Shown piece by piece: positions 1-64,000 of a DNA stretch of 64,000 nucleotides; position 1 is the stretch's first letter, and each line of letters starts with the position of its first letter. The position numbers and the translations under genes are program-made. The notes beneath the pieces are model-generated. The model did no database searches, was not told where the DNA came from, and was given only the letters and a program-made list of their open reading frames with translations. The DNA comes from Candidatus Nitrosopumilus sp. (GTDB lineage: Archaea; Thermoproteota; Nitrososphaeria; Nitrososphaerales; Nitrosopumilaceae), in assembly GCA_029263475.1 (NCBI GenBank), contig JAJCXK010000088.1, forward strand, positions 1 through 64,000. Reading direction: 5' to 3'.

Positions 1-19
1 ATATTATGTTTTATCTTAA

Positions 20-309
20 ACCAAATATGACTCAACAACTGACAACACAACTGACACCACAACTGACACCACAACTGACACCACAACTGACACCACAACT
101 GACACCACAACTGACACCACAACTGACACCACAACTGACACCACAACTGACACCACAGATTCTGCAGAAATTGAGAAGTTAAGACAAGAAAATCAACAAT
201 TACGAAACCAGATTGATGATTTGCAAAAACAACTAAGTGATATGCAAACAGTCATCATGGAACAAATCAAAGTGATTTTAGATACTTTGGCAAGTCTTAA
301 ACCTCAATA
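20..309 (+). pseudogene. C-terminal fragment of a Thr/Asp-rich repeat + coiled-coil protein ((TTDT)n ... DSAEIEKLRQENQQLRNQIDDLQKQLSDMQTVIMEQIKVILDTLASLKPQ*)
   Basis: Frame open from 20 to the TAA at 307-309. There is no ATG/GTG/TTG before the coiled coil, and the same frame has a stop at 17-19. Likely the tail of a gene truncated by the window edge or frameshifted. Confidence 0.55.
47..154. repeat. 12-bp tandem repeat ACAACTGACACC, 9 perfect copies plus one degenerate copy upstream (35-46)
   Basis: Read directly; encodes TTDT in one frame and QLTP in another. Confidence 0.97.
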
Positions 310-603
310 ATCCTTTTTATTTTTTTGTGCCTATCTGCATCCATTTCTATCCCCAATTTGGTGGCTGAATCCCCATAGAGTTGAACCCCTTTGCGGTATC
401 AAAGTTTTAGTTTGATATTTTCATTATCCTAAAAACACTGCTGGCGAGTTTTGTGAAATTAGTTTGATACCTGCTCATTTTATTTATAAAAAAAGTCTAG
501 TTTTAGACTACAAGAGTAAAAGGTTTAAGTCTATTAGGAATTGATTTTCCTTTGGAATAATCATGGTTTTAATTTTAATAGATTAGAAACGAAATGAAGC
601 AGT

Positions 604-708
604 ATGGGACATGGGTCTGATGAAAATATTTGCACTTGTGGAGAAAATTGTGATCCATATAGATTCTGTAAAAAATGTAATGCTAAAAAATCCAAGGTTA
701 AAAATTAA
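604..708 (+). CDS. 34-aa Cys-rich micro-protein (MGHGSDENICTCGENCDPYRFCKKCNAKKSKVKN)
   Basis: ATG to TAA, CxCx3C...CxxC zinc-binding pattern; below the ORF-track size limit. Confidence 0.6.
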   Translation: MGHGSDENICTCGENCDPYRFCKKCNAKKSKVKN

Positions 709-798
709 ATCTCAATAGATTATAACAGAAATCATTCTTACATTCTTGGCATATTGTAATTACCTTGAGGTTAAGTTCTTAATTGACTTAATATCATC

Positions 799-1230
799 AT
801 GTTAAAAATTCAAATGAAAAAAATTCTTGTTCCATTAGATGGTTCAAAAAACTCACTCAGAGGATTAGAAAATGCAATTTATCTTGCAAGACAATGTGGG
901 GCAGTTTTATCAGGTATCTTTGTTGTACCTATTCAAACTAGAGATAGTATCCAAAAAATTGGTATTTTTAAAAAAATTATACCTAAAGAAGTTGAAACAA
1001 TTATGAATTCTGCAAAAACCAAAGCCGCAGAAAATGGAATTGTGTTCAAACATAGTATTGTAGGTGGAGAGGTTAAAGAAAGTATTATTGACTTTGCAGA
1101 AAATGAAAAAAATGGGATTGATCTCATAGTGATGGGTTCAAGAGGTGCAGGTGATGCTGCAACTTATTTTGGAAGTGTAGCAAAAGCAATTATGCAAAAA
1201 GCTAGTACTCCAGTTTTAATAGTAAAGTAA
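799..1230 (+). CDS. Universal stress protein (UspA) family
   Basis: N-terminal KKILVPLDGS and C-terminal GSRGAGD...GSVAKAIMQKASTPVLIVK, typical USP nucleotide-binding motifs. Confidence 0.93.
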   Translation: MLKIQMKKILVPLDGSKNSLRGLENAIYLARQCGAVLSGIFVVPIQTRDSIQKIGIFKKIIPKEVETIMNSAKTKAAENGIVFKHSIVGGEVKESIIDFAENEKNGIDLIVMGSRGAGDAATYFGSVAKAIMQKASTPVLIVK

Positions 1231-1340
1231 ACGAGTTTATCGAAACTTGCGTCATCCCATACAAGATTATGAATCTAAATCTTCTATATTTTGATACAAC
1301 GCTGTCCAATTAAATTCCAAATTTTGAACTCCATTGCAGT

Positions 1341-1441
1341 TTCGAACTCGCGACCTCCAGATTATGAGTATTGCCTTAGTTGGAGAACCGTTAGAGATTA
1401 CCAAGCGAACTGGCACTCTAACCCGGCTGAGCTACCCCGGC
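1341..1441 (-). pseudogene. 3'-truncated tRNA-Met(CAU) with a 40-nt intron (about 1370-1409)
   Basis: Minus strand GCCGGGGTAGCTCAGCCGGGTTAGAGTGCCAG | intron | ACTCATAATCTGGAGGTCGCGAGTTCGAA. Intron flanks fit a bulge-helix-bulge (GAG/CTC, TGCC/GGCA, bulges AGT and ATA). The expected CTCGCCCCCGGC 3' end is absent. Confidence 0.65.
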
Positions 1442-1502
1442 ATAGTATATGCCTGAAAATTTGGGAAATTAAATGCTACGTCTGGAATTATAATTGATTT
1501 TT

Positions 1503-3179
1503 TTACTGTTTGGCAATTTCAGACCAATTCAACTTTTCACTTTTGACCCAAAGGAATTTCTTCTGTAATGCTGATGTGTACAATTTTTCCCACTCTGCAC
1601 CAACCTCATCAGTCCATGCTTTGAAAATACGAGGATCAATGTAGTTTCTCAATGATGTTCCAATGTTGTAATCTTTAGTTTTTTCAGACAAATCAATTTG
1701 TAACTCTAATTTTTCAATTCTTTCTTTGTGCTTGAGTTTCTGCTTTTTGATTTGTTCATTTAATGTCTTGATTCTCTTCTCTTTGTTTTTCTTTTGAGGA
1801 TCTGTTTTTGGTTCAGATGATTCTACTTTTTTCAAAGTTTCTTTGGTTTTCTCCCATGCTTTTTCTTTTTCTCTCTTTTTTAGAGAATCCCTCTTTTTTT
1901 GTAATGACTGCTCAAATGTTTTTGGTATAGTTCTTTTGTGATTACACATCATGGCAGCTTCTAGATTTGCTAATTTAGCATGGTATAGTTTCTCATTTGC
2001 TGTTTTTCCTTTTAGATTATCATGCTCTATGAGGTATTTTTTAACTACTGCTGATGCAAGATATGTTCTGAATACCTTGGCGGTTAATCCCCTTACAATA
2101 CTTGAATAATATGCATTTACATGTCTTGATGTAATTCCATCAAATATGTCATCTTTTGGTTTTTTCTTTTCAATTAATTTTTTCAAATTTTCTTGAAATT
2201 GTTTATCATGACCTTCAGCTACCAGTGTTTCTTCCCATCTTACACTGTCTTTACCTAGAAAATCAAACTCAATTGTATTTGCAGTAATTTTGATATGCTC
2301 TTTTCTTAGGGTTGTAGCACCTACTGTATCTGCTTCATCTGGATCCTTTTCATCACCCACCCTCATTGAAGTTCTATAAATCAGATAACATGCAGTAGCA
2401 ATCCTGCTTATCTTTGCATCCTTGTTTTTCATATCTTTTACAATTCTATCTTTTATCTTTTCAATTTCTTTGGCAAGTTTTACTGCTTTTTCGTATTTTG
2501 CTTTATCTCTATCTTGTTTTAATCCTGAAGAATCTGCAAGCCAAACATACTTTCTTTTTTGTGTTAGAAAATCCATCCAACTGGCTAACCACATCGAATC
2601 TTTATCATGAATAATTTTATCCCATTTCCCTTCAGGTACTTTTGCTTCTTTGCCTAGGTTTAGTGTAACATCTTTTGCAGTAACCCGAGGTTTCCATTTT
2701 CCTCTAATTGGGTGTTCTCCTCTCCCGATGAATATGCCTGGAGGTTCTGCCATGTAGTTTCCAACTTCGACTTCTTTTCCATCCATCATGGCAATTCCAT
2801 ATTTTGTTTTTAGTTTTTCTCGTAATTCTTTTCTTTTTGCAGCAATTGACTTCTTTTCTTCTTTTGTCATCATCTCTTTGAGATCTTTTTCTTTATCAAC
2901 TACCTTGTATGCATTTGAAAAATCAATATCATCATATGAAATTTTTTTAAATTTAGAATCTAGAGTTTTAGCAAAATCTACAGTAAAGTTTTTTTGGAAA
3001 ACCTTATCTTGAGCATATGGTGTGTCTTTCTTTTTTGCCCATTGGTATACCATCTCTTCTTGATTTACATCTAGATTTACTGGCTCCCCTTTGATCTTTA
3101 TCTTGATTCCTTGAGCCTCATAGTCAGGAGGAAATAAGATTCCATTATGTTGCAGTGTTTTCCATTTCATTTCTTTCAC
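1503..3179 (-). CDS. DNA topoisomerase IB (eukaryote-type, thaumarchaeal)
   Basis: 558 aa; N-terminal WKTLQHNGILFPPDYE, core PPGIFIGRGEHPIRGKWKPR, C-terminal SLRNYIDPRIFKAW with the catalytic Tyr. Confidence 0.95.
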   Translation of the reverse strand: MKEMKWKTLQHNGILFPPDYEAQGIKIKIKGEPVNLDVNQEEMVYQWAKKKDTPYAQDKVFQKNFTVDFAKTLDSKFKKISYDDIDFSNAYKVVDKEKDLKEMMTKEEKKSIAAKRKELREKLKTKYGIAMMDGKEVEVGNYMAEPPGIFIGRGEHPIRGKWKPRVTAKDVTLNLGKEAKVPEGKWDKIIHDKDSMWLASWMDFLTQKRKYVWLADSSGLKQDRDKAKYEKAVKLAKEIEKIKDRIVKDMKNKDAKISRIATACYLIYRTSMRVGDEKDPDEADTVGATTLRKEHIKITANTIEFDFLGKDSVRWEETLVAEGHDKQFQENLKKLIEKKKPKDDIFDGITSRHVNAYYSSIVRGLTAKVFRTYLASAVVKKYLIEHDNLKGKTANEKLYHAKLANLEAAMMCNHKRTIPKTFEQSLQKKRDSLKKREKEKAWEKTKETLKKVESSEPKTDPQKKNKEKRIKTLNEQIKKQKLKHKERIEKLELQIDLSEKTKDYNIGTSLRNYIDPRIFKAWTDEVGAEWEKLYTSALQKKFLWVKSEKLNWSEIAKQ

Positions 3180-3247
3180 TCTAAAATTGCGGACTTTGAC
3201 AAAAACTCTATTCTATGTGTATATCAATTTAACGTACAAGTACGATG

Positions 3248-4078
3248 TCAGCTAGGAAATAGCTCTTTACTCAGATATTTCTCAAATTCTATGTCTGTTT
3301 TCATCTTTTTTGCCTCCATAAACATAGCAGCATCAGTTCCTACGATATATCTTGGAAGCATCTCATCTGCATGAATTGCCTTGATTATGACATCTGCTAC
3401 TTGAGATGGTGCAGTTCCAAGCTCTACCATCATCTTTAGTCCTGAATGGATGTGGTCTGTTAGTTGCTTGTATTTTGGGTCTGTCTTGGAATCTGGAATT
3501 TTCATAGATTCAAAAAAGTTTGTTTTAATCACTCCTGGTTCAATTAATGTGGTTTTAATTCCAAATTGCCCAAGCTCATATCTCAAACATTCTCCAAATC
3601 CCTCTAGTGCAAACTTTGAACTGATATAAGCTGGAGATCCTGGTAATCCCATTCTTCCTGCAATAGAACTAATATTTACAATAATTCCTGAATTCTGATT
3701 TCTCATAATTGGAGATACTTCTTGAATAATTCTTACAATGCTAAAGAAATTAGTTTCAAATTGTTTTCTAAAATCATCTACTGACACATCTTCTGTGCAT
3801 CCAAACTGTCCATACCCAGCATTGTTTACTAGAACATCTAATCTTCCTACATCTGACATTACTTTTTTTATTGCAGAAACTATTGATTCTTCTTTATCCA
3901 CATCTAATTCAATTATCTCTACTGATAGATTTTCTTTTTTTGCAGCGTTCTCTAACTCTCCTGCCTTGTTGATATTTCTCATACTTGCAAATGTATGATA
4001 ACCATCCCTTGCAAGTGCCAATACTGTTTCTAATCCAATTCCTGATGAACTGCCTGTTACAAGAGCTACTTTTTGCAT
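3248..4078 (-). CDS. Short-chain dehydrogenase/reductase
   Basis: TGSSSGIG, NNAGYG, and YISSKFALEG (YxxxK). Confidence 0.93.
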   Translation of the reverse strand: MQKVALVTGSSSGIGLETVLALARDGYHTFASMRNINKAGELENAAKKENLSVEIIELDVDKEESIVSAIKKVMSDVGRLDVLVNNAGYGQFGCTEDVSVDDFRKQFETNFFSIVRIIQEVSPIMRNQNSGIIVNISSIAGRMGLPGSPAYISSKFALEGFGECLRYELGQFGIKTTLIEPGVIKTNFFESMKIPDSKTDPKYKQLTDHIHSGLKMMVELGTAPSQVADVIIKAIHADEMLPRYIVGTDAAMFMEAKKMKTDIEFEKYLSKELFPS

Positions 4079-4120
4079 AATTGTATTAAATTATTGTTAT
4101 ATTTATCCCATTTTGATTAA

Positions 4121-6631
4121 TCATACTAAAGGTCTGTCTCCTTCAGTAGGATCAATTAATTCTGTCTTTTCCCCATCATTGATTCTCTCTAGAATCTCTA
4201 ATGCCGAATATTTGTGCAGGTATTCATTGTTGTTTCCACATCTGTATGAGAATGTACACCTTGGGCATCCTGATTCGCTTTCACATGGACACTCTTTTAC
4301 AATAAACATACTTCTCTCAAGAGCTTTTTCAAATCTATCATAGAGTGCTTTACTTGCCCCACTTCCCCCTATTGCTCCATCATAGATGAAAATCAAGCCT
4401 GATGTTCCTAGAGAAATACCTCCCAAATCTTGTGATACCCCTCCTGTAATCATATTGCTTCCTTCAATAACCACATGCTCTGTTGCATGATATCCACTTG
4501 CCTCTGCATAATCCTCATCTTCTGCTTTTTCAATAATTTTTAGTGGTCTTGGTGCATGGAAAACAATTCCTTTAGTGATAAAATCATATTCTAATGGTGT
4601 GTCTAGCATGACTTTTTCGCCTTGAGTGATTTCTTGGCCCAATTCTATGTTAACATAACCATACACTTTCTTTTGGATATGTAATTTACAAAATGCAACT
4701 TCTATTCCATTTGCATTTCTTTTTTCAAAAACTGTTTCAATTGTTGGCCATTCTTCTGTTAATGATTTTGTATAGTATGGATAGTCTCTTGGAATTCTCT
4801 CAATCTTTGCATAATTTTTTTCTGGATATTCAAATTCTCTTACTTTGTAACGAGTTCCTGCAAGAAAATAGATTGCATCTTTGTGTAGTTCCTCTAATGC
4901 TATTGGAAGAACCCTGTCTCCTACTTTTTTTCCATTTAAGAAAATATCAATTGAGTTTCCGATTCCTCTAATGCTGTAATCCTTTAGCAATGAATTAATT
5001 TTATCAAAATTTGGAATTATTCTATTATTGAATATCTTGAGATTCTCTTTGATTATGTGGTGCTCTATTACCTCTTGATGCTCTTTTAACTCGTGTTTGG
5101 AAATTGGTTTATCACATGCCATTGCTAGTACTTGAAATTCTTCAACAAAAGGATTCTTGGGATCGATGTATGTTTTTTCAATATCTTCAAAATAATCATC
5201 AGGATGATTCTTGTAATATTGTGAAATCGGATCATTCCCTAATGCTAAAAATGCATAACCTCTTTGACCTTTCCTAGCTGCTCTTCCTATTCTTTGAACC
5301 AGTCTGTTTACTGGGATGGTAGATGAAATTACACAATCCACATTGCCTACATCTATGCCTAATTCAAGCGTAGGTGTGCATGAAATGGCCTGCAAACTAT
5401 CTTCTTTGAATTGTTTCTCAACTGAAGTTCTATAATTTGCCATTAGACCTGCCCTGTGAACTTTGATGTTGACTTTTTGTTTTTTTGCCTGAATTGCTAA
5501 TAGTTCGGAATTTAGATGTGAATTGTTAAAGACCATTGTTTTGTGATTTTTTTGCGTTAGTTTTTTTGTCAATTCTATCATTAATGCTCTTTGTGTTCTA
5601 AGTGACGGAAACAGCATTGCAAAATCTGTTTGACCTTTTTTGCCTGATCCCTTAATTTTCTGCATTTTATCTCCAAACAACTGCTGACAGAATTCCTTTG
5701 CATCATCAAGTGTGGCTGATGCTGCTACAAACTGTAATTTGTTGGTGCAAATTCTCTTGAGTCTTTTTATGATGTAATGAACATTTGATCCAAAAATTCC
5801 AGAATACACATGTGCTTCATCAGTTACAAGAATTCTAGTTGATGTTAATAATGATGAGAATTTTGTTTGATGCCACATGTGATAATGTAACACATCAAAA
5901 TTTGTAATTAGAATATGTGGTGGATTATCAATAATTTCTCTTCTTTCCTCTAACTTTGTATCTCCATCAAAGACTTTTACTTTGATTCCAATTTTTTCTG
6001 CAAACTTGTGAATTTTTGGATATTGATCACGGGATAGAGCTTTGGTAGGATATGCAAAAATTGCAAAAACATTTCCATCACTTGCATCTTTTTTTATTTT
6101 CTGAATTACTGGAATCAAAAATGCTTCTGTTTTGCCTGATGCTGTAGGTGCTTCAATTACAACATTTTCACCAAATGTAATTTCCCCAATTGCATCTTCT
6201 TGAAATTTGTAGAATTGGTCTATCTTCAATTCTTTGAGATGTTCTGTAATTGATTCATCAAGTCCTAAATCTTCTACTTTACAGCCCATTTCAGGCTCAG
6301 GATTACTCAAAACTTTGTATTGTGAAATATAGTCTTTTTTTGAAAATAGAATTTCCTCTGTAATTTTATCTGGCTTGTTCTTACCGATCATCTTTTTGAT
6401 TTCATCTTCTCCTCGTACTATTCCCTCATCCTTGAGATTCTCTGATAGGCCTTTTTCAGAAACTAATCCTTTATCATATCTTGAGAGAAATTCAAGAAAT
6501 ACCTCGTCAAAATTTTTTGCAAATTCTAAAATATCTTCAATTCCGCATTTTCCACAAGAAACATGCATTTTTTTGTTAAATGTTTTTTGAATCTCTATTT
6601 TTGACTTACATTTTGGACATGAGAATTTCAA
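4121..6631 (-). CDS. DEAD/DEAH-box helicase with C-terminal DUF1998-like Cys cluster (MrfA/Hrq1-like)
   Basis: APTASGKTEA, DEAH, QRIGRAARKGQ, and C-terminal CPCESESGCPRCTFSYRCGNNNEYLHK; also an N-terminal zinc ribbon (CPKCKSKIE...CGKCG). Confidence 0.9.
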   Translation of the reverse strand: MKFSCPKCKSKIEIQKTFNKKMHVSCGKCGIEDILEFAKNFDEVFLEFLSRYDKGLVSEKGLSENLKDEGIVRGEDEIKKMIGKNKPDKITEEILFSKKDYISQYKVLSNPEPEMGCKVEDLGLDESITEHLKELKIDQFYKFQEDAIGEITFGENVVIEAPTASGKTEAFLIPVIQKIKKDASDGNVFAIFAYPTKALSRDQYPKIHKFAEKIGIKVKVFDGDTKLEERREIIDNPPHILITNFDVLHYHMWHQTKFSSLLTSTRILVTDEAHVYSGIFGSNVHYIIKRLKRICTNKLQFVAASATLDDAKEFCQQLFGDKMQKIKGSGKKGQTDFAMLFPSLRTQRALMIELTKKLTQKNHKTMVFNNSHLNSELLAIQAKKQKVNIKVHRAGLMANYRTSVEKQFKEDSLQAISCTPTLELGIDVGNVDCVISSTIPVNRLVQRIGRAARKGQRGYAFLALGNDPISQYYKNHPDDYFEDIEKTYIDPKNPFVEEFQVLAMACDKPISKHELKEHQEVIEHHIIKENLKIFNNRIIPNFDKINSLLKDYSIRGIGNSIDIFLNGKKVGDRVLPIALEELHKDAIYFLAGTRYKVREFEYPEKNYAKIERIPRDYPYYTKSLTEEWPTIETVFEKRNANGIEVAFCKLHIQKKVYGYVNIELGQEITQGEKVMLDTPLEYDFITKGIVFHAPRPLKIIEKAEDEDYAEASGYHATEHVVIEGSNMITGGVSQDLGGISLGTSGLIFIYDGAIGGSGASKALYDRFEKALERSMFIVKECPCESESGCPRCTFSYRCGNNNEYLHKYSALEILERINDGEKTELIDPTEGDRPLV

Positions 6632-6725
6632 GATCTATTTCATGAGAAATCTTTAGTGATTTATTGTTAATCGACATAATTAGTCCATGACATTATTAAG
6701 CTAGGAAATAGTCTTGAATTTAAAA

Positions 6726-7502
6726 ATGAAAAAAATCGAAATTAACAAAATTTACAATCAAAACTGTATTGAAGGGATGAATTCCATTCCTAAAAATAAA
6801 ATCGATCTTGTGATAACTGATCCTCCTTTTGCTATTAATTTTAAGGCAAAAAAGGCAAATTATAACAGAACTTCATCTAGGGTCCTTTCTGGTTATACTG
6901 AAATCAAACCTGAAGATTATTATGATTTCACTTTTGCATGGATGAGCCAAGCATTTCGAATTCTAAAGGATTCTGGAAGCATGTATGTTTTTTCTGGATG
7001 GAATAATCTTAAAGATATTTTACGAGCATTAGATGATGTTGGATTCATAACCATCAATCATATTATTTGGAAATATCAGTTTGGTGTAGTTACAAAAAAG
7101 AAATTTGTCACTTCACATTATCATTGTCTTTATGTTTGCAAAGATGATAAGAAAAGAAAGTTTTTCCCATTTTCTAGGTTCAAAAAAGATGATAAAACTA
7201 ATGATGGCCGTAGTTTACACTATAAAGACAAAGAAGACGTATGGGATATTAAAAGAGAATATTGGACCGGGGATGAAAAAACTCCTACTAAACTTCCTTC
7301 TGAAATAATAAAAAAACTTCTAGAATATTCAAGTGAAAAAAAAGATATTGTTTTTGATCCTTTTCTTGGCTCTGGACAAGTAGCAGTTGTAAGTAAATCT
7401 CTTAACCGAAGATTCCTTGGATTTGAAATTGTTCCAGATTATTATAAATTTGCTAAAAAACGACTTGACAAGGATATGTATCGAATAAAAAAATCAAAAT
7501 AA
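6726..7502 (+). CDS. DNA methyltransferase (N4-cytosine/N6-adenine type)
   Basis: TDPPFAINF catalytic motif and FDPFLGSGQVAVVSKSLNRRFLGFEI SAM-binding motif. Confidence 0.92.
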   Translation: MKKIEINKIYNQNCIEGMNSIPKNKIDLVITDPPFAINFKAKKANYNRTSSRVLSGYTEIKPEDYYDFTFAWMSQAFRILKDSGSMYVFSGWNNLKDILRALDDVGFITINHIIWKYQFGVVTKKKFVTSHYHCLYVCKDDKKRKFFPFSRFKKDDKTNDGRSLHYKDKEDVWDIKREYWTGDEKTPTKLPSEIIKKLLEYSSEKKDIVFDPFLGSGQVAVVSKSLNRRFLGFEIVPDYYKFAKKRLDKDMYRIKKSK

Positions 7503-7506
7503 TTTA

Positions 7507-7851
7507 TTATTCTTTTTTTCCTTCATCTACTTTCTTTTGACCTATTTTTGTAGAAATAATTTCTCGAAGCTCATCATCTGTTTTACCTTCAACTTTGATT
7601 CCAACAGATTTTGCAATAGTTTCTAACTTTTCTCTCTCTGTTCCAACTGGTCCTGAAATTGTGGGTGTTTGCTCTGTCACTTCTTTCATCTGATCTTGGA
7701 TTTCATTTTTTGCTTTGTTGTATTCATTAACAGCTTTACCTAATTTTTTGGCAGCCCCTGGAAGTTTCCCTGTTCCTAAAATCAAAATCAATGCAACAAA
7801 AATAATTATCATCCATTCACTTCCAGCTATATTTAATGAATAATCTAGCAT
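7507..7851 (-). CDS. tatA: Sec-independent translocase TatA/E family
   Basis: N-terminal TM then GTGKLPGAAKKLGKAVNEYNKAKNEI amphipathic helix. Confidence 0.88.
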   Translation of the reverse strand: MLDYSLNIAGSEWMIIIFVALILILGTGKLPGAAKKLGKAVNEYNKAKNEIQDQMKEVTEQTPTISGPVGTEREKLETIAKSVGIKVEGKTDDELREIISTKIGQKKVDEGKKE

Positions 7852-7979
7852 ACTGAGAAATATCCTAATTTGAAATTAAACGTAATGTCTAATCTTATGC
7901 CTATCCCGTTTATTTTTTCCTGAATATCACGAATGAGAAGTAGTTATTGATTTAAATAAATTCAATTCTAATTATTTTT

Positions 7980-8294
7980 ATGAAGAAAATTGAAGCAATC
8001 ATTCAACCCGGATCAAGAGATGCAGTCATTGCTGCAATCAAAAAGTGTGGTGTTGGGGGTGTAACCGTTCATCAAGTTCAAGGACAAGGCGCACAAGATC
8101 CTCCTTTAGTTGGTCAATACTTTAGCAGAGATTTAGTTATCTGTATTGTTGATGATCCTAAATTAGATGAAATCATAGATGCAATTGCAAATGTTGCTTG
8201 TACTGGAACTAAAGGTGATGGTAAAGTCTTTGTGACAGACATTGTTGATGCACTTGATATCTGCTCCAAAAAACGTGGCACAATGGATATCTAA
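7980..8294 (+). CDS. P-II family nitrogen regulator (GlnB/GlnK-like) with divergent T-loop
   Basis: KKIEAIIQPGSRDAVIAAIKKCGVGGVTVHQVQGQG...GTKGDGKVFVTDIVDAL. Confidence 0.88.
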   Translation: MKKIEAIIQPGSRDAVIAAIKKCGVGGVTVHQVQGQGAQDPPLVGQYFSRDLVICIVDDPKLDEIIDAIANVACTGTKGDGKVFVTDIVDALDICSKKRGTMDI

Positions 8295-9445
8295 TACACA
8301 ATTTTTTGTGGTTCTAGTTTCTTTCTAGAAACTATTGCTAGCAATGTTATTCCTACCCCGATTATTCCAAACACCAAATACGGTGTCTCATTTCCAAATG
8401 ATTGTGTGATTGGACCTCCAATGGTAGGTCCTATTGCCCAACCCATTCCAAAAACTGTTTCATATGCGCCAATAATTTTACCTGAAATCCCTTTTCTGGT
8501 CTTACTCAAAATTATCTCTAAAGTTAATGGAAAGAATATGCTAAACCCAAATCCCATCAAAACCAACGCAATTCCAAATGTAATAATTGAATCCGCAATT
8601 ACTGATATTCCTAATCCTATCGAAACTGCAATTGTTGCAGCAATCAAAGTTTGACTAGTTTTTCTTGCAAACTTGCCTGCCATTGCAAGTGATGCAACAC
8701 GTGCAATCCCAAAAACAAAATACAATAACAAAATATCTGTAGCAGTCATCCCATTATCATTTAGGAATGCTGGATAGATGGTTAGAATTATCCCAAAAGA
8801 TGATGTACAAAAAATCAATAAAATTATCACTTCTGGAAATTTCTTTATTTCCTTAATTGAAGAAAAAGAAAATCTGTCATGATGATTTCTGATACTTTTT
8901 TTTGAGGCTAAAAGTGAGGTAATTATTGCAGCAGCTAAAATGAATGCCGCAATTTGGAATAAAATTCTGTATGTGATATCTAGGCCTTCAAGGAATGCAG
9001 TTCCTAATAATGGTCCTACCATAAATCCAATTACAAAAAACATTGTAAACCATGAGATGTTTCTTACCCTGCTTTTTTCAGTACTCTCATTAGATATGAT
9101 GGATTCACATGGAGGCCAAAAAAATGCATGAGCTACACCAGTCATAATTCTGAATCCCATTATCTCTGGAACTGATTGAGCTATTGACAGAAGATAGATT
9201 GATGCAGAATTAATCGCAGCTCCTAATGCAAGAAGATATCCGTTATTGAATCTATCAAGAAGAATTCCTACAAAGAGTGGAATGAACATGTATGGAATAA
9301 AATTAGTCAGTCCAATTAGTCCAAGTTCAGAATATGTAGCACCGATAATATTTTTTGCAAAAACTGGTAAGATTGGTCCATGCAATCCATAAGAAATTCC
9401 TATGATTAAGCCAGTAATGTTAACTAGTATCAGAACTCTGTTCAT
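8291..9445 (-). CDS. Major facilitator superfamily transporter
   Basis: About 12 hydrophobic helices, LLDRFNNG-type loop. Confidence 0.88.
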   Translation of the reverse strand: MNRVLILVNITGLIIGISYGLHGPILPVFAKNIIGATYSELGLIGLTNFIPYMFIPLFVGILLDRFNNGYLLALGAAINSASIYLLSIAQSVPEIMGFRIMTGVAHAFFWPPCESIISNESTEKSRVRNISWFTMFFVIGFMVGPLLGTAFLEGLDITYRILFQIAAFILAAAIITSLLASKKSIRNHHDRFSFSSIKEIKKFPEVIILLIFCTSSFGIILTIYPAFLNDNGMTATDILLLYFVFGIARVASLAMAGKFARKTSQTLIAATIAVSIGLGISVIADSIITFGIALVLMGFGFSIFFPLTLEIILSKTRKGISGKIIGAYETVFGMGWAIGPTIGGPITQSFGNETPYLVFGIIGVGITLLAIVSRKKLEPQKIVY

Positions 9446-10131
9446 TTGTATGCGGCAACCATTATTGCCCCACCCATAAGATCCTTCTCAAATTCTACTT
9501 TGGAGAATTTTTCTAACAACAACTCTTCAAGTTTTTTGTTTTGAGGCCATCTCTTGTATGTTCCATACAGTGTTCCAAACTTTAATCCCAACCTTCCTCC
9601 TGCCACAAATGCAAGAATTGGAAGAATACATCTAAGATAAAATGAAACTCCTGCTCTAAAAAATGGTTCATCTGGTTTTCCTAAATCTACAATAACAAAT
9701 CTTCCATCTTTTTTCAATACTCTGTGTATTTCAGAAATCGCAATTCTCAAATTGATTGCATCTCTTAGTGAATATCCACATAGTACTGCATCAAACTCTT
9801 CCTCTCTAAATGGGATGTGCTCAAAAACTCCATTTGCCATGTCTGGTGATTTTTCAAAATGAGTACTTGTATTCTTTAACATGGGAACCAGAGGATCATA
9901 AAGTGTAATTGAAATTTTTCCATCAGTTAATTTCATTGCTGTTTTTGACATGTTACCAAAACCAGAGCCTGCATCTAAAATTTTATTTCCTGGAAATACT
10001 CTTTGTGAAATCCCACGATTTCTATGTTCAACATCTTTACCAAGAGAAATAATGGAATTCACTTTATCATAAATTGGAATAATCTCCCGAAGTACATCCA
10101 TCACTTCTCCCCAATAACTTCCTAAACCCAT
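9442..10131 (-). CDS. UbiE/MenG-like class I SAM methyltransferase
   Basis: ILDAGSGFGNMSKTA, FREEEFDAVLCGYSLRDAINLRIAISEIHRVLKKDGRFVIVDLGKP. Confidence 0.85.
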   Translation of the reverse strand: MGLGSYWGEVMDVLREIIPIYDKVNSIISLGKDVEHRNRGISQRVFPGNKILDAGSGFGNMSKTAMKLTDGKISITLYDPLVPMLKNTSTHFEKSPDMANGVFEHIPFREEEFDAVLCGYSLRDAINLRIAISEIHRVLKKDGRFVIVDLGKPDEPFFRAGVSFYLRCILPILAFVAGGRLGLKFGTLYGTYKRWPQNKKLEELLLEKFSKVEFEKDLMGGAIMVAAYK

Positions 10132-10181
10132 AATCTATCGTCTCTGTATGCTTGTATGATTAGTTTTCAAATCTAAAACTT

Positions 10182-10907
10182 CTATTGTGGAGCAAATTTT
10201 GATGCGTTTTGAGAATAATTTTGTAAATCAGATTCAGAAACTTTCTCAAAAACTTTTGTTTCAGATGTAACCTTTGCCATTTTTACATGATTGATCCCAT
10301 CTTTTTGTTCTGCTTTTAGATTAATTGCTGCAATTGCTAAAGATGCTGCATCATCTAAACTCATATCTTCATTGTAATGTTTTTCTAAAAATGCATTGAC
10401 ATCATCAGAACCTGCTCCTATTGCAACTGCTGCATATTGTACATATGTTCCACTAGGATCAGTGACATAGATTGACTCTCCTTTTTGATCAACTCCTGCA
10501 ATTATCATGGCTACACCATTTGGACGTACTCCACCATATTGTGTAAATTGATGAGCTTGATCAGCTAAATGTTTAGCAACTGTTGCAATCTCGACAGATT
10601 CATCATATGTCATTCTATTTCCTTGTGAAAAGAATCTTGCACCGTCTACTTGAACACGTGCATCTGGGATGTATCCTGCAGCTGCAACTCCTATATGATA
10701 ATCTACTTGGAAAATTTTCTGTGTGATATTCTTAGTTTGTAATGCTCTTGGCTTTTCTTCAACAGCCATAATGACTCCTTGTTTAGTACGGACACCAAGT
10801 GCTAATGTTCCTCTTTTTACGGTCTCAATTGCATACTCAACTTGGTATATTCTGCCATCTGGAGAATACATGGTAGGCGTCATATCATAACCGCGTGAAG
10901 CCATCAT
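10182..10907 (-). CDS. psmA: Archaeal proteasome subunit alpha
   Basis: YDMTPTMYSPDGRIYQVEYAIETVKRGTLALGV signature. Confidence 0.97.
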   Translation of the reverse strand: MMASRGYDMTPTMYSPDGRIYQVEYAIETVKRGTLALGVRTKQGVIMAVEEKPRALQTKNITQKIFQVDYHIGVAAAGYIPDARVQVDGARFFSQGNRMTYDESVEIATVAKHLADQAHQFTQYGGVRPNGVAMIIAGVDQKGESIYVTDPSGTYVQYAAVAIGAGSDDVNAFLEKHYNEDMSLDDAASLAIAAINLKAEQKDGINHVKMAKVTSETKVFEKVSESDLQNYSQNASKFAPQ

Positions 10908-10948
10908 ATTATCAAGAACTCTTCTCAGTCAATTTAAGGGTAATTGTC

Positions 10949-11041
10949 ATGCTTGAATATGGAAAAGATCTGGAAGATGTCAAAAAGAGTGCCTTTGTAA
11001 TGGTCCTTTTCTATGAATTACAGATCGGTGGAAAAATTTAG
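10949..11041 (+). CDS. Possible 30-aa micro-ORF (MLEYGKDLEDVKKSAFVMVLFYELQIGGKI)
   Basis: Short ATG-TAG ORF overlapping the first copy of the 22-bp direct repeat. Confidence 0.2.
   Translation: MLEYGKDLEDVKKSAFVMVLFYELQIGGKI
11017..11038. repeat. 22-bp direct repeat copy 1 (ATTACAGATCGGTGGAAAAATT)
   Basis: 20/22 identical to 12461-12482. Confidence 0.85.
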
Positions 11042-11115
11042 ACGACCTTTTTCCAATGTCAAGTGAATCTTATTACAACCACGTTTAATTATCTCAAATC
11101 TTCACAATGTAACAT

Positions 11116-11538
11116 ATGGCATGTCAAGGTCACAATTGTAACCATGTAGAACATAAAAGAGAAAACCTAACCCTTGTAACAAAACTTGTAACAGATGAAC
11201 ACATACTTTCTTGGTATCAGGATCATGATAATCATCTAACCAATTCTGAGGCTATACGTTTACTAACTGAAAAAGCTGAAAAAATTTGGCCAGATAAAGT
11301 AGATACTTGTTGTGATGAATGTAGATGTCAAATTGATACTACCAAACCTGCAAATGAAGATATCACTACTATTGAAATCATAACTATCAGAGATCATTAC
11401 ATTGATGATCCAGGTTTAGGAAAATATTGTGAATGGTTTATGCGTGGAACTGTTAATCTAAATACAAAATCTTGGAAGGGGATTTGCATAACAGATGGAA
11501 GGAAAAAAATTCCTCCTAGTTCTTCATCACAAGAATAA
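11116..11538 (+). CDS. Hypothetical His/Cys-containing protein
   Basis: 140-aa ORF; CQGHNCNHVEH and CCDECRCQ clusters; no family recognised. Confidence 0.7.
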   Translation: MACQGHNCNHVEHKRENLTLVTKLVTDEHILSWYQDHDNHLTNSEAIRLLTEKAEKIWPDKVDTCCDECRCQIDTTKPANEDITTIEIITIRDHYIDDPGLGKYCEWFMRGTVNLNTKSWKGICITDGRKKIPPSSSSQE

Positions 11539-11605
11539 TCTTGACTTTAAGAAACATAATCTGTATTTAGATTATGTTTAAGTATTATAATATGAATCGT
11601 AACTA

Positions 11606-12436
11606 ATGCCACAATCTAATACCGAATTCATGCCGGGTGAAAATGAAAACGGAAACGAAAAAGAAAACGGTGGTTACACTGATCCTGTAACTGGTATGTA
11701 TTATCCACCTGGATATCCTTTTGGTAAACCTGGTAATCCTGATCATCCTAATGGTTATGATGGTTGGCCTAGTGATCATCCTGAAAATCCAAATCGAGGA
11801 ACTCCTGGAAGCGGGGGTGATGGTTGGAATAATACTGATGGTCCTGGCGGTGATGGTGGAAAAGGAGGAAGTTCTACAGATGGTATTGGTGCAATTGGTG
11901 GAAAAGGTGGTGCTTCTACTAATGGTCAAGCTGGAAAAGGTGGCGATGGTGGTGATTCAATTAACAATCAAGGAGGTATAGGAGGCAACGGTGGCTCTGG
12001 TAAAACTGGTGGCAGTGGTGGTATAGGAGGTAGTGGCGTTTCTGGTGGTACTGGTGGCGTAGGTGGCGATGGTGATACTGCTGGAAGGGGAGGAACTGGC
12101 GGTAGTGCAACTACTGGAAGAGGAGGCGAAGGTGGACCTAGTGGAACTTCTAATGGTCCTGCAGTTCCTGGCGGTAATGGGGGTCCTTCAATTGATGGAT
12201 CTGGTGGTCCAGGTGGTCAAGGAAGTTCTAATCATAATGGTCCAGGAGGCAGAGGTGGGGCTGGAGGTGCATCTGAAAATGGTCCTGGTGGCCCAGGAGG
12301 TATGGGTGGATCTTCAGCAAATGGATTTGGCGGTCCAGGAGGTTCAGGAGGTTTAGGCACTGGTGACATTCATGGTCCTAATGGACCTGATGGTAATTCT
12401 TCTTACGATCCTAATGATCCTGCTTCAGATTTTTAA
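11606..12436 (+). CDS. Extreme glycine-rich low-complexity protein (PGRS-like)
   Basis: 276 aa; repeated GGxGGxG(G/S) and PGGxGG units over about residues 70-260; no signal peptide seen. Confidence 0.8.
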   Translation: MPQSNTEFMPGENENGNEKENGGYTDPVTGMYYPPGYPFGKPGNPDHPNGYDGWPSDHPENPNRGTPGSGGDGWNNTDGPGGDGGKGGSSTDGIGAIGGKGGASTNGQAGKGGDGGDSINNQGGIGGNGGSGKTGGSGGIGGSGVSGGTGGVGGDGDTAGRGGTGGSATTGRGGEGGPSGTSNGPAVPGGNGGPSIDGSGGPGGQGSSNHNGPGGRGGAGGASENGPGGPGGMGGSSANGFGGPGGSGGLGTGDIHGPNGPDGNSSYDPNDPASDF

Positions 12437-12460
12437 ATAAAATTCATAATCCTAGTGGAA

Positions 12461-12482
12461 ATTACAGATTGATGGAAAAATT
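12461..12482. repeat. 22-bp direct repeat copy 2 (ATTACAGATTGATGGAAAAATT)
   Basis: 20/22 identical to 11017-11038. Confidence 0.85.
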
Positions 12483-12534
12483 ATTCCTGTAGTGCATCAT
12501 ACTTAACTACACTATTTTTTTCTTAATCATTACC

Positions 12535-12885
12535 ATGTCTTTACTAAACAACAAAAATGCAACAAGAACGACTTTAGCTATTCTGCTTGTAGGAGTTTAT
12601 GCATTGATGTGGGCTTGGATAATCTATGATGTTGTAATTATTGAGCCTATTTGTACTGAAAACTGTGATGCAGTTGGTGAATCTAAACTGGCAAAACTAG
12701 GTGATTTTGTGGGGATAATCTCTACGATGACTGTCTTGGTTACTCTAGTAGTACAGTTTTACTTTAGACGCTCAAATCCTAGTGATAAAGAGGATCCACT
12801 GGTAACTTTGAGAAAAAGATTTGCTAGTAATGATATTAACGAAGCTGATTTTAAAAAATTCAAAGCACTCTTGAAAGAAGATTGA
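12535..12885 (+). CDS. Two-TM membrane protein with C-terminal SHOCT-like motif
   Basis: Two hydrophobic segments, then DPLVTLRKRFASNDINEADFKKFKALL. Confidence 0.78.
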   Translation: MSLLNNKNATRTTLAILLVGVYALMWAWIIYDVVIIEPICTENCDAVGESKLAKLGDFVGIISTMTVLVTLVVQFYFRRSNPSDKEDPLVTLRKRFASNDINEADFKKFKALLKED

Positions 12886-12892
12886 ATTACAA

Positions 12893-13192
12893 ATGAATAA
12901 CAACTCCCACAAAGCAAAAAAACCTATTCGTGATGTAAACGAGAGTATTCTCTTTGATGTTTAAAAAATAGATATTGATACTGGAAAGTGGGTTATAACT
13001 GGTCCAGATGTTAATGGATTCCACCATTATGATATGGATTATGATTTATCAAATGTCCCAGAAACTGATTGGTCTTTAATTGTTACAACTCCTGATGAAA
13101 CGGTAAGATATTATTTCTATTTTAAAAATTATCATGTGAAATTACGTTCTGGCACTCTTAACATAAAATACACTACAAAAGAAAAGTTGTAA
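12893..13192 (+). pseudogene. 99-codon ORF interrupted by an in-frame TAA at codon 24 (MNNNSHKAKKPIRDVNESILFDV*KIDIDTGKWVITGPDVNGFHHYDMDYDLSNVPETDW...)
   Basis: Same frame open on both sides of the TAA at 12962-12964; protein-like composition. Confidence 0.5.
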
Positions 13193-13272
13193 TTTTATTA
13201 TTGATTTTAGAAAACTCAAAGCTACTGATTCTATAATTTTCTATTTGTATATTTTTTCTATATCTATAACTT

Positions 13273-13328
13273 AGCTATGACTGAAGCTATCAATTTACCT
13301 ATCAAAAGCTATGACTAGAGCTATGACT
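13273..13328. repeat. Three copies of AGCTATGACT (13273, 13307, 13319)
   Basis: Read directly; upstream of the HTH gene at 13459. Confidence 0.85.
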
Positions 13329-13458
13329 GGAATTGTAGCTTTTAGAAAAGATAGGGGTAAGATAGGCTAATCCTATCTTCTTAGGCGTAAAAGGTCAATA
13401 TGGACTAGATCTGGAAATAGGGTTTTAAGCAAAATTTGGTTTATCTATTTTAAGAAAT

Positions 13459-13842
13459 ATGGCCAACCAACTCTTAGAATTCAAAGAAATTATCAGATCA
13501 AAACAAATCCCTGAGCAAAGAAAACCAGATAAACAAACTAGGAAATTACTGCTTTACTTGTTTACTAGTACTAGAGGGGGATTTACTCGATTACGAATCA
13601 TCATGCATTTACTTGATAAACCATACAACACACATCAACTGGCACAAGAACTTGATCTTGATTATAAGGCAATTCAACATCACATGAAAGTACTTCAAAA
13701 AAATAACATGGTCACAAAAATTGGTGAAAAATATGGTGCAATTTTCCACCTGTCAAACTTTCTTGAAATGAATATTATTGCATTAGATGAGGCAATTGAC
13801 AAATTAGATAGAAAACTGAATCACAAGAAAGTTTATCTATAA
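13459..13842 (+). CDS. ArsR-like winged-helix transcriptional regulator
   Basis: LRIIMHLLDKPYNTHQLAQELDLDYKAIQHHMKVLQKNNMVTKIG. Confidence 0.9.
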   Translation: MANQLLEFKEIIRSKQIPEQRKPDKQTRKLLLYLFTSTRGGFTRLRIIMHLLDKPYNTHQLAQELDLDYKAIQHHMKVLQKNNMVTKIGEKYGAIFHLSNFLEMNIIALDEAIDKLDRKLNHKKVYL

Positions 13843-13893
13843 ATCATAAATTACTAAGATGCGATCATCGATTTTCAACCAAACTTATATAAA

Positions 13894-15192
13894 ATGACCT
13901 CATTTAGTACCACCATCTTGGTAAAACATGATCCGTTTGCTAATGCAACAAAGCAAGTCAATGATGCATGTGATATCATAGGTATCAAAGATAAAGAATT
14001 ACGTCAATATTTGGCAATGCCAAACAAAGTTTTGAGAGTTAAAGTTCCAGTAAAGATGGATAATGGTAAAATTAGAATTTTCACAGGTTTTAGAAGTCAA
14101 CATAACAATGACAGAGGTCCCTACAAAGGTGGCATTCGTTACTTCAATCCAGAGGGTGGAGTTGAATACATGGAACGCGAAGTTATGGCACTCTCATCTT
14201 GGATGACTTGGAAATGTGCAATTGTTGATATTCCATTAGGTGGTGGTAAAGGTGCAATCTATGTTAATCCAAAAACTGAAAAACTCAGTGACGGAGAACT
14301 TGATAGATTAACAAGAGGATTTGCATACAAAATTTCTGAAATTATTGGACCTCAAAAAGATATTCCTGCTCCTGATGTTTACACCACAGGAAGAGAAATG
14401 ACACAAATCATGGATACATTTAGTAAATTAAATGGTAACAAATATTCTCCAGGCGTAATTACTGGAAAGCCAATTTCAATGGGAGGCTCACTTGCAAGAA
14501 ATGTAGCAACTGGATTGGGCGCAGCATATACTGTAAGAGAAGCTGCAAAGGCATTGAAAATTAATCTTAAAGGTGCTAAAGTTGTTTTACAAGGATTCGG
14601 TAATGCGTCAACATTTGCAGGTGAATATCTTGAGAAGATGGGTTCTAAAGTTATTGCAGTTAGTGATTCTAAAGGTTCTATCTCAATTCCAAAGGGTGCA
14701 AAAGTTAGTGCAATTTTGGCACATAAAGAAAAGAAAGGTTCTGTTGTTGGATTCCCTGGAAGTAAAAAAATCTCAACTGAAGAATTACTTACTACTAAAT
14801 GTGAGATTCTAGTTCCAGGTGCACTAGAGAATCAAATTGATGCAAAAATTGCTAAAAATCTAAAATGTAAAATCATTGCAGAAGCTGCAAATGGTCCAAC
14901 ATTACCTGAAGCAGACCCAATCATTCAACAAAAGAAAATTTTGGTTATTCCTGATATTTTGGCAAATTCTGGTGGTGTTTGTATTTCATACTTAGAATGG
15001 GTGCAAAACAACATGGGCTACTATTGGAGCTTTGATGAGGTTGCAAATAAGATGGAGAAAAATATCACTAAAGGATTCAAAGATGCTTATGCCCTCTCCA
15101 AGAAACACAAAATCGATATGAGAAAAGCTACTATGGTTTTAGCAGTAGAGCGAGTTCTTGAGGCCTTTAATCAAAAAGGTATTTGGCCATAA
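13894..15192 (+). CDS. gdhA: Glutamate dehydrogenase (Glu/Leu/Phe/Val dehydrogenase family)
   Basis: RGPYKGGIRYFNPEG, VDIPLGGGKGAI, QGFGNASTFAGEYL. Confidence 0.96.
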   Translation: MTSFSTTILVKHDPFANATKQVNDACDIIGIKDKELRQYLAMPNKVLRVKVPVKMDNGKIRIFTGFRSQHNNDRGPYKGGIRYFNPEGGVEYMEREVMALSSWMTWKCAIVDIPLGGGKGAIYVNPKTEKLSDGELDRLTRGFAYKISEIIGPQKDIPAPDVYTTGREMTQIMDTFSKLNGNKYSPGVITGKPISMGGSLARNVATGLGAAYTVREAAKALKINLKGAKVVLQGFGNASTFAGEYLEKMGSKVIAVSDSKGSISIPKGAKVSAILAHKEKKGSVVGFPGSKKISTEELLTTKCEILVPGALENQIDAKIAKNLKCKIIAEAANGPTLPEADPIIQQKKILVIPDILANSGGVCISYLEWVQNNMGYYWSFDEVANKMEKNITKGFKDAYALSKKHKIDMRKATMVLAVERVLEAFNQKGIWP

Positions 15193-15194
15193 TC

Positions 15195-15572
15195 TCAGAC
15201 TAGATACGATTCATAACAAACTAGTTGCTCGACATACATTATCTTACCCTTTGTTATTTCTCGCAGTCTTCTTTTGAAAGAAAGATCAATTTTTGTTCTT
15301 CTTTGTAGTAACTGTATTGTTTTTCCAGTTAGCATTCTTCCTTTTTTATCTCTATCAAAAAGAATAATCAATCTCTCATATTTTGCAACTGAATCTGCAA
15401 AAGTAACCATCCCTCCAAATTTGTGAAATTCTAATATTTTTCCTAAATATCCTAATTTCCTTAAAGCATAAGAATCTCTTTTACCTTCAACTACAACCAC
15501 GCTGTTTTCAATAGAGTTTAACTGCAAAACAAAATTTTTCAATTCAAAAATTTCTTGCTCTGTAACTAGCAT
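15195..15572 (-). CDS. Small stand-alone TOPRIM-domain protein
   Basis: VVVVEGKRDSYALRKLG and LIILFDRDKKGRMLTGK (conserved E and DxD). Confidence 0.8.
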   Translation of the reverse strand: MLVTEQEIFELKNFVLQLNSIENSVVVVEGKRDSYALRKLGYLGKILEFHKFGGMVTFADSVAKYERLIILFDRDKKGRMLTGKTIQLLQRRTKIDLSFKRRLREITKGKIMYVEQLVCYESYLV

Positions 15573-15667
15573 GTATCATCTAAAAATTACTTATGTTTAA
15601 AATATTTGAGAAATTGTTTTTATTTTAAAAGAAGGCTAGATCAGATTATTGTAATGTCTATTGATTT

Positions 15668-15808
15668 TTAGACATCTTTACCCGTAACCATCCATTCCAA
15701 TGCCCTGAGAACCCCTTGATAGTATTTCATGGCATCCATGGATTCAGTTTTTATCAGTCTTTCTTCTATCTCTTTTCTATATTTTTCAATCTCATCTTCT
15801 GTTTTCAT
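15668..15808 (-). CDS. 46-aa micro-protein (MKTEDEIEKYRKEIEERLIKTESMDAMKYYQGVLRALEWMVTGKDV)
   Basis: ATG to TAA on minus strand, helical/charged, protein-like composition. Confidence 0.55.
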   Translation of the reverse strand: MKTEDEIEKYRKEIEERLIKTESMDAMKYYQGVLRALEWMVTGKDV

Positions 15809-15951
15809 TTTCTATTCCCATAATTTGATATTATTTTGATAAATATTATCATTTATTCATAATCCATAAATTACAAAACAATTTCACTATACTTGACTTT
15901 GCAACCCCTAGGAGAAGTTCGCGAGCTTTTAGGTAAGGCATAGTCATTAAA

Positions 15952-16998
15952 TTATTTTATTTTATATCTAAGAATTGCCAAAACTGAATCATCAATTTCA
16001 AGTCTCTTGATAATTTTGGGAGAAATTGCAAATTCTATTTTACATGCTGTACTTTTTGCAATCTCTAGCATCTTCATTATCTTTTTGAACTGAGCATTAC
16101 TGTGATAGTCTGCTGAAACAATTAGCATATCTACTGCCCCAATCTCTAATGCCTTGTAGATGGCATTATTTCTTTTTGCAGTTAATCCTTCTTTGACTAG
16201 TTTCTCATATTTTCCAAGTATCTCTGAAACGTATTTTCTTCTATGCTGATACAAGTGATGAATTATCTTCTTGTATACATCCCTAATTGGAGTACCAAAA
16301 GATAACTCTTCTACAAATCGGCATTTTTTTACAAGTTCTGAATCAAGCTCATGATAAAATTCTGTTTTTGCAGGGCCAATCCCACCTAATAGAATTAACT
16401 CTGAATTTGAATCCATCTCTCTGACTTTATTTGCAACTTTCTTAAAGAAAACATGAATCTTGGTCTGTCTAGCTCTAAGAAATCTCCCTTGACTTTGCCC
16501 TCCTTTTTTGTGTCTTCCTTGCAAATCAATTCGAAGTTTTGATTCTTGAGTAATCTGATTTCCATGAAATTTCTGAATTCTTGCAGTCTTTTGATCAAGT
16601 GTTACTAGTAACACATCATAGTTTATTTTTAGAATGTCTTCAAATGGTTTGATGTATGGTTTTTTGCTTGCCATGTAGATGTATGGAAGTTTCTTTGAGG
16701 TTCCAATTTCACTAATGTTTACTCTATCATTTTTTATCCATCCAAAAACACAAAGAGTTTTTGCAAACTTACCTGCAGATGGAGGATTTTCCTTTAGTTC
16801 TCTAATTCTCTTTTCAATTTTTGACTCTATTTTCTCAAATGATTCTTTTCTTTTTGTTTCCTGGAGTAAAGATATGGTCTCTTCTCCCTTTCCATATGGA
16901 TAATAAACAGATACACATGGAGAGTCAATTTGTTTTATTTCTTGTAAAAATCTATTCAGTGATAACCACTCAGATGGAGATATTTCAGTGGATTCCAT
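15952..16998 (-). CDS. eRF1/Vms1-like protein with GGQ motif, copy A
   Basis: GRHKKGGQSQGRFLRARQTKIHVFFKKVA; no NIKS motif in the N-domain; paralogue of 40881-41939. Confidence 0.85.
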   Translation of the reverse strand: MESTEISPSEWLSLNRFLQEIKQIDSPCVSVYYPYGKGEETISLLQETKRKESFEKIESKIEKRIRELKENPPSAGKFAKTLCVFGWIKNDRVNISEIGTSKKLPYIYMASKKPYIKPFEDILKINYDVLLVTLDQKTARIQKFHGNQITQESKLRIDLQGRHKKGGQSQGRFLRARQTKIHVFFKKVANKVREMDSNSELILLGGIGPAKTEFYHELDSELVKKCRFVEELSFGTPIRDVYKKIIHHLYQHRRKYVSEILGKYEKLVKEGLTAKRNNAIYKALEIGAVDMLIVSADYHSNAQFKKIMKMLEIAKSTACKIEFAISPKIIKRLEIDDSVLAILRYKIK

Positions 16999-17051
16999 GT
17001 TAGTGAATTTGGTTTGATACCAATAAATACAATACACAATCCAGACTATTC

Positions 17052-17561
17052 ATGTTTGGAAAAAAACCGGAACTCAAAGAAGGAGTTTTTGTTTTCTCTA
17101 CAAAAAAGAATGGAGATTATTATGACTTTATCTTTGGTGCAGTTACTGGTATTGAGGGCAGAAAAGTAGGAGTTAACGGAGTAATTGTAAATCCTGTTGG
17201 GCTCAAAAACAAATTAGATCAAGGAAAAACAGGTGAACGTTCACGAGAAATTCTTGAGAATCCCACTCCCGATAATGTTGTTTTAGCCCTAGTTTATCGA
17301 GTTGAACATGAAAATTATGCTGATACCCTAGATCTTGACGAAGATAAATGTGATATAATTCCTCCAAAGGTCTTTCAGATGCTTGATGGCTGGATTCGAG
17401 AATCTTTACCAGAATTTGTTAACACTGTTTTGTCTTTGCCACCTGGCTCAGAAAGAGATGAAGCAAAACGAGTTTTAAAACACAGAATGAATACTTTGAT
17501 TGATAAAAATCTGAAACGTACTCTTTACTCTGTTTGCCGAAGTCTGAAAATCTTAAACTAA
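17052..17561 (+). CDS. Conserved hypothetical protein
   Basis: 169-aa ORF, no family recognised. Confidence 0.75.
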   Translation: MFGKKPELKEGVFVFSTKKNGDYYDFIFGAVTGIEGRKVGVNGVIVNPVGLKNKLDQGKTGERSREILENPTPDNVVLALVYRVEHENYADTLDLDEDKCDIIPPKVFQMLDGWIRESLPEFVNTVLSLPPGSERDEAKRVLKHRMNTLIDKNLKRTLYSVCRSLKILN

Positions 17562-17626
17562 TTTTTCTAATTTTAGGCGTGAGTTCGCCATAGTTTTATA
17601 TTATGCCCTAAGAAAATCTCGATACA

Positions 17627-17935
17627 ATGGAATATGTTTACGCTGCTTTACTTCTTCACAAACTAGACAAAGAAGTTAACGAAGCAAACCTAAGCTCAGT
17701 TGTTAAAGCATCTGGTGCTGAAGTTAATGAAGCTCAAGTAAAATCTTTAGTCGCAGCCTTAGCCGATGTTAACATCGATGAGGCAGTTAAAGCCGCACCA
17801 GTAGCAGTTGCAGCAGCCGCACCCGCAGCAGATGCACCAGCAGCCGGTGATGACGCAAAGAAAGAAAAAGCACCTAAAGAAGAGGGTAAAACCGAAGAAG
17901 CAGCCATGGAAGGATTGTCTTCCTTATTTGGCTAA
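17627..17935 (+). CDS. rpl12: Large subunit ribosomal protein P1 (L12)
   Basis: [19 protein letters not shown]..., Ala-rich hinge, acidic tail ending EGLSSLFG. Confidence 0.96.
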
Positions 17936-18006
17936 GCGACTTTATTTTTCTCAATTTACTTTTGATCTCTATTTTTCGTCAATCTTAATTACTCATACCT
18001 CTGTGT

Positions 18007-18648
18007 TTGCATTGGATGGTGGATTTTTCTTTTCCAATTGACGGCTTTATCAGTATTTTAGATTACTTGGGAACAATTGCATTTGCAGTAACTGGAGCTT
18101 CCAAAGCAATTGCACACAAGGCAGATATTTTTGGAATTATTGTACTAGCTACCGTAGTTGGAGTGGGAGGAGGTGTAACTCGTGATGTTATCTTTGGTCG
18201 ATTCCCAACTGCATTTTCTGATCCAATTTATGTTGGATTGACTGTGACTGTTGGGATTGTGATGTTCTTTTTGTATGCAAAATTCAAAAAGCAGATGACA
18301 GTATGGCTTGTCTTTGATGCAGTAGGATTAGGTGTGTTTTCAATTTTAGGTGCATCAATTGCATACCAAGTAGTTGGATTAGAATTTCTTCCAATGGTGT
18401 TTGGTGGAATGATTACAGCAATTGGTGGTGGAATTCTCAGAGACGTCTTTGTCCGAGAAATCCCTATAGTCTTTGTAAAAGAGGTGTACGCTATTGCATC
18501 CATAGTTGGTATTGTAATATTTTATGTAATTTTATCCTCTGGTATAGATATGCAAGTAGCATCAATAATTGGAATTGCTGCTGCAACTGGAATAAGATTA
18601 CTTGCAATGAAGTATAATTGGAATTTACCCAAAGTTAGAGAAACTTGA
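18007..18648 (+). CDS. TRIC/UPF0126 family membrane protein
   Basis: Duplicated GGGVTRDVIFGRFP / GGGILRDVFVREIP with TM helices. Confidence 0.9.
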   Translation: MHWMVDFSFPIDGFISILDYLGTIAFAVTGASKAIAHKADIFGIIVLATVVGVGGGVTRDVIFGRFPTAFSDPIYVGLTVTVGIVMFFLYAKFKKQMTVWLVFDAVGLGVFSILGASIAYQVVGLEFLPMVFGGMITAIGGGILRDVFVREIPIVFVKEVYAIASIVGIVIFYVILSSGIDMQVASIIGIAAATGIRLLAMKYNWNLPKVRET

Positions 18649-18749
18649 GTATCTCTTGGATTTCAGAATTATTCTCTATTTTGCCTCCTAATACAATTCC
18701 AGTTCTTGAAAATCAAAAAAGGAAAATTTCTATTAGATTTTTATTAAAA

Positions 18750-18759
18750 ATACGCGTAT
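18750..18759. promoter_or_regulatory. Perfect 10-bp palindrome ATACGCGTAT directly upstream of the HTH gene
   Basis: Read directly; the start codon is at 18768. Confidence 0.4.
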
Positions 18760-18767
18760 AGTATTAT

Positions 18768-19094
18768 ATGAATATTTTACAATCAGTCTCCAAAATTGAA
18801 GAAGATTCTGGAAAAGACATACTGCTTGAAATTTTGTCTGATAGATACTGTAGAAAGATTTTGAAATCCATAACGTATAAACCAAAATCAACCATAGAAA
18901 TTTTTGAGGAAACAGGTATTCCCATTAGTACCATCTATAGAAGAATTCAAACTCTTTGTGATAGTAAATTACTTACAATTTCAGGTACTATATCCGAAGA
19001 TGGAAAGAAATTCTTTCTCTATAAGAGCAAGGTAGAATCAATCAACGCCACCTTCAATAATGGTAAAGTTGACGTTGAGGTAATTCTTACCTAA
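18768..19094 (+). CDS. Winged-helix/ArsR-type transcriptional regulator
   Basis: SDRYCRKILKSITYKPKSTIEIFEETGIPISTIYRRIQTLCDSKLL. Confidence 0.85.
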   Translation: MNILQSVSKIEEDSGKDILLEILSDRYCRKILKSITYKPKSTIEIFEETGIPISTIYRRIQTLCDSKLLTISGTISEDGKKFFLYKSKVESINATFNNGKVDVEVILT

Positions 19095-19193
19095 ACTTTT
19101 TTTGTTTGTAATGATTTACGAGAAATACAAATGACCAAACTAGATTCTAAACTATATCTATAAACTTAAGTTCAAAATTTACACATAAAGATT

Positions 19194-19280
19194 ATGAAAA
19201 GTTCGACTATTGGAGTAATTATAATTGGTATCTCTGTGGTTGTTTTTTATGGTGCCATGAGTTTATTGTGGGGATTCTGA
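19194..19280 (+). CDS. 28-aa single-TM micro-protein (MKSSTIGVIIIGISVVVFYGAMSLLWGF)
   Basis: ATG to TGA, one hydrophobic helix. Confidence 0.45.
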   Translation: MKSSTIGVIIIGISVVVFYGAMSLLWGF

Positions 19281-19291
19281 AAACTAACATT

Positions 19292-19726
19292 CTATTTTAT
19301 GATTAGAACTGGACATTTTGCTTTCTGCATAATTCCATTACTCACACTACCTAACAACACTTTGTCAAATCCTCCTCTGCCAAAAGAACCCATAACTATA
19401 AGATCGATGTTTTTGGACTTTGCAAAGGATATTAGATCTTTTGTTATACTTTTTGATTCTATGATTTTGAAATCCACTTGAATGGAATTTTGTTTTGCAG
19501 TTTTATCTAATTTGGAGAAATATTCTTCAGTTAGATTTTTTGCATTTTTTAAAATCCCTTTATTGACTCTTTTATCTTTATACCATCCCCCTAGATTTGT
19601 AATATCTAAACAAGTAACAACTTTGAGATTAGAGTCATGTTGTTTAGTTATCTCCATTGCTTTATTGAATGCACGAATTGCAGGAACAGACCCATCATAT
19701 GGAACTAAAATATTCTTAAAAGCCAT
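19292..19726 (-). CDS. Universal stress protein family
   Basis: FKNILVPYDGS...VMGSFGRGGFDKVLLGSVSNGIMQKAKCPVLIIK. Confidence 0.94.
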   Translation of the reverse strand: MAFKNILVPYDGSVPAIRAFNKAMEITKQHDSNLKVVTCLDITNLGGWYKDKRVNKGILKNAKNLTEEYFSKLDKTAKQNSIQVDFKIIESKSITKDLISFAKSKNIDLIVMGSFGRGGFDKVLLGSVSNGIMQKAKCPVLIIK

Positions 19727-20158
19727 TTATTTTACCACCATTACAGAACATTTTGCTTGCTGAGCCACGCCATTTGCAACACTTCCCAAAATTAATTTAT
19801 TCAAACCCGTTCTTCCATGTGATCCTATAACAATAAGATCTGATTTCCTAGATTTTGCAACGTTGATTATCTCCTTTACAATTGATGTACCTTGTTTAAT
19901 TTTTACCGACATTGGAACATTGCTATTTTTTGCTGCAGACTCTAGTTTGTAAATAAATTTTTTAGCTGCACTTTGTTGTTTTTTAATTACTTGAGAATTG
20001 ATTTTAGAATAACCAGTAACTGCGGAATACTCTCCTTCTATGACAGTAAATATAGTAATTTTAGAACCATCTTTTTTTGCAATATCTAATGCTTTTTGAA
20101 ATGCTCTACTAGAGAAACTTGTTGCATCATATGGTACTAGAATATTCTTAAAAATCAT
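19727..20158 (-). CDS. Universal stress protein family (tandem paralogue)
   Basis: FKNILVPYDATS...VIGSHGRTGLNKLILGSVANGVAQQAKCSVMVVK. Confidence 0.93.
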   Translation of the reverse strand: MIFKNILVPYDATSFSSRAFQKALDIAKKDGSKITIFTVIEGEYSAVTGYSKINSQVIKKQQSAAKKFIYKLESAAKNSNVPMSVKIKQGTSIVKEIINVAKSRKSDLIVIGSHGRTGLNKLILGSVANGVAQQAKCSVMVVK

Positions 20159-20343
20159 GTATGAAATTGTGTTTGTTTGAATTAAAAGAGAATACTTGAT
20201 TTTCATAAATGACTTTCAGAGTTGTAAACCGTAGAAAATTTAAAACAATTAGATTCAACTTTACATAGACTTCGTCAAATTAGAGGTGAAAATGGATGCA
20301 ACACTATCTGAAAATTAATTATTCACAAGTATCTATGATAGTT

Positions 20344-21210
20344 CTATGCAGGTGTGTAGTCTTTTGCTTGGCCTGCAACTGCTTTGGCCTGAGCATCTGC
20401 CTTTTGCAAGATTTGTTCTTTTGTCTCATCAGTCATAAATCCTGATTCAATAGATACAGCACGTGCAGATTGTGATGCCTTGCTAAGAATTTGTGAGATG
20501 TTATCTGCAGTAATGTATGCTGCCTCAATTGATAATGAAACAGCTTCTTGATGTGCTTGTCCGAATTCTGCTCTAATTGCCTCAACATCAATAATCATCT
20601 CTTCTTGAGAATATTTGAGACCCTCCTCTAATGCTGTAAATAATGTAATTCCTGCCTCAACTGGCTTGATATCTAATTTTCCTAATAGTGCGGCTAGTTT
20701 CTCATTGATTACACCGCCTTTCTCTACTGGAGTACTGTCTTTTGCAATCCAAATTGTACCTTGATCAATTTTAGTTGGAATGCCTGCTTCTTTGAATTCT
20801 GTAAGCATTGGACCTGGCGCAATTCCTGTATTCTTTGCAGGAACAACAATGTCAATACTTGCAACATCGCCACCACGCGCTGCCATCATGATTTTGTTTT
20901 TGGCAAGTAATACGTTTAGCTTGAATGGTGACATGTTTGTAAACATGAGCATGCATTGACCTGTTAATTCATCTGCCATTTCTTTGATTCCCGGTATGTC
21001 TAATTTACTTAAAGCTATTTTTGCAACTTTGTCTTTAATGCTAACAAATTCTACTTCTCCTTTGAGTGTCTTTCTTAGTGGTAAGATTTGTGAAGAGCGA
21101 ACTTTAGTCATTTTGATTATTGTCATTGTCTTGTATTTTTTTGGAACCTCTTGTAATTGTGCATACATCTGAGATTTTGCTTTAGGATAAGTTGTTCTGT
21201 TCTCATGCAT
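20344..21210 (-). CDS. rpl10: Ribosomal protein L10 (P0)
   Basis: Archaeal L10/P0 core; overlaps the downstream end of L1. Confidence 0.94.
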   Translation of the reverse strand: MHENRTTYPKAKSQMYAQLQEVPKKYKTMTIIKMTKVRSSQILPLRKTLKGEVEFVSIKDKVAKIALSKLDIPGIKEMADELTGQCMLMFTNMSPFKLNVLLAKNKIMMAARGGDVASIDIVVPAKNTGIAPGPMLTEFKEAGIPTKIDQGTIWIAKDSTPVEKGGVINEKLAALLGKLDIKPVEAGITLFTALEEGLKYSQEEMIIDVEAIRAEFGQAHQEAVSLSIEAAYITADNISQILSKASQSARAVSIESGFMTDETKEQILQKADAQAKAVAGQAKDYTPA

Positions 21211-21865
21211 GTTTCTTTCTGACCTCTTGGATTTGTTTAATTGGTTTGCCCATTGTTGTCTTTATCATAATTCTTTTCATGTTTTTCTCTCCGTTTGGTA
21301 ATTTCTTTTCAATTGCAGCAAGAACTGCATGTGCATTAATTGCCAAGTCTGCATCCTCCATTGTAATATCTCCAATCTTACATGATACAGATAGTGATGC
21401 TCTAGTTCTAACTTTGATTGATGTTCTAAATCTTGCCAAAAATGCACTAATATCTGCATTAAATGGAACTGGTGTTGGCATCTTTCCTCTAGGACCTAAT
21501 AATTGACCCAAAGTTTTACCAACAATTGGCATGACTTGAGTGTCTGCCAAAAAGTAATCATATTTGTTAATGAATTTTCTAGATTCTCTTTTGTTAGCTG
21601 CAAATTTATCTAATTCTGCTGTTCCAATTACAGAGTCTGCATTTGCAGCTTTTGCTTTTGTTCCCATGTCTCCTGTTGCCATAACACAAACAGTTGCAGG
21701 AGAACTAGTCTTTGGAAGTTGAACTACTTCATTGAGTGCAAATCCTTTTTTGACATCAATATCTTTGAAGTTGACAATTAACTCAATTGACTGCTTGAAT
21801 TTTCTTTCCTTTGTTGCAGCTTTTGCCTCTTTGATAACATCGACCAGCTGTACCTCTGTAATCAT
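21203..21865 (-). CDS. rpl1: Ribosomal protein L1
   Basis: KLGQLLGPRGKMP-like motif (KTLGQLLGPRGKMPTPV). Confidence 0.95.
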   Translation of the reverse strand: MITEVQLVDVIKEAKAATKERKFKQSIELIVNFKDIDVKKGFALNEVVQLPKTSSPATVCVMATGDMGTKAKAANADSVIGTAELDKFAANKRESRKFINKYDYFLADTQVMPIVGKTLGQLLGPRGKMPTPVPFNADISAFLARFRTSIKVRTRASLSVSCKIGDITMEDADLAINAHAVLAAIEKKLPNGEKNMKRIMIKTTMGKPIKQIQEVRKKHA

Positions 21866-21981
21866 TACGAACATTTTTCAAGAATGCCTACTTAAAATCG
21901 TTTAGAGATTGAGATTTTTAGATACTCTTTATTTTAAAAAATTACATATTTTAATGAAAATATTTGTAAATCCAAAGCAAA

Positions 21982-22488
21982 TTGCCCTCAAAACCTACAT
22001 ATATTAAATCAGAACCTCAAATTTTGAACGCGTTGCATAGATTTGACGAACTTGATATGAAATTACTTTATGAATTAACCAAAGATGGTTCAATTTCTGT
22101 TCCTATTCTATCTAAAAAACTCGGAATTAATGCATCAGTTCTGTATAGTAGAATTAAACGATTAATGAAGAAGAAACTAATTAAGAAATTCACTATAGAG
22201 ATTGATGACACTCTACTGGGAATTGGAGTAAAGGCATCAGTTGGAATTAACCGCGATCCAAAATACAAAGATACAATTCACAAAAAATTTATGGAAACTC
22301 CTGAAGTTGTAGCAATTTCAGAAGTAACTGGTAGATTTGATATTATGATTGAAGTTTATGCCAAGAATTTAGAGGCCCTCCATTCAGTAGTAATTGAGAA
22401 AATTGGAAAAATCGAAGGCATTCAAAATACTGAAACCTTTGTAGAATTACAAAAGACTGACAAAGATCCAGTTTATCTGATTCAATAA
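21982..22488 (+). CDS. Lrp/AsnC family transcriptional regulator (TTG start)
   Basis: HTH LDMKLLYELTKDGSISVPILSKKLGINASVLYSRIKRL and a RAM-like domain. Confidence 0.9.
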   Translation: MPSKPTYIKSEPQILNALHRFDELDMKLLYELTKDGSISVPILSKKLGINASVLYSRIKRLMKKKLIKKFTIEIDDTLLGIGVKASVGINRDPKYKDTIHKKFMETPEVVAISEVTGRFDIMIEVYAKNLEALHSVVIEKIGKIEGIQNTETFVELQKTDKDPVYLIQ

Positions 22489-22499
22489 TCGTCCAAATC

Positions 22500-22664
22500 A
22501 TGGATTTTTGGAAGACTTTACAACGTCTCAGTTTTAAGAAATTATCTATCATTTTTCTAGTACTTTTAACGATAACATTCCTTGGAATCTATACTACTTG
22601 TGGTACTCTTTACAAGGTTGATTGCCATGAGGTACTTTTACGTAAAATCCCAAGAGGATTTTAG
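22500..22664 (+). CDS. 54-aa single-TM micro-protein (MDFWKTLQRLSFKKLSIIFLVLLTITFLGIYTTCGTLYKVDCHEVLLRKIPRGF)
   Basis: ATG to TAG with a clear TM helix. Confidence 0.5.
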   Translation: MDFWKTLQRLSFKKLSIIFLVLLTITFLGIYTTCGTLYKVDCHEVLLRKIPRGF

Positions 22665-22716
22665 ACTAACATAACGAAAACATTAAACAAACAATGGGAT
22701 TGATTTTTGATGTATA

Positions 22717-22827
22717 ATGGATAAAAAAGACGGTCTAGTTTTAGCTGGAATTATTGCCGGTGCCAGTACTGCTGTAACATTGATGATTTTTGTTGCAAAT
22801 GGAATTATTAAAAATCCATTTCTATGA
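22717..22827 (+). CDS. 36-aa single-TM micro-protein (MDKKDGLVLAGIIAGASTAVTLMIFVANGIIKNPFL)
   Basis: ATG to TGA, hydrophobic helix. Confidence 0.5.
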   Translation: MDKKDGLVLAGIIAGASTAVTLMIFVANGIIKNPFL

Positions 22828-22947
22828 CCACATATCTAGTTCTTTAGATTCTCTTTTCTTACCCCACTTGTGTTTAATCTCTAGATGAATCTCTAGTTTG
22901 TGAGGAGAATCCATCACATCGTTGCATATTAGACATCGATAAGACAA
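22822..22947 (-). CDS. 41-aa C2H2 zinc-finger micro-protein (TTG start)
   Basis: SYRCLICNDVMDSPHKLEIHLEIKHKWGKK: C-x2-C-x12-H-x4-H. Confidence 0.6.
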   Translation of the reverse strand: MSYRCLICNDVMDSPHKLEIHLEIKHKWGKKRESKELDMWS

Positions 22948-23092
22948 GACGTATTGTATAATAAATTGGGATTAAAGAGATGGGTTATTGTAAAAATAAT
23001 TCCAAAACCAGAATTATGCTGTTTTACTAACATACCCATTCCGCAATGTTCTGCAAAAGAACTCTTAAGTCTATATCTTTTCAATAATATTT

Positions 23093-23221
23093 GTGGATGA
23101 GAAAGAATTCTACATTTGCAAAAATTGTGGAGCCGAATTTCGATCAACTGAAGTTCGACTTTATTGCAAAGTCTGCAAATCTAATTTAGATAGTACAGGG
23201 CAATTACCTAAACTTTCATGA
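23093..23221 (+). CDS. 42-aa zinc-ribbon micro-protein (GTG start)
   Basis: DEKEFYICKNCGAEFRSTEVRLYCKVCKSNLDSTGQLPKLS: CxxC...CxxC. Confidence 0.6.
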   Translation: MDEKEFYICKNCGAEFRSTEVRLYCKVCKSNLDSTGQLPKLS

Positions 23222-23315
23222 TTTTCTTAAATTCATACAATTTTATATTAAAAATTAAACAAATTTTCATTTTTTATACCCTGCTTTTTTTATTCTACAA
23301 AACAGACTGCTTAAT

Positions 23316-23495
23316 GTGGTAACAATTAGGTGCGATGAATATGGTTTTGATTGTGATTATTCCACAACAGGAAATGTTGAAGGTATGGTCTTTGACTATT
23401 GGAACCATATGAAAAATGAACATGGGATTGAATATTCTGTAGGAACTTTGGGAAAATACATCAAAAAGAAACTACCCAAACAAATTCCAACTTGA
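23316..23495 (+). CDS. DUF1059-like small protein (GTG start)
   Basis: VTIRCDEYGFDCDYSTTGNVEGMVFDYWNHMKNEHGIEYS resembles the DUF1059 pattern C..GFDCD...HGI. Confidence 0.65.
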   Translation: MVTIRCDEYGFDCDYSTTGNVEGMVFDYWNHMKNEHGIEYSVGTLGKYIKKKLPKQIPT

Positions 23496-23573
23496 ATTTT
23501 ACTTCCTAATAATGAATCAATTTATCATGATTGTATTCGAAAAATTATTCTTATATCTGAAAAACGATTCTAG

Positions 23574-24053
23574 TTATTGGAATTTCTCATCCCATTTACC
23601 TTCATTGACTTCTGCAGTAATCTCTTTTGGGGTCTTTCCTTCTACTTTGACTCCCAATGCTACACATGTACCAATGATAGTTTTTGCAACTGATTTTAGT
23701 GATGAAGCATAAGATTTTTCTAATTTTGTATTTGCAACTTTGACAATAGAGTCCATTGTGACATCTCCTGCCCATTCAGTTCCAGAAGCTCCTGAACCTT
23801 TTTGGATTCCTGCTTCTTTCATGATTAGTGCTGCAGCTGATGGAATACCAATTTCTATTTCATACTTTTTTGTATCGCTATCAACAATTACTGTTACTGG
23901 AACTTTCATTCCCTCAATGTCTTTAGTTTTTTCATTAATTGAATTGATGACTTCCATGATGTTAACCCCTAGAGGACCTAATGCTGGACCCAATGGTGGA
24001 CCTGCAGATGCTCCTCCGCCAGTTACAAGTGATGATATTTTTTGCTCTCCCAT
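23574..24053 (-). CDS. rpl11: Ribosomal protein L11
   Basis: GGGASAGPPLGPALGPLGVN. Confidence 0.97.
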   Translation of the reverse strand: MGEQKISSLVTGGGASAGPPLGPALGPLGVNIMEVINSINEKTKDIEGMKVPVTVIVDSDTKKYEIEIGIPSAAALIMKEAGIQKGSGASGTEWAGDVTMDSIVKVANTKLEKSYASSLKSVAKTIIGTCVALGVKVEGKTPKEITAEVNEGKWDEKFQ

Positions 24054-24088
24054 TCTAATTCCACTCTATATTGAAAATTTAATCCTTC

Positions 24089-24547
24089 CTAAGCCTCACT
24101 TGATAATTTAAGATAGTTTGCGTCAACTGTTACTGGTAATTGATATGCTGCATCAAGTAAAACCACTGTAGCTTCTTCTTTTTCAGCATCAATTCTGGTA
24201 ATTGTTGCTTTCATTCCCTTGAATGGACCACCTGTAATCTCTACTACATTATCTACAGCTAATGTTGATACCGTTGATTTCTTGATTAGGTATCCTTCGA
24301 TATCTTTGAATTCTAATTCTCCTCTTAATTGACCTCGAATGTGTCTTACACCTTCAACTGCCATGTATGCATCACTTGGGTTAATTGCCTCAATTACGAC
24401 ATATCCTTTAAGATCACTTACCCAAAACACTGATTGAATGTTAATTTGATTAGCATTGGCTTTAGCTTCTAATAATCTCATTACCACTTTTTCTTGCCCT
24501 CCAGTGGTTCTAATTGCAAATAGGTGTGATTTAATTTCCTCAGTCAT
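24089..24547 (-). CDS. spt5: Transcription elongation factor Spt5/NusG
   Basis: FAIRTTGGQEKVV... and KOW motif VVEITGGPFKGMKATI. Confidence 0.95.
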   Translation of the reverse strand: MTEEIKSHLFAIRTTGGQEKVVMRLLEAKANANQINIQSVFWVSDLKGYVVIEAINPSDAYMAVEGVRHIRGQLRGELEFKDIEGYLIKKSTVSTLAVDNVVEITGGPFKGMKATITRIDAEKEEATVVLLDAAYQLPVTVDANYLKLSSEA

Positions 24548-24548
24548 T

Positions 24549-24722
24549 TTATCTACCAAACGTAATTACCGAAAAGACAAACTGAATAGTAAATCCAATG
24601 AGGCCTACTCCACCTATTCCTAATAATACTAATCTCAAATGTTGCTGATACTCATCTTTGTCTGGTTTTTTAGCCATTTTCATGGTATTGACCATATTCT
24701 TCAGAGTTTGCCTAGGGTTCAT
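24549..24722 (-). CDS. secE: SecE/Sec61-gamma protein translocase subunit
   Basis: 57 aa with a C-terminal TM, immediately upstream of spt5; RQTLKNMVNTMKMAKKPDKDEYQQHLRLVLLGIGGVGLIGFTIQFVF. Confidence 0.85.
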   Translation of the reverse strand: MNPRQTLKNMVNTMKMAKKPDKDEYQQHLRLVLLGIGGVGLIGFTIQFVFSVITFGR

Positions 24723-24761
24723 TGCCTGAAATTAATAAGGTGTCCTTATATTCCTTATCTC

Positions 24762-25538
24762 ATGGAATTGCTAGTTGCGTATCAAGATGATCCTGCAGGT
24801 CACAATATGGCCAAATTTCTTTGCAAAGAAATGACTCAAGACGGTGATGTTTTTCATGGAAAATATTATGACTTGTTAATCATTCCAACTCCAGCAATTT
24901 CTGCTGATTGGTTAGAAGAAAAATATGATTATGATGGGTTTGTATTTTTATCAAAACATGCTGCAGAATCTGGAGTATTAGCTTTGACTTGTCATAGTAC
25001 TGGAAATTTCTCTGATGCAAAATTTGGTGGAAATAACAGACAAGTTGCAGTCCCTCATCCTGATCTACAAAAAGCATATCTTCAAACCCTAAAGAAAAAT
25101 GAATTTCAATTTTCAGAATTTCAAATAACTATAGAGGCAACTCACCATGGACCTACTGCCTTGAGCAAACCATCAATATTTATCGAAATAGGCACAACTG
25201 AGAAACAATGGACTGATGATTCTCTATGTAATTCTGTTGCATCTTTTGTACACCAAGTAATGTCTAATCCAATTAAAGAAAATCCTGTTGCAATCTGTTT
25301 TGGTGGAACTCACTATCCTACAAAATTTACTGATGAGTTATTAGAAGGAAAACATGCACTTGGAACTGTCATTCCAAAATATGCATTGGATTTTCTTGAT
25401 GAACAATTATTCTCTCATATTATTTCTCAAAATAGTATGGCTAAAACTGCTCTTTTGGATTGGAATGGATTGGGCTCTAACAAATCTAAAGTTCTTGATC
25501 TTCTCAAATCAACAACACTTGAGGTAATCAAGCTTTGA
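24762..25538 (+). CDS. dtdA: D-aminoacyl-tRNA deacylase, DtdA/GEK1 family
   Basis: FLSKHAAESGVLALTCHSTGNF, EATHHGPTALSKPSIFIEIGTTEKQW, CFGGTHYPTKFT. Confidence 0.93.
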   Translation: MELLVAYQDDPAGHNMAKFLCKEMTQDGDVFHGKYYDLLIIPTPAISADWLEEKYDYDGFVFLSKHAAESGVLALTCHSTGNFSDAKFGGNNRQVAVPHPDLQKAYLQTLKKNEFQFSEFQITIEATHHGPTALSKPSIFIEIGTTEKQWTDDSLCNSVASFVHQVMSNPIKENPVAICFGGTHYPTKFTDELLEGKHALGTVIPKYALDFLDEQLFSHIISQNSMAKTALLDWNGLGSNKSKVLDLLKSTTLEVIKL

Positions 25539-25834
25539 ATCTTGAAGAAAAGATTTACAAAAAATTACTCGAAGTCCCAAAAGGTAAAATCACCACTTAT
25601 GGTGAATTGGCAAAATCTGTTGGACTAAAAAACGGACAGAGGCTAGTTGGAAGAACAATGAACAAAAATCCATATCCTGTGATAATTCCTTGTCATAGAG
25701 TTGTGATGTCTACTGGAAAAATTGGTGGTTATGCATTTGGTGAGCATATCAAAACAAAATTACTAAATGATGAAGGTATTGAAATTCAAAACGGAAAAAT
25801 TATAGATTTAAAAAATAAAGTCTATCGATTCTAA
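25535..25834 (+). CDS. MGMT-family methylated-DNA--cysteine alkyltransferase
   Basis: VPKGKITTYGELAKSVG and PCHRVV active site. Confidence 0.9.
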   Translation: MNLEEKIYKKLLEVPKGKITTYGELAKSVGLKNGQRLVGRTMNKNPYPVIIPCHRVVMSTGKIGGYAFGEHIKTKLLNDEGIEIQNGKIIDLKNKVYRF

Positions 25835-26292
25835 TCTTTTCGCTTCTCTTTGATTTCTTCCATCAAAGTTCTAAGATGTGCTTTGTTTCTGACTGTGTTT
25901 CCACCAACTTTTTTGTATAGTGTCCAAAATTCAGGATTGGTCAAATCTTTTCTGTCTTTTGCAATTTTTAAGAGTCGTCTCAATGCACGAACCTTTGCAA
26001 CATAGACTTCCTTTTTACCAACACGTGCACCTTTTCTACCCTGTTTAGAGCCTTGAGTAGTACCCCTCTTGTTTCTCTGGACTTTCTTTGTTTGTGCTCT
26101 ACCTCTAGAAGTTCCTGTAAAAGATTTAATCTTAATTGTATTTGCTGTAATTAGACTGCGAATGTTTTCTCTTGTAATTGCATCTGCAATATCTGTCAAG
26201 TGATCAGTATCGAATCTAATTCTGTGTACTCCGACACCTGTGACTCTAGATGCGAGTCTTTTTTTAGCTTTAAGATTTACTACCACTTGCAC
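25831..26292 (-). CDS. rpl19e: Ribosomal protein L19e
   Basis: NLKAKKRLASRVTGVGVHRIRFD. Confidence 0.95.
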   Translation of the reverse strand: MQVVVNLKAKKRLASRVTGVGVHRIRFDTDHLTDIADAITRENIRSLITANTIKIKSFTGTSRGRAQTKKVQRNKRGTTQGSKQGRKGARVGKKEVYVAKVRALRRLLKIAKDRKDLTNPEFWTLYKKVGGNTVRNKAHLRTLMEEIKEKRKD

Positions 26293-26674
26293 TCACTCTC
26301 GCATTGAAAATTTTGTATTTGCCTTCAATTGCTTTGGCAACCACTTCTTTTCTTTTTTTAGTTCCAACACCGTGGCCAAATCTAACGCCATCTTTTTTCG
26401 GATCTAATTTTTCCAAGTCTGATAAATTGTAAACTAGATTATCTGTAAATCCTGAAGGATGTAATCCTCTTGCATCTTTTGGTCCGCCATATCCTACTTT
26501 GACAAGACCTGGACGACCTCTGCTTTTTTGTTTTCTTTGGTGATGATCAATACCTTTTGGTTTTCTCCAATTAGTTTGAAGTCTAACATAACGCCAACTT
26601 TCTGGTCTCTTGAATTCAGGATTGTGTTCTTTAACTTCTTCCCTCTTTGCAAGCTTTTCCTTGTTGATCGTCAT
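26270..26674 (-). CDS. rpl32e: Ribosomal protein L32e
   Basis: WRKPKGIDHHQRKQKSRGRPGLVKVGYGGPKDARGLHPSGF. Confidence 0.94.
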   Translation of the reverse strand: MTINKEKLAKREEVKEHNPEFKRPESWRYVRLQTNWRKPKGIDHHQRKQKSRGRPGLVKVGYGGPKDARGLHPSGFTDNLVYNLSDLEKLDPKKDGVRFGHGVGTKKRKEVVAKAIEGKYKIFNARVSASGSKS

Positions 26675-26821
26675 AGAATTGAGTCTTGAATTTTGAAATA
26701 AATACGTTCCTAGACAAAAAAATTTTTCAGATGCGAAGAGATAATAAGGAAATTTGGGGCGGATCGAAATATTCATGAACAAGCCTGAGACTGGTGAAAT
26801 GATTTTTGGTGATGGAACCTT

Positions 26822-28426
26822 ATGACTAAAGTAGTAGGAAATGCTGCAACTGACAAGTTTTCATCACAATTAACAGAGTTTGGAATCAATCCATCCAAAA
26901 TCCACAGAAATCTCACTGTAGATGAAATGGTGAAACTAGCAGTTGAGAGGGGGGAAGGAGTAGTAAACTCTACAGGCTCATTATCAGTCAATACTGGAAA
27001 ATATACAGGTCGTTCTCCTGATGATCGATTTATTGTATATGATGATAAAACTCACGAAACAATTGACTGGGGAAAAATCAATCATCAATTCCCAAGTGGT
27101 AAATTTGAGAAACTATTTGAGAAAATGAAAGACTTTGTTGATAACAAAGAACTTTTTGTTTTTGATGGTTTTGTAGGTGCTGACCCTGAAACTCGTTTAC
27201 CAATTAGAGTGATCAATGATCATGTCTGGCAAAGTCTCTTTGGAAATAATTTGTTTATCCGACCATCAAGTGAGGAATTACAAAACCATGAACCAGAATT
27301 TACCATTTTATGTATTAATGATTTTAAATCTGTTCCAGAAATTGATGGAACAAGAACTGATGTCTTTATCTTAATTGATTTGACAAGAAAAATTGTTTTG
27401 ATTGGAGGTACAGAGTATGCTGGAGAGATGAAAAAATCTTTGTTTGGTGTAATGAATTTCCTTTTACCTGAACGCGGTATATTTCCAATGCACTGTTCTG
27501 CAAACATTGGAGAAAAAGGAGATACTGCATTGTTCTTTGGATTATCTGGAACTGGAAAGACTACACTTTCAGCTGATCCTAATCGAAAACTAATTGGTGA
27601 TGATGAACATGGTTGGTCTGATAATGGGACTTTTAATTTTGAAGGTGGTTGTTATGCAAAATGTATTAACCTTAGCCAAGAAGCAGAACCTGAAATTTGG
27701 AATGCAATCAAGCCAGGCGCTGTCTTGGAAAATGTAGTACTCAATGACAGCATTCCAGATTATGATGATAATGCTTTAACTGAAAATACTAGAGTTGCAT
27801 ACCCTTTGGATTTCATTCCAGGTGCAGTTATTCCAAGTGTTGGAGGAAATCCTAGAGTCATCGTATTTTTGACTGCAGATGCATTGGGTGTGTTGCCACC
27901 AGTTTCTAGACTAACAAAAGAAGCTGCAATGTATCACTTTATGTCTGGATATACTAGCAAGTTAGCAGGAACTGAGAGAGGAATTAAAGAGCCAAAGTCT
28001 GTATTCTCTCAATGCTTTGGAGCACCATTTATGCCTAGACCTGCATCAGTTTATGCAAAATTACTTGGCGAGAAAATTAACCAACATAATACTGTAGTCT
28101 ATCTTGTAAACACCGGCTGGTCTGGTGGTGCATATGGTGTTGGAAAGAGAATCAAAATCAAATACAGCCGTGCAATGGTGACTGCTGCCCTTACAGGAGC
28201 ACTTGATATTGTAAAATACAGACATGATGATTTGTTTAATTTAGATATTCCAACTGAAGTCGAAGGAGTTCCATCTGAAATTTTAGATCCAAAAAATACT
28301 TGGATTGACAAGGACTCTTATGATTTATCTGCAAAAAAACTAGCTCAGATGTTTGTTGAAAACTTTACGAAATTTGAAAATGTTTCATCTGAAATAGTAG
28401 ATGCAGGTCCTAAAATTTTACAATAA
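26822..28426 (+). CDS. pckA: Phosphoenolpyruvate carboxykinase (ATP)
   Basis: TGRSPDDRFIV, GLSGTGKTTLSADP, RVAYPLDFIP. Confidence 0.97.
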   Translation: MTKVVGNAATDKFSSQLTEFGINPSKIHRNLTVDEMVKLAVERGEGVVNSTGSLSVNTGKYTGRSPDDRFIVYDDKTHETIDWGKINHQFPSGKFEKLFEKMKDFVDNKELFVFDGFVGADPETRLPIRVINDHVWQSLFGNNLFIRPSSEELQNHEPEFTILCINDFKSVPEIDGTRTDVFILIDLTRKIVLIGGTEYAGEMKKSLFGVMNFLLPERGIFPMHCSANIGEKGDTALFFGLSGTGKTTLSADPNRKLIGDDEHGWSDNGTFNFEGGCYAKCINLSQEAEPEIWNAIKPGAVLENVVLNDSIPDYDDNALTENTRVAYPLDFIPGAVIPSVGGNPRVIVFLTADALGVLPPVSRLTKEAAMYHFMSGYTSKLAGTERGIKEPKSVFSQCFGAPFMPRPASVYAKLLGEKINQHNTVVYLVNTGWSGGAYGVGKRIKIKYSRAMVTAALTGALDIVKYRHDDLFNLDIPTEVEGVPSEILDPKNTWIDKDSYDLSAKKLAQMFVENFTKFENVSSEIVDAGPKILQ

Positions 28427-28427
28427 A

Positions 28428-30452
28428 TTATCTTTTTTTAATCAATCCAATAATTCCAACTAGCGTTACAATTACTGCAATTACTCCAATTTGTTTTTCT
28501 GGAATATCTATGAGTTTGAGTCTATCTGAATTTTCTGAAAGTGAACTAATTTGAATTGTATTGTATGCATCTGATGTAGTTCCATTTACTCTAATTTTTG
28601 CGTCAATCCAGTACTCTGCATTTTCATATATCTCAATTGATGCTTCTTTGTTTGGTGTTGTAGTTGTTGTATCAGTTTCTCCATTTTCACTGTTGATTAG
28701 AGAAATTTTTGCAAAACTCCATTCTTCTGGATGAAAAATCTCAAAATACAATTTTTGATTTTGCTGATTTACTGAAATTGAACCTGGTGTGTAATGAATT
28801 AGAAATGGAATCGTATATCGTGTGTCCTCATGATTTACAATAATCTTCCCTTCATGATCTCCGAAATTGGTTTCTGTAATTTTCATCTTAATTTGTAAGG
28901 TATTACCTTCAAGAAAATGTGAGAATTGGATAAACTCTGGACCTTCAAATTTTACATCAAGACTATCTAGCGTCCCATCAATTAATTCCAAATCAATTTG
29001 TTTTTCTGCTACAAGATCATCTGATGAAACATTTACAACAAAATTTGGTGGAATGATGATTAATTTTGCATTAAATGCATTCCCAATATCTAATCTCCCT
29101 GCACCTGCCTCTAGAATTGAGAATTCTTGGTTATAGGCATCAGAAACAGGCTCAACTGTAGTTAGTAATAGTGATTTTATCTGATGATGATGCAATTCAG
29201 GATTTTTTTGAAGTAGTAATGCTGCAGCTCCACTAACATGAGGTGCAGCATAACTTGTTCCACTAGTAAAATTATACCCTGCATTGTTTTGTGTGGTGTT
29301 AATGTATGCCCCTGGTGCCACAATCTCTGGTTTTATGTAAAATGGTGAAACAGGCCCTCTAGAACTAAAATGTGTCACAAAATCTGGATTGTAAAACAGA
29401 TGCATGGTTGCATTGTGATCGTTTTTTATTGATTCTTTTATCTCAAGTCCTTCTTCCCTGTCAATTGATACTACTGGAATCTGTGGATTATAATCTGATT
29501 GCACAAATTCATGAACTAACTCTCCCAAAAAAATTCCTGGAACATTATTGTATACGATCAAAGCTTTGGCCCCTGCATTTGCAACATTTTCTTCTTTTAT
29601 TGAGAAATACAACAATTCCCCTTCTACATCACTTCCTCTCTCAACAATTGCTATTTTCCCATTAAGATCTATTTTTTCCAAGTCTTCTATTTTTCCATAG
29701 TTCCCAAAAATTATTTTTCCAATAATTGGTTCTTCTATTTTTGTAGAGCCCACCATTGGAATTACTGTGTATGGTTTTTCATCTACTTCTAGTGTTGCAA
29801 CTAAACTTGAAGTAAGATTGTTATATGTTGCCCCAACTGTTACTGATCCATGATTTCGTCCAGGACTTCCAATTGTATTGAATTGTGGACCATCATTTCC
29901 AGCTGCAGTTACAACAAAAATCTCTTTTTCTAATGCATAGTTAACTACACGGTCTATCTTGGAGTTTGTTTTGTTTATTCCCAAACTAATATTGATAATG
30001 TTTGCTCCATCTTCAATTGCTCTGTTTATTGCTTTGATGATTAAATCTGAAGATACTCCTTCCCCATCTTCTGAAACTTTGTAGGCAAGAATTTTTGCTC
30101 CAGGTGCAACTCCAACTGTTTTTCCATCTGCTGCAATTACTCCTGCTACCTGAGTACCATGACCGTTTGTATCCATTGGCGGTTCACCCTCATCTATGAA
30201 ATTGTATCCTCCAACCACTTTTCCATCTGGTCCCCACCCAAACAAATCTGGATGGTTAAAGTCTACTCCTGTATCAATCACTGCAATCAAAATCCCCGTA
30301 CCATCAATCCCCTCAACTCTTGGAATCTCTGTTCCGACGTATGGTACACTTCTCTCTAAATATGTCTCAAATTCATTTTCAATTTGTAACTGTGACAAAA
30401 TCAAGACTCCTGAAAAAATTAGAATGAAAGAAAAAATTAGTAATGATTTCAC
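28428..30452 (-). CDS. Subtilisin-like serine protease with PA-domain insert and N-/C-terminal TM
   Basis: IAVIDTGVDFNHPDL, NGHGTQVAGVIAA, SGTSYAAPHVSGAAALL; C-terminal hydrophobic anchor plus KKR. Confidence 0.93.
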   Translation of the reverse strand: MKSLLIFSFILIFSGVLILSQLQIENEFETYLERSVPYVGTEIPRVEGIDGTGILIAVIDTGVDFNHPDLFGWGPDGKVVGGYNFIDEGEPPMDTNGHGTQVAGVIAADGKTVGVAPGAKILAYKVSEDGEGVSSDLIIKAINRAIEDGANIINISLGINKTNSKIDRVVNYALEKEIFVVTAAGNDGPQFNTIGSPGRNHGSVTVGATYNNLTSSLVATLEVDEKPYTVIPMVGSTKIEEPIIGKIIFGNYGKIEDLEKIDLNGKIAIVERGSDVEGELLYFSIKEENVANAGAKALIVYNNVPGIFLGELVHEFVQSDYNPQIPVVSIDREEGLEIKESIKNDHNATMHLFYNPDFVTHFSSRGPVSPFYIKPEIVAPGAYINTTQNNAGYNFTSGTSYAAPHVSGAAALLLQKNPELHHHQIKSLLLTTVEPVSDAYNQEFSILEAGAGRLDIGNAFNAKLIIIPPNFVVNVSSDDLVAEKQIDLELIDGTLDSLDVKFEGPEFIQFSHFLEGNTLQIKMKITETNFGDHEGKIIVNHEDTRYTIPFLIHYTPGSISVNQQNQKLYFEIFHPEEWSFAKISLINSENGETDTTTTTPNKEASIEIYENAEYWIDAKIRVNGTTSDAYNTIQISSLSENSDRLKLIDIPEKQIGVIAVIVTLVGIIGLIKKR

Positions 30453-30530
30453 AAATTTCCCATCAAACTTAACAAGTAAAAATGAATTGTTTACTAAACC
30501 AATAAATGGAATAAATTAACGAAACTAACT

Positions 30531-31151
30531 ATGGGAAAATACACACTTCCTGAAATGCCATATGCTTATGATGCATTGGAACCTCACATTGACGCAAGAA
30601 CAATGGAGATTCATCACACAAAACATCATCAAACATACACTGACAAATTAAATGCAGCTCTTGAAACATGTCCAGCTGAAATTCAAGACAAAGATATTGT
30701 TGATATCTTATCTGATATCACTTCAATACCAGAGGACAAAAGAGGTGCAATTAATTTCAATGGTGGTGGTTATGACAACCATAGGTTATTCTGGAATAAC
30801 ATGAAACAAAATGGGGGTGGAGAACCTGGTGGATCAATTGCTGATGCAATCAATGATTCATTTGGAAGCTTCTCTGACTTCAAAGAGAAATTCTCATCTA
30901 CTACAGCAGTTATCCAAGGCAGTGGTTGGGGATGGTTAGTATACAATCCTTCTTCTGGAAAGGTTGAATACAAATCAATGCCAAACCAAACTAGTCCTAG
31001 AACTGAAGGACTAGTACCTTTGTTGGGCTGTGATGTATGGGAACATGCATACTATCTCAACTACCAGAACAAAAGACCTGTCTACATAGAGGCATGGTGG
31101 AATGTAGTTAATTGGGATGAAGTAGAAACTAGATTCTCTAAAGGAAAATAA
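30531..31151 (+). CDS. sod: Superoxide dismutase (Fe/Mn)
   Basis: KHHQTYTDKLNAAL, GSGWGWLVYN, DVWEHAYYLNYQNKR. Confidence 0.97.
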   Translation: MGKYTLPEMPYAYDALEPHIDARTMEIHHTKHHQTYTDKLNAALETCPAEIQDKDIVDILSDITSIPEDKRGAINFNGGGYDNHRLFWNNMKQNGGGEPGGSIADAINDSFGSFSDFKEKFSSTTAVIQGSGWGWLVYNPSSGKVEYKSMPNQTSPRTEGLVPLLGCDVWEHAYYLNYQNKRPVYIEAWWNVVNWDEVETRFSKGK

Positions 31152-31256
31152 ATTTCTAATTTTTATTTTTTTTTAAATATTTCTTTTTCTTTTATTTTCA
31201 ATTCATTTCTAAATTTATGAATGAATTTATAACCATCTGGAAAATATTCATTGTAA

Positions 31257-31679
31257 ATGAGTGAAGTCCAAGCTGAGCAATTAATGCAGCAAATGCAAAT
31301 GCTTGAAACATATTTTTCTGATTTGTCTCAAAGGGAAGGAACTTTTCTAAATATTTTGAGAGAGGCGACTGCTTCTATCGAATCTATAAAATCACTTGGT
31401 CAGAAACCTGAGTCAGAAACTCTGGTTCCAATTGGAATGGGTACATACATCCCAACAAAAATCGCAGCTAATACAAAGATTGTAATTAATATTGGTGCTG
31501 GAATTGCAGTTGAAAAAGATTTCCCATCTGCAATTAATTATCTTGAAGCTAGAATTAAAGAGGTTGAGATTGCTTTACAAGACACTGCTGCAAAAAAGCA
31601 GGAAGCGGCAGGAAGATTAGAGCAAGGCAAAGCACAAATGAACCAGCTAATGCAATCTTCATCTCCTCCAAATTCGTGA
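31257..31679 (+). CDS. pfdA: Prefoldin subunit alpha
   Basis: Coiled coil - beta (LVPIGMGTYIPTKI) - coiled coil; directly upstream of ftsY. Confidence 0.88.
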   Translation: MSEVQAEQLMQQMQMLETYFSDLSQREGTFLNILREATASIESIKSLGQKPESETLVPIGMGTYIPTKIAANTKIVINIGAGIAVEKDFPSAINYLEARIKEVEIALQDTAAKKQEAAGRLEQGKAQMNQLMQSSSPPNS

Positions 31680-31685
31680 TAGTAC

Positions 31686-32930
31686 ATGTTTGATAAACTT
31701 CGTAAAGCATTTTCAAATGCGGCGAAAAGTTTTGGTGAAAAAGAACTTAATGAAAAAGATATTGAGGATATTCTTTTTGAATTGGAAATTGCTCTCTTGG
31801 AATCTGATGTTGCCACTGAAGTAATTGATTCCATCAAATCTGATTTAAAAGAAAAATTAATTGGTTCAAAAGTTGACCGACATGAAATTGAAAAATTTGT
31901 TAAAGATAGTTTGATTTCAAACATTTCTTTAATGTTTGATGCTGTGGGAACAATTGATCTCTTGGAAAAAATACGTGAAAAAAAGAAACAGGGACAACCT
32001 TTCCTAATTTTGTTTGTGGGAATTAACGGTACTGGAAAGACAACTTCTTTGGCCAAAATTGCATATATGTTACAGCAGGCAAAATTATCTGTAGTCATTG
32101 CAGCTGCTGACACTTTTAGAGCTGGTGCAATTGAACAATTACGTGAACATGCAAATCGTCTCAATTTGAAACTCGTTGCTCAGAATTATGAGTCAGATCC
32201 TGCGGCCGTTGCCCGAGATGCGGTTTTATATGCAAAATCCCACAAGACTGACTGTGTATTAATTGATACAGCAGGAAGAATGCAGACAAGTAAAAATTTA
32301 ATGGAACAAATTGGCAAAATTACCAAAGTCGTAAATCCTGACATGACAATTTTTGTAGGTGATTCTCTATCTGGAAATGATACTGTGAATCAGGCACGTG
32401 AATTCTATGAACATGTTAAATTCAATGGTTCAATTTTAACAAAAAGTGATGCAGATGCAAGGGGCGGAGCTGCTTTATCTATCGTAAACGTTACATCTAC
32501 ACCTATAATTTTTGTTGGGGTTGGACAAGAGTATCCTGACTTAATTCCTTTTGATAAGGATGTTTTCTTGAAAACCGTTTTTGGAACCTTGAATGATGTT
32601 GAACTTAGTATGACTGTTGAACCGAAGCCTGAACCGAAGCCTGAACCAAAAACGTCTTCTGATGATCCTTTTGCTGGAATCAGTGATGATGATATTGCAA
32701 TTTATTCAGATCTATTTGATATCCCTCCCCCTGAAAATGATGATGAAGCAATTAAACTTGGAAACAAAATTCGTAATTGGATTAAAAATGAAAGACCAAA
32801 ATCAGATGTCATTGATACCAAAAAAGATGATAATATTCAAGTCGAACCTAAATCCGATGATGTGCCAAAGCATGATAAAGAAGAAAAACCTAAAAAGAAA
32901 AGAGGATTATTTGGATTCTTAAGAAAATGA
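31686..32930 (+). CDS. ftsY: Signal recognition particle receptor FtsY with unusual C-terminal extension
   Basis: GINGTGKTTSLAKIA, DTFRAGAIEQL, DTAGRMQ, TKSDADARGGAALS. Confidence 0.96.
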   Translation: MFDKLRKAFSNAAKSFGEKELNEKDIEDILFELEIALLESDVATEVIDSIKSDLKEKLIGSKVDRHEIEKFVKDSLISNISLMFDAVGTIDLLEKIREKKKQGQPFLILFVGINGTGKTTSLAKIAYMLQQAKLSVVIAAADTFRAGAIEQLREHANRLNLKLVAQNYESDPAAVARDAVLYAKSHKTDCVLIDTAGRMQTSKNLMEQIGKITKVVNPDMTIFVGDSLSGNDTVNQAREFYEHVKFNGSILTKSDADARGGAALSIVNVTSTPIIFVGVGQEYPDLIPFDKDVFLKTVFGTLNDVELSMTVEPKPEPKPEPKTSSDDPFAGISDDDIAIYSDLFDIPPPENDDEAIKLGNKIRNWIKNERPKSDVIDTKKDDNIQVEPKSDDVPKHDKEEKPKKKRGLFGFLRK

Positions 32931-33841
32931 AACTTAAAACAAAAGATGTGCTTACTTTAGCGGAATTGTCTTCAAAAGAATTTTTAGGACTAATCAACTC
33001 TTCCATCAAACTAAAAAAAGAACTCAAAAAAAATAGAAACAAACCAATTTTAAAAAATAAAACATTGACGATGATTTTTCAAAAACCATCTACTAGAACA
33101 CGTGTAAGCTTTGAAATTGGAATGCTTCAGCTTGGAGGACATGCAATTAATTTGTCATCTAACGATACGCAACTATCTCGTGGTGAATCTGTTGAAGATA
33201 CTGCAAAAACTCTTTCACGATATTCTGATTGCATAATGGCACGTGTTTACGAACATGAATTGTTGGAAAAATTATCTAAACATGCAAGTATCCCTGTAAT
33301 CAATGGATTATCTGATTCTTTTCATCCTTGTCAAATTTTAGCTGATTTCATGACAATTAAAGAAAAGAAAAAGAAATTTCAAGGGATAAAAATTGCATGG
33401 ATTGGAGATGGAAATAACGTGTGTAATTCTATGATTTATGGTGCTGCATTATCTGGAATTGATATGTCCATTGCAACTCCCAAAGGATTTGAACCTGAAA
33501 AGACGGTCGTCAATGAATCCAAAAAATTGACTAACATTGAATTGACTACTGATCCATTCATTGCAACTAAAAATGCAGATGTGGTTGTAACTGATACGTA
33601 TTCTTCAATTCATAACAACGATCCAAAAAGGATGAAAAAATTCCTTCCACAGTATCAGGTTAATTCAAAATTGATGAGTAATGCAAAGAAAAATGCGATC
33701 TTTTTACATTGTCTTCCAGCTAAGAGAGATCAAGAAGTTACTTCATCAGTTATTGATGGATCTCAATCTGTAGTCTGGGATGAGGCAGAAAATCGACTAC
33801 ATGCTCAAAAGGCTTTACTTGCATCTTTGATTTACGCTTAA
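32927..33841 (+). CDS. argF: Ornithine carbamoyltransferase
   Basis: FQKPSTRTRVSFE, HPCQILADFMTI, HCLPAKRDQEV. Confidence 0.96.
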   Translation: MKLKTKDVLTLAELSSKEFLGLINSSIKLKKELKKNRNKPILKNKTLTMIFQKPSTRTRVSFEIGMLQLGGHAINLSSNDTQLSRGESVEDTAKTLSRYSDCIMARVYEHELLEKLSKHASIPVINGLSDSFHPCQILADFMTIKEKKKKFQGIKIAWIGDGNNVCNSMIYGAALSGIDMSIATPKGFEPEKTVVNESKKLTNIELTTDPFIATKNADVVVTDTYSSIHNNDPKRMKKFLPQYQVNSKLMSNAKKNAIFLHCLPAKRDQEVTSSVIDGSQSVVWDEAENRLHAQKALLASLIYA

Positions 33842-33877
33842 CGTATATAAGAGCAGATTCAAACTCGGTTTCTATAG

Positions 33878-34360
33878 ATGGCTTATTCAAAAATATTGCG
33901 AAGATTAAGGGAAGAAAAAACCAATTATAAAAAACGTGGAACCATGTTGACTGGTAAACGTGATTTCATCACTGTAAATATTACTAATCAAAACACTCAA
34001 GTTCAAATCCTCACACCTGGGATGACTGGAGACAAAGTTATTGCATCTGCCCATTCTAGATATCTTCTTGAAAAAGGATGGAAGGGTTCTAGAAAAAGTG
34101 TACCTGCAGCATATCTCACAGGATATCTAGCTGGAAAGAAAGCCCTTGGAAAGGGTGCAAAAGGTGCCATTATGTATACTGGCACCCGAAGATATACTCA
34201 AAGAATGGCAGCTGCTCTAAAAGGAATCATAGATGCTGGCGTTGAAGTTCCAGCCGATGAAAAAACCTTTCCAGCTGAAGAAAGAATCAACGGCGAACAT
34301 CTTACTGTTAAAAATGAAATTTCTAAAATTAAATCTTCAATTGATAGTGAGGTTAAGTAG
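33878..34360 (+). CDS. rpl18: Ribosomal protein L18 (uL18)
   Basis: FRRLREEKTNYKKR-like start and GWKGSRKSVPAAYLTGYLAGKKAL. Confidence 0.93.
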   Translation: MAYSKILRRLREEKTNYKKRGTMLTGKRDFITVNITNQNTQVQILTPGMTGDKVIASAHSRYLLEKGWKGSRKSVPAAYLTGYLAGKKALGKGAKGAIMYTGTRRYTQRMAAALKGIIDAGVEVPADEKTFPAEERINGEHLTVKNEISKIKSSIDSEVK

Positions 34361-34362
34361 AT

Positions 34363-35076
34363 ATGAGTCAGGCATCCCAATCTAAACCTGGACAAGGTGG
34401 TCGTGGAAGAGGCCCACCAGTATATGGCCGTGGTCCACCTGGAGGCGTAGCTGGACGTCCAAAAAGGCCTAGAAGAGAACCTGAAGAAGAAGTTTGGGTT
34501 CCAAAAACCATCTTAGGACAAAAGGTTGCTTCTGGAGAGATTACCTCTCTTGAGGAAATTATTGAATCTGGATTAAGAATCCAAGAGTCTGGAATAATAA
34601 AGAAATTACTACCTGATTTGAAGAGTGAGGTTGTTGATGTGGGTATAATTCAAAAGATGACTTCAAATGGTCAATCTACCAGGTTTAAAGCAATTGTTGC
34701 TGCCGGAAATGAAAATGGTTATTTGGGAATTGGTCAGGGAAAGTCAAAACAAATGAGAATTGCTATTGAAAAGGCAACCAGTCAGGCTTTTCTTAACGTA
34801 AATCCAATTAAAATGGGCTGTGGAAGTTGGGAATGTAGATGTACCCAAAAACATTCTGTCCCGTTCAAGGTTAAGGGTAAGGGAGGAAGCGTTACAATTG
34901 AAATTATCCCGGGTCCTCGTGGATTGGGTCTTGTTGCAGGTGGTAAAATTAAACGATTATTGGAATTGGCTGGTCTTAAAGATGCCTGGACTACCGCAAA
35001 AGGTTCTACTCCTACAATGAATTCAACTTCAAAAGCAATATTGGACTGTCTTAGACAGACATTCAGTCAGGGTTAA
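34363..35076 (+). CDS. rps5: Ribosomal protein S5 (uS5) with RG-rich N-terminal extension
   Basis: EEVWVPKTILGQKVASGEITSLEEI, CGSWECRC, PGPRGLGLVAG. Confidence 0.96.
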   Translation: MSQASQSKPGQGGRGRGPPVYGRGPPGGVAGRPKRPRREPEEEVWVPKTILGQKVASGEITSLEEIIESGLRIQESGIIKKLLPDLKSEVVDVGIIQKMTSNGQSTRFKAIVAAGNENGYLGIGQGKSKQMRIAIEKATSQAFLNVNPIKMGCGSWECRCTQKHSVPFKVKGKGGSVTIEIIPGPRGLGLVAGGKIKRLLELAGLKDAWTTAKGSTPTMNSTSKAILDCLRQTFSQG

Positions 35077-35082
35077 TGAATT

Positions 35083-35550
35083 ATGACAAATGCATATCTT
35101 GTTGTTAGAATAAAGGGTCAGGCTGATTGTCCTTACTGGGCAACAACCACCATGACCTTATTGAAATTAGATAAAAAATACCGCGCAACAATTTTGCCTG
35201 CAAAAGATAATACTTTGGGAATGTTGAAAAAGGTACAACATTATATATCTTGGATTGAAATCGATGCTTCTTTGGCAACAGAATTGATCGATAAGAAGGC
35301 AAGAAAGGGTGGATATCAAAAAGTCACCGTTGATGATCTAAAAGAACTTGGATTTGCAAGTGCTGAAGAGTTAGGAATTGCTTTGGCTGAAGGCAAGGCT
35401 ACGCTGTCAAAACTAAAACCTCTTAAGCCTTGGTTTGCTTTGGCACCCCCAGTTCATGGATTCAAAAGAAGTACAAAGAAATTATATGGTCAGAAAGGAA
35501 TGCTTGGACTAAACAAAGAGCTTGGTACTATAGTGAGGAGAATGATTTAA
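35083..35550 (+). CDS. rpl30: Ribosomal protein L30 (uL30)
   Basis: AYLVVRIKGQADCP... and C-terminal PPVHGFKRSTKKLYGQKGMLG. Confidence 0.94.
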   Translation: MTNAYLVVRIKGQADCPYWATTTMTLLKLDKKYRATILPAKDNTLGMLKKVQHYISWIEIDASLATELIDKKARKGGYQKVTVDDLKELGFASAEELGIALAEGKATLSKLKPLKPWFALAPPVHGFKRSTKKLYGQKGMLGLNKELGTIVRRMI

Positions 35551-35551
35551 C

Positions 35552-35977
35552 ATGGCAACCAGATTACGAAAAACCCGAAGACTTAGGGGTGGAAGACACA
35601 TGGGATGGGGACAAGTGGCTCAACATCGTGCAAGTGGTCATAAAGGCGGTTTAGGAATTACCGGAATGCAGAAACATCATTACAGTACTTTGTTAAAAGA
35701 GGACCCAGATCACTATGGTCATGATTCTACTAAACCACCTCACCCAAATATTACAAAAAAATGGACCAGCGTACGTGATCTAGACGACTTGTTTACTAAG
35801 TTTGGTAAAGAAGAAGGAGGAAAAAAAATTGTTGATCTTGAAAGTGCTGGATATGAAAAACTCCTTGGCGGCGGAAAACTCATTAACACATATTCCGTTA
35901 AAGTCCCGCGATTCACAGCCTCTGCAGAAGAGAAACTAAAAGCTGTTGGGGGAGAGGTGTTATCTAATAATGGCTGA
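35552..35977 (+). CDS. rpl15: Ribosomal protein L15 (uL15)
   Basis: TRLRKTRRLRGGRHMGWGQVAQHRASGHKGG. Confidence 0.95.
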   Translation: MATRLRKTRRLRGGRHMGWGQVAQHRASGHKGGLGITGMQKHHYSTLLKEDPDHYGHDSTKPPHPNITKKWTSVRDLDDLFTKFGKEEGGKKIVDLESAGYEKLLGGGKLINTYSVKVPRFTASAEEKLKAVGGEVLSNNG

Positions 35978-37400
35978 GGGTAGCGTCACTGCTATTATTC
36001 GAAAAGTTGTTTTTAAGGCAGAGCCTTATCTTCCTCAAGTTCCAAAACCCAAAAAGAAAATCCCTCTTCAGGTAAGATTACTGTGGTGTGGAATTGCATT
36101 ACTAATCTATATGATAATGGGTCAAACTCCTTTGTTTGGAGCCAGTGCACCTGCATTCGACTTTCTTGCATTTGCTAGAGTAATTTTTGCATCACAGCAA
36201 GGTACGCTGGTAGAGTTAGGCATAGGACCTATAGTGACAGCTGGTCTCTTGATGCAATTATTGAGAGGTTCAGACATTCTTAAATTTGATTTCAAGAAAC
36301 CTGAAGAGCGTGGAATTTTTCAAACGGCTACTAAACTGGTAACTTATGTCGTAATTGTGGCTGAGTCTATTGTATATGCAACTGCAGTCTACGGTCCTGG
36401 TGTAACTGAGCCATATGTCTTGTATGTTCTAATTGGCCAGCTGATGGCTGCATCTATCATTATCATGTTTTTGGATGAATTGATTCAGAAGGGATGGGGT
36501 CTGGGTAGTGGAATCAGCCTGTTCATTATGGCAGGTGTTGCTCAACAGATTCTTTGGAGTATGTTTAGTCCCTTGCCTGCAGGGGATGGGGGCACGATCG
36601 GAATTATCCCATACATCGTTCAATCTGTGATGGCAGGTGATGTTTCACAAATATTGTTCCGTTCTAATTCGCTTCCTAGTATATTCGGGTTGTGTCTAAC
36701 TGCCGGTATATTGTTGATACTTGTGTTCACACAAGGAATGAAAATTGAAATTCCAATTGTCTCAACAAAATATAGGGGCTTCTCCGCTGTTTATCCCATC
36801 AAATTGATGTATGTTTCAAACATTCCTGTCATCTTGGCTTCGGCATTGACTGCAAATGCTGTTTTCATTTTCCAGATGTTGTGGGCAAACATGAATCCGC
36901 GTAACAATAATTTCTTCATGAATTTTGTAGCTCAATTTGATCCGACAAGTCCTTCAACGCCAATTGGAGGTATTATCTATTACATCACTCCTCCAAGAGG
37001 CTTAGATGTTGCGGCTTTAGATCCTATGCGCGCAGTTGGCTATGTATTATTCATGGTTGGAATTGTGGTTGTATTCGGAAGGCTGTGGGTAGAACTTGGA
37101 GGTTTGTCTCCAAAGAGTGCAGCACAGAATTTGCTTGATGCAGATGTCCAGATTCCTGGATTTAGAAGATCCAATAAGCCTGTTGAGGCATTGCTGAACA
37201 AATACATTCCATCCGTCACAATTATTGGCTCCATGATATTGGGTCTTTTGGCGGGTGTTTCTGATGTACTTGGAGTATTTGGTTCTGGTATCGGAGTTTT
37301 ACTTATGGTTGATATTCTGATTAACTATTACACGCAATTGGTTAGGGAACAAGTTGAAGTCGTCATGCCGCGTTTGGGTGCTATGCTTGGCAGAAAATAA
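35970..37400 (+). CDS. secY: Preprotein translocase subunit SecY
   Basis: About 10 TM; GIGPIVTAGLLMQLL; STKYRGFSAVYPIKLMYVSNIPVILASAL. Confidence 0.97.
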   Translation: MAEGSVTAIIRKVVFKAEPYLPQVPKPKKKIPLQVRLLWCGIALLIYMIMGQTPLFGASAPAFDFLAFARVIFASQQGTLVELGIGPIVTAGLLMQLLRGSDILKFDFKKPEERGIFQTATKLVTYVVIVAESIVYATAVYGPGVTEPYVLYVLIGQLMAASIIIMFLDELIQKGWGLGSGISLFIMAGVAQQILWSMFSPLPAGDGGTIGIIPYIVQSVMAGDVSQILFRSNSLPSIFGLCLTAGILLILVFTQGMKIEIPIVSTKYRGFSAVYPIKLMYVSNIPVILASALTANAVFIFQMLWANMNPRNNNFFMNFVAQFDPTSPSTPIGGIIYYITPPRGLDVAALDPMRAVGYVLFMVGIVVVFGRLWVELGGLSPKSAAQNLLDADVQIPGFRRSNKPVEALLNKYIPSVTIIGSMILGLLAGVSDVLGVFGSGIGVLLMVDILINYYTQLVREQVEVVMPRLGAMLGRK

Positions 37401-37965
37401 GAAAATTGTAATGGTGGGAATTCCAGGTGTTGGAAAAACTACACTATTGTCCGAAATGGTTGAAATTCTCAAGAATCATGCACGGAATGTCTGTATGATT
37501 AGTTACGGAACTTTGATGTTTGAGGTTGCAAAAGAAAATGGCCTTACAAATAGAGATCAACTAAGGAAATTGCCCGTTTCAGAGCAACAACATTTTCAAA
37601 AAATTGCTGCTGAAAAAATTACTGCACATGAAGAGGAAATCATCATTATTGATACTCACGCATTTATCAATTCCCCTGAAGGATATTATCCTGGATTACC
37701 AGAACACGTTCTAAAAATAATCAAACCTACTAACTTTGTTTCCGTTTCGGCAAAACCTGAAGAGATCTATAACCGGAGAATGAAGGATGATACTCGAAAC
37801 AGGGATAAAATTACCCTTGCCAACATTAAAAAAGAATTAGACGTACAATCAGGCATGATTTCTGCTTGTGCCGTAATTACCGGTGCTCCTGTCAGGCACG
37901 TTCTAAATCATGAGGGAAAGGTTGATGAAGCAGCAGCCAAAATCATTAGTGCGATAGGACTGTAA
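37387..37965 (+). CDS. adkA: Archaeal adenylate kinase (probable TTG start)
   Basis: KKIVMVGIPGVGKTTLLSEM; overlaps the secY end. Confidence 0.92.
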   Translation: MAENKKIVMVGIPGVGKTTLLSEMVEILKNHARNVCMISYGTLMFEVAKENGLTNRDQLRKLPVSEQQHFQKIAAEKITAHEEEIIIIDTHAFINSPEGYYPGLPEHVLKIIKPTNFVSVSAKPEEIYNRRMKDDTRNRDKITLANIKKELDVQSGMISACAVITGAPVRHVLNHEGKVDEAAAKIISAIGL

Positions 37966-37968
37966 AAA

Positions 37969-38595
37969 ATGGATTTTAACTTTATTCTACTATTCATTGA
38001 TTCTATTCCTCTACAATTTGAATTTCTTAGTGGGGAACGAATGAGGCTGGGTTCTGATGATCCTATAGTGAAAGGATTGATTCTTTCAATGTTTGCTGTA
38101 TCTGGATTTGGAATTTTGCTAAATATCTTCAATTCTGCGGTTAGAAAAAAGATGGTTGATCAAGTGAAACTAAAACGTATTATGAAAGAAACTAGAGGAT
38201 GGCAAAAAGAAAGAATGGCTGCAATGAGATCTAAGGATCAAGCCAAAATTGCTGAACTAAGCAAAAAATCATCCTACATGAATAAGATGTCTATGGAGAT
38301 GATGCAAATGAACATGCGACCTATGATGATTACTTTTGTACCTTTGATATTGATATTTTATCTAGTCTTACCTCAATTGTTTACTTATACTGTAGCAATA
38401 TCGCCAATTCCACTAAATGTGATTCCAGGAGAAATGTTCCAACTTACATGTTCTGCTGAACAATCTTTAGATGAGGGGCATGAATGTTTTGGTCAGGAAA
38501 ATGCATTATTTCTATGGGCTTGGTATTTCCTTTCATCAATTGCATTTAGTGGCATTATAATGAGACTTACAAAAACGTCGATGGATCTAGGTTGA
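37969..38595 (+). CDS. DUF106/EMC3-TMCO1-like membrane insertase
   Basis: Three TM, KLKRIMKETRGWQKERMAAMRSKDQAK helix; position in the secY operon. Confidence 0.88.
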   Translation: MDFNFILLFIDSIPLQFEFLSGERMRLGSDDPIVKGLILSMFAVSGFGILLNIFNSAVRKKMVDQVKLKRIMKETRGWQKERMAAMRSKDQAKIAELSKKSSYMNKMSMEMMQMNMRPMMITFVPLILIFYLVLPQLFTYTVAISPIPLNVIPGEMFQLTCSAEQSLDEGHECFGQENALFLWAWYFLSSIAFSGIIMRLTKTSMDLG

Positions 38596-39152
38596 CAAAA
38601 TCAATTGTTATCTCTGGTCCTCCTGCAGTAGGTAAAACAACTGTTGCCAAAGGGTTGGCCGCAGAATTCGAATTGCAGTATCTCAGTGGAGGAGATGTAC
38701 TCAAGGAGATGGCTAGTGAACAGGGGTTTGATTCTAAGGGTGATGACTGGTGGGATACTGAAGAAGGGATGAAGTTCTTAAATCAGCGTGAACTAAATCC
38801 TGAGTTTGACAAAAAACTTGACAAAAAATTATCTGCTTTGTTTGATAAAGGAGGAATGGTAATCACCAGTTACACATTACCATGGTTAATCAAAGATGGT
38901 ATTAGAATTTGGCTTGAGGGTTCTCATGAAAGCAGTACAAATAGAATGCAGTCTAGGGATAACATGAGTTCTGAAGATGCATACAAAATTACCCAGGAGA
39001 GATTTGATAAGAACAAGGCATTGTATAAAAAACTGTATGATTTTGACTTTGGCGATGACAAGTCTGTGTTTGACCTAATTATTAACACGGATGATCTCTC
39101 AGCACAACAGGTAATTGATGTCGCAAAAGAAACTGTGAGAAATCTACTTTGA
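38592..39152 (+). CDS. cmk: Cytidylate kinase
   Basis: SIVISGPPAVGKTTVAKGLA, LSGGDVLKEMA, position in the operon. Confidence 0.9.
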   Translation: MTKSIVISGPPAVGKTTVAKGLAAEFELQYLSGGDVLKEMASEQGFDSKGDDWWDTEEGMKFLNQRELNPEFDKKLDKKLSALFDKGGMVITSYTLPWLIKDGIRIWLEGSHESSTNRMQSRDNMSSEDAYKITQERFDKNKALYKKLYDFDFGDDKSVFDLIINTDDLSAQQVIDVAKETVRNLL

Positions 39153-40150
39153 CGCTAAAACAGTTTGAAAATTTAATTGAGATTGATCAGGATATCACTG
39201 ATGATGCATATGGAACGTATTATGATAAGAGAACAATTGAACAGCTACTCAACAACGGCATAATTCTTCTGGATAAGCCCCCTGGCCCTACCAGTCATGA
39301 AACCGTGGCTTGGACAAAACGTCTTTTGAAACTTCCAAAAATTGGACATAGTGGAACATTGGATCCTCAAGTTTCTGGCGTACTGCCATTGGGATTGGGT
39401 GATGCGACAAAGGCTTTGGGTGTTTTACTATATGGTCCAAAAGAATACCATGCACTAGGACGAGTTCATTCCCTTCCTTCTAAAGAAAAACTCCTTGAAA
39501 TTGTTGAAATGTTCAAGGGTGAAATCTTTCAAAAACCTCCTCAGCGTTCGGCTGTCGTAAGACAAACCCGAACTAGAACCATCTATGAATTTGAAGTAAT
39601 GGAGCAAAAGGAAAGATTACTTCTGACTAGAGTCTTGTGTGAATCTGGAACTTATGTTAGAAAACTATACTATGACATTGGTGAAGTTCTAGGTCCTGGA
39701 GCAACCATGGTTGAGCTTAGGAGAACCCGAGTTGATCAGTTTTATGAAAAAGACGGGTTGGTAACTTTACACGAACTCGCTGATGCGTTTGCTTTATGGG
39801 AAGAAAAAAAAGATGATACCAAACTGATGAAAATGATCAAACCTGTTGAATCTGCTCTCAGTGAGCTAAAATCCGTAATCATCCGCGATTCTGCCGTTGA
39901 TGCGTTATGTCATGGTGCACAGCTTGCAATTCCCGGAATACTGAAAATATCTCCCAATCTGAAAAAAGGTGACATTGTTGGAGTTTATACTCAAAAAGGG
40001 GAGGCGGTTGCATTGGCCGAGTCTACGATGTCTGAGGAAGAGATTAGAGATGCCGTAAAGGGATGTGCCTTTGAAACAAAAAGACTCATAATGGCTCCAA
40101 ACACTTATCCAAAAAAATGGAGATCAAGTCCATCTTCTCCAAAGGATTAA
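39149..40150 (+). CDS. cbf5: tRNA/rRNA pseudouridine synthase Cbf5/TruB
   Basis: LLDKPPGPTSHETVAW, GHSGTLDPQVSGVLPLGLGDATK, C-terminal PUA. Confidence 0.96.
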   Translation: MTLKQFENLIEIDQDITDDAYGTYYDKRTIEQLLNNGIILLDKPPGPTSHETVAWTKRLLKLPKIGHSGTLDPQVSGVLPLGLGDATKALGVLLYGPKEYHALGRVHSLPSKEKLLEIVEMFKGEIFQKPPQRSAVVRQTRTRTIYEFEVMEQKERLLLTRVLCESGTYVRKLYYDIGEVLGPGATMVELRRTRVDQFYEKDGLVTLHELADAFALWEEKKDDTKLMKMIKPVESALSELKSVIIRDSAVDALCHGAQLAIPGILKISPNLKKGDIVGVYTQKGEAVALAESTMSEEEIRDAVKGCAFETKRLIMAPNTYPKKWRSSPSSPKD

Positions 40151-40176
40151 AAAATCCAATAATCATTTCAAAATAA

Positions 40177-40623
40177 TTGTTAGCAAAAAGTCTTGTATTG
40201 TTCATTGGGATTGGTGTGATTGCAGGGTTTGTTTTTGGCGTTTATCTAATTGATGTAAAAAGCAGCAGTCAGCTAGTTTTCGTTGATGGGCCTTCTGTTT
40301 CTATAGTGACCGAAAAATCTGATTTTAAAAAAAATGAGAAAATAAACATCATGATTGTAAACTCTGGCACCACGTCATTGAGTTTTTCTGATGCATCATA
40401 TGGCCTTAGAATTACTGGGCTATCTGGAATTTTGATGTATGCTCCTACTGTCTCACATGTAGTGTCTAGTTTAGAACCTGGAGGTCAAGTTATCTTTTCA
40501 TGGGATCAAATCAAGAATGATGGTGATGTTGCATTGGAAGGTCTCTATAAAATATCTGTAAAAGGAATGGATGAATCAGAAAACAACGTGGAGAATTCAA
40601 TTACGGTGACAATCTGGAAATAG
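40177..40623 (+). CDS. Hypothetical membrane-anchored protein with Ig-like/DUF4352-like fold
   Basis: N-terminal TM, then a beta-rich domain (FKKNEKINIMIVNSGTTSLSFSDASYGLRI). Confidence 0.65.
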   Translation: MLAKSLVLFIGIGVIAGFVFGVYLIDVKSSSQLVFVDGPSVSIVTEKSDFKKNEKINIMIVNSGTTSLSFSDASYGLRITGLSGILMYAPTVSHVVSSLEPGGQVIFSWDQIKNDGDVALEGLYKISVKGMDESENNVENSITVTIWK

Positions 40624-40690
40624 TTTTTCGATTTCAAAATAACACAATATATAATCACATTTTACTAAATACTTTTGTCGTGAGACTTGT

Positions 40691-40788
40691 GCCGGGGTCG
40701 CCTAGCCTGGTAGGGCGCGCGCCTGGAAATTATTAACCATAAAGCGCGTTCTCGCAAGGGAACGGGAGTTCAAATCTCCCTCCCGGCG
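40691..40788 (+). tRNA. tRNA-Ser(GGA) with 14-nt intron at 37/38 (about 40729-40742)
   Basis: Acceptor GCCGGGG/TCCCGGC, D-arm GCCT/GGGC, anticodon stem CGCGC/GCGCG, loop CTGGAAA, long variable arm GTTCTC-GCAA-GGGAAC, T-arm GGGAG-TTCAAAT-CTCCC. Confidence 0.93.
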
Positions 40789-40880
40789 CTTTTTTAATTT
40801 AAGATAATCCTGAAATTTGATCTCTGATTCATCATATGTTAAATGCATTAGTTTTTTTACGAAAGAAAAAAGTGAAATGC

Positions 40881-41939
40881 ATGAAAGAACGTTCGGAATT
40901 GTCTGAGATCTCACCGTCTGAATGGATGTCTCTGAATCAATTTCTTTTCAAGATAAAGCAGGTTAATTCTCCCTGTGTATCTGTCTATTACCCTTATGGC
41001 AAAGGCAAGGATATGATTTCATTATTTCGTGAAAACAAAAGAAACGAATCTTTTGAAAAAATTGAATCAAAAATTGCAAAAAGAATAATTGAAATCAAAG
41101 ATGATCCGCCATCTGCTGGAAAATTCAGCAAGACTCTGTGCATTTTTGGGTGGATGGAAAATGGCAGAGTATTGATCAAAGAAATTGGAACTTCAAAAAA
41201 ATTACCTTATCTTTACATGGCAAGTAAAAAACCATATGTCAAGCCATTTCAGGATCTCCTGAAAATCAATTATGATGTATTGCTAATAACGCTTGATCAA
41301 AAGTCTGCAAGAATACAAAAATTTCATGGCAATCAGATTACGCAAGAGTCAAAACTTCGAATTGACTTGCAGGGGAGACACAAGAAGGGGGGACAGAGTC
41401 AGGGGAGATTTTTACGGGCCAGGCAGACCAAAATCCATATTTTCTTTAAGAAAATTGCCAACAAGGCAAGGACCATGGATTCGAATTCTGAGCTTATTCT
41501 TTTAGGTGGGACAGGCCATGCAAAAACGGAATTCTATGATGAACTCAATTCTGAATTGATGAAGAAATGTAGATTCGTAGATGATCTCTCATTTTCAACT
41601 TCCGTGCAAGATGTTCACGAAAAAATAATTCATCATTTGTATTTGTATAGGAGAAAATATGTTGCAGAATTAATTGAGAGGTATGATCAACTATTCAAAA
41701 CAGGATTGACTGCCAAGAGAAATGATGTGATCTACAAGGCATTGAAAATTGGGGCTGTGGATACGCTAATTGTTTCTGCAAACTATCATACTAACTCAAA
41801 GTTCAAGAATATCATGAAGATGCTTGAGATTGCAGAAAATACATCATGCAAAATTGAATTTGCTTCCTCTCCAAAAATCATTGAGCGATTAAAGATCAAT
41901 AACTCGGTCATGGCTTTGCTTCGATACAAAATAAAATAG
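40881..41939 (+). CDS. eRF1/Vms1-like protein with GGQ motif, copy B
   Basis: GRHKKGGQSQGRFLRARQTKIHIFFKKIA; long stretches identical to copy A. Confidence 0.85.
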   Translation: MKERSELSEISPSEWMSLNQFLFKIKQVNSPCVSVYYPYGKGKDMISLFRENKRNESFEKIESKIAKRIIEIKDDPPSAGKFSKTLCIFGWMENGRVLIKEIGTSKKLPYLYMASKKPYVKPFQDLLKINYDVLLITLDQKSARIQKFHGNQITQESKLRIDLQGRHKKGGQSQGRFLRARQTKIHIFFKKIANKARTMDSNSELILLGGTGHAKTEFYDELNSELMKKCRFVDDLSFSTSVQDVHEKIIHHLYLYRRKYVAELIERYDQLFKTGLTAKRNDVIYKALKIGAVDTLIVSANYHTNSKFKNIMKMLEIAENTSCKIEFASSPKIIERLKINNSVMALLRYKIK

Positions 41940-42027
41940 TTTATCTTATTTCAAATCCCACTTACCATGTCTCTGATGACGAATTGAGTTTAAATTTACT
42001 CTTGTCGCTGCATTTGATGTGGTAAAA

Positions 42028-43317
42028 CTATTCTCCCATCTTCTCTAAAATTTCTGAAAATTTCCATGGACCGCATTGTGCATCTGGAGATTCGTTTCTT
42101 AGCAGTCCTTCCTTGTTTAGGATGTTTACGATATGTGCAGAAAAAGGCAATGCCCCAGTAGCTCCTGGTGAATTATAATTTAAAATATGAAATGACATCT
42201 CATCATTTTCCAAAATTACATCTGGTACAAATTTTCCATTCTCATTTATCACGGATGATCTTATTCCTGCAGTTCCCCTCCTAATGATTTTCTCTGCATC
42301 TATGCTGGGCAAGAATCTCTTTACTCTGTTGATCATTTTTGACTTTGAAATTGATGATTGTATCTCGTTAATAGCCAGCTCCTGAAATTGCCTGTCCATA
42401 ATTGTCTTTCTTGCACCCGAACCTAGCATTTCTAGAATCTTTGGCACAAATTCCTTGATGTTTTCTGATTTACTGTATCCGTACGGACTAAACACAGGAA
42501 CCGCGTTGGGTCCCACCTCACAGCTTCCGTCTACCCTGATAATCCAATGCGGATCTAAAAATGGATACTCTGGAAATTCAGGGACGGAATACACGCTTGT
42601 CTTTGTCAGATTGTTGTATTTTTTAGGGACTTTCCAATATTCTCCTCTAAAGTGCACATCCGTGAGATTTCTTGCGATTCCTGCTTCATGGGCAATATTT
42701 ATGGCTTCGCCTCCTGCGGCGTTGATCAGAAATTTTGTATGAAACTCACGACCATCGTTTAATGCAATGGACCACCTGTCATTTTCTTTTCTTATTTTAC
42801 TTGCCCTGGAATTTAACAGAAAACATGTGCCGTTTTCTTTACTGTCTTTCATTATGGAATCAGTAAGTATGGAATAGTTCGTTGAGGCATCTTTGTAAAC
42901 GTGTAGGGCGGCTTGGCATTTAATTTCGGGTTCTATCTTTTTCATTTCTTCACTGCTTATCAGCTTGATGTCGCTGTCACTCAGACCGTTTTGCTTTCCC
43001 CATCTGAGATATTTTTCAAGAACGCCGACGTCTTTTTGATCTAATGCAACTTCGATTACTCCGTCTTTTTTAAACGGCAAGTCTCTTAATCTTACATACT
43101 CTTCCCACATTTCGTATCCGTGGAACGCAGCTTTTGCAAACAACTTTTTCTTTTCGGGATTGTATAGATATGGGGCATGAACTTTCCCCGTGTTTCTTCC
43201 GCTTGTATGAAATGCCACTTTGCTAGCTTGCTCAATCACTGCTATCTTCATTGACTTGTTTAGAAACGACAGAAAGTATGAGATTGAAGTTCCAAGTATG
43301 CCTCCTCCGATTATCAA
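42028..43317 (-). CDS. lhgO: FAD-dependent oxidoreductase, L-2-hydroxyglutarate oxidase (LhgO)-like
   Basis: IIGGGILGTSISYFLS, HTSGRNTGKVHAPYLYNPEKKKLF, LINAAGGEA. Confidence 0.85.
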   Translation of the reverse strand: MIIGGGILGTSISYFLSFLNKSMKIAVIEQASKVAFHTSGRNTGKVHAPYLYNPEKKKLFAKAAFHGYEMWEEYVRLRDLPFKKDGVIEVALDQKDVGVLEKYLRWGKQNGLSDSDIKLISSEEMKKIEPEIKCQAALHVYKDASTNYSILTDSIMKDSKENGTCFLLNSRASKIRKENDRWSIALNDGREFHTKFLINAAGGEAINIAHEAGIARNLTDVHFRGEYWKVPKKYNNLTKTSVYSVPEFPEYPFLDPHWIIRVDGSCEVGPNAVPVFSPYGYSKSENIKEFVPKILEMLGSGARKTIMDRQFQELAINEIQSSISKSKMINRVKRFLPSIDAEKIIRRGTAGIRSSVINENGKFVPDVILENDEMSFHILNYNSPGATGALPFSAHIVNILNKEGLLRNESPDAQCGPWKFSEILEKMGE

Positions 43318-43360
43318 TATGTCAAAATTATCCGTCAGTTGATTTCACTCTTAATTCATC

Positions 43361-43708
43361 TTGGTTGATAATAAATTACATTTGTCACAATCAAGATTAA
43401 TATCTGATAAAATTTCAACTCTACACATGCTACCAGACAAGTGCTCTGTAACTGAGGAAGGAAAGCAGTGTGTAAATCCCCCCGAGTTCATTGTATCTAT
43501 TGTTTCGGATAATGACGAATACATGGTGGGATTGACGTGCCAAAAACATAAGCGTATAGTGTCTGGAAAAATTGGAATTTTGCAAAATGAGGGCAAAATG
43601 CATGATGGAAAAGTCAGTTTTTCGCCTGTAAAAGCAGTTGGAACTGATTGTGTGCATGGAGATGCTGATGACTTTGTGCAAATAGATATGACTCATCCAA
43701 AAAACTGA
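43361..43708 (+). CDS. Hypothetical small Cys/His protein
   Basis: LPDKCSVTEEGKQCVNPPEFIVSIVSDNDEYMVGLTCQKHK; possible internal start at MLPDKC. Confidence 0.6.
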   Translation: MVDNKLHLSQSRLISDKISTLHMLPDKCSVTEEGKQCVNPPEFIVSIVSDNDEYMVGLTCQKHKRIVSGKIGILQNEGKMHDGKVSFSPVKAVGTDCVHGDADDFVQIDMTHPKN

Positions 43709-43731
43709 AATATTTTTAATTTTGACTATCT

Positions 43732-44109
43732 ATGTTGCTTTTTGAAATATTGTCAGATTTGGTTAAGATTGATGACGTGTTACTTATCATAAAAAATGAC
43801 GCTGCTATAAGTGAGATCAGAAGTAACTCTATGAATATCCGACAAAAAGAAAAGTGGATAACAATTGGTGACAATGACGGTCCTGGACACATGCATATCA
43901 ATTCTGAATTAATTCGGTCTGCCGAATTTGTCCGAGAACAAAAACTGGAACGCGTAAGCTTTAGCATCAGATTCTATGATAAAGATGACAACCGGATTCT
44001 TGCCACGTTTTTTACAAAAATGTATGACGAAGATAAAAAACTGATTCCTTCAAGAAAAGTGGTCTATGATCAGCTGAGCGAAAAGCATGGTTCTAAAATT
44101 CAATTTTAA
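43732..44109 (+). CDS. Conserved hypothetical protein
   Basis: 125-aa ORF; contains ITIGDNDGPGHMHINSELIRSAEFV. Confidence 0.7.
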   Translation: MLLFEILSDLVKIDDVLLIIKNDAAISEIRSNSMNIRQKEKWITIGDNDGPGHMHINSELIRSAEFVREQKLERVSFSIRFYDKDDNRILATFFTKMYDEDKKLIPSRKVVYDQLSEKHGSKIQF

Positions 44110-44145
44110 AAAAAACCCTATCTGAAAAAGATAAGGAGAAAAATA

Positions 44146-44235
44146 TTATTCTTCAGATTCTTTCTCTTTCTTCTCTTTTTCAGATTGTAGTTTAGCTAAT
44201 TCTAATTCTTCGTTAGTATGTTTGAACTTCTTCAT
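44146..44235 (-). CDS. 29-aa charged micro-ORF (MKKFKHTNEELELAKLQSEKEKKEKESEE)
   Basis: ATG to TAA; highly charged helix. Confidence 0.35.
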   Translation of the reverse strand: MKKFKHTNEELELAKLQSEKEKKEKESEE

Positions 44236-44304
44236 TGTGACTTTAGTTTGCTATTTAGATATAAAAACTGCACATTTTACAGATTCGTGGATTATGCGTG
44301 GAAA

Positions 44305-45273
44305 TCAGTATCCTACTGAATATGCAGGTTTTTTGTCATTCATGCCAAGATTCAAATTTTTTACGGTAATCTCGGCCATTTTTCTTCTTGTTTCTTCTGT
44401 GGAGCTACCTATGTGCGGTGCCAGTATCACGTTTGGCAGTTTGACCAGTGGATGATTGTTCTTAATCGGTTCTGTCTCAAATACGTCCAATCCTGCTCCC
44501 GAGATCATCTTTTTCTTTAACGCTTCAACAAGATCCTTCTCGTTGATCACTTTCCCCCTTGACGTGTTTATCAGATACGCCGATTTTTTCATCTTTTTAA
44601 AAACCTTCATCCCAAACATCCTGTCTGTCTCTGTGGAATGGGGCACGTGAATGGAAATAAAGTCACTTTGTGAAATCAATTTTTCAAACGACACGTATTG
44701 TGCATTTAGAATTTTCTCCTTGGTCTTTGAAACATGTTTTCTGTTGTGATATGCAATTTTCATATCGAATGCCTTTGCTCTCTTGGCAAGCATCTCTCCA
44801 ATCCTGCCCAATCCCAAAATCCCAAGGGTCTTGTCCTTGAGGTCTACTCCCACGTAGTCAAATGCACCATACACTTCTTTCCATTTTCCGTTACGGACTA
44901 TCCTGTCCCCTTCTGAGACCCTTCTTGAAATGTCAAGCAGTAATGAGAATGCCAGATTGGCTGTGGCATCAGTTAGTACTTCTGGAGTATATCCCACACG
45001 TATTTTCTTTTTCTTGGCATGTTCTGTGTCTATGTGATCAAAACCTACGCTATAGGTGCTTATCACTTTGAGATTTTTGGCAGATTCCATTTCTTCCTTG
45101 CCTATTTTGTCGTATGGAAAACATATGAGCCCGTCTATCTCTTTGATCTTTGAATGCAACTTGGTCTGTGGAATTGGGATTTTTCCAGAATGAACTTCAA
45201 CATGATATCTTTTTCTTAGCTGTTCCAGTGCAAAGTCGTGCAAAGCCCTTGTAAGAAACACCTTCTTTTTCAT
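44305..45273 (-). CDS. D-isomer 2-hydroxyacid dehydrogenase (glyoxylate/hydroxypyruvate reductase-like)
   Basis: LGILGLGRIGEMLAKRAKAF, INTSRGKVINEKDLVEAL, GAGLDVFETEP, LAPHIGSST. Confidence 0.92.
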   Translation of the reverse strand: MKKKVFLTRALHDFALEQLRKRYHVEVHSGKIPIPQTKLHSKIKEIDGLICFPYDKIGKEEMESAKNLKVISTYSVGFDHIDTEHAKKKKIRVGYTPEVLTDATANLAFSLLLDISRRVSEGDRIVRNGKWKEVYGAFDYVGVDLKDKTLGILGLGRIGEMLAKRAKAFDMKIAYHNRKHVSKTKEKILNAQYVSFEKLISQSDFISIHVPHSTETDRMFGMKVFKKMKKSAYLINTSRGKVINEKDLVEALKKKMISGAGLDVFETEPIKNNHPLVKLPNVILAPHIGSSTEETRRKMAEITVKNLNLGMNDKKPAYSVGY

Positions 45274-45325
45274 CACTCTTTTGATTCTTCTCAAACCATT
45301 TATACGATTTCTTTGTAAATTCTTC

Positions 45326-45472
45326 ATGTCTGCTGAAACTCAAGATGAAGAAGAATTTGCCATTTGCGTGGAATGTGGTAACTCCATTGAAAAATGCGGT
45401 TGCGTGTGTCCATACTGCGGTGAGCGTGACAAGTGTGAATGTGCCTTGTTTGATGCAGCTACTGGCGGTTAG
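45326..45472 (+). CDS. 48-aa Cys-rich zinc-binding micro-protein
   Basis: MSAETQDEEEFAICVECGNSIEKCGCVCPYCGERDKCECALFDAATGG. Confidence 0.7.
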   Translation: MSAETQDEEEFAICVECGNSIEKCGCVCPYCGERDKCECALFDAATGG

Positions 45473-45521
45473 GCGAAATTAACCATAATACTATTAACAT
45501 TCAGGAGACGTGTAATTTCTT

Positions 45522-47432
45522 ATGAGTTCTGTTGATTTTACTTGGCTAATAGGTGGTCCGCAAGGAAGCGGGGTAGAATCTGGTGCCAACATATTCTCAA
45601 AGGTTTGCGCGGAGATGGGCTATCAAGTATTTGGGAAAAGAGAATTCTATTCTAACATAAAGGGGGAGCACAGTTATTTCACGGTCAGGGTTGCAAATAA
45701 GAAAATTCATTCAAACGTAAATGATGTCACGTTGATGACGTCATTTGACGCTGAAACCATCTTTCGTCACTATGACGAGGTAATGTATGGCGGGGGAATC
45801 ATCTATGATTCTGATCTGGAGGATACAAAAACTGATTCTGTACGAACGCTTGACGCCCCGTTCAAGGAAAGACTACACAAAGAGCTGGAATCAAAAAACA
45901 AGCCGTTTACAATTACTGGGGTTTTGGACATTGCAAAAGAGAACGGCGTCAAGCTGTTTCCTGTATCTTTCAAGTCCATTCTTGAGGTCCTTTCAGAAGA
46001 AACAGACAATCCCCGTCTAAAGGGACTGGTCAGGATGTTCAATGTGATTGGAGTGTCACTGTCTTTGGGACTGGTCAAGATGCCTCCTGACACGTTGCAA
46101 AAGACAATAGGATCAATATTCTCAAGAAAGCCTGAGGTTGCAAAAATCAACCAGCAGACTGCAAACTATTCTTACAATTACGCCACTGCAAAATTTGAGA
46201 TCTTTAACTATGCATTACCCAGAACAGAAAAAGAACCTGAGACCCTCCTGGTGCAAGGGTTCCATGGAACTGCACTGGGGAAAATTGCATGTGGCTGCAG
46301 GTTCCAGCCATACTATCCAATCACTCCTGCATCTGATGAATCCGTTTTCCTTGAAACGAATGAGATCCTGGATGTTATAGGTGAACGTCCAGGATCCGTT
46401 GCAGTTATTCAGACAGAAGATGAAATTTGCGCGATGGGGATGACTATTGGAGGGGCATTGACTGGAACCCGTTCTTCCACATGTACATCTGGTCCTGGAT
46501 TTGCCTTGATGACTGAGATGCTGGGATGGGCCGGGATGAACGAAGTACCTGTGGTCATTACCAATTATCAGCGAAGCGGACCGTCAACGGGTCTTCCTAC
46601 AAGACATGGTCAGGATGATCTGCTTTTCTCTGTACATGCGGGACATGGAGACTTTCCAAAAATTGTTTATGCCTCTGGAGAAATTGAAGAGAGCTTCTAT
46701 GATACGGGCAACTGCTTTAACTATGCTGATGTCTTCCAGGTCCCTGTAATCCACATGATGGACAAGTTTCATGCAAGCTCAGTTATCACATGCAAGAGGT
46801 TTGATCCTCAGAAAATATCTGTCAACAGGGGCAAGCTCTTGGAAAAAGTAGATGATGATTACAGGCGATTTGAATTTACTGATGATGGGATATCTCCACG
46901 TTCCAGACTGGGGATGGATAATGGAATATTTTGGAATACTGGTGACGAGTCTGATGAAACAGGTCACATTACCGAAGATCCAATTCTACGCGTTAAGATG
47001 ATGGACAAGCGAATGTCCCGTCTGGATCTGATTCTAAAGAGCATTCCAAAGGTGGAGCAGGCTATATCTTTTGGAGTCGAGGAGTATTCCATTATCTCAT
47101 GGGGTTCCACCATCGGTCCAGTTCTTGATGCGATTGATCTGCTTAAAAAAGAAGGAATCTCGATTGGACTGGTTCAGTTGAAGCTGCTGCATCCTTTTCC
47201 AAGCGAATACGTCTCTTCGCTGCTAAAAGATGCCACTACCATAATTGACATTGAGGCAAATCATTCTGGACAGATGGGAAAACTGTTTAAGCAAAATGTG
47301 GGACGCGATATAGACTACTTCATCTTAAAATACAGTGGTCGTGCGATGACTTGTACTGAAGTTTATGATTCACTTAAGAAAATTGTTCAGAAAAAAGCAG
47401 ACAAAAGAGAGGTTCTAATGCATGGCGCTTAA
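45522..47432 (+). CDS. korA: 2-oxoacid:ferredoxin oxidoreductase, fused gamma-alpha subunit
   Basis: [43 protein letters not shown], then [14 protein letters not shown]. Confidence 0.95.
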
Positions 47433-48384
47433 GCTGGCTGACTACAAAACAGACGTCCATAACGATTGGTGTCCTGGTTGCGGGGATTTTGGAATAGTCA
47501 ACGCGATTCAGATGGCATTAGCTGAGATGGGAATACAGCGAGACAAGGCCGCAATGTTTTCCGGCATTGGATGTTCTGGCAAGACTTCTCATTACATCAA
47601 TACGTACGGCGTGCACACGTTACACGGAAGGGTTTTGACATTTGCGCAAGGGGCAAAGATCGCAAATCCTAACCTAACTGTGGTTGCAGTAGGTGGCGAT
47701 GGAGACGGATTAGGAATTGGTGCCGGTCATTTTGTTGCAGCTGGGCGAAGAAATGTGGATATGACTTACATAATTTTTGACAATGGTGTGTATGGTTTGA
47801 CAAAGGGACAGGCCTCTCCTACCTTGAAGCTTGGAGAGAAGACAAAATCGCTGCCCTCTCCAAACACTAATTCCAACGTCAATCCCATCGGATTGGCAAT
47901 TGCAAGCGGCTTCACATTTGTGGCTCGTGGCTATTCTTATGATGTCCGACATCTAAAAGACCTGATTGTACAGGCAGTTCAGCACAAGGGTCTGTCGTTT
48001 CTTGATGTCCTGCAACCTTGTCCTACGTACAATGATCTTAACACACGTGACTGGTATGCTGGAACTGATCTGGTTGACGAGGCGCAAAAACGCCACTCTA
48101 GAATCTACAAACTGGAAGATCAAGGATTCGAACCCGTGGTACACTATAATTCCGAAGTTGAAGTTAACGAGAAGCTGTCTCAGGCATTGATTAAATCCCT
48201 TGAATGGGGAAATAAAATTCCTACTGGCGTCTTTTACAAGAATGGTCTTGTCTCTCCTTACACTGAAAGACTGAAAGATAAAATTCCAAACTACCTGGAA
48301 AATCCTCCTGCAAAACAAAATATCTCAAAAAACGGTCAGTCAAATACTGACATCTCAAAGATATTGGATTCTCTTGAAGTATAG
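47422..48384 (+). CDS. korB: 2-oxoacid:ferredoxin oxidoreductase, beta subunit
   Basis: [68 protein letters not shown]. Confidence 0.96.
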
Positions 48385-48667
48385 GTTCTGCATCTATTGT
48401 GTATCATACTGGGGGATCTATGATTATCCTGATTGGTTTATTCAAAGATATTTTTGGCTCGCCTACAAAAACCCAAACGCCTTGAACCATATCCGTCATT
48501 TTCCCATTCTTGTCGTCGTAATTGGCATGGCAAGTCATACTTGGTCTCTGAAAACTAACTCACTACAAACATTGTAGGGACAAGAAATTGGTTTATTGAT
48601 GTGTGGAAATGAATGGAATAAAAACAAGATGAACTATGCGTATTGTTTAATCTACCATGAAAATGTT

Positions 48668-49201
48668 TTACGTGTTTTCTTTCCAAATGTCTCCAAGAAA
48701 CGTGTATCTCTTGTTTTTTGATGAAGCTGTGTTCAGACGCCATCTTATTGAATGCGAATCGAACTTGTATACTATCTCGGAAATATCCGATGGTGTTTTT
48801 TTAGGATCCAGGTGATATGGCAACAGTTCCAAAACAAAATCAATTTTTTCCAACGCGTTATCAAACCATTGCTTGTCTTCGATGTCAATGGTGAAAATTA
48901 TTCTTGGATTTCCTGAAAAATTTATTCTGATTTTTAAGGCATTTCCGCTTCCTCTTCTTCTTTTCATTTCTTTGAATACTGCCTTGATTTTTTCCCAACG
49001 CTTGAAACCAAACCACTGGAAAAATTCTTCATTAAACTGAAGGGGAATGTCAATATCCAGAAAACTCACAAATCTTTCGTCATCTTGCTCAATCTCGTCC
49101 TGAATGATGGTAAAATGAGAATTTAGGAATCCGTATATCACTTCGATTTCCCATGGTGAAATTCCATAATATCGTAATGTCGTCTTGACGTTTTCTGACA
49201 A
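48668..49201 (-). CDS. Hypothetical protein
   Basis: 177-aa ORF, no family recognised. Confidence 0.65.
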   Translation of the reverse strand: MSENVKTTLRYYGISPWEIEVIYGFLNSHFTIIQDEIEQDDERFVSFLDIDIPLQFNEEFFQWFGFKRWEKIKAVFKEMKRRRGSGNALKIRINFSGNPRIIFTIDIEDKQWFDNALEKIDFVLELLPYHLDPKKTPSDISEIVYKFDSHSIRWRLNTASSKNKRYTFLGDIWKENT

Positions 49202-49281
49202 TGTTTTGAGTTCTCGAAAATTATAATTAAATCTTCAAATCCTGCCTGACTGGTCCAAATCTGTCTTAAAATTAAAATTAC

Positions 49282-49635
49282 ATGGGGATTATTGCTATTT
49301 CAGACATGAAAAAAGAATTTGTAGTAAAAAGCATCGATTCGGCTCCTGATGGTGCGCCATATGTGGTCGTCTCACTGTCATCAATCAAGGATCTCAAGGA
49401 AGGCAATCAAAACCCGCCTGCTCCATTTGGAAGCCCAAAGGTAATGGGCTTTTCAAACATGAATGACATGATGAAGGATCTAAACAAGATGATGTCTGGA
49501 ATGGGTGGTGGAATGGGAATGCAGTCCGGAGTCACTCAACTAAAGCTTGAGATGCACGAGTACAAGGAGATGGGCCTTTCAGTTGGGGATAAGGTCTTTT
49601 TGGAATTGAGTAAGGCTGAAAGCCTTGGTGTCTAG
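49282..49635 (+). CDS. Conserved hypothetical protein with Met/Gly-rich loop
   Basis: FSNMNDMMKDLNKMMSGMGGGMGMQSGVTQLKLEMHEYKEMGLSVGDKVFLEL. Confidence 0.72.
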   Translation: MGIIAISDMKKEFVVKSIDSAPDGAPYVVVSLSSIKDLKEGNQNPPAPFGSPKVMGFSNMNDMMKDLNKMMSGMGGGMGMQSGVTQLKLEMHEYKEMGLSVGDKVFLELSKAESLGV

Positions 49636-49637
49636 AC

Positions 49638-50207
49638 TTACCAGATTGTGTTGAAATATTTCCAACCATAAAATGCAGCGATAGTTCCTATTACGAATAG
49701 CATTGGTTTCCATGCAAATACCGGAATGCTTGGAGTTGCAAGCTTTACCTTGTAGTTGTCCGCAATGGCTTTGACATTTTTCTTAATCTTGTCGTGCCAA
49801 ATGTTGTAATCAACCTGATATTTTTTCAAGATTTCTTCCACCTCGTATACTACCGGTGTCCTTTGTGAAAACAAGTGTTGCAGGTAATCCCTTGAGACTT
49901 CTACTTCTGCATGAATTCCTATCATACCTTTTTTCAGATCAACCATCCTGACATGCATTTCCCATGGTTTTTTTAGTTTCAAATTAAGGCCACTTCCAAT
50001 TTGATCCGGTTGCTTGTGCTCTAGCTTTACTTTGGTAAATCCCTCTGCTGCAAAAATTTTTGTCAGCTCATCAAAGTTCTTTTTTACCACTATGTGGAGC
50101 TGCTCTACTCCGTCTTTACTGTCAACGTTGATTCTGTGTTTGATCCCGTCAAAGAATGAGACTGTCTTGGGATAAGTGGTGAGATACTCCATTAATTTTT
50201 TCATCAA
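49638..50207 (-). CDS. Hypothetical protein with C-terminal TM
   Basis: C-terminal WKPMLFVIGTIAAFYGWKYFNTIW. Confidence 0.7.
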   Translation of the reverse strand: MMKKLMEYLTTYPKTVSFFDGIKHRINVDSKDGVEQLHIVVKKNFDELTKIFAAEGFTKVKLEHKQPDQIGSGLNLKLKKPWEMHVRMVDLKKGMIGIHAEVEVSRDYLQHLFSQRTPVVYEVEEILKKYQVDYNIWHDKIKKNVKAIADNYKVKLATPSIPVFAWKPMLFVIGTIAAFYGWKYFNTIW

Positions 50208-50232
50208 ATTCCTCTATTTAAAGCAGAACCGA

Positions 50233-51015
50233 CTAGTCTTCGAGTTTCAAAGAATTTGACAATCCCCTTACGTACACGCACTGATCGGGTGATATGGCCA
50301 TTTCTGAAGGGCTGATTTTTCTGTCAGTAAGTCTTGCATCTGAATTTCTCACTATTGCGAACGGTTTGGATTCTGCTCCTTCTCCCATCTTGTGATTTGC
50401 TATCGTTGCAAGGTTGTCAACTACTGCTTGAAATGTGACCTTTAGCGGATTGCCATCCAGATCCTCCTTTGCTCTCATGTCCAAAACCGGTTCAATCCCT
50501 GCACATGATATTGCAACACCTGACGTACCGATTCTGGCAGGCATCAGCCTGCTATCGACCAAAATTATTCCCACATGGATAAAAAACTTCAAGAAAATCT
50601 TTCTTCGAATTTCCTCTGCCATGAGATATGGTGATGTAGGATACAAAATCGCCTTGCCTTTTTTTGCATTTGATTTATCGATTCCCGCATTTGGTGCCAT
50701 GATGTTGTTTGATGAGGTGATAATGAATCCTCCAATACCTCCAAAAATTTTGTCAGACTCTCTGATTATGATTTCTGCAATTTCAGGCTTTAATCGAAAC
50801 TCCTTTGAAACCTCAATGCCTTTTTTTGAGGCTCTGACGTTTTCAAGATCTATGATTCTTCCTTGCGAGTTTGAGATGTACTTCGTTGAGATGACCAATA
50901 CGTCTCCCTCTATCAATTCAGAATGATTTTTTTCTAAAGTTTTTAACAATGTCTCAAACACATCAAATTCCTTTTCCATTCTTTCTGCCAGCAGGGGCAA
51001 AACCGTTAACTGCAC
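50233..51015 (-). CDS. cofE: Coenzyme F420-0:L-glutamate ligase
   Basis: DVLVISTKYISNSQGRIIDLENV, NAGIDKSNA, DSRLMPARIGTSGVAISCAGIEPVLD. Confidence 0.92.
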   Translation of the reverse strand: MQLTVLPLLAERMEKEFDVFETLLKTLEKNHSELIEGDVLVISTKYISNSQGRIIDLENVRASKKGIEVSKEFRLKPEIAEIIIRESDKIFGGIGGFIITSSNNIMAPNAGIDKSNAKKGKAILYPTSPYLMAEEIRRKIFLKFFIHVGIILVDSRLMPARIGTSGVAISCAGIEPVLDMRAKEDLDGNPLKVTFQAVVDNLATIANHKMGEGAESKPFAIVRNSDARLTDRKISPSEMAISPDQCVYVRGLSNSLKLED

Positions 51016-51233
51016 AATATTGTGAGCATTTTTTGCTTTTTTACTGTTCTGAAATTGTATCTCTCAAATTCCAATGTGATTGATTTTTCACAAAATGTAT
51101 GATGATGGTATCTTATTGCCAGATAATGAGATTCATCCAACAGGCACATTTTTTTATTGATTTCACATGTTGGTTCTGAATCCTGAAGGTGATTCTGAAA
51201 AGCTTTTAATCTGCATGAACAACTTTTTTGATT

Positions 51234-52502
51234 ATGAACATTGTAGAGAAGATTCTTGCCCGTGGGGCTGGAAAGTCTTCGGTTTCTCCAGATGATGTGG
51301 TTTTTGCTAAGGTAGACAAGGTAATGATGCACGATGTCTCGGGACCTGGAGTGATTAAGGTATTTGATAAACTAAAGAAGCAAGGAATTTCAGTTGATAA
51401 ACTATGGGATCCTACCAAAGTCTGGGTGGCTGAAGATCACTTCGTTCCTTCAGCAGAAAAAATGTCTGCTGAAAATATTGTAAAGCTGTCCAACTTTACA
51501 AAAAACTATGGAATCGAAAAGCACTTCAAGTATGGTATGGGTCAATACGGCATTTGCCATACCATCTCACATGAGGAGGCCATGGTGATGCCTGGCGACG
51601 TATACGTCGGAGGTGACTCTCACACGAACACCACTGGGGCATTGGGTGTATTTGCTTGCGGTTTAGGACATACTGACATTGCGTATGTCTTGCTAAATGG
51701 AGAAATTTGGTTTAAGGTTCCTGAGACTTTTTACTTTAAGCTAAACGGAAAACTGCCTGATCACGTGATGGCCAAGGATCTAATCCTGAAGATTGTCGGG
51801 GAAATTGGAACCGATGGTGGTGCATATCAGACAATGCAGTTTGGAGGTAGCGGCATTGATGAGATGTCTGTGGAAAGCAGGTTGACCCTTTGCAACATGA
51901 CAACAGAAGCTGGTGCAAAGAACGGAATAGTGGAGCCTGATCAAAAGGTAGTTGACTATTTGTTCCAGAGGGGTGCCACCAATATCAATTTGGTTAAGGG
52001 TGATGATGGTGCAGAATATTCAAAAGTTTTTGAATTTGAAGGATCCGAGATGGAACCCACCATTGCAAAACCTTTCTCTCCTGAAAACACATGCGTTGTC
52101 AGGGAAGCTCCGTCTGTAGAATTGGACAAATCTTACATCGGCTCTTGTACCGGTGCGAAGTACGAGGACTTGGAGGCTGCAGCAAGAATACTTAAGGGTA
52201 GGAAAGTAAAGATTAGAACCGAAGTTCTGCCTGCCGCAATTTCAATTTATCAGCGTGCCATGGAAAATGGCTTGCTTAAAATTTTCTTGGATGCAGGAGT
52301 TACAGTTGGACCTCCTACGTGCGGAGCATGTTGCGGAGCACACATGGGAGTACTTGCCAAAGATGAAATATGCATTAGCACGACAAACAGGAATTTTCCC
52401 GGAAGAATGGGACATGTTGAATCCCAGACGTATCTTTCGTCTCCTTTGGTGGCAGCGGCTTCTGCGGTAACCGGAAAAATCACTGATCCGAGGGATTTGT
52501 GA
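51234..52502 (+). CDS. leuC: 3-isopropylmalate dehydratase/homoaconitase family large subunit (archaeal short type)
   Basis: VGGDSHTNTTGALGVFACGLGHTD, SYIGSCTGAKYEDLEAAARILKGRKV, TCGACCGAHMG, NRNFPGRMGH. Confidence 0.93.
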   Translation: MNIVEKILARGAGKSSVSPDDVVFAKVDKVMMHDVSGPGVIKVFDKLKKQGISVDKLWDPTKVWVAEDHFVPSAEKMSAENIVKLSNFTKNYGIEKHFKYGMGQYGICHTISHEEAMVMPGDVYVGGDSHTNTTGALGVFACGLGHTDIAYVLLNGEIWFKVPETFYFKLNGKLPDHVMAKDLILKIVGEIGTDGGAYQTMQFGGSGIDEMSVESRLTLCNMTTEAGAKNGIVEPDQKVVDYLFQRGATNINLVKGDDGAEYSKVFEFEGSEMEPTIAKPFSPENTCVVREAPSVELDKSYIGSCTGAKYEDLEAAARILKGRKVKIRTEVLPAAISIYQRAMENGLLKIFLDAGVTVGPPTCGACCGAHMGVLAKDEICISTTNRNFPGRMGHVESQTYLSSPLVAAASAVTGKITDPRDL

Positions 52503-52993
52503 TGAAAGGCAACATCATAAAATATGATCGAGACAATATCGATACTGACGTAATAATTCCTGGCCAGTATCTAAAGGTGCACGATTATGCAGAGCTTGCA
52601 ACGCATGCGATGGAGGGGCTGGATCCTGACTTTCATTCAAAGGTGAAGGAAGGGGACTTTATCCTGTCTGGAAAGAATTTTGGATGCGGTTCCTCGCGTG
52701 AGCATGCCCCGATTGCATTGTCTCATTCCGGAATAAAGGCCGTTTTGGCATTGTCTTTTGCACGAATCTTTTATCGTAACGCCGTGGATGGTGCATTCCT
52801 GCTACCAATAGAGATTGAGCAGGATGCTTATGATGGAATTGCCGAAGGCGACGAGGTCACGATAGATATCTCTACAAATGAGGTTAAAAATATCACAAAG
52901 AACCAGACGTATCAGATGAAGCCATTTTCGGAAATTATCGGAAAGATAATTGCAGCTGGTGGATTGTTCAAGTACAAGCCAGATCAGGATTAA
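52499..52993 (+). CDS. leuD: 3-isopropylmalate dehydratase/homoaconitase family small subunit (archaeal short type)
   Basis: [33 protein letters not shown]. Confidence 0.93.
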
Positions 52994-52994
52994 A

Positions 52995-54410
52995 ATGGGG
53001 AAAACTCTTTTTGAAAAGATTTGGGAATCTCATGTTGTTGTTGAAAAGCAAGATGACCCGTCTCTCATCTATATTGATCGACATCTAGTTCATGAGGTGA
53101 CTTCTCCGCAGGCCTTTGACGGGTTGCGAATGAACAACAGAAAGGTCAGGCGGCCTGATCTTACAATTGCCACGATGGATCACAACGTACCTACTACTGA
53201 TCACTCGCTTCCGATACTGGATCAAACATCCTCTGTACAAATACAGACGTTGGAAAAAAACTGCAAAGACTTTGGAATCAAACTATTTGACATTGCCAGC
53301 CCCAATCAGGGAATTGTGCACGTGATTGGTCCTGAGTTGGGAATTACGTTGCCTGGCACTACCATTGTTTGCGGGGATAGTCATACGTCAACGCATGGGG
53401 CGTTTGGCGCGTTGGCATTGGGAATTGGAACCAGCGACGTTGAGCATGTCTTGGCATCTCAGACAATGTGGCTTGAAAAGCCCGTGCCATTTGAAATACG
53501 CGTTGAGGGCAAGCGAAAAAATCCAAATGCGGTGACTGCAAAAGACATCGTACTGTCCATTATCAAAAGCATAGGAACCGGGGGCGGTACTGGAACCGTT
53601 ATCGAGTATCGTGGAGAGGGAATCACCGATCTTTCAATGGAGCAGAGGATGACCATTTGTAACATGTCCATTGAGGCCGGTGCCCGTGCAGGTCTGGTTG
53701 CCCCTGATGAGAAAACCTTTGAATATCTCAGGGACAGGATGTATACTCCAAAAAACTATGAGACTCTGGTTGATTCGTGGAGGGATGATCTTAAAACTGA
53801 CAGCGATGCAAAGTTTGAAAAACAGTTTACTTTGCATATTGATGACATCGCACCCCAGGTAAGCTGGGGAACCAATCCTGGGATGACTTGCGATGTCACA
53901 GAAACGATTCCGTCTCCTGATGAGTTTTCAAAAGGTGATTCCAATCAGAAGAAGGGGGCTGAAAAGGCGCTTGATTACATGGACTTGAAACCTGGAACCG
54001 CAATGGAAGACATCAAGGTTGATCGAGTGTTCATCGGTTCATGTACCAATGCCCGACTTGAGGATCTTGTAGCAGCATCCAAAGTCATCAAGGGACAGAA
54101 GATCTCATCACATGTCAGCGCGATGGTGGTCCCTGGATCTCAGATGGTAAAAAAGCAGGCTGAGGAAATGGGTTTGGATAAGATCTTCATTGATGCAAAC
54201 TTTGAGTGGAGGGAAGCCGGCTGCAGCATGTGCCTTGGAATGAATCCTGACATCCTGTCTCCTGGTGAACGATGTGCAAGCACTTCTAACAGGAACTTTG
54301 AAGGCAGACAGGGAACCGGCGGTAGAACGCATTTGGTGAGTCCTGTCATGGCTGCTGCTGCTGCTATCGAAGGTCATTTCGTTGATGTCCGAAAAATGGA
54401 TCTGAACTGA
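52995..54410 (+). CDS. leuC: 3-isopropylmalate dehydratase large subunit (bacterial long type)
   Basis: [66 protein letters not shown]. Confidence 0.96.
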
Positions 54411-54411
54411 T

Positions 54412-54996
54412 ATGGAATCCTTCAATAGCGTAACCAGTATTGTCACCCCGCTGGACAAGGTAAATGTGGATACTGATCAGCTGGTTCCAAAGCAGTTCTT
54501 GAAACTGGTTCAAAAATCAGGGTTTGGAAAATACCTATTTTTTAATTGGAGATATGATGAGAATGAGAACAAAAAGCCTGATTTCGTGCTAAACGATGTA
54601 AAATATGAAAATTCAAAAATCCTTGTTGCCGGAGATAATTTTGGCTGTGGTTCTAGCCGTGAGCATGCCGTATGGGCCTTACTTGACTATGGCTTTTCTG
54701 TAATCGTAGCTCCTTCCTTTGCAGATATCTTTCTTAGCAATTGCTTCAAGAACGGTGTCTTGCCAATTACTATGGATGAGAAAACCGTGGAAAAGTTACA
54801 GCAAGAAACTGGTGCGATTGAAGTGGACTTGGAAAACCAATTGATAAAGACGTCCTCTGAAAAAATTCCTTTCAAGATTGATTCTTACAAGAAAAAAATT
54901 CTTCTGGAGGGCTTAGATGACATTGATCAGACTTATCAATATGAAGAAAAGATTTCTGCATTTGAAAAAAAGTCTATAGTCCCATCTGTTTTATAA
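54412..54996 (+). CDS. leuD: 3-isopropylmalate dehydratase small subunit (bacterial type)
   Basis: [51 protein letters not shown]. Confidence 0.96.
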   Translation: MESFNSVTSIVTPLDKVNVDTDQLVPKQFLKLVQKSGFGKYLFFNWRYDENENKKPDFVLNDVKYENSKILVAGDNFGCGSSREHAVWALLDYGFSVIVAPSFADIFLSNCFKNGVLPITMDEKTVEKLQQETGAIEVDLENQLIKTSSEKIPFKIDSYKKKILLEGLDDIDQTYQYEEKISAFEKKSIVPSVL

Positions 54997-55693
54997 TTTT
55001 CTTTACTGTTTTCTCATTTCTTTCTAGAACCATTGGTGATTCTGCGTCTATCCATTCTTTTTCACCAATGTCGAAGGCACTAATTTTTCCTTCTTTTGAT
55101 AGTTGCTGTAAAATATCATATGACAGGTTGATTTCTTTTTGTTTCTGTTTTGACTTTATTCTTTTAATAATGTCTTTTCCAAGCATGTAGATTCCTAAAC
55201 ATTCGGACAGTTGAAGCTTCATCACTGGTTTTTCTTTGAATTCTTTGACTATCCCGTTTTCTACTGTTGCAAACCCTGTCTCTTCTTTTCTTTTAGTTCT
55301 GGTGGCGATACATGCTGAGCTATTTTTATCTCTGAAAAACTCTCTCATTTTTTTAATGTCTATGGCACACAAGTTGTCTACAAACCATAACACAAACTCC
55401 GATTCGTCTTTAAGATTGTCACTGATGTGCAGCAAGTCTCCTCCCGTACCACTTTGGGAATCCTGAACAAAGATGATGTTTTTTTGATTTCCGAAGTAGT
55501 TTTTTATCTGACCTCCCAAACCTTTAAAATCTGAAATGATGATTACTTCGTCTACTATGTCAAATGATTTTAGATATTTTACAACATAGTCGATCAACGG
55601 TCTGCCATTAATGGGGGTCATTGCTTTTGGAAAATATTCTGTATATGGCTTGCCTCTTGTCCCCTTGCCTCCTGCAAGAATTACCGCCTTCAA
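54974..55693 (-). CDS. NDP-sugar nucleotidyltransferase
   Basis: MKAVILAGGKGTRGKPYTEYFPKAMTPINGRPLIDYVVKYL. Confidence 0.92.
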   Translation of the reverse strand: MKAVILAGGKGTRGKPYTEYFPKAMTPINGRPLIDYVVKYLKSFDIVDEVIIISDFKGLGGQIKNYFGNQKNIIFVQDSQSGTGGDLLHISDNLKDESEFVLWFVDNLCAIDIKKMREFFRDKNSSACIATRTKRKEETGFATVENGIVKEFKEKPVMKLQLSECLGIYMLGKDIIKRIKSKQKQKEINLSYDILQQLSKEGKISAFDIGEKEWIDAESPMVLERNEKTVKKIIKQMGL

Positions 55694-55696
55694 TGT

Positions 55697-56146
55697 CTAA
55701 CGGTATGATTTCTGTTTTCTTCTTCTTGCACCTGGTCCGCCAAATTTCTTTGGTTCTTTTCTTCTGGCATCTCCACTTACTAGGTATTTGTCAAAATCAG
55801 TAATTCTTTTTCTGAGATCGTCTCTGGTGGATTTGGGGAATGGATGATCTTTTGGCTCCTTTTTGGACTTTGTCCATCCTGTAAGTGCTCTTGAAATACC
55901 TGTCGCAATTGCACTTGCTTGTCCCATAAAACCTCCGCCTCTCACTCTTACAGAAATATCTATTTTATCTCTCAAATCTCCGGTAATTTCCAGTGGTGCT
56001 AAAATGACTTCGCGAGCTGTTTCCTGTGGTATCATTTCTACTGGAACATTGTTGATTCGAATTTTTCCTTTACCTTTTGTAATGTAAACATGAGCACTAG
56101 CTGTTTTTCTTGTTGCAAAATAAATCTCAGTTTTTGGAGTTGTCAT
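55697..56146 (-). CDS. rps9: Ribosomal protein S9 (uS9)
   Basis: VRVRGGGFMGQASAIATGISRAL, C-terminal GGPGARRRKQKSYR. Confidence 0.95.
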   Translation of the reverse strand: MTTPKTEIYFATRKTASAHVYITKGKGKIRINNVPVEMIPQETAREVILAPLEITGDLRDKIDISVRVRGGGFMGQASAIATGISRALTGWTKSKKEPKDHPFPKSTRDDLRKRITDFDKYLVSGDARRKEPKKFGGPGARRRKQKSYR

Positions 56147-56640
56147 TCAGTCCACCCTATCACTCTACATAGTTCACCTAATTGTGTATAGTTTGATGCT
56201 GTTTTCCTTATTTTTGCTTTTTCAAACTGAATTTTTTCAATCGATTTAATTTCTTTAGGTGAGCCGATGTATGTTCTTAATCTGTGGAATGATGCTTTTC
56301 CTGATGGCTTTCTATCAAATGGGAGCATTTGACGAATCATTTTCGCCATTACTGTGTCTGGTCTTCTATAGTGTTTTGGCCCGTGTTTGTAATTGATAAT
56401 ACTGTTAATTTCTAAAAATTCTCTGTATTCTTGAATTTGATTACTTCTTGTACCGCTCATCATGATTTTTTCACAATTAACTACTGATACTCTATTTCCT
56501 TTTATCAACAATTTAGCTACGTTGGATGATAATCTTCCTGCTATGTGATCTGTGGCATCTACAACAATTGGTCTGTCAGTTCTAACAACGGTCTCTTGTT
56601 TCGTATTTCCAATGGATTTGTTAATTCTTCCATTAGCCAA
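56143..56640 (-). CDS. rpl13: Ribosomal protein L13 (uL13)
   Basis: VVDATDHIAGRLSSNVAKLLIKGNRVSVVNCEKIMMSG. Confidence 0.95.
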   Translation of the reverse strand: MANGRINKSIGNTKQETVVRTDRPIVVDATDHIAGRLSSNVAKLLIKGNRVSVVNCEKIMMSGTRSNQIQEYREFLEINSIINYKHGPKHYRRPDTVMAKMIRQMLPFDRKPSGKASFHRLRTYIGSPKEIKSIEKIQFEKAKIRKTASNYTQLGELCRVIGWTE

Positions 56641-57034
56641 GTAGTACTACTCCTTTTCCAGTTGGATTTTGTTCAATTAGATCTAAATGATTTATCAATT
56701 TACCGCCATTTTTTACAATTTTATCCGCTGCAGAACTTGAAATTGAAAATGAGAATACTGTAATTTTGTGAGGAATGTTGCCTGTTCCGAGAATCTTTCC
56801 TGGGAATACTACTGTATCGTTTTCTTTTGTTAGCTGACCAATTCTATTCAAGTTTAGATCTCTCCTTGCAGAAGATGGTTTTGATGCATATTCTGCTAAC
56901 TTTGCCCAGATTGGAGCGTTATTTTTGACAGATGCTTTTTTTAGATCTTTGGCCATACGTATAACCACTTGATTAGTCATGTGAATAATCTGCTTTGAAA
57001 CCCAAATATAATGTCTATGCTTCAACTTTGTCAA
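56633..57034 (-). CDS. rpl18e: Ribosomal protein L18e
   Basis: NLNRIGQLTKENDTVVFPGKILGTGNIPHKITVFSFSISSSA. Confidence 0.93.
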   Translation of the reverse strand: MTKLKHRHYIWVSKQIIHMTNQVVIRMAKDLKKASVKNNAPIWAKLAEYASKPSSARRDLNLNRIGQLTKENDTVVFPGKILGTGNIPHKITVFSFSISSSAADKIVKNGGKLINHLDLIEQNPTGKGVVLLG

Positions 57035-57680
57035 TCATTTCTTTGAATTGACCAATTCTATTTGCTACTTCGTCTACTCCTGAAATAATGATCTGTTCTG
57101 GATCAAGTGCACCCGTTGATTCTACAGTCAGAATCTTTACATCGTCTTTATCGGTATCTGTGATAGTTGAAATATTTGCAGAATTCCATTTTGCATGATC
57201 TGTTCCTCGTCCAAGTTTGGCATAGCACTCGATCTTTATTCTTTGACCTGGTGCCAATTGGACTATTGGAATATGTTCTGAAGTTGGCTTGATGGAATCA
57301 TCTTCAGATGATAGTTCGCCTGAAAGAACTGTTCTTGTAACGTCTGAATCCCCTGAATCCAAAACTAGCATTACTTTACAATTTGAACACCCTGTTTCAC
57401 TCTGGCATTCACATTTTGATGGCTCATTAAACCTGGACAAGTCTGTTGTTAATGGAATTAGTCCTAATCTGTGTGCTAGACCTTCATCTTGAAGGACAGA
57501 TGAATTCTCAATAACGTCTACTGTATCAACGGCAAAAACTGTCACTCCATTCAGACATACTCGTCTAAGCGCATTTGCATATTGCAACGGTAGGCCTTTT
57601 AGCTTTACAGCTATTTTCTGATTATCTTTGCTAATTACATCTAAAGATGACAAATCTTGAACAAAATCTTCAAAGTCCAC
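57015..57680 (-). CDS. rpoD: DNA-directed RNA polymerase subunit D
   Basis: LKGLPLQYANALRRVCLNGVTVFAVDTVDVIENSSVLQDEGLAHRLGLIPL; CECx5CxxC motif. Confidence 0.95.
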   Translation of the reverse strand: MDFEDFVQDLSSLDVISKDNQKIAVKLKGLPLQYANALRRVCLNGVTVFAVDTVDVIENSSVLQDEGLAHRLGLIPLTTDLSRFNEPSKCECQSETGCSNCKVMLVLDSGDSDVTRTVLSGELSSEDDSIKPTSEHIPIVQLAPGQRIKIECYAKLGRGTDHAKWNSANISTITDTDKDDVKILTVESTGALDPEQIIISGVDEVANRIGQFKEMIDKVEA

Positions 57681-57740
57681 ATAAAAATCTAGCTGGTTTT
57701 GTGTATAGATAAATAGTAAATCTTCCTACGTATTTTAGAA

Positions 57741-58427
57741 ATGACTGATGTCACGTTAGTGAAATATTCCTTTGAGGGTGAGAAATTTGAAATTATGGTA
57801 AAGCCTGACCCTGCACTAGATTACAAGCTAGGAAAGAAAAAGGATGTCTCTGCAGTTTTAGTTTCAGACGATATTTACACTGATTCTGGAAAAGGTACGA
57901 GGCCCTCTGCTGAGAAACTGCAAAAGGCCTTCAATACTGAGGATCAAATTGCGATCGCCGAAATAATAATGAAAAAAGGCGATCTAAATCTTACAACTGA
58001 TCAAAGACGAAAAATGATCGAAGAAAAGAGAAAACAAATCGTTCACTTCATCGCAAAGACATATGTCGATCCTAAAACACATCTTCCGCATCCTCCTTTG
58101 AGAATTGAGCAGGCTATGAAGGATGGGAGAGTCTCAATTGATCCTCAAAAAAATGTTGATGAGCAGGTGAAAGAAATTGTTGAAAAGCTTCGTTCTATCA
58201 TTGCCCTTAAATCCGAAAATCTTCAGTTGGAAATTATTATTCCTGCACAATTTGCATCACAATCCTATGCTGTTCTCAAATCTGTAGGTTCTCTGAAAAA
58301 GGAAGAATGGCAAAACAATGGTTCATTAAAAGCAATACTTGAAATACCCGCTGCGGCAAGGCCCACTGTGATAGACAGATTAGGTTCTATAACTAAGGGT
58401 TCTGCAACAGTTGAGGTAGTTCAATAA
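57741..58427 (+). CDS. Ribosome maturation protein SBDS
   Basis: TLVKYSFEGEKFEIMVKPDPALDYKLGK...; first gene of the exosome operon. Confidence 0.95.
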   Translation: MTDVTLVKYSFEGEKFEIMVKPDPALDYKLGKKKDVSAVLVSDDIYTDSGKGTRPSAEKLQKAFNTEDQIAIAEIIMKKGDLNLTTDQRRKMIEEKRKQIVHFIAKTYVDPKTHLPHPPLRIEQAMKDGRVSIDPQKNVDEQVKEIVEKLRSIIALKSENLQLEIIIPAQFASQSYAVLKSVGSLKKEEWQNNGSLKAILEIPAAARPTVIDRLGSITKGSATVEVVQ

Positions 58428-59107
58428 TGGATAATAAAAGGAAATATGTCATTCCTGGCGATGTAGTGACTACTGGACCTTTTAGACCTGAACAAAATGT
58501 AATTCTTGAGGGTGACCAAATAATTTCTACAACTATTGGCATTTCTGAAATTTATGATGATTCTGTTAAAGTAATAACGTTAACCGGGAAATATATTCCA
58601 AAAATTGATGATCTTGTAATTGGCAAAGTTAATTCTCATACGTCATTGTCATGGGAGTTGGACATTAATTCTTGTTATGTGGGATTCTTACCTGCGCAGG
58701 ATGTCTTTGGACGGGATTTTTCAGCCCATGCCGATGAACTTTCATCCAAACTAAAAACGGGAGATCTTGTGGCTGCTAGAATTGCCAATTTTGATAGAAC
58801 CAGAGATCCACTTGTGACTATTTCTGATAGGGATTTGGGTAAAATTGATTCTGGTGATTTGGTCAAAATCTCTCCAAGCAAAGTTCCACGCTTGATTGGA
58901 AAAAGAGGTAGCATGATTCAGATGATTGAGATGGCTACGAATGCTGCAGTGACTATAGGCCAAAATGGATGGGTAGTTGTTTCGTGTGATACGCCAGAGG
59001 GATTATTAAAGGCTAAAAAAGCCATAGAAATGGTCAATGAAAAAGCACATGTTGTTAATTTAACTGATCAAATAAAAGATATGTTAGACAAAAAGGATGA
59101 ATCATAA
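58427..59107 (+). CDS. rrp4: Exosome complex RNA-binding protein Rrp4
   Basis: VIPGDVV, S1 and KH (RLIGKRGSMIQMI). Confidence 0.95.
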   Translation: MDNKRKYVIPGDVVTTGPFRPEQNVILEGDQIISTTIGISEIYDDSVKVITLTGKYIPKIDDLVIGKVNSHTSLSWELDINSCYVGFLPAQDVFGRDFSAHADELSSKLKTGDLVAARIANFDRTRDPLVTISDRDLGKIDSGDLVKISPSKVPRLIGKRGSMIQMIEMATNAAVTIGQNGWVVVSCDTPEGLLKAKKAIEMVNEKAHVVNLTDQIKDMLDKKDES

Positions 59108-59841
59108 TGGGCGGAAGAGACGCAACAATGGTCCTATTGGACGAGAATGGTATTCGTTGTGATGGCCGTAAGGTTGACGAACCTCGAAGAATTATGATAA
59201 AAGCTGGTGGATTAAAGAATGCCGATGGTTCTGCTTACATCGAATTTGGTGATAATAAAATTTTAGTTGGAGTTTTTGGTCCTAGAGATGTTCATCCTAA
59301 ACATATGTCAAACACCGATACTGGAATTTTAAGAGTTAGGTATCACATGGAACCATTTTCTGTGGGTGAGAGAAAAAATCCTGCGCCTTCAAGACGAGAA
59401 ATTGAAATTTCCAAAGTAATCAAAGAGGCGTTAGAGCCTGCCGTTATGTTGGAGAAATTTCCAAGAACTGCGGTTGATGTTTTCATTGAGGTGTTACAAG
59501 CAGATGGTGGAACTAGGTGTGCCGCCCTTTCAGCAGCTTCTGTTGCATTAGCTGATGCAGGAATTCCCATGAGGGATATGGTTGCAGCGTGCGCTTCAGG
59601 TAAAGTTGCAGATACTATTGTTCTTGATGTTAATAATGAGGAAGATCAAGCAGGCCAAGCAGACATGCCAATAGGCTATATGCCAAGTCTTGAAAAAATT
59701 ACCTTGTTGCAATTGGACGGTGTTTTAACTCCTGAAGAATACAAGAAATGTGTGGATGTTGGAGTTCAAGGATGCAAAATTGTTTATGATATTCAAAAGA
59801 AAGCACTTAAAGACAAATATTTTGGAAAGGGGGATGATTAG
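59107..59841 (+). CDS. rrp41: Exosome complex exonuclease Rrp41
   Basis: GIRCDGRKVDEPRRIMIKAGGL, RYHMEPFSVGERKNPAPSRRE. Confidence 0.96.
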   Translation: MGGRDATMVLLDENGIRCDGRKVDEPRRIMIKAGGLKNADGSAYIEFGDNKILVGVFGPRDVHPKHMSNTDTGILRVRYHMEPFSVGERKNPAPSRREIEISKVIKEALEPAVMLEKFPRTAVDVFIEVLQADGGTRCAALSAASVALADAGIPMRDMVAACASGKVADTIVLDVNNEEDQAGQADMPIGYMPSLEKITLLQLDGVLTPEEYKKCVDVGVQGCKIVYDIQKKALKDKYFGKGDD

Positions 59842-59843
59842 AA

Positions 59844-60662
59844 TTGGCATCTATTTCTGTTATTGATGAATTAAAAAAGACTCAAATCCTTGAACTTTTG
59901 GAACAGGGAAAACGAATTGATGGTCGTGCTCTAGATGAATCACGTGAAATTTCTATTGAAACCAATGCAATTCCCAAAGCAAATGGATCAGCAAGAGTTT
60001 TTCTTGGTGAGACCGAAGTTATTTGTGGAGTAAAAATCCAACCTGATAGACCATTCCCCGATACTGGAGACAAGGGTCTTTTCATCTGTACTGCTGAACT
60101 ATTGCCACTTTCACATCCTACTGTTGAAACTGGACCACCACAACCTCACGTTATTGAATTGGCAAGAGTTGTGGACAGAGGAATTAGGGAAAGCCATATG
60201 GTTGATGTTTCTCAACTGGTCATAGAGAAAGACAAATCAGTAATTGGTGTATTTGCTGATAACGTAGTTGTTGATTATGATGGAAACCTGTTTGATGCAT
60301 GTTCTTATGCTGCTACAGCTGCATTACTCACATCAAAAACTCCAAAGTGGGATTGGATTGATGATAAACCAACACTTGTTGAGGGTGGTGAATCTTCATT
60401 ACCTGTCAGTACAATTCCTGTATCTGTAACAATGGGAAAAATTGGGAATCATATTGTGGTTGATCCTAATGGCGATGAGTGGGCCAGTATGGATGCCCGT
60501 ATTACAATTACCAGTGATTCTGATGGAAATATCTGTGCTTTACAAAAGGGAGGCAGTGATGGATTTACTCAGGATGAAATTAACCAATGTGGGGAGATTT
60601 CTGTTAAAGTAGGCGCGAAAATTAGAGAAAAATTACAAGAAGCTCGAAAAGGTAGTCAATAA
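59844..60662 (+). CDS. rrp42: Exosome complex subunit Rrp42
   Basis: GKRIDGRALDESREISIETNAIPKANGSARVFLGETEVICGVK. Confidence 0.95.
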   Translation: MASISVIDELKKTQILELLEQGKRIDGRALDESREISIETNAIPKANGSARVFLGETEVICGVKIQPDRPFPDTGDKGLFICTAELLPLSHPTVETGPPQPHVIELARVVDRGIRESHMVDVSQLVIEKDKSVIGVFADNVVVDYDGNLFDACSYAATAALLTSKTPKWDWIDDKPTLVEGGESSLPVSTIPVSVTMGKIGNHIVVDPNGDEWASMDARITITSDSDGNICALQKGGSDGFTQDEINQCGEISVKVGAKIREKLQEARKGSQ

Positions 60663-60663
60663 A

Positions 60664-60885
60664 ATGGTCAAACACTCAAAAGCAAAAAAGGCCCTTAAAG
60701 GACTGGGTGCTCGTTACGGAATTAAACTTAGAAAACAATATTCTAAAGTCCATTATACGCTAAAAGAAAAAAGAACTTGCCCAGAATGTGGTTCACAAAC
60801 GTTTGGACGAGATGCTGTGGGTATTTGGTCCTGTAAAAAATGCAGCTATAAAGTAGCTGGAACTGCATATGACATTAAGCTTTAG
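60664..60885 (+). CDS. rpl37ae: Ribosomal protein L37Ae
   Basis: KKALKGLGARYGIKLRKQYSKVHYTLKEKRTCPECGSQ...GIWSCKKC. Confidence 0.93.
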   Translation: MVKHSKAKKALKGLGARYGIKLRKQYSKVHYTLKEKRTCPECGSQTFGRDAVGIWSCKKCSYKVAGTAYDIKL

Positions 60886-61105
60886 TGCAAAAATCACTGT
60901 TGATGCAAAAGACAAGTCAAAGTCGATTTATGATTCAATTAATGTGGACAATGAGTTCTATCCTGAAAATCCCGTAAAAACTCTGATAGAATTCGACAAG
61001 AATATTGTCATTTCTGTTGAATCTGGAAATTTAGCTCATCTTAGAGCAAATCTAAATTCTACCCTAAGATTAATTCAGGCCAGCTATGATTCAATAAACG
61101 AATAA
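60869..61105 (+). CDS. pcc1: KEOPS subunit Pcc1-like
   Basis: Size and position in the exosome operon; VISVESGNLAHLRANLNSTLRLIQASYDSI. Confidence 0.8.
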   Translation: MTLSFSAKITVDAKDKSKSIYDSINVDNEFYPENPVKTLIEFDKNIVISVESGNLAHLRANLNSTLRLIQASYDSINE

Positions 61106-61193
61106 AGTTTGGAGTATTTTGCACATGTTTCAAGTTCTATCTCTGAATCACTATATAGATAATTTCATATTGAAACCCTGTTGATTTCAAGCA

Positions 61194-61313
61194 TTGTCTA
61201 GATGGAACTGTAAGAAATGCGATATGCCTGTTACCACTATGGATCCAAGCAGTACCATGGCATGTCCAAACTGTGGCAAGGGCATGGTAATGCTTGAAGA
61301 CTTGGTTGACTGA
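61194..61313 (+). CDS. 39-aa zinc-ribbon micro-protein (TTG start)
   Basis: LSRWNCKKCDMPVTTMDPSSTMACPNCGKGMVMLEDLVD, CxxC...CxxC. Confidence 0.6.
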   Translation: MSRWNCKKCDMPVTTMDPSSTMACPNCGKGMVMLEDLVD

Positions 61314-61388
61314 ATATATTCAAACATCATTCAATTCAGAATCTTGAATAGCGGTAAAGATATAATGAAACAATTTTTTTAACTAATC

Positions 61389-61784
61389 ATGTCCTCACCT
61401 CAAATGCCGCCATGGCTTCAGGAACAGCTTATGAAGATGCAACAGTCTCAGCAGAATCTCCAGTCAATCGTAACTCAAAAGCAACATCTTGAGATTGAAA
61501 AAGCTGAAACGCAAAAAGCTCTTGAGGAATTGAGAAAAATAACTGATGATGATACTGTGTTCAAACAAGCTGGAACCATTCTAATAAAATCTAAAAAACA
61601 AGAACTAATCGATGAATTGGAAGAAAGAATTGAAATGGCCAAGACGCGTGCAACTGTGCTTGAAAAACAAGAAACACGTCTCAAAGAAACTCTTAAGGAA
61701 CAAGAAGCAAAAATAACTGAGATGATGAAAGGCGGTTCTCCAAATGCCCCTCCAGCTCCCGTAGAAGATAATCCTAGAAAATAA
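61389..61784 (+). CDS. pfdB: Prefoldin subunit beta
   Basis: Coiled coil - ITDDDTVFKQAGTILIKSKKQELIDELEERIEM - coiled coil. Confidence 0.92.
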   Translation: MSSPQMPPWLQEQLMKMQQSQQNLQSIVTQKQHLEIEKAETQKALEELRKITDDDTVFKQAGTILIKSKKQELIDELEERIEMAKTRATVLEKQETRLKETLKEQEAKITEMMKGGSPNAPPAPVEDNPRK

Positions 61785-61831
61785 AACACTAGATCCATTT
61801 CACATGAGATATTAACAATTCGCTACAATCA

Positions 61832-62524
61832 TTGTTTGTGAAATTAGAAAACCTTCGAATCATTGTTGATGACAGAGAACGAAAAAGCGGAATCCCTGAT
61901 CTTCTAAAGTCAGTTGGCTTGAATATCGAAATGAAAACGCTTCCAATTGGGGATTACATTGTTGCACCCGAGACCGTTGTTGAGAGAAAGAGCATTCGTG
62001 ATTTGATGGCTTCTGTTTTTGATGGGCGACTTTTTGATCAGTGTTCTAGGTTGAAGGAACATTTTGAATATCCCATAATACTTGTGGAGGGTAATGTTGA
62101 TGAGATTGAAGAAATAACTGAAAATCCTTTGATATTCTATGGTGCAATTTCAACTGTTGTACTTGATTTCAAAATTCCCATAATTCCTACTCCTAGTGCT
62201 GCCCATACTGCAAAATTGCTTGTATCTTTGTGTTCAAAGAAAGATGCTCCAAAGGGACCATATTTGAAAAAAATCAAAAAATCTTCTGATTTAGAAAAGC
62301 AGCAGCTTTCAGTACTTTGCAGTTTGCCCGGAATTGGCGAAAAATTTGCAATTAGGATGCTTGCAAAATTTGGAACTCCTTCGAAAGTTTTTAGTGCGAC
62401 TATCTCTGAGTTGGCAAAAGTTGAAGGTCTGGGAGAATCTAGGGCAAAAAAAGTCAAAAAAACTCTGGACTCTAAAAGCAAATTTCTCAATACCACAAAT
62501 CAAAAAACCCTACATGATTTATGA
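61832..62524 (+). CDS. XPF/ERCC4-family nuclease (short form) with HhH domain
   Basis: VVERKSIRDLMASVFDGRLFDQCSRLKEHF and HhH SLPGIGEKFAIRML...VEGLGESRAKKVKK. Confidence 0.94.
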   Translation: MFVKLENLRIIVDDRERKSGIPDLLKSVGLNIEMKTLPIGDYIVAPETVVERKSIRDLMASVFDGRLFDQCSRLKEHFEYPIILVEGNVDEIEEITENPLIFYGAISTVVLDFKIPIIPTPSAAHTAKLLVSLCSKKDAPKGPYLKKIKKSSDLEKQQLSVLCSLPGIGEKFAIRMLAKFGTPSKVFSATISELAKVEGLGESRAKKVKKTLDSKSKFLNTTNQKTLHDL

Positions 62525-62723
62525 TCCTTCAAACAAATCAGAAATTTCACGTTGGATTCAACAAAATAACCCCATGGGCATTTTTTTGATTTGAATTTTG
62601 TAATTTTAGATATTTGTAGAAAAACAATATTCGTTTACGAACATCTTTTCATGGTTATTGTGCATCCAATCTAATTCGTAATTGAAAATTACTGGTTTTG
62701 AAATAGTGAAGATATGTGGCTGC

Positions 62724-63230
62724 TCATTTGTGGTGTGGTGTGGAAATGAATTTTCCTTTTAGTAATTTTCTTTTTAGTGGTGTTCCACAGCTTGGACATT
62801 CCTTTCCTGTATTGTGACTGGTTTTACATCCTGGACAATAATGAATCCATTTCCCTACATCTTTAATTCCCTTTGTCATAATTGGAGATACTCTCAAGCC
62901 CAAATTTTTGGCTACGTTTGAAATTGCAAAATCGTCGCTAATTATTTCACCGTTCATTTCAATTCCAAGTGCAATGATGGAGATATCTTGTTTTGATAAC
63001 TGTGGAAAATCACCCGTATCTTTGGATTCTTTCACTGCAAATTTCACCGATTCAATTCCGGGTTCTCTGATTTTCAGTCTGTTTGTTTCAAGCAATGTTC
63101 CCAAGGCATCATGATTTTTCTTAATGTGTTTTATTTCGTCAAAAACTGAAGATGTTGTATAACAATCCTCAGATGATCCAAATGGTACTCCTGCATAAAA
63201 TGCGCTTGCATCTAAAATTCTAAAACCCAA
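62724..63230 (-). CDS. nob1: Nob1-like PIN-domain rRNA endonuclease with zinc ribbon
   Basis: ILDASAFYAGVPF, SKQDISIIALGIEMNGEIISDDFAISNVAKNLG, CPGCKTS...CPSCG. Confidence 0.92.
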   Translation of the reverse strand: MGFRILDASAFYAGVPFGSSEDCYTTSSVFDEIKHIKKNHDALGTLLETNRLKIREPGIESVKFAVKESKDTGDFPQLSKQDISIIALGIEMNGEIISDDFAISNVAKNLGLRVSPIMTKGIKDVGKWIHYCPGCKTSHNTGKECPSCGTPLKRKLLKGKFISTPHHK

Positions 63231-64000
63231 GCTTGCTCATCTGTCTCAACCCTCGTTTCTTCAATCTTACAAAGACTGCGGGTTTTTTGTATTTCTTAAT
63301 GGTGATTGTTTCTTCGTATCCTGCTGATTTGACAACTTGTGCATCCATTGCAATGTTACAATCGTGAGAACACGTTATTTCGATTTTCTCATCTGGTACT
63401 ATCAGGGATGCTAGTCTATAGACCGGGGCTACTGGTGTGATGATCAATATGTCCAAACTTTCATGTAAAATTGGTCCTCCTAATGAAAATGAGTGTCCGG
63501 TGGAACCACTCGGAGTCGCAATGATGAGTCCATCCATCTTCTGTTTTACTATGTCGTTTTGAAATTTAATTTTGATTTCTGCAGTCTTGGTCAGGTTTGT
63601 CCTGGTAATGTAAATCTCATTTAACGCTGGCGGGAATTCTTTTCCTCCACAAGATGCAATAACTCTTGTTCTTTTGTCCAAAAAGAAATTATTTTTTTGA
63701 ATCTGATCAATTGCTTCATCGATTTCGTCGATCTTTATTTCTGCCAATATGCCTCTGTTTCCTCCTACGTTGATTGTCAAAATTGGCACTTCATTTTCTA
63801 GACTCCTGAAAACTCTAAGTGTTGTTCCGTCTCCTCCCAGAGTCACGACTAAATCCAGTTTTTCTTTTTTTAATTCTTCTAGTGTCTCAATTTGCTTGGC
63901 GCCTTCAACCACGATTGGTGAAATTGTAAACACCTTTGATTTTTTTGCCAATAATTTTTTTGCAACGTCTTGTGCAGCCTGTTCTGAATCTTTAGAACCG
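63220..64000 (-). CDS. nadK: NAD kinase (N-terminus runs off the window)
   Basis: LVVTLGGDGTTLRVFRSL, TPSGSTGHSFSLGGPI; frame stays open to the window edge. Confidence 0.92.
   Translation of the reverse strand, partial: GSKDSEQAAQDVAKKLLAKKSKVFTISPIVVEGAKQIETLEELKKEKLDLVVTLGGDGTTLRVFRSLENEVPILTINVGGNRGILAEIKIDEIDEAIDQIQKNNFFLDKRTRVIASCGGKEFPPALNEIYITRTNLTKTAEIKIKFQNDIVKQKMDGLIIATPSGSTGHSFSLGGPILHESLDILIITPVAPVYRLASLIVPDEKIEITCSHDCNIAMDAQVVKSAGYEETITIKKYKKPAVFVRLKKRGLRQMSKLGF

Follow-up and report, generated by a model that had tools for sequence, protein, structure and literature searches.

The DNA analysed here, called the window throughout, comprises positions 1 to 64,000 of contig C88 (69,772 bp), part of a Nitrosopumilus MAG (Nitrosopumilaceae) of 2.29 Mb that is 96% complete and 8% contaminated. 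It contains two intact open reading frames, P0001 and P0002, which had been recognised in the initial annotation as eRF1-like and GGQ bearing. This was confirmed by matches above the cut-off to Pfam eRF1 domain 2 (PF03464), with E values of 3.9e-13 for P0001 and 4.1e-14 for P0002. The positions of both genes, of the elements discussed below and of the tRNA gene directly upstream of P0002 are given in Table 1.

Table 1. Features of the two aRF1-like genes in the window.
Feature	Position	Strand	Basis
P0001, NIKS-less GGQ-bearing aRF1 paralogue, 348 aa	15952..16998	-	ORF and translation, intact
P0001 residues 43-54, same NIKS-loop deletion as in P0002	16837..16872	-	alignment with own aRF1
P0001 residues 166-170, GGQSQ, predicted catalytic loop	16489..16503	-	alignment
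tRNA-Ser(GGA) with 14-nt intron, directly upstream of P0002	40691..40789	+	ARAGORN with intron option
P0002, second member of the P0001 family, 352 aa	40881..41939	+	ORF and translation, intact
P0002 residues 47-58, site of the TASNIKS-loop deletion	41019..41054	+	alignment with own aRF1
P0002 residues 112-118, YMASKKP, replacing YxCxxxF	41214..41234	+	own aRF1 has YRCDDHF in the alignment
P0002 residues 170-174, GGQSQ, predicted catalytic loop	41388..41402	+	aligned with GGQSA of aRF1
P0002 residues 347-349, LRY, equivalent of the eRF1/aRF1 GILRY/AILRY GTPase-contact motif	41919..41927	+	conservation

The two copies had been described as near-identical, which holds for the block of 40 residues originally quoted, identical in both, and not for the proteins as a whole, whose identity is 77%. 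Their coding DNA is about 71 to 83% identical, depending on the region, and comparison of the flanks of the two copies revealed no homology outside the ORF ends. Both genes are under strong purifying selection, as indicated by a dN of 0.14 against a dS of about 2.2, the latter near saturation (dN/dS about 0.06).

Neither P0001 nor P0002 is the housekeeping release factor, since the MAG also encodes a canonical aRF1 and a Pelota without GGQ (contig C57). The canonical aRF1, which the initial annotation had expected elsewhere in the genome, lies on contig C83; it consists of 426 aa, scores 420 bits against the NCBIfam model TIGR03676 (cut-off, 234.7) and carries the motifs TADNIKS, YRCDDHF and GGQSA. 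An RQC protein of the NFACT-R (NEMF/RqcH) type is encoded in the MAG as well.

The NIKS and YxCxxxF motifs are near-universal in a/eRF1 and are required for stop-codon decoding (PMC2613156). Alignment with the aRF1 of the same MAG showed that both are indeed missing from the window copies. Thus, a deletion of 7 residues lies opposite QGTADNI(KS) of aRF1 (SLQQEQGTADNIKSDLT in aRF1 versus SLFRE-------NKRNES), and YMASKKP takes the place of YRCDDHF. Also absent from both copies are the GT element, which precedes the strand bearing YIPKG, and the zinc ribbon of domain 3. Neither of the two observations named beforehand as contrary to this description, the lack of another aRF1 in the genome or a NIKS equivalent in the alignment, was made.

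The predicted catalytic loop, KGGQSQ, is the most conserved stretch of the family. Among 48 Nitrosopumilaceae members, the best-conserved run of 15 residues begins at residue 169 (98.8% mean majority), and the loop plus helix at residues 160 to 190 reach a mean majority frequency of 0.946, versus 0.76 in the N domain, the least conserved domain of the family, in which 13 of 115 positions are invariant. At the opposite end of the protein, L347, R348 and Y349 show no variation across 52 family sequences; the corresponding GILRY motif has been implicated in GTPase binding (PMC2613156).

When the 66 family genes were compared (64 relatives found plus P0001 and P0002), the loop was GGQSQ in 62 of them, GGQSA in two (L034 and L035) and GGWSQ in the remaining two (L036 and L037), at least one of the two loop glutamines being kept in every case. 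The two GGWSQ genes belong to different MAGs from different families. According to PMC6514570, the loop is GGQ in classical aRF1 and GGxSQ in aVLRF1 and acVLRF1; the GGQSQ of the window copies is compatible with both registers. In the non-catalytic relatives, namely Dom34, Balon and most baeRF, the loop decays instead (PMC6514570, PMC10901736 and PMC2613156). GGQSQ was also considered as a rescue-specific signature, an idea that was dropped when the canonical aRF1 of Thermoproteia was found to have the same motif. The motif alone is thus not diagnostic, and the loop variants across the family are suggestive of a shift in glutamine register.

P0001 and P0002 are three-domain homologues of aRF1, in accordance with full-length profile matches and with the structures retrieved. 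The family profile aligned over its full length to the aRF1 of Nitrososphaeria (332 columns; E 3.5e-23) and over 327 columns to that of Thermoproteia (E 5.1e-19), while the alignment to Pelota was restricted to the middle and C domains (207 columns) and that to archaeal VLRF1 (aVLRF1, L132) to only 28 columns. In a profile search of the PDB the top match was the aRF1 chain 3agk, again at full length. For its part, the AlphaFold model of P0002 (pLDDT 82.5, pTM 0.64) was matched best, and along its whole length, by the fold of archaeal aRF1 (4af1; E 1.6e-18). The TM-scores were low (mostly 0.4 to 0.5), owing to uncertainty in how the domains are oriented. The N domain aligns to the N domain of aRF1, so that a long coiled coil would not fit.

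The individual family models were less informative. Domain 3 of eRF1 gave a weak, sub-threshold Pfam match in both copies, eRF1_1 had no Pfam match in either of them, and the NCBIfam model aRF1_eRF1 (TIGR03676) yielded 82.8 and 86.4 bits, far under its cut-off. The middle domain was matched above the cut-off by baeRF family 10 (PF18854), and the acVLRF1 Pfam model also matched the family, but neither match discriminates because canonical aRF1 is matched as well (by PF18854 in L162). PF18854 also gave matches in archaeal control genomes. The initial assignment to a Vms1/baeRF-like group is not supported, and neither VLRF1/Vms1, baeRF nor Balon finds support as the group to which the family belongs; the best alignments run full length to aRF1, and the family forms a clade of its own.

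All family members fell in that single clade of the tree, with a support of 100/99, and its sister group is uncertain in the deep tree owing to long branches. The family is a lineage-restricted clade of aRF1 paralogues in Nitrososphaeria. Of the 52 Nitrosopumilaceae genomes sampled, 25 carried the gene, as did four deeper lineages. Carriers comprised 18 of the 23 genomes of the window's genus (one with a decayed copy) and 7 of the 29 other Nitrosopumilaceae, counts drawn from 201 genomes of the order; when 400 genomes of the order were considered, 81 carried the gene. Many complete Nitrosopumilaceae genomes do not have it. Outside Nitrosopumilaceae, members were limited to the deep genes L034 to L037 and one high-identity gene in a MAG from another family (G061), and a phylum-wide sample rendered, beyond the known members, only apparent canonical aRF1 genes. 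No relative was found in phage records or viral contigs, plasmids gave matches only to haloarchaeal genes annotated as aRF1, and the defence models of PADLOC gave no match. Copies decayed by in-frame stops or frameshifts were observed in three genomes (G162, G586 and G682), and two copies occur in Nitrosopumilus sp. b1 and probably also in G660. The family gene is accessory and, given its patchy distribution and these pseudogenes, dispensable.

The 66 gene neighbourhoods were grouped into about 31 contexts by a simple shared-neighbour rule, a number partly inflated by short contigs. The site just downstream of tRNA-Ser(GGA) that P0002 occupies is a frequent one, the same arrangement being present in L038, L047, L061, L079 and L093. 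Around P0002, a search for tRNA att repeats detected no second copy of a tRNA 3' end. Shared synteny aside, no partner gene recurred, and the repeated neighbours inspected appeared to be common lineage-wide proteins. Among the neighbourhoods compared, there was no conserved gene partner pointing to a rescue pathway.

The initial annotation had taken the pair as a duplication within some 25 kb, retained for dosage or specialisation. The data do not support a tandem duplication of recent date. In two sister genomes, the site of P0002 holds its orthologue (95% identical in G168 and 89% in G150); both are single-contig genomes without a P0001-type gene, and the closest match to P0001 is the single copy of another species (83%), P0002 reaching only 77%. 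P0002 is the resident orthologue common to these genomes. P0001 is either an ancient paralogue that other genomes have lost or a copy acquired by transfer, and the AU test did not reject an older origin shared with the P0002 lineage (p 0.55). P0001 sits exactly at the junction of a GDH-TOPRIM block and an L12 block, which are far apart in the sister genomes. An assembly repeat artefact is nevertheless unlikely, as differences run through the whole of the two copies and their flanking sequences bear no relation to each other. Dosage or specialisation through local duplication is not supported either; in relation to the species split the two genes are old, and their contexts are unrelated.

As judged from the sequence, this is a patchily distributed gene under purifying selection, whose product keeps three-domain homology to aRF1 and an extremely conserved catalytic loop, has lost NIKS, GT and YxCxxxF, and coexists with a separate aRF1 and Pelota. 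The most economical reading is that of a release factor that acts on stalled ribosomes without need of a stop codon, because the catalytic half is maximally constrained, the codon-reading elements are deleted and the GTPase-contact tail is kept; we favour it with slightly better than even confidence. The presence in the MAG of Pelota, the NEMF/NFACT-type RQC protein and aRF1 all together was also counted for it. Such a factor, retaining the three-domain tRNA-mimic body, would act at the A site of stalled 70S ribosomes, where the trimmed N domain would sit on the decoding side, no codon being read, and the middle domain would bring GGQ(SQ) into the peptidyl-transferase centre, hydrolysing peptidyl-tRNA. 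The C domain with its LRY would probably allow delivery by aEF1A-GTP, as for aRF1 and Pelota. Neither the LRY tail nor the shortening of the N domain proves binding to aEF1A or 70S; the physiological trigger, the hydrolysis, the binding to stalled 70S and the delivery by aEF1A are inferred.

More tentatively, and with considerable doubt, the genes may represent an undescribed archaeal family, codon-blind and GGQ-active, in which the glutamine shifts between the GGQ and GGxSQ registers. Such a family would stand naturally between termination factors and rescue factors and would provide Nitrosopumilaceae with a peptide-releasing rescue route beside Pelota. The suggestion comes from the occurrence of GGQSA, GGQSQ and GGWSQ within one clade. 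A rescue role has not previously been assigned to this gene family. In the literature searched, neither a description of it nor any paper on thaumarchaeal eRF1 paralogues was found, and PMC6514570 lists archaeal VLRF1 and classical aRF1, its main text naming Thaumarchaeota only in a figure abbreviation.

A different substrate is conceivable, namely peptidyl-tRNA on free 50S subunits, which a Vms1/ANKZF1-like protein would hydrolyse after splitting by Pelota and ABCE1, alongside the NEMF homologue. Stop-codon reading is absent here as it is in Vms1 (PMC5989216), both the NFACT-R protein and Pelota are encoded in the genome, the two deep GGWSQ members show the register described for VLRF1 (PMC6514570), and acVLRF1 (PF18859) is the best Pfam match of the deep members. 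We regard this possibility as unlikely, though worth keeping in mind, given that P0001 and P0002 retain the LRY tail along with each of the three domains of aRF1, whereas aVLRF1 has no C-terminal domain and can be aligned over just those 28 columns, and that the accessory domains of Vms1 are absent. A Balon-like hibernation or protection factor occupying the A site of idle ribosomes appears somewhat less probable still. The P0002 model also fold-matches Balon structures, the Rv2629/AOC03_06830 hibernation families of NCBIfam gave weak matches with E values of 1.9e-8 to 1.6e-6, and Nitrosopumilaceae are reported to be without identified hibernation factors (PMC13324472). However, those matches score 27 to 34 bits, where 320 to 330 would be needed to reach the cut-offs, the gene is missing from many complete genomes of the family Nitrosopumilaceae, and Balon and its archaeal candidates are defined by lacking both NIKS and GGQ, whereas GGQ lies in the most conserved part of the proteins studied here.

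The retention of a partly conserved N domain would also fit a specialised or alternative termination factor reading another A-site signal, such as an altered codon or a regulatory site, or a regulator competing with aRF1. With the three known codon-reading elements all missing, and the N domain being the one that varies most across the family, we consider this very improbable.

Rescue in archaea, as known so far, depends on Pelota; this protein splits stalled ribosomes but, since it lacks GGQ, would not be expected to free the peptide. If release by the P0001/P0002 family is confirmed, a lineage-specific, codon-blind factor that keeps GGQ would give archaea a counterpart of ArfB or Vms1. The host, a marine ammonia-oxidising archaeon, belongs to a lineage that includes some of the ocean's most abundant cells. 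The GGQSA, GGQSQ and GGWSQ series would offer a natural test of a register change of the catalytic glutamine. In addition, a patchy, relocating and sometimes decayed gene fits the idea of a repeated recruitment of release-factor paralogues under stress or conflict (Burroughs and Aravind, PMC6514570).

Compared with canonical aRF1 (TIGR03676; 3agk, 4af1), P0001 and P0002 share the three domains, the GGQ loop followed by a basic helix, a glycine-rich patch in the middle domain, which reads GPGPTK in aRF1, and the LRY motif. They differ from it in lacking NIKS, the GT element, YxCxxxF and the zinc ribbon, in having 26% identity to their own aRF1 over the matched part, and in being accessory where aRF1 is universal. 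With the VLRF1 clade (Vms1/ANKZF1, aVLRF1 and acVLRF1) they have in common codon independence, as predicted from sequence, and a second glutamine in most family members, but their C-terminal domain is eRF1_3-like and there is neither an N-terminal coiled coil nor any Vms1 accessory domain. Balon, the bacterial hibernation factor (Rv2629/AOC03_06830), has a similar aRF1-like three-domain fold without NIKS, but is devoid of the GGQ that is the best-conserved element here. Pelota/Dom34, likewise codon independent and alignable in its middle and C domains, has an Sm-like N domain and no GGQ, and is encoded separately in the MAG. Finally, baeRF family 10 resembles the family in the middle domain, matched above the cut-off though not diagnostically, and in its conserved glutamine, but it is a bacterial clade.

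The 3' side of the intron-containing tRNA-Ser(GGA) gene, for which no call was returned by a default ARAGORN scan, is an apparent site of repeated gene insertion. The end of the scaffold containing L093 is archaeal DNA inside an alphaproteobacterial record: approximately 10 kb corresponded to window positions 31257-41500, with protein identities of 84 to 98%, and the matching stretch took in the tRNA-Ser gene together with the 5' part of P0002, one of the two NIKS-less, GGQ-bearing aRF1 paralogues of the window. The presence of this archaeal stretch is probably due to chimerism or contamination. For its part, the other paralogue, P0001, coincided exactly with a synteny breakpoint (window 15.2-17.1 kb), and the two blocks flanking it were widely separated in sister genomes, reflecting either a genuine rearrangement or a misjoin of the MAG.

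Features of the window and of the compared loci
Feature	Location	Description
tRNA-Ser(GGA)	window 40691-40789	intron-containing
L093	NZ_LFTY01000001.1, end of 1.04-Mb scaffold	record named Candidatus Rhodobacter lobularis
L225	G586	decayed copy of the P0001/P0002 family gene; frameshifts and in-frame stops
L226	G682	as for L225
L227	G162	as for L225

In two of the three decayed copies of the family gene, the reading frame changed close to the G-rich codons of the GGQ loop.

Release-factor-like genes were also observed in other settings. Ten non-mobilizable haloarchaeal plasmids (plasmid matches H1 to H10) carried genes annotated as, or matching, aRF1, and these are additional release-factor genes. 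Within family f18 of the phylum, three loci (L154, L160, and L192) encoded a full-length second aRF1 paralogue that retained the zinc ribbon, lacked NIKS, and contained a GGQSQ or GGSSQ loop. These proteins grouped as a clade of their own, and they constitute an independent aRF1 paralogue without NIKS. Finally, a bacterial open reading frame of 272 aa from an uncultured Dehalococcoidia (L102) resembled acVLRF1 and baeRF, and its loop, GGQSAKRF, had the form typical of classical aRF1.
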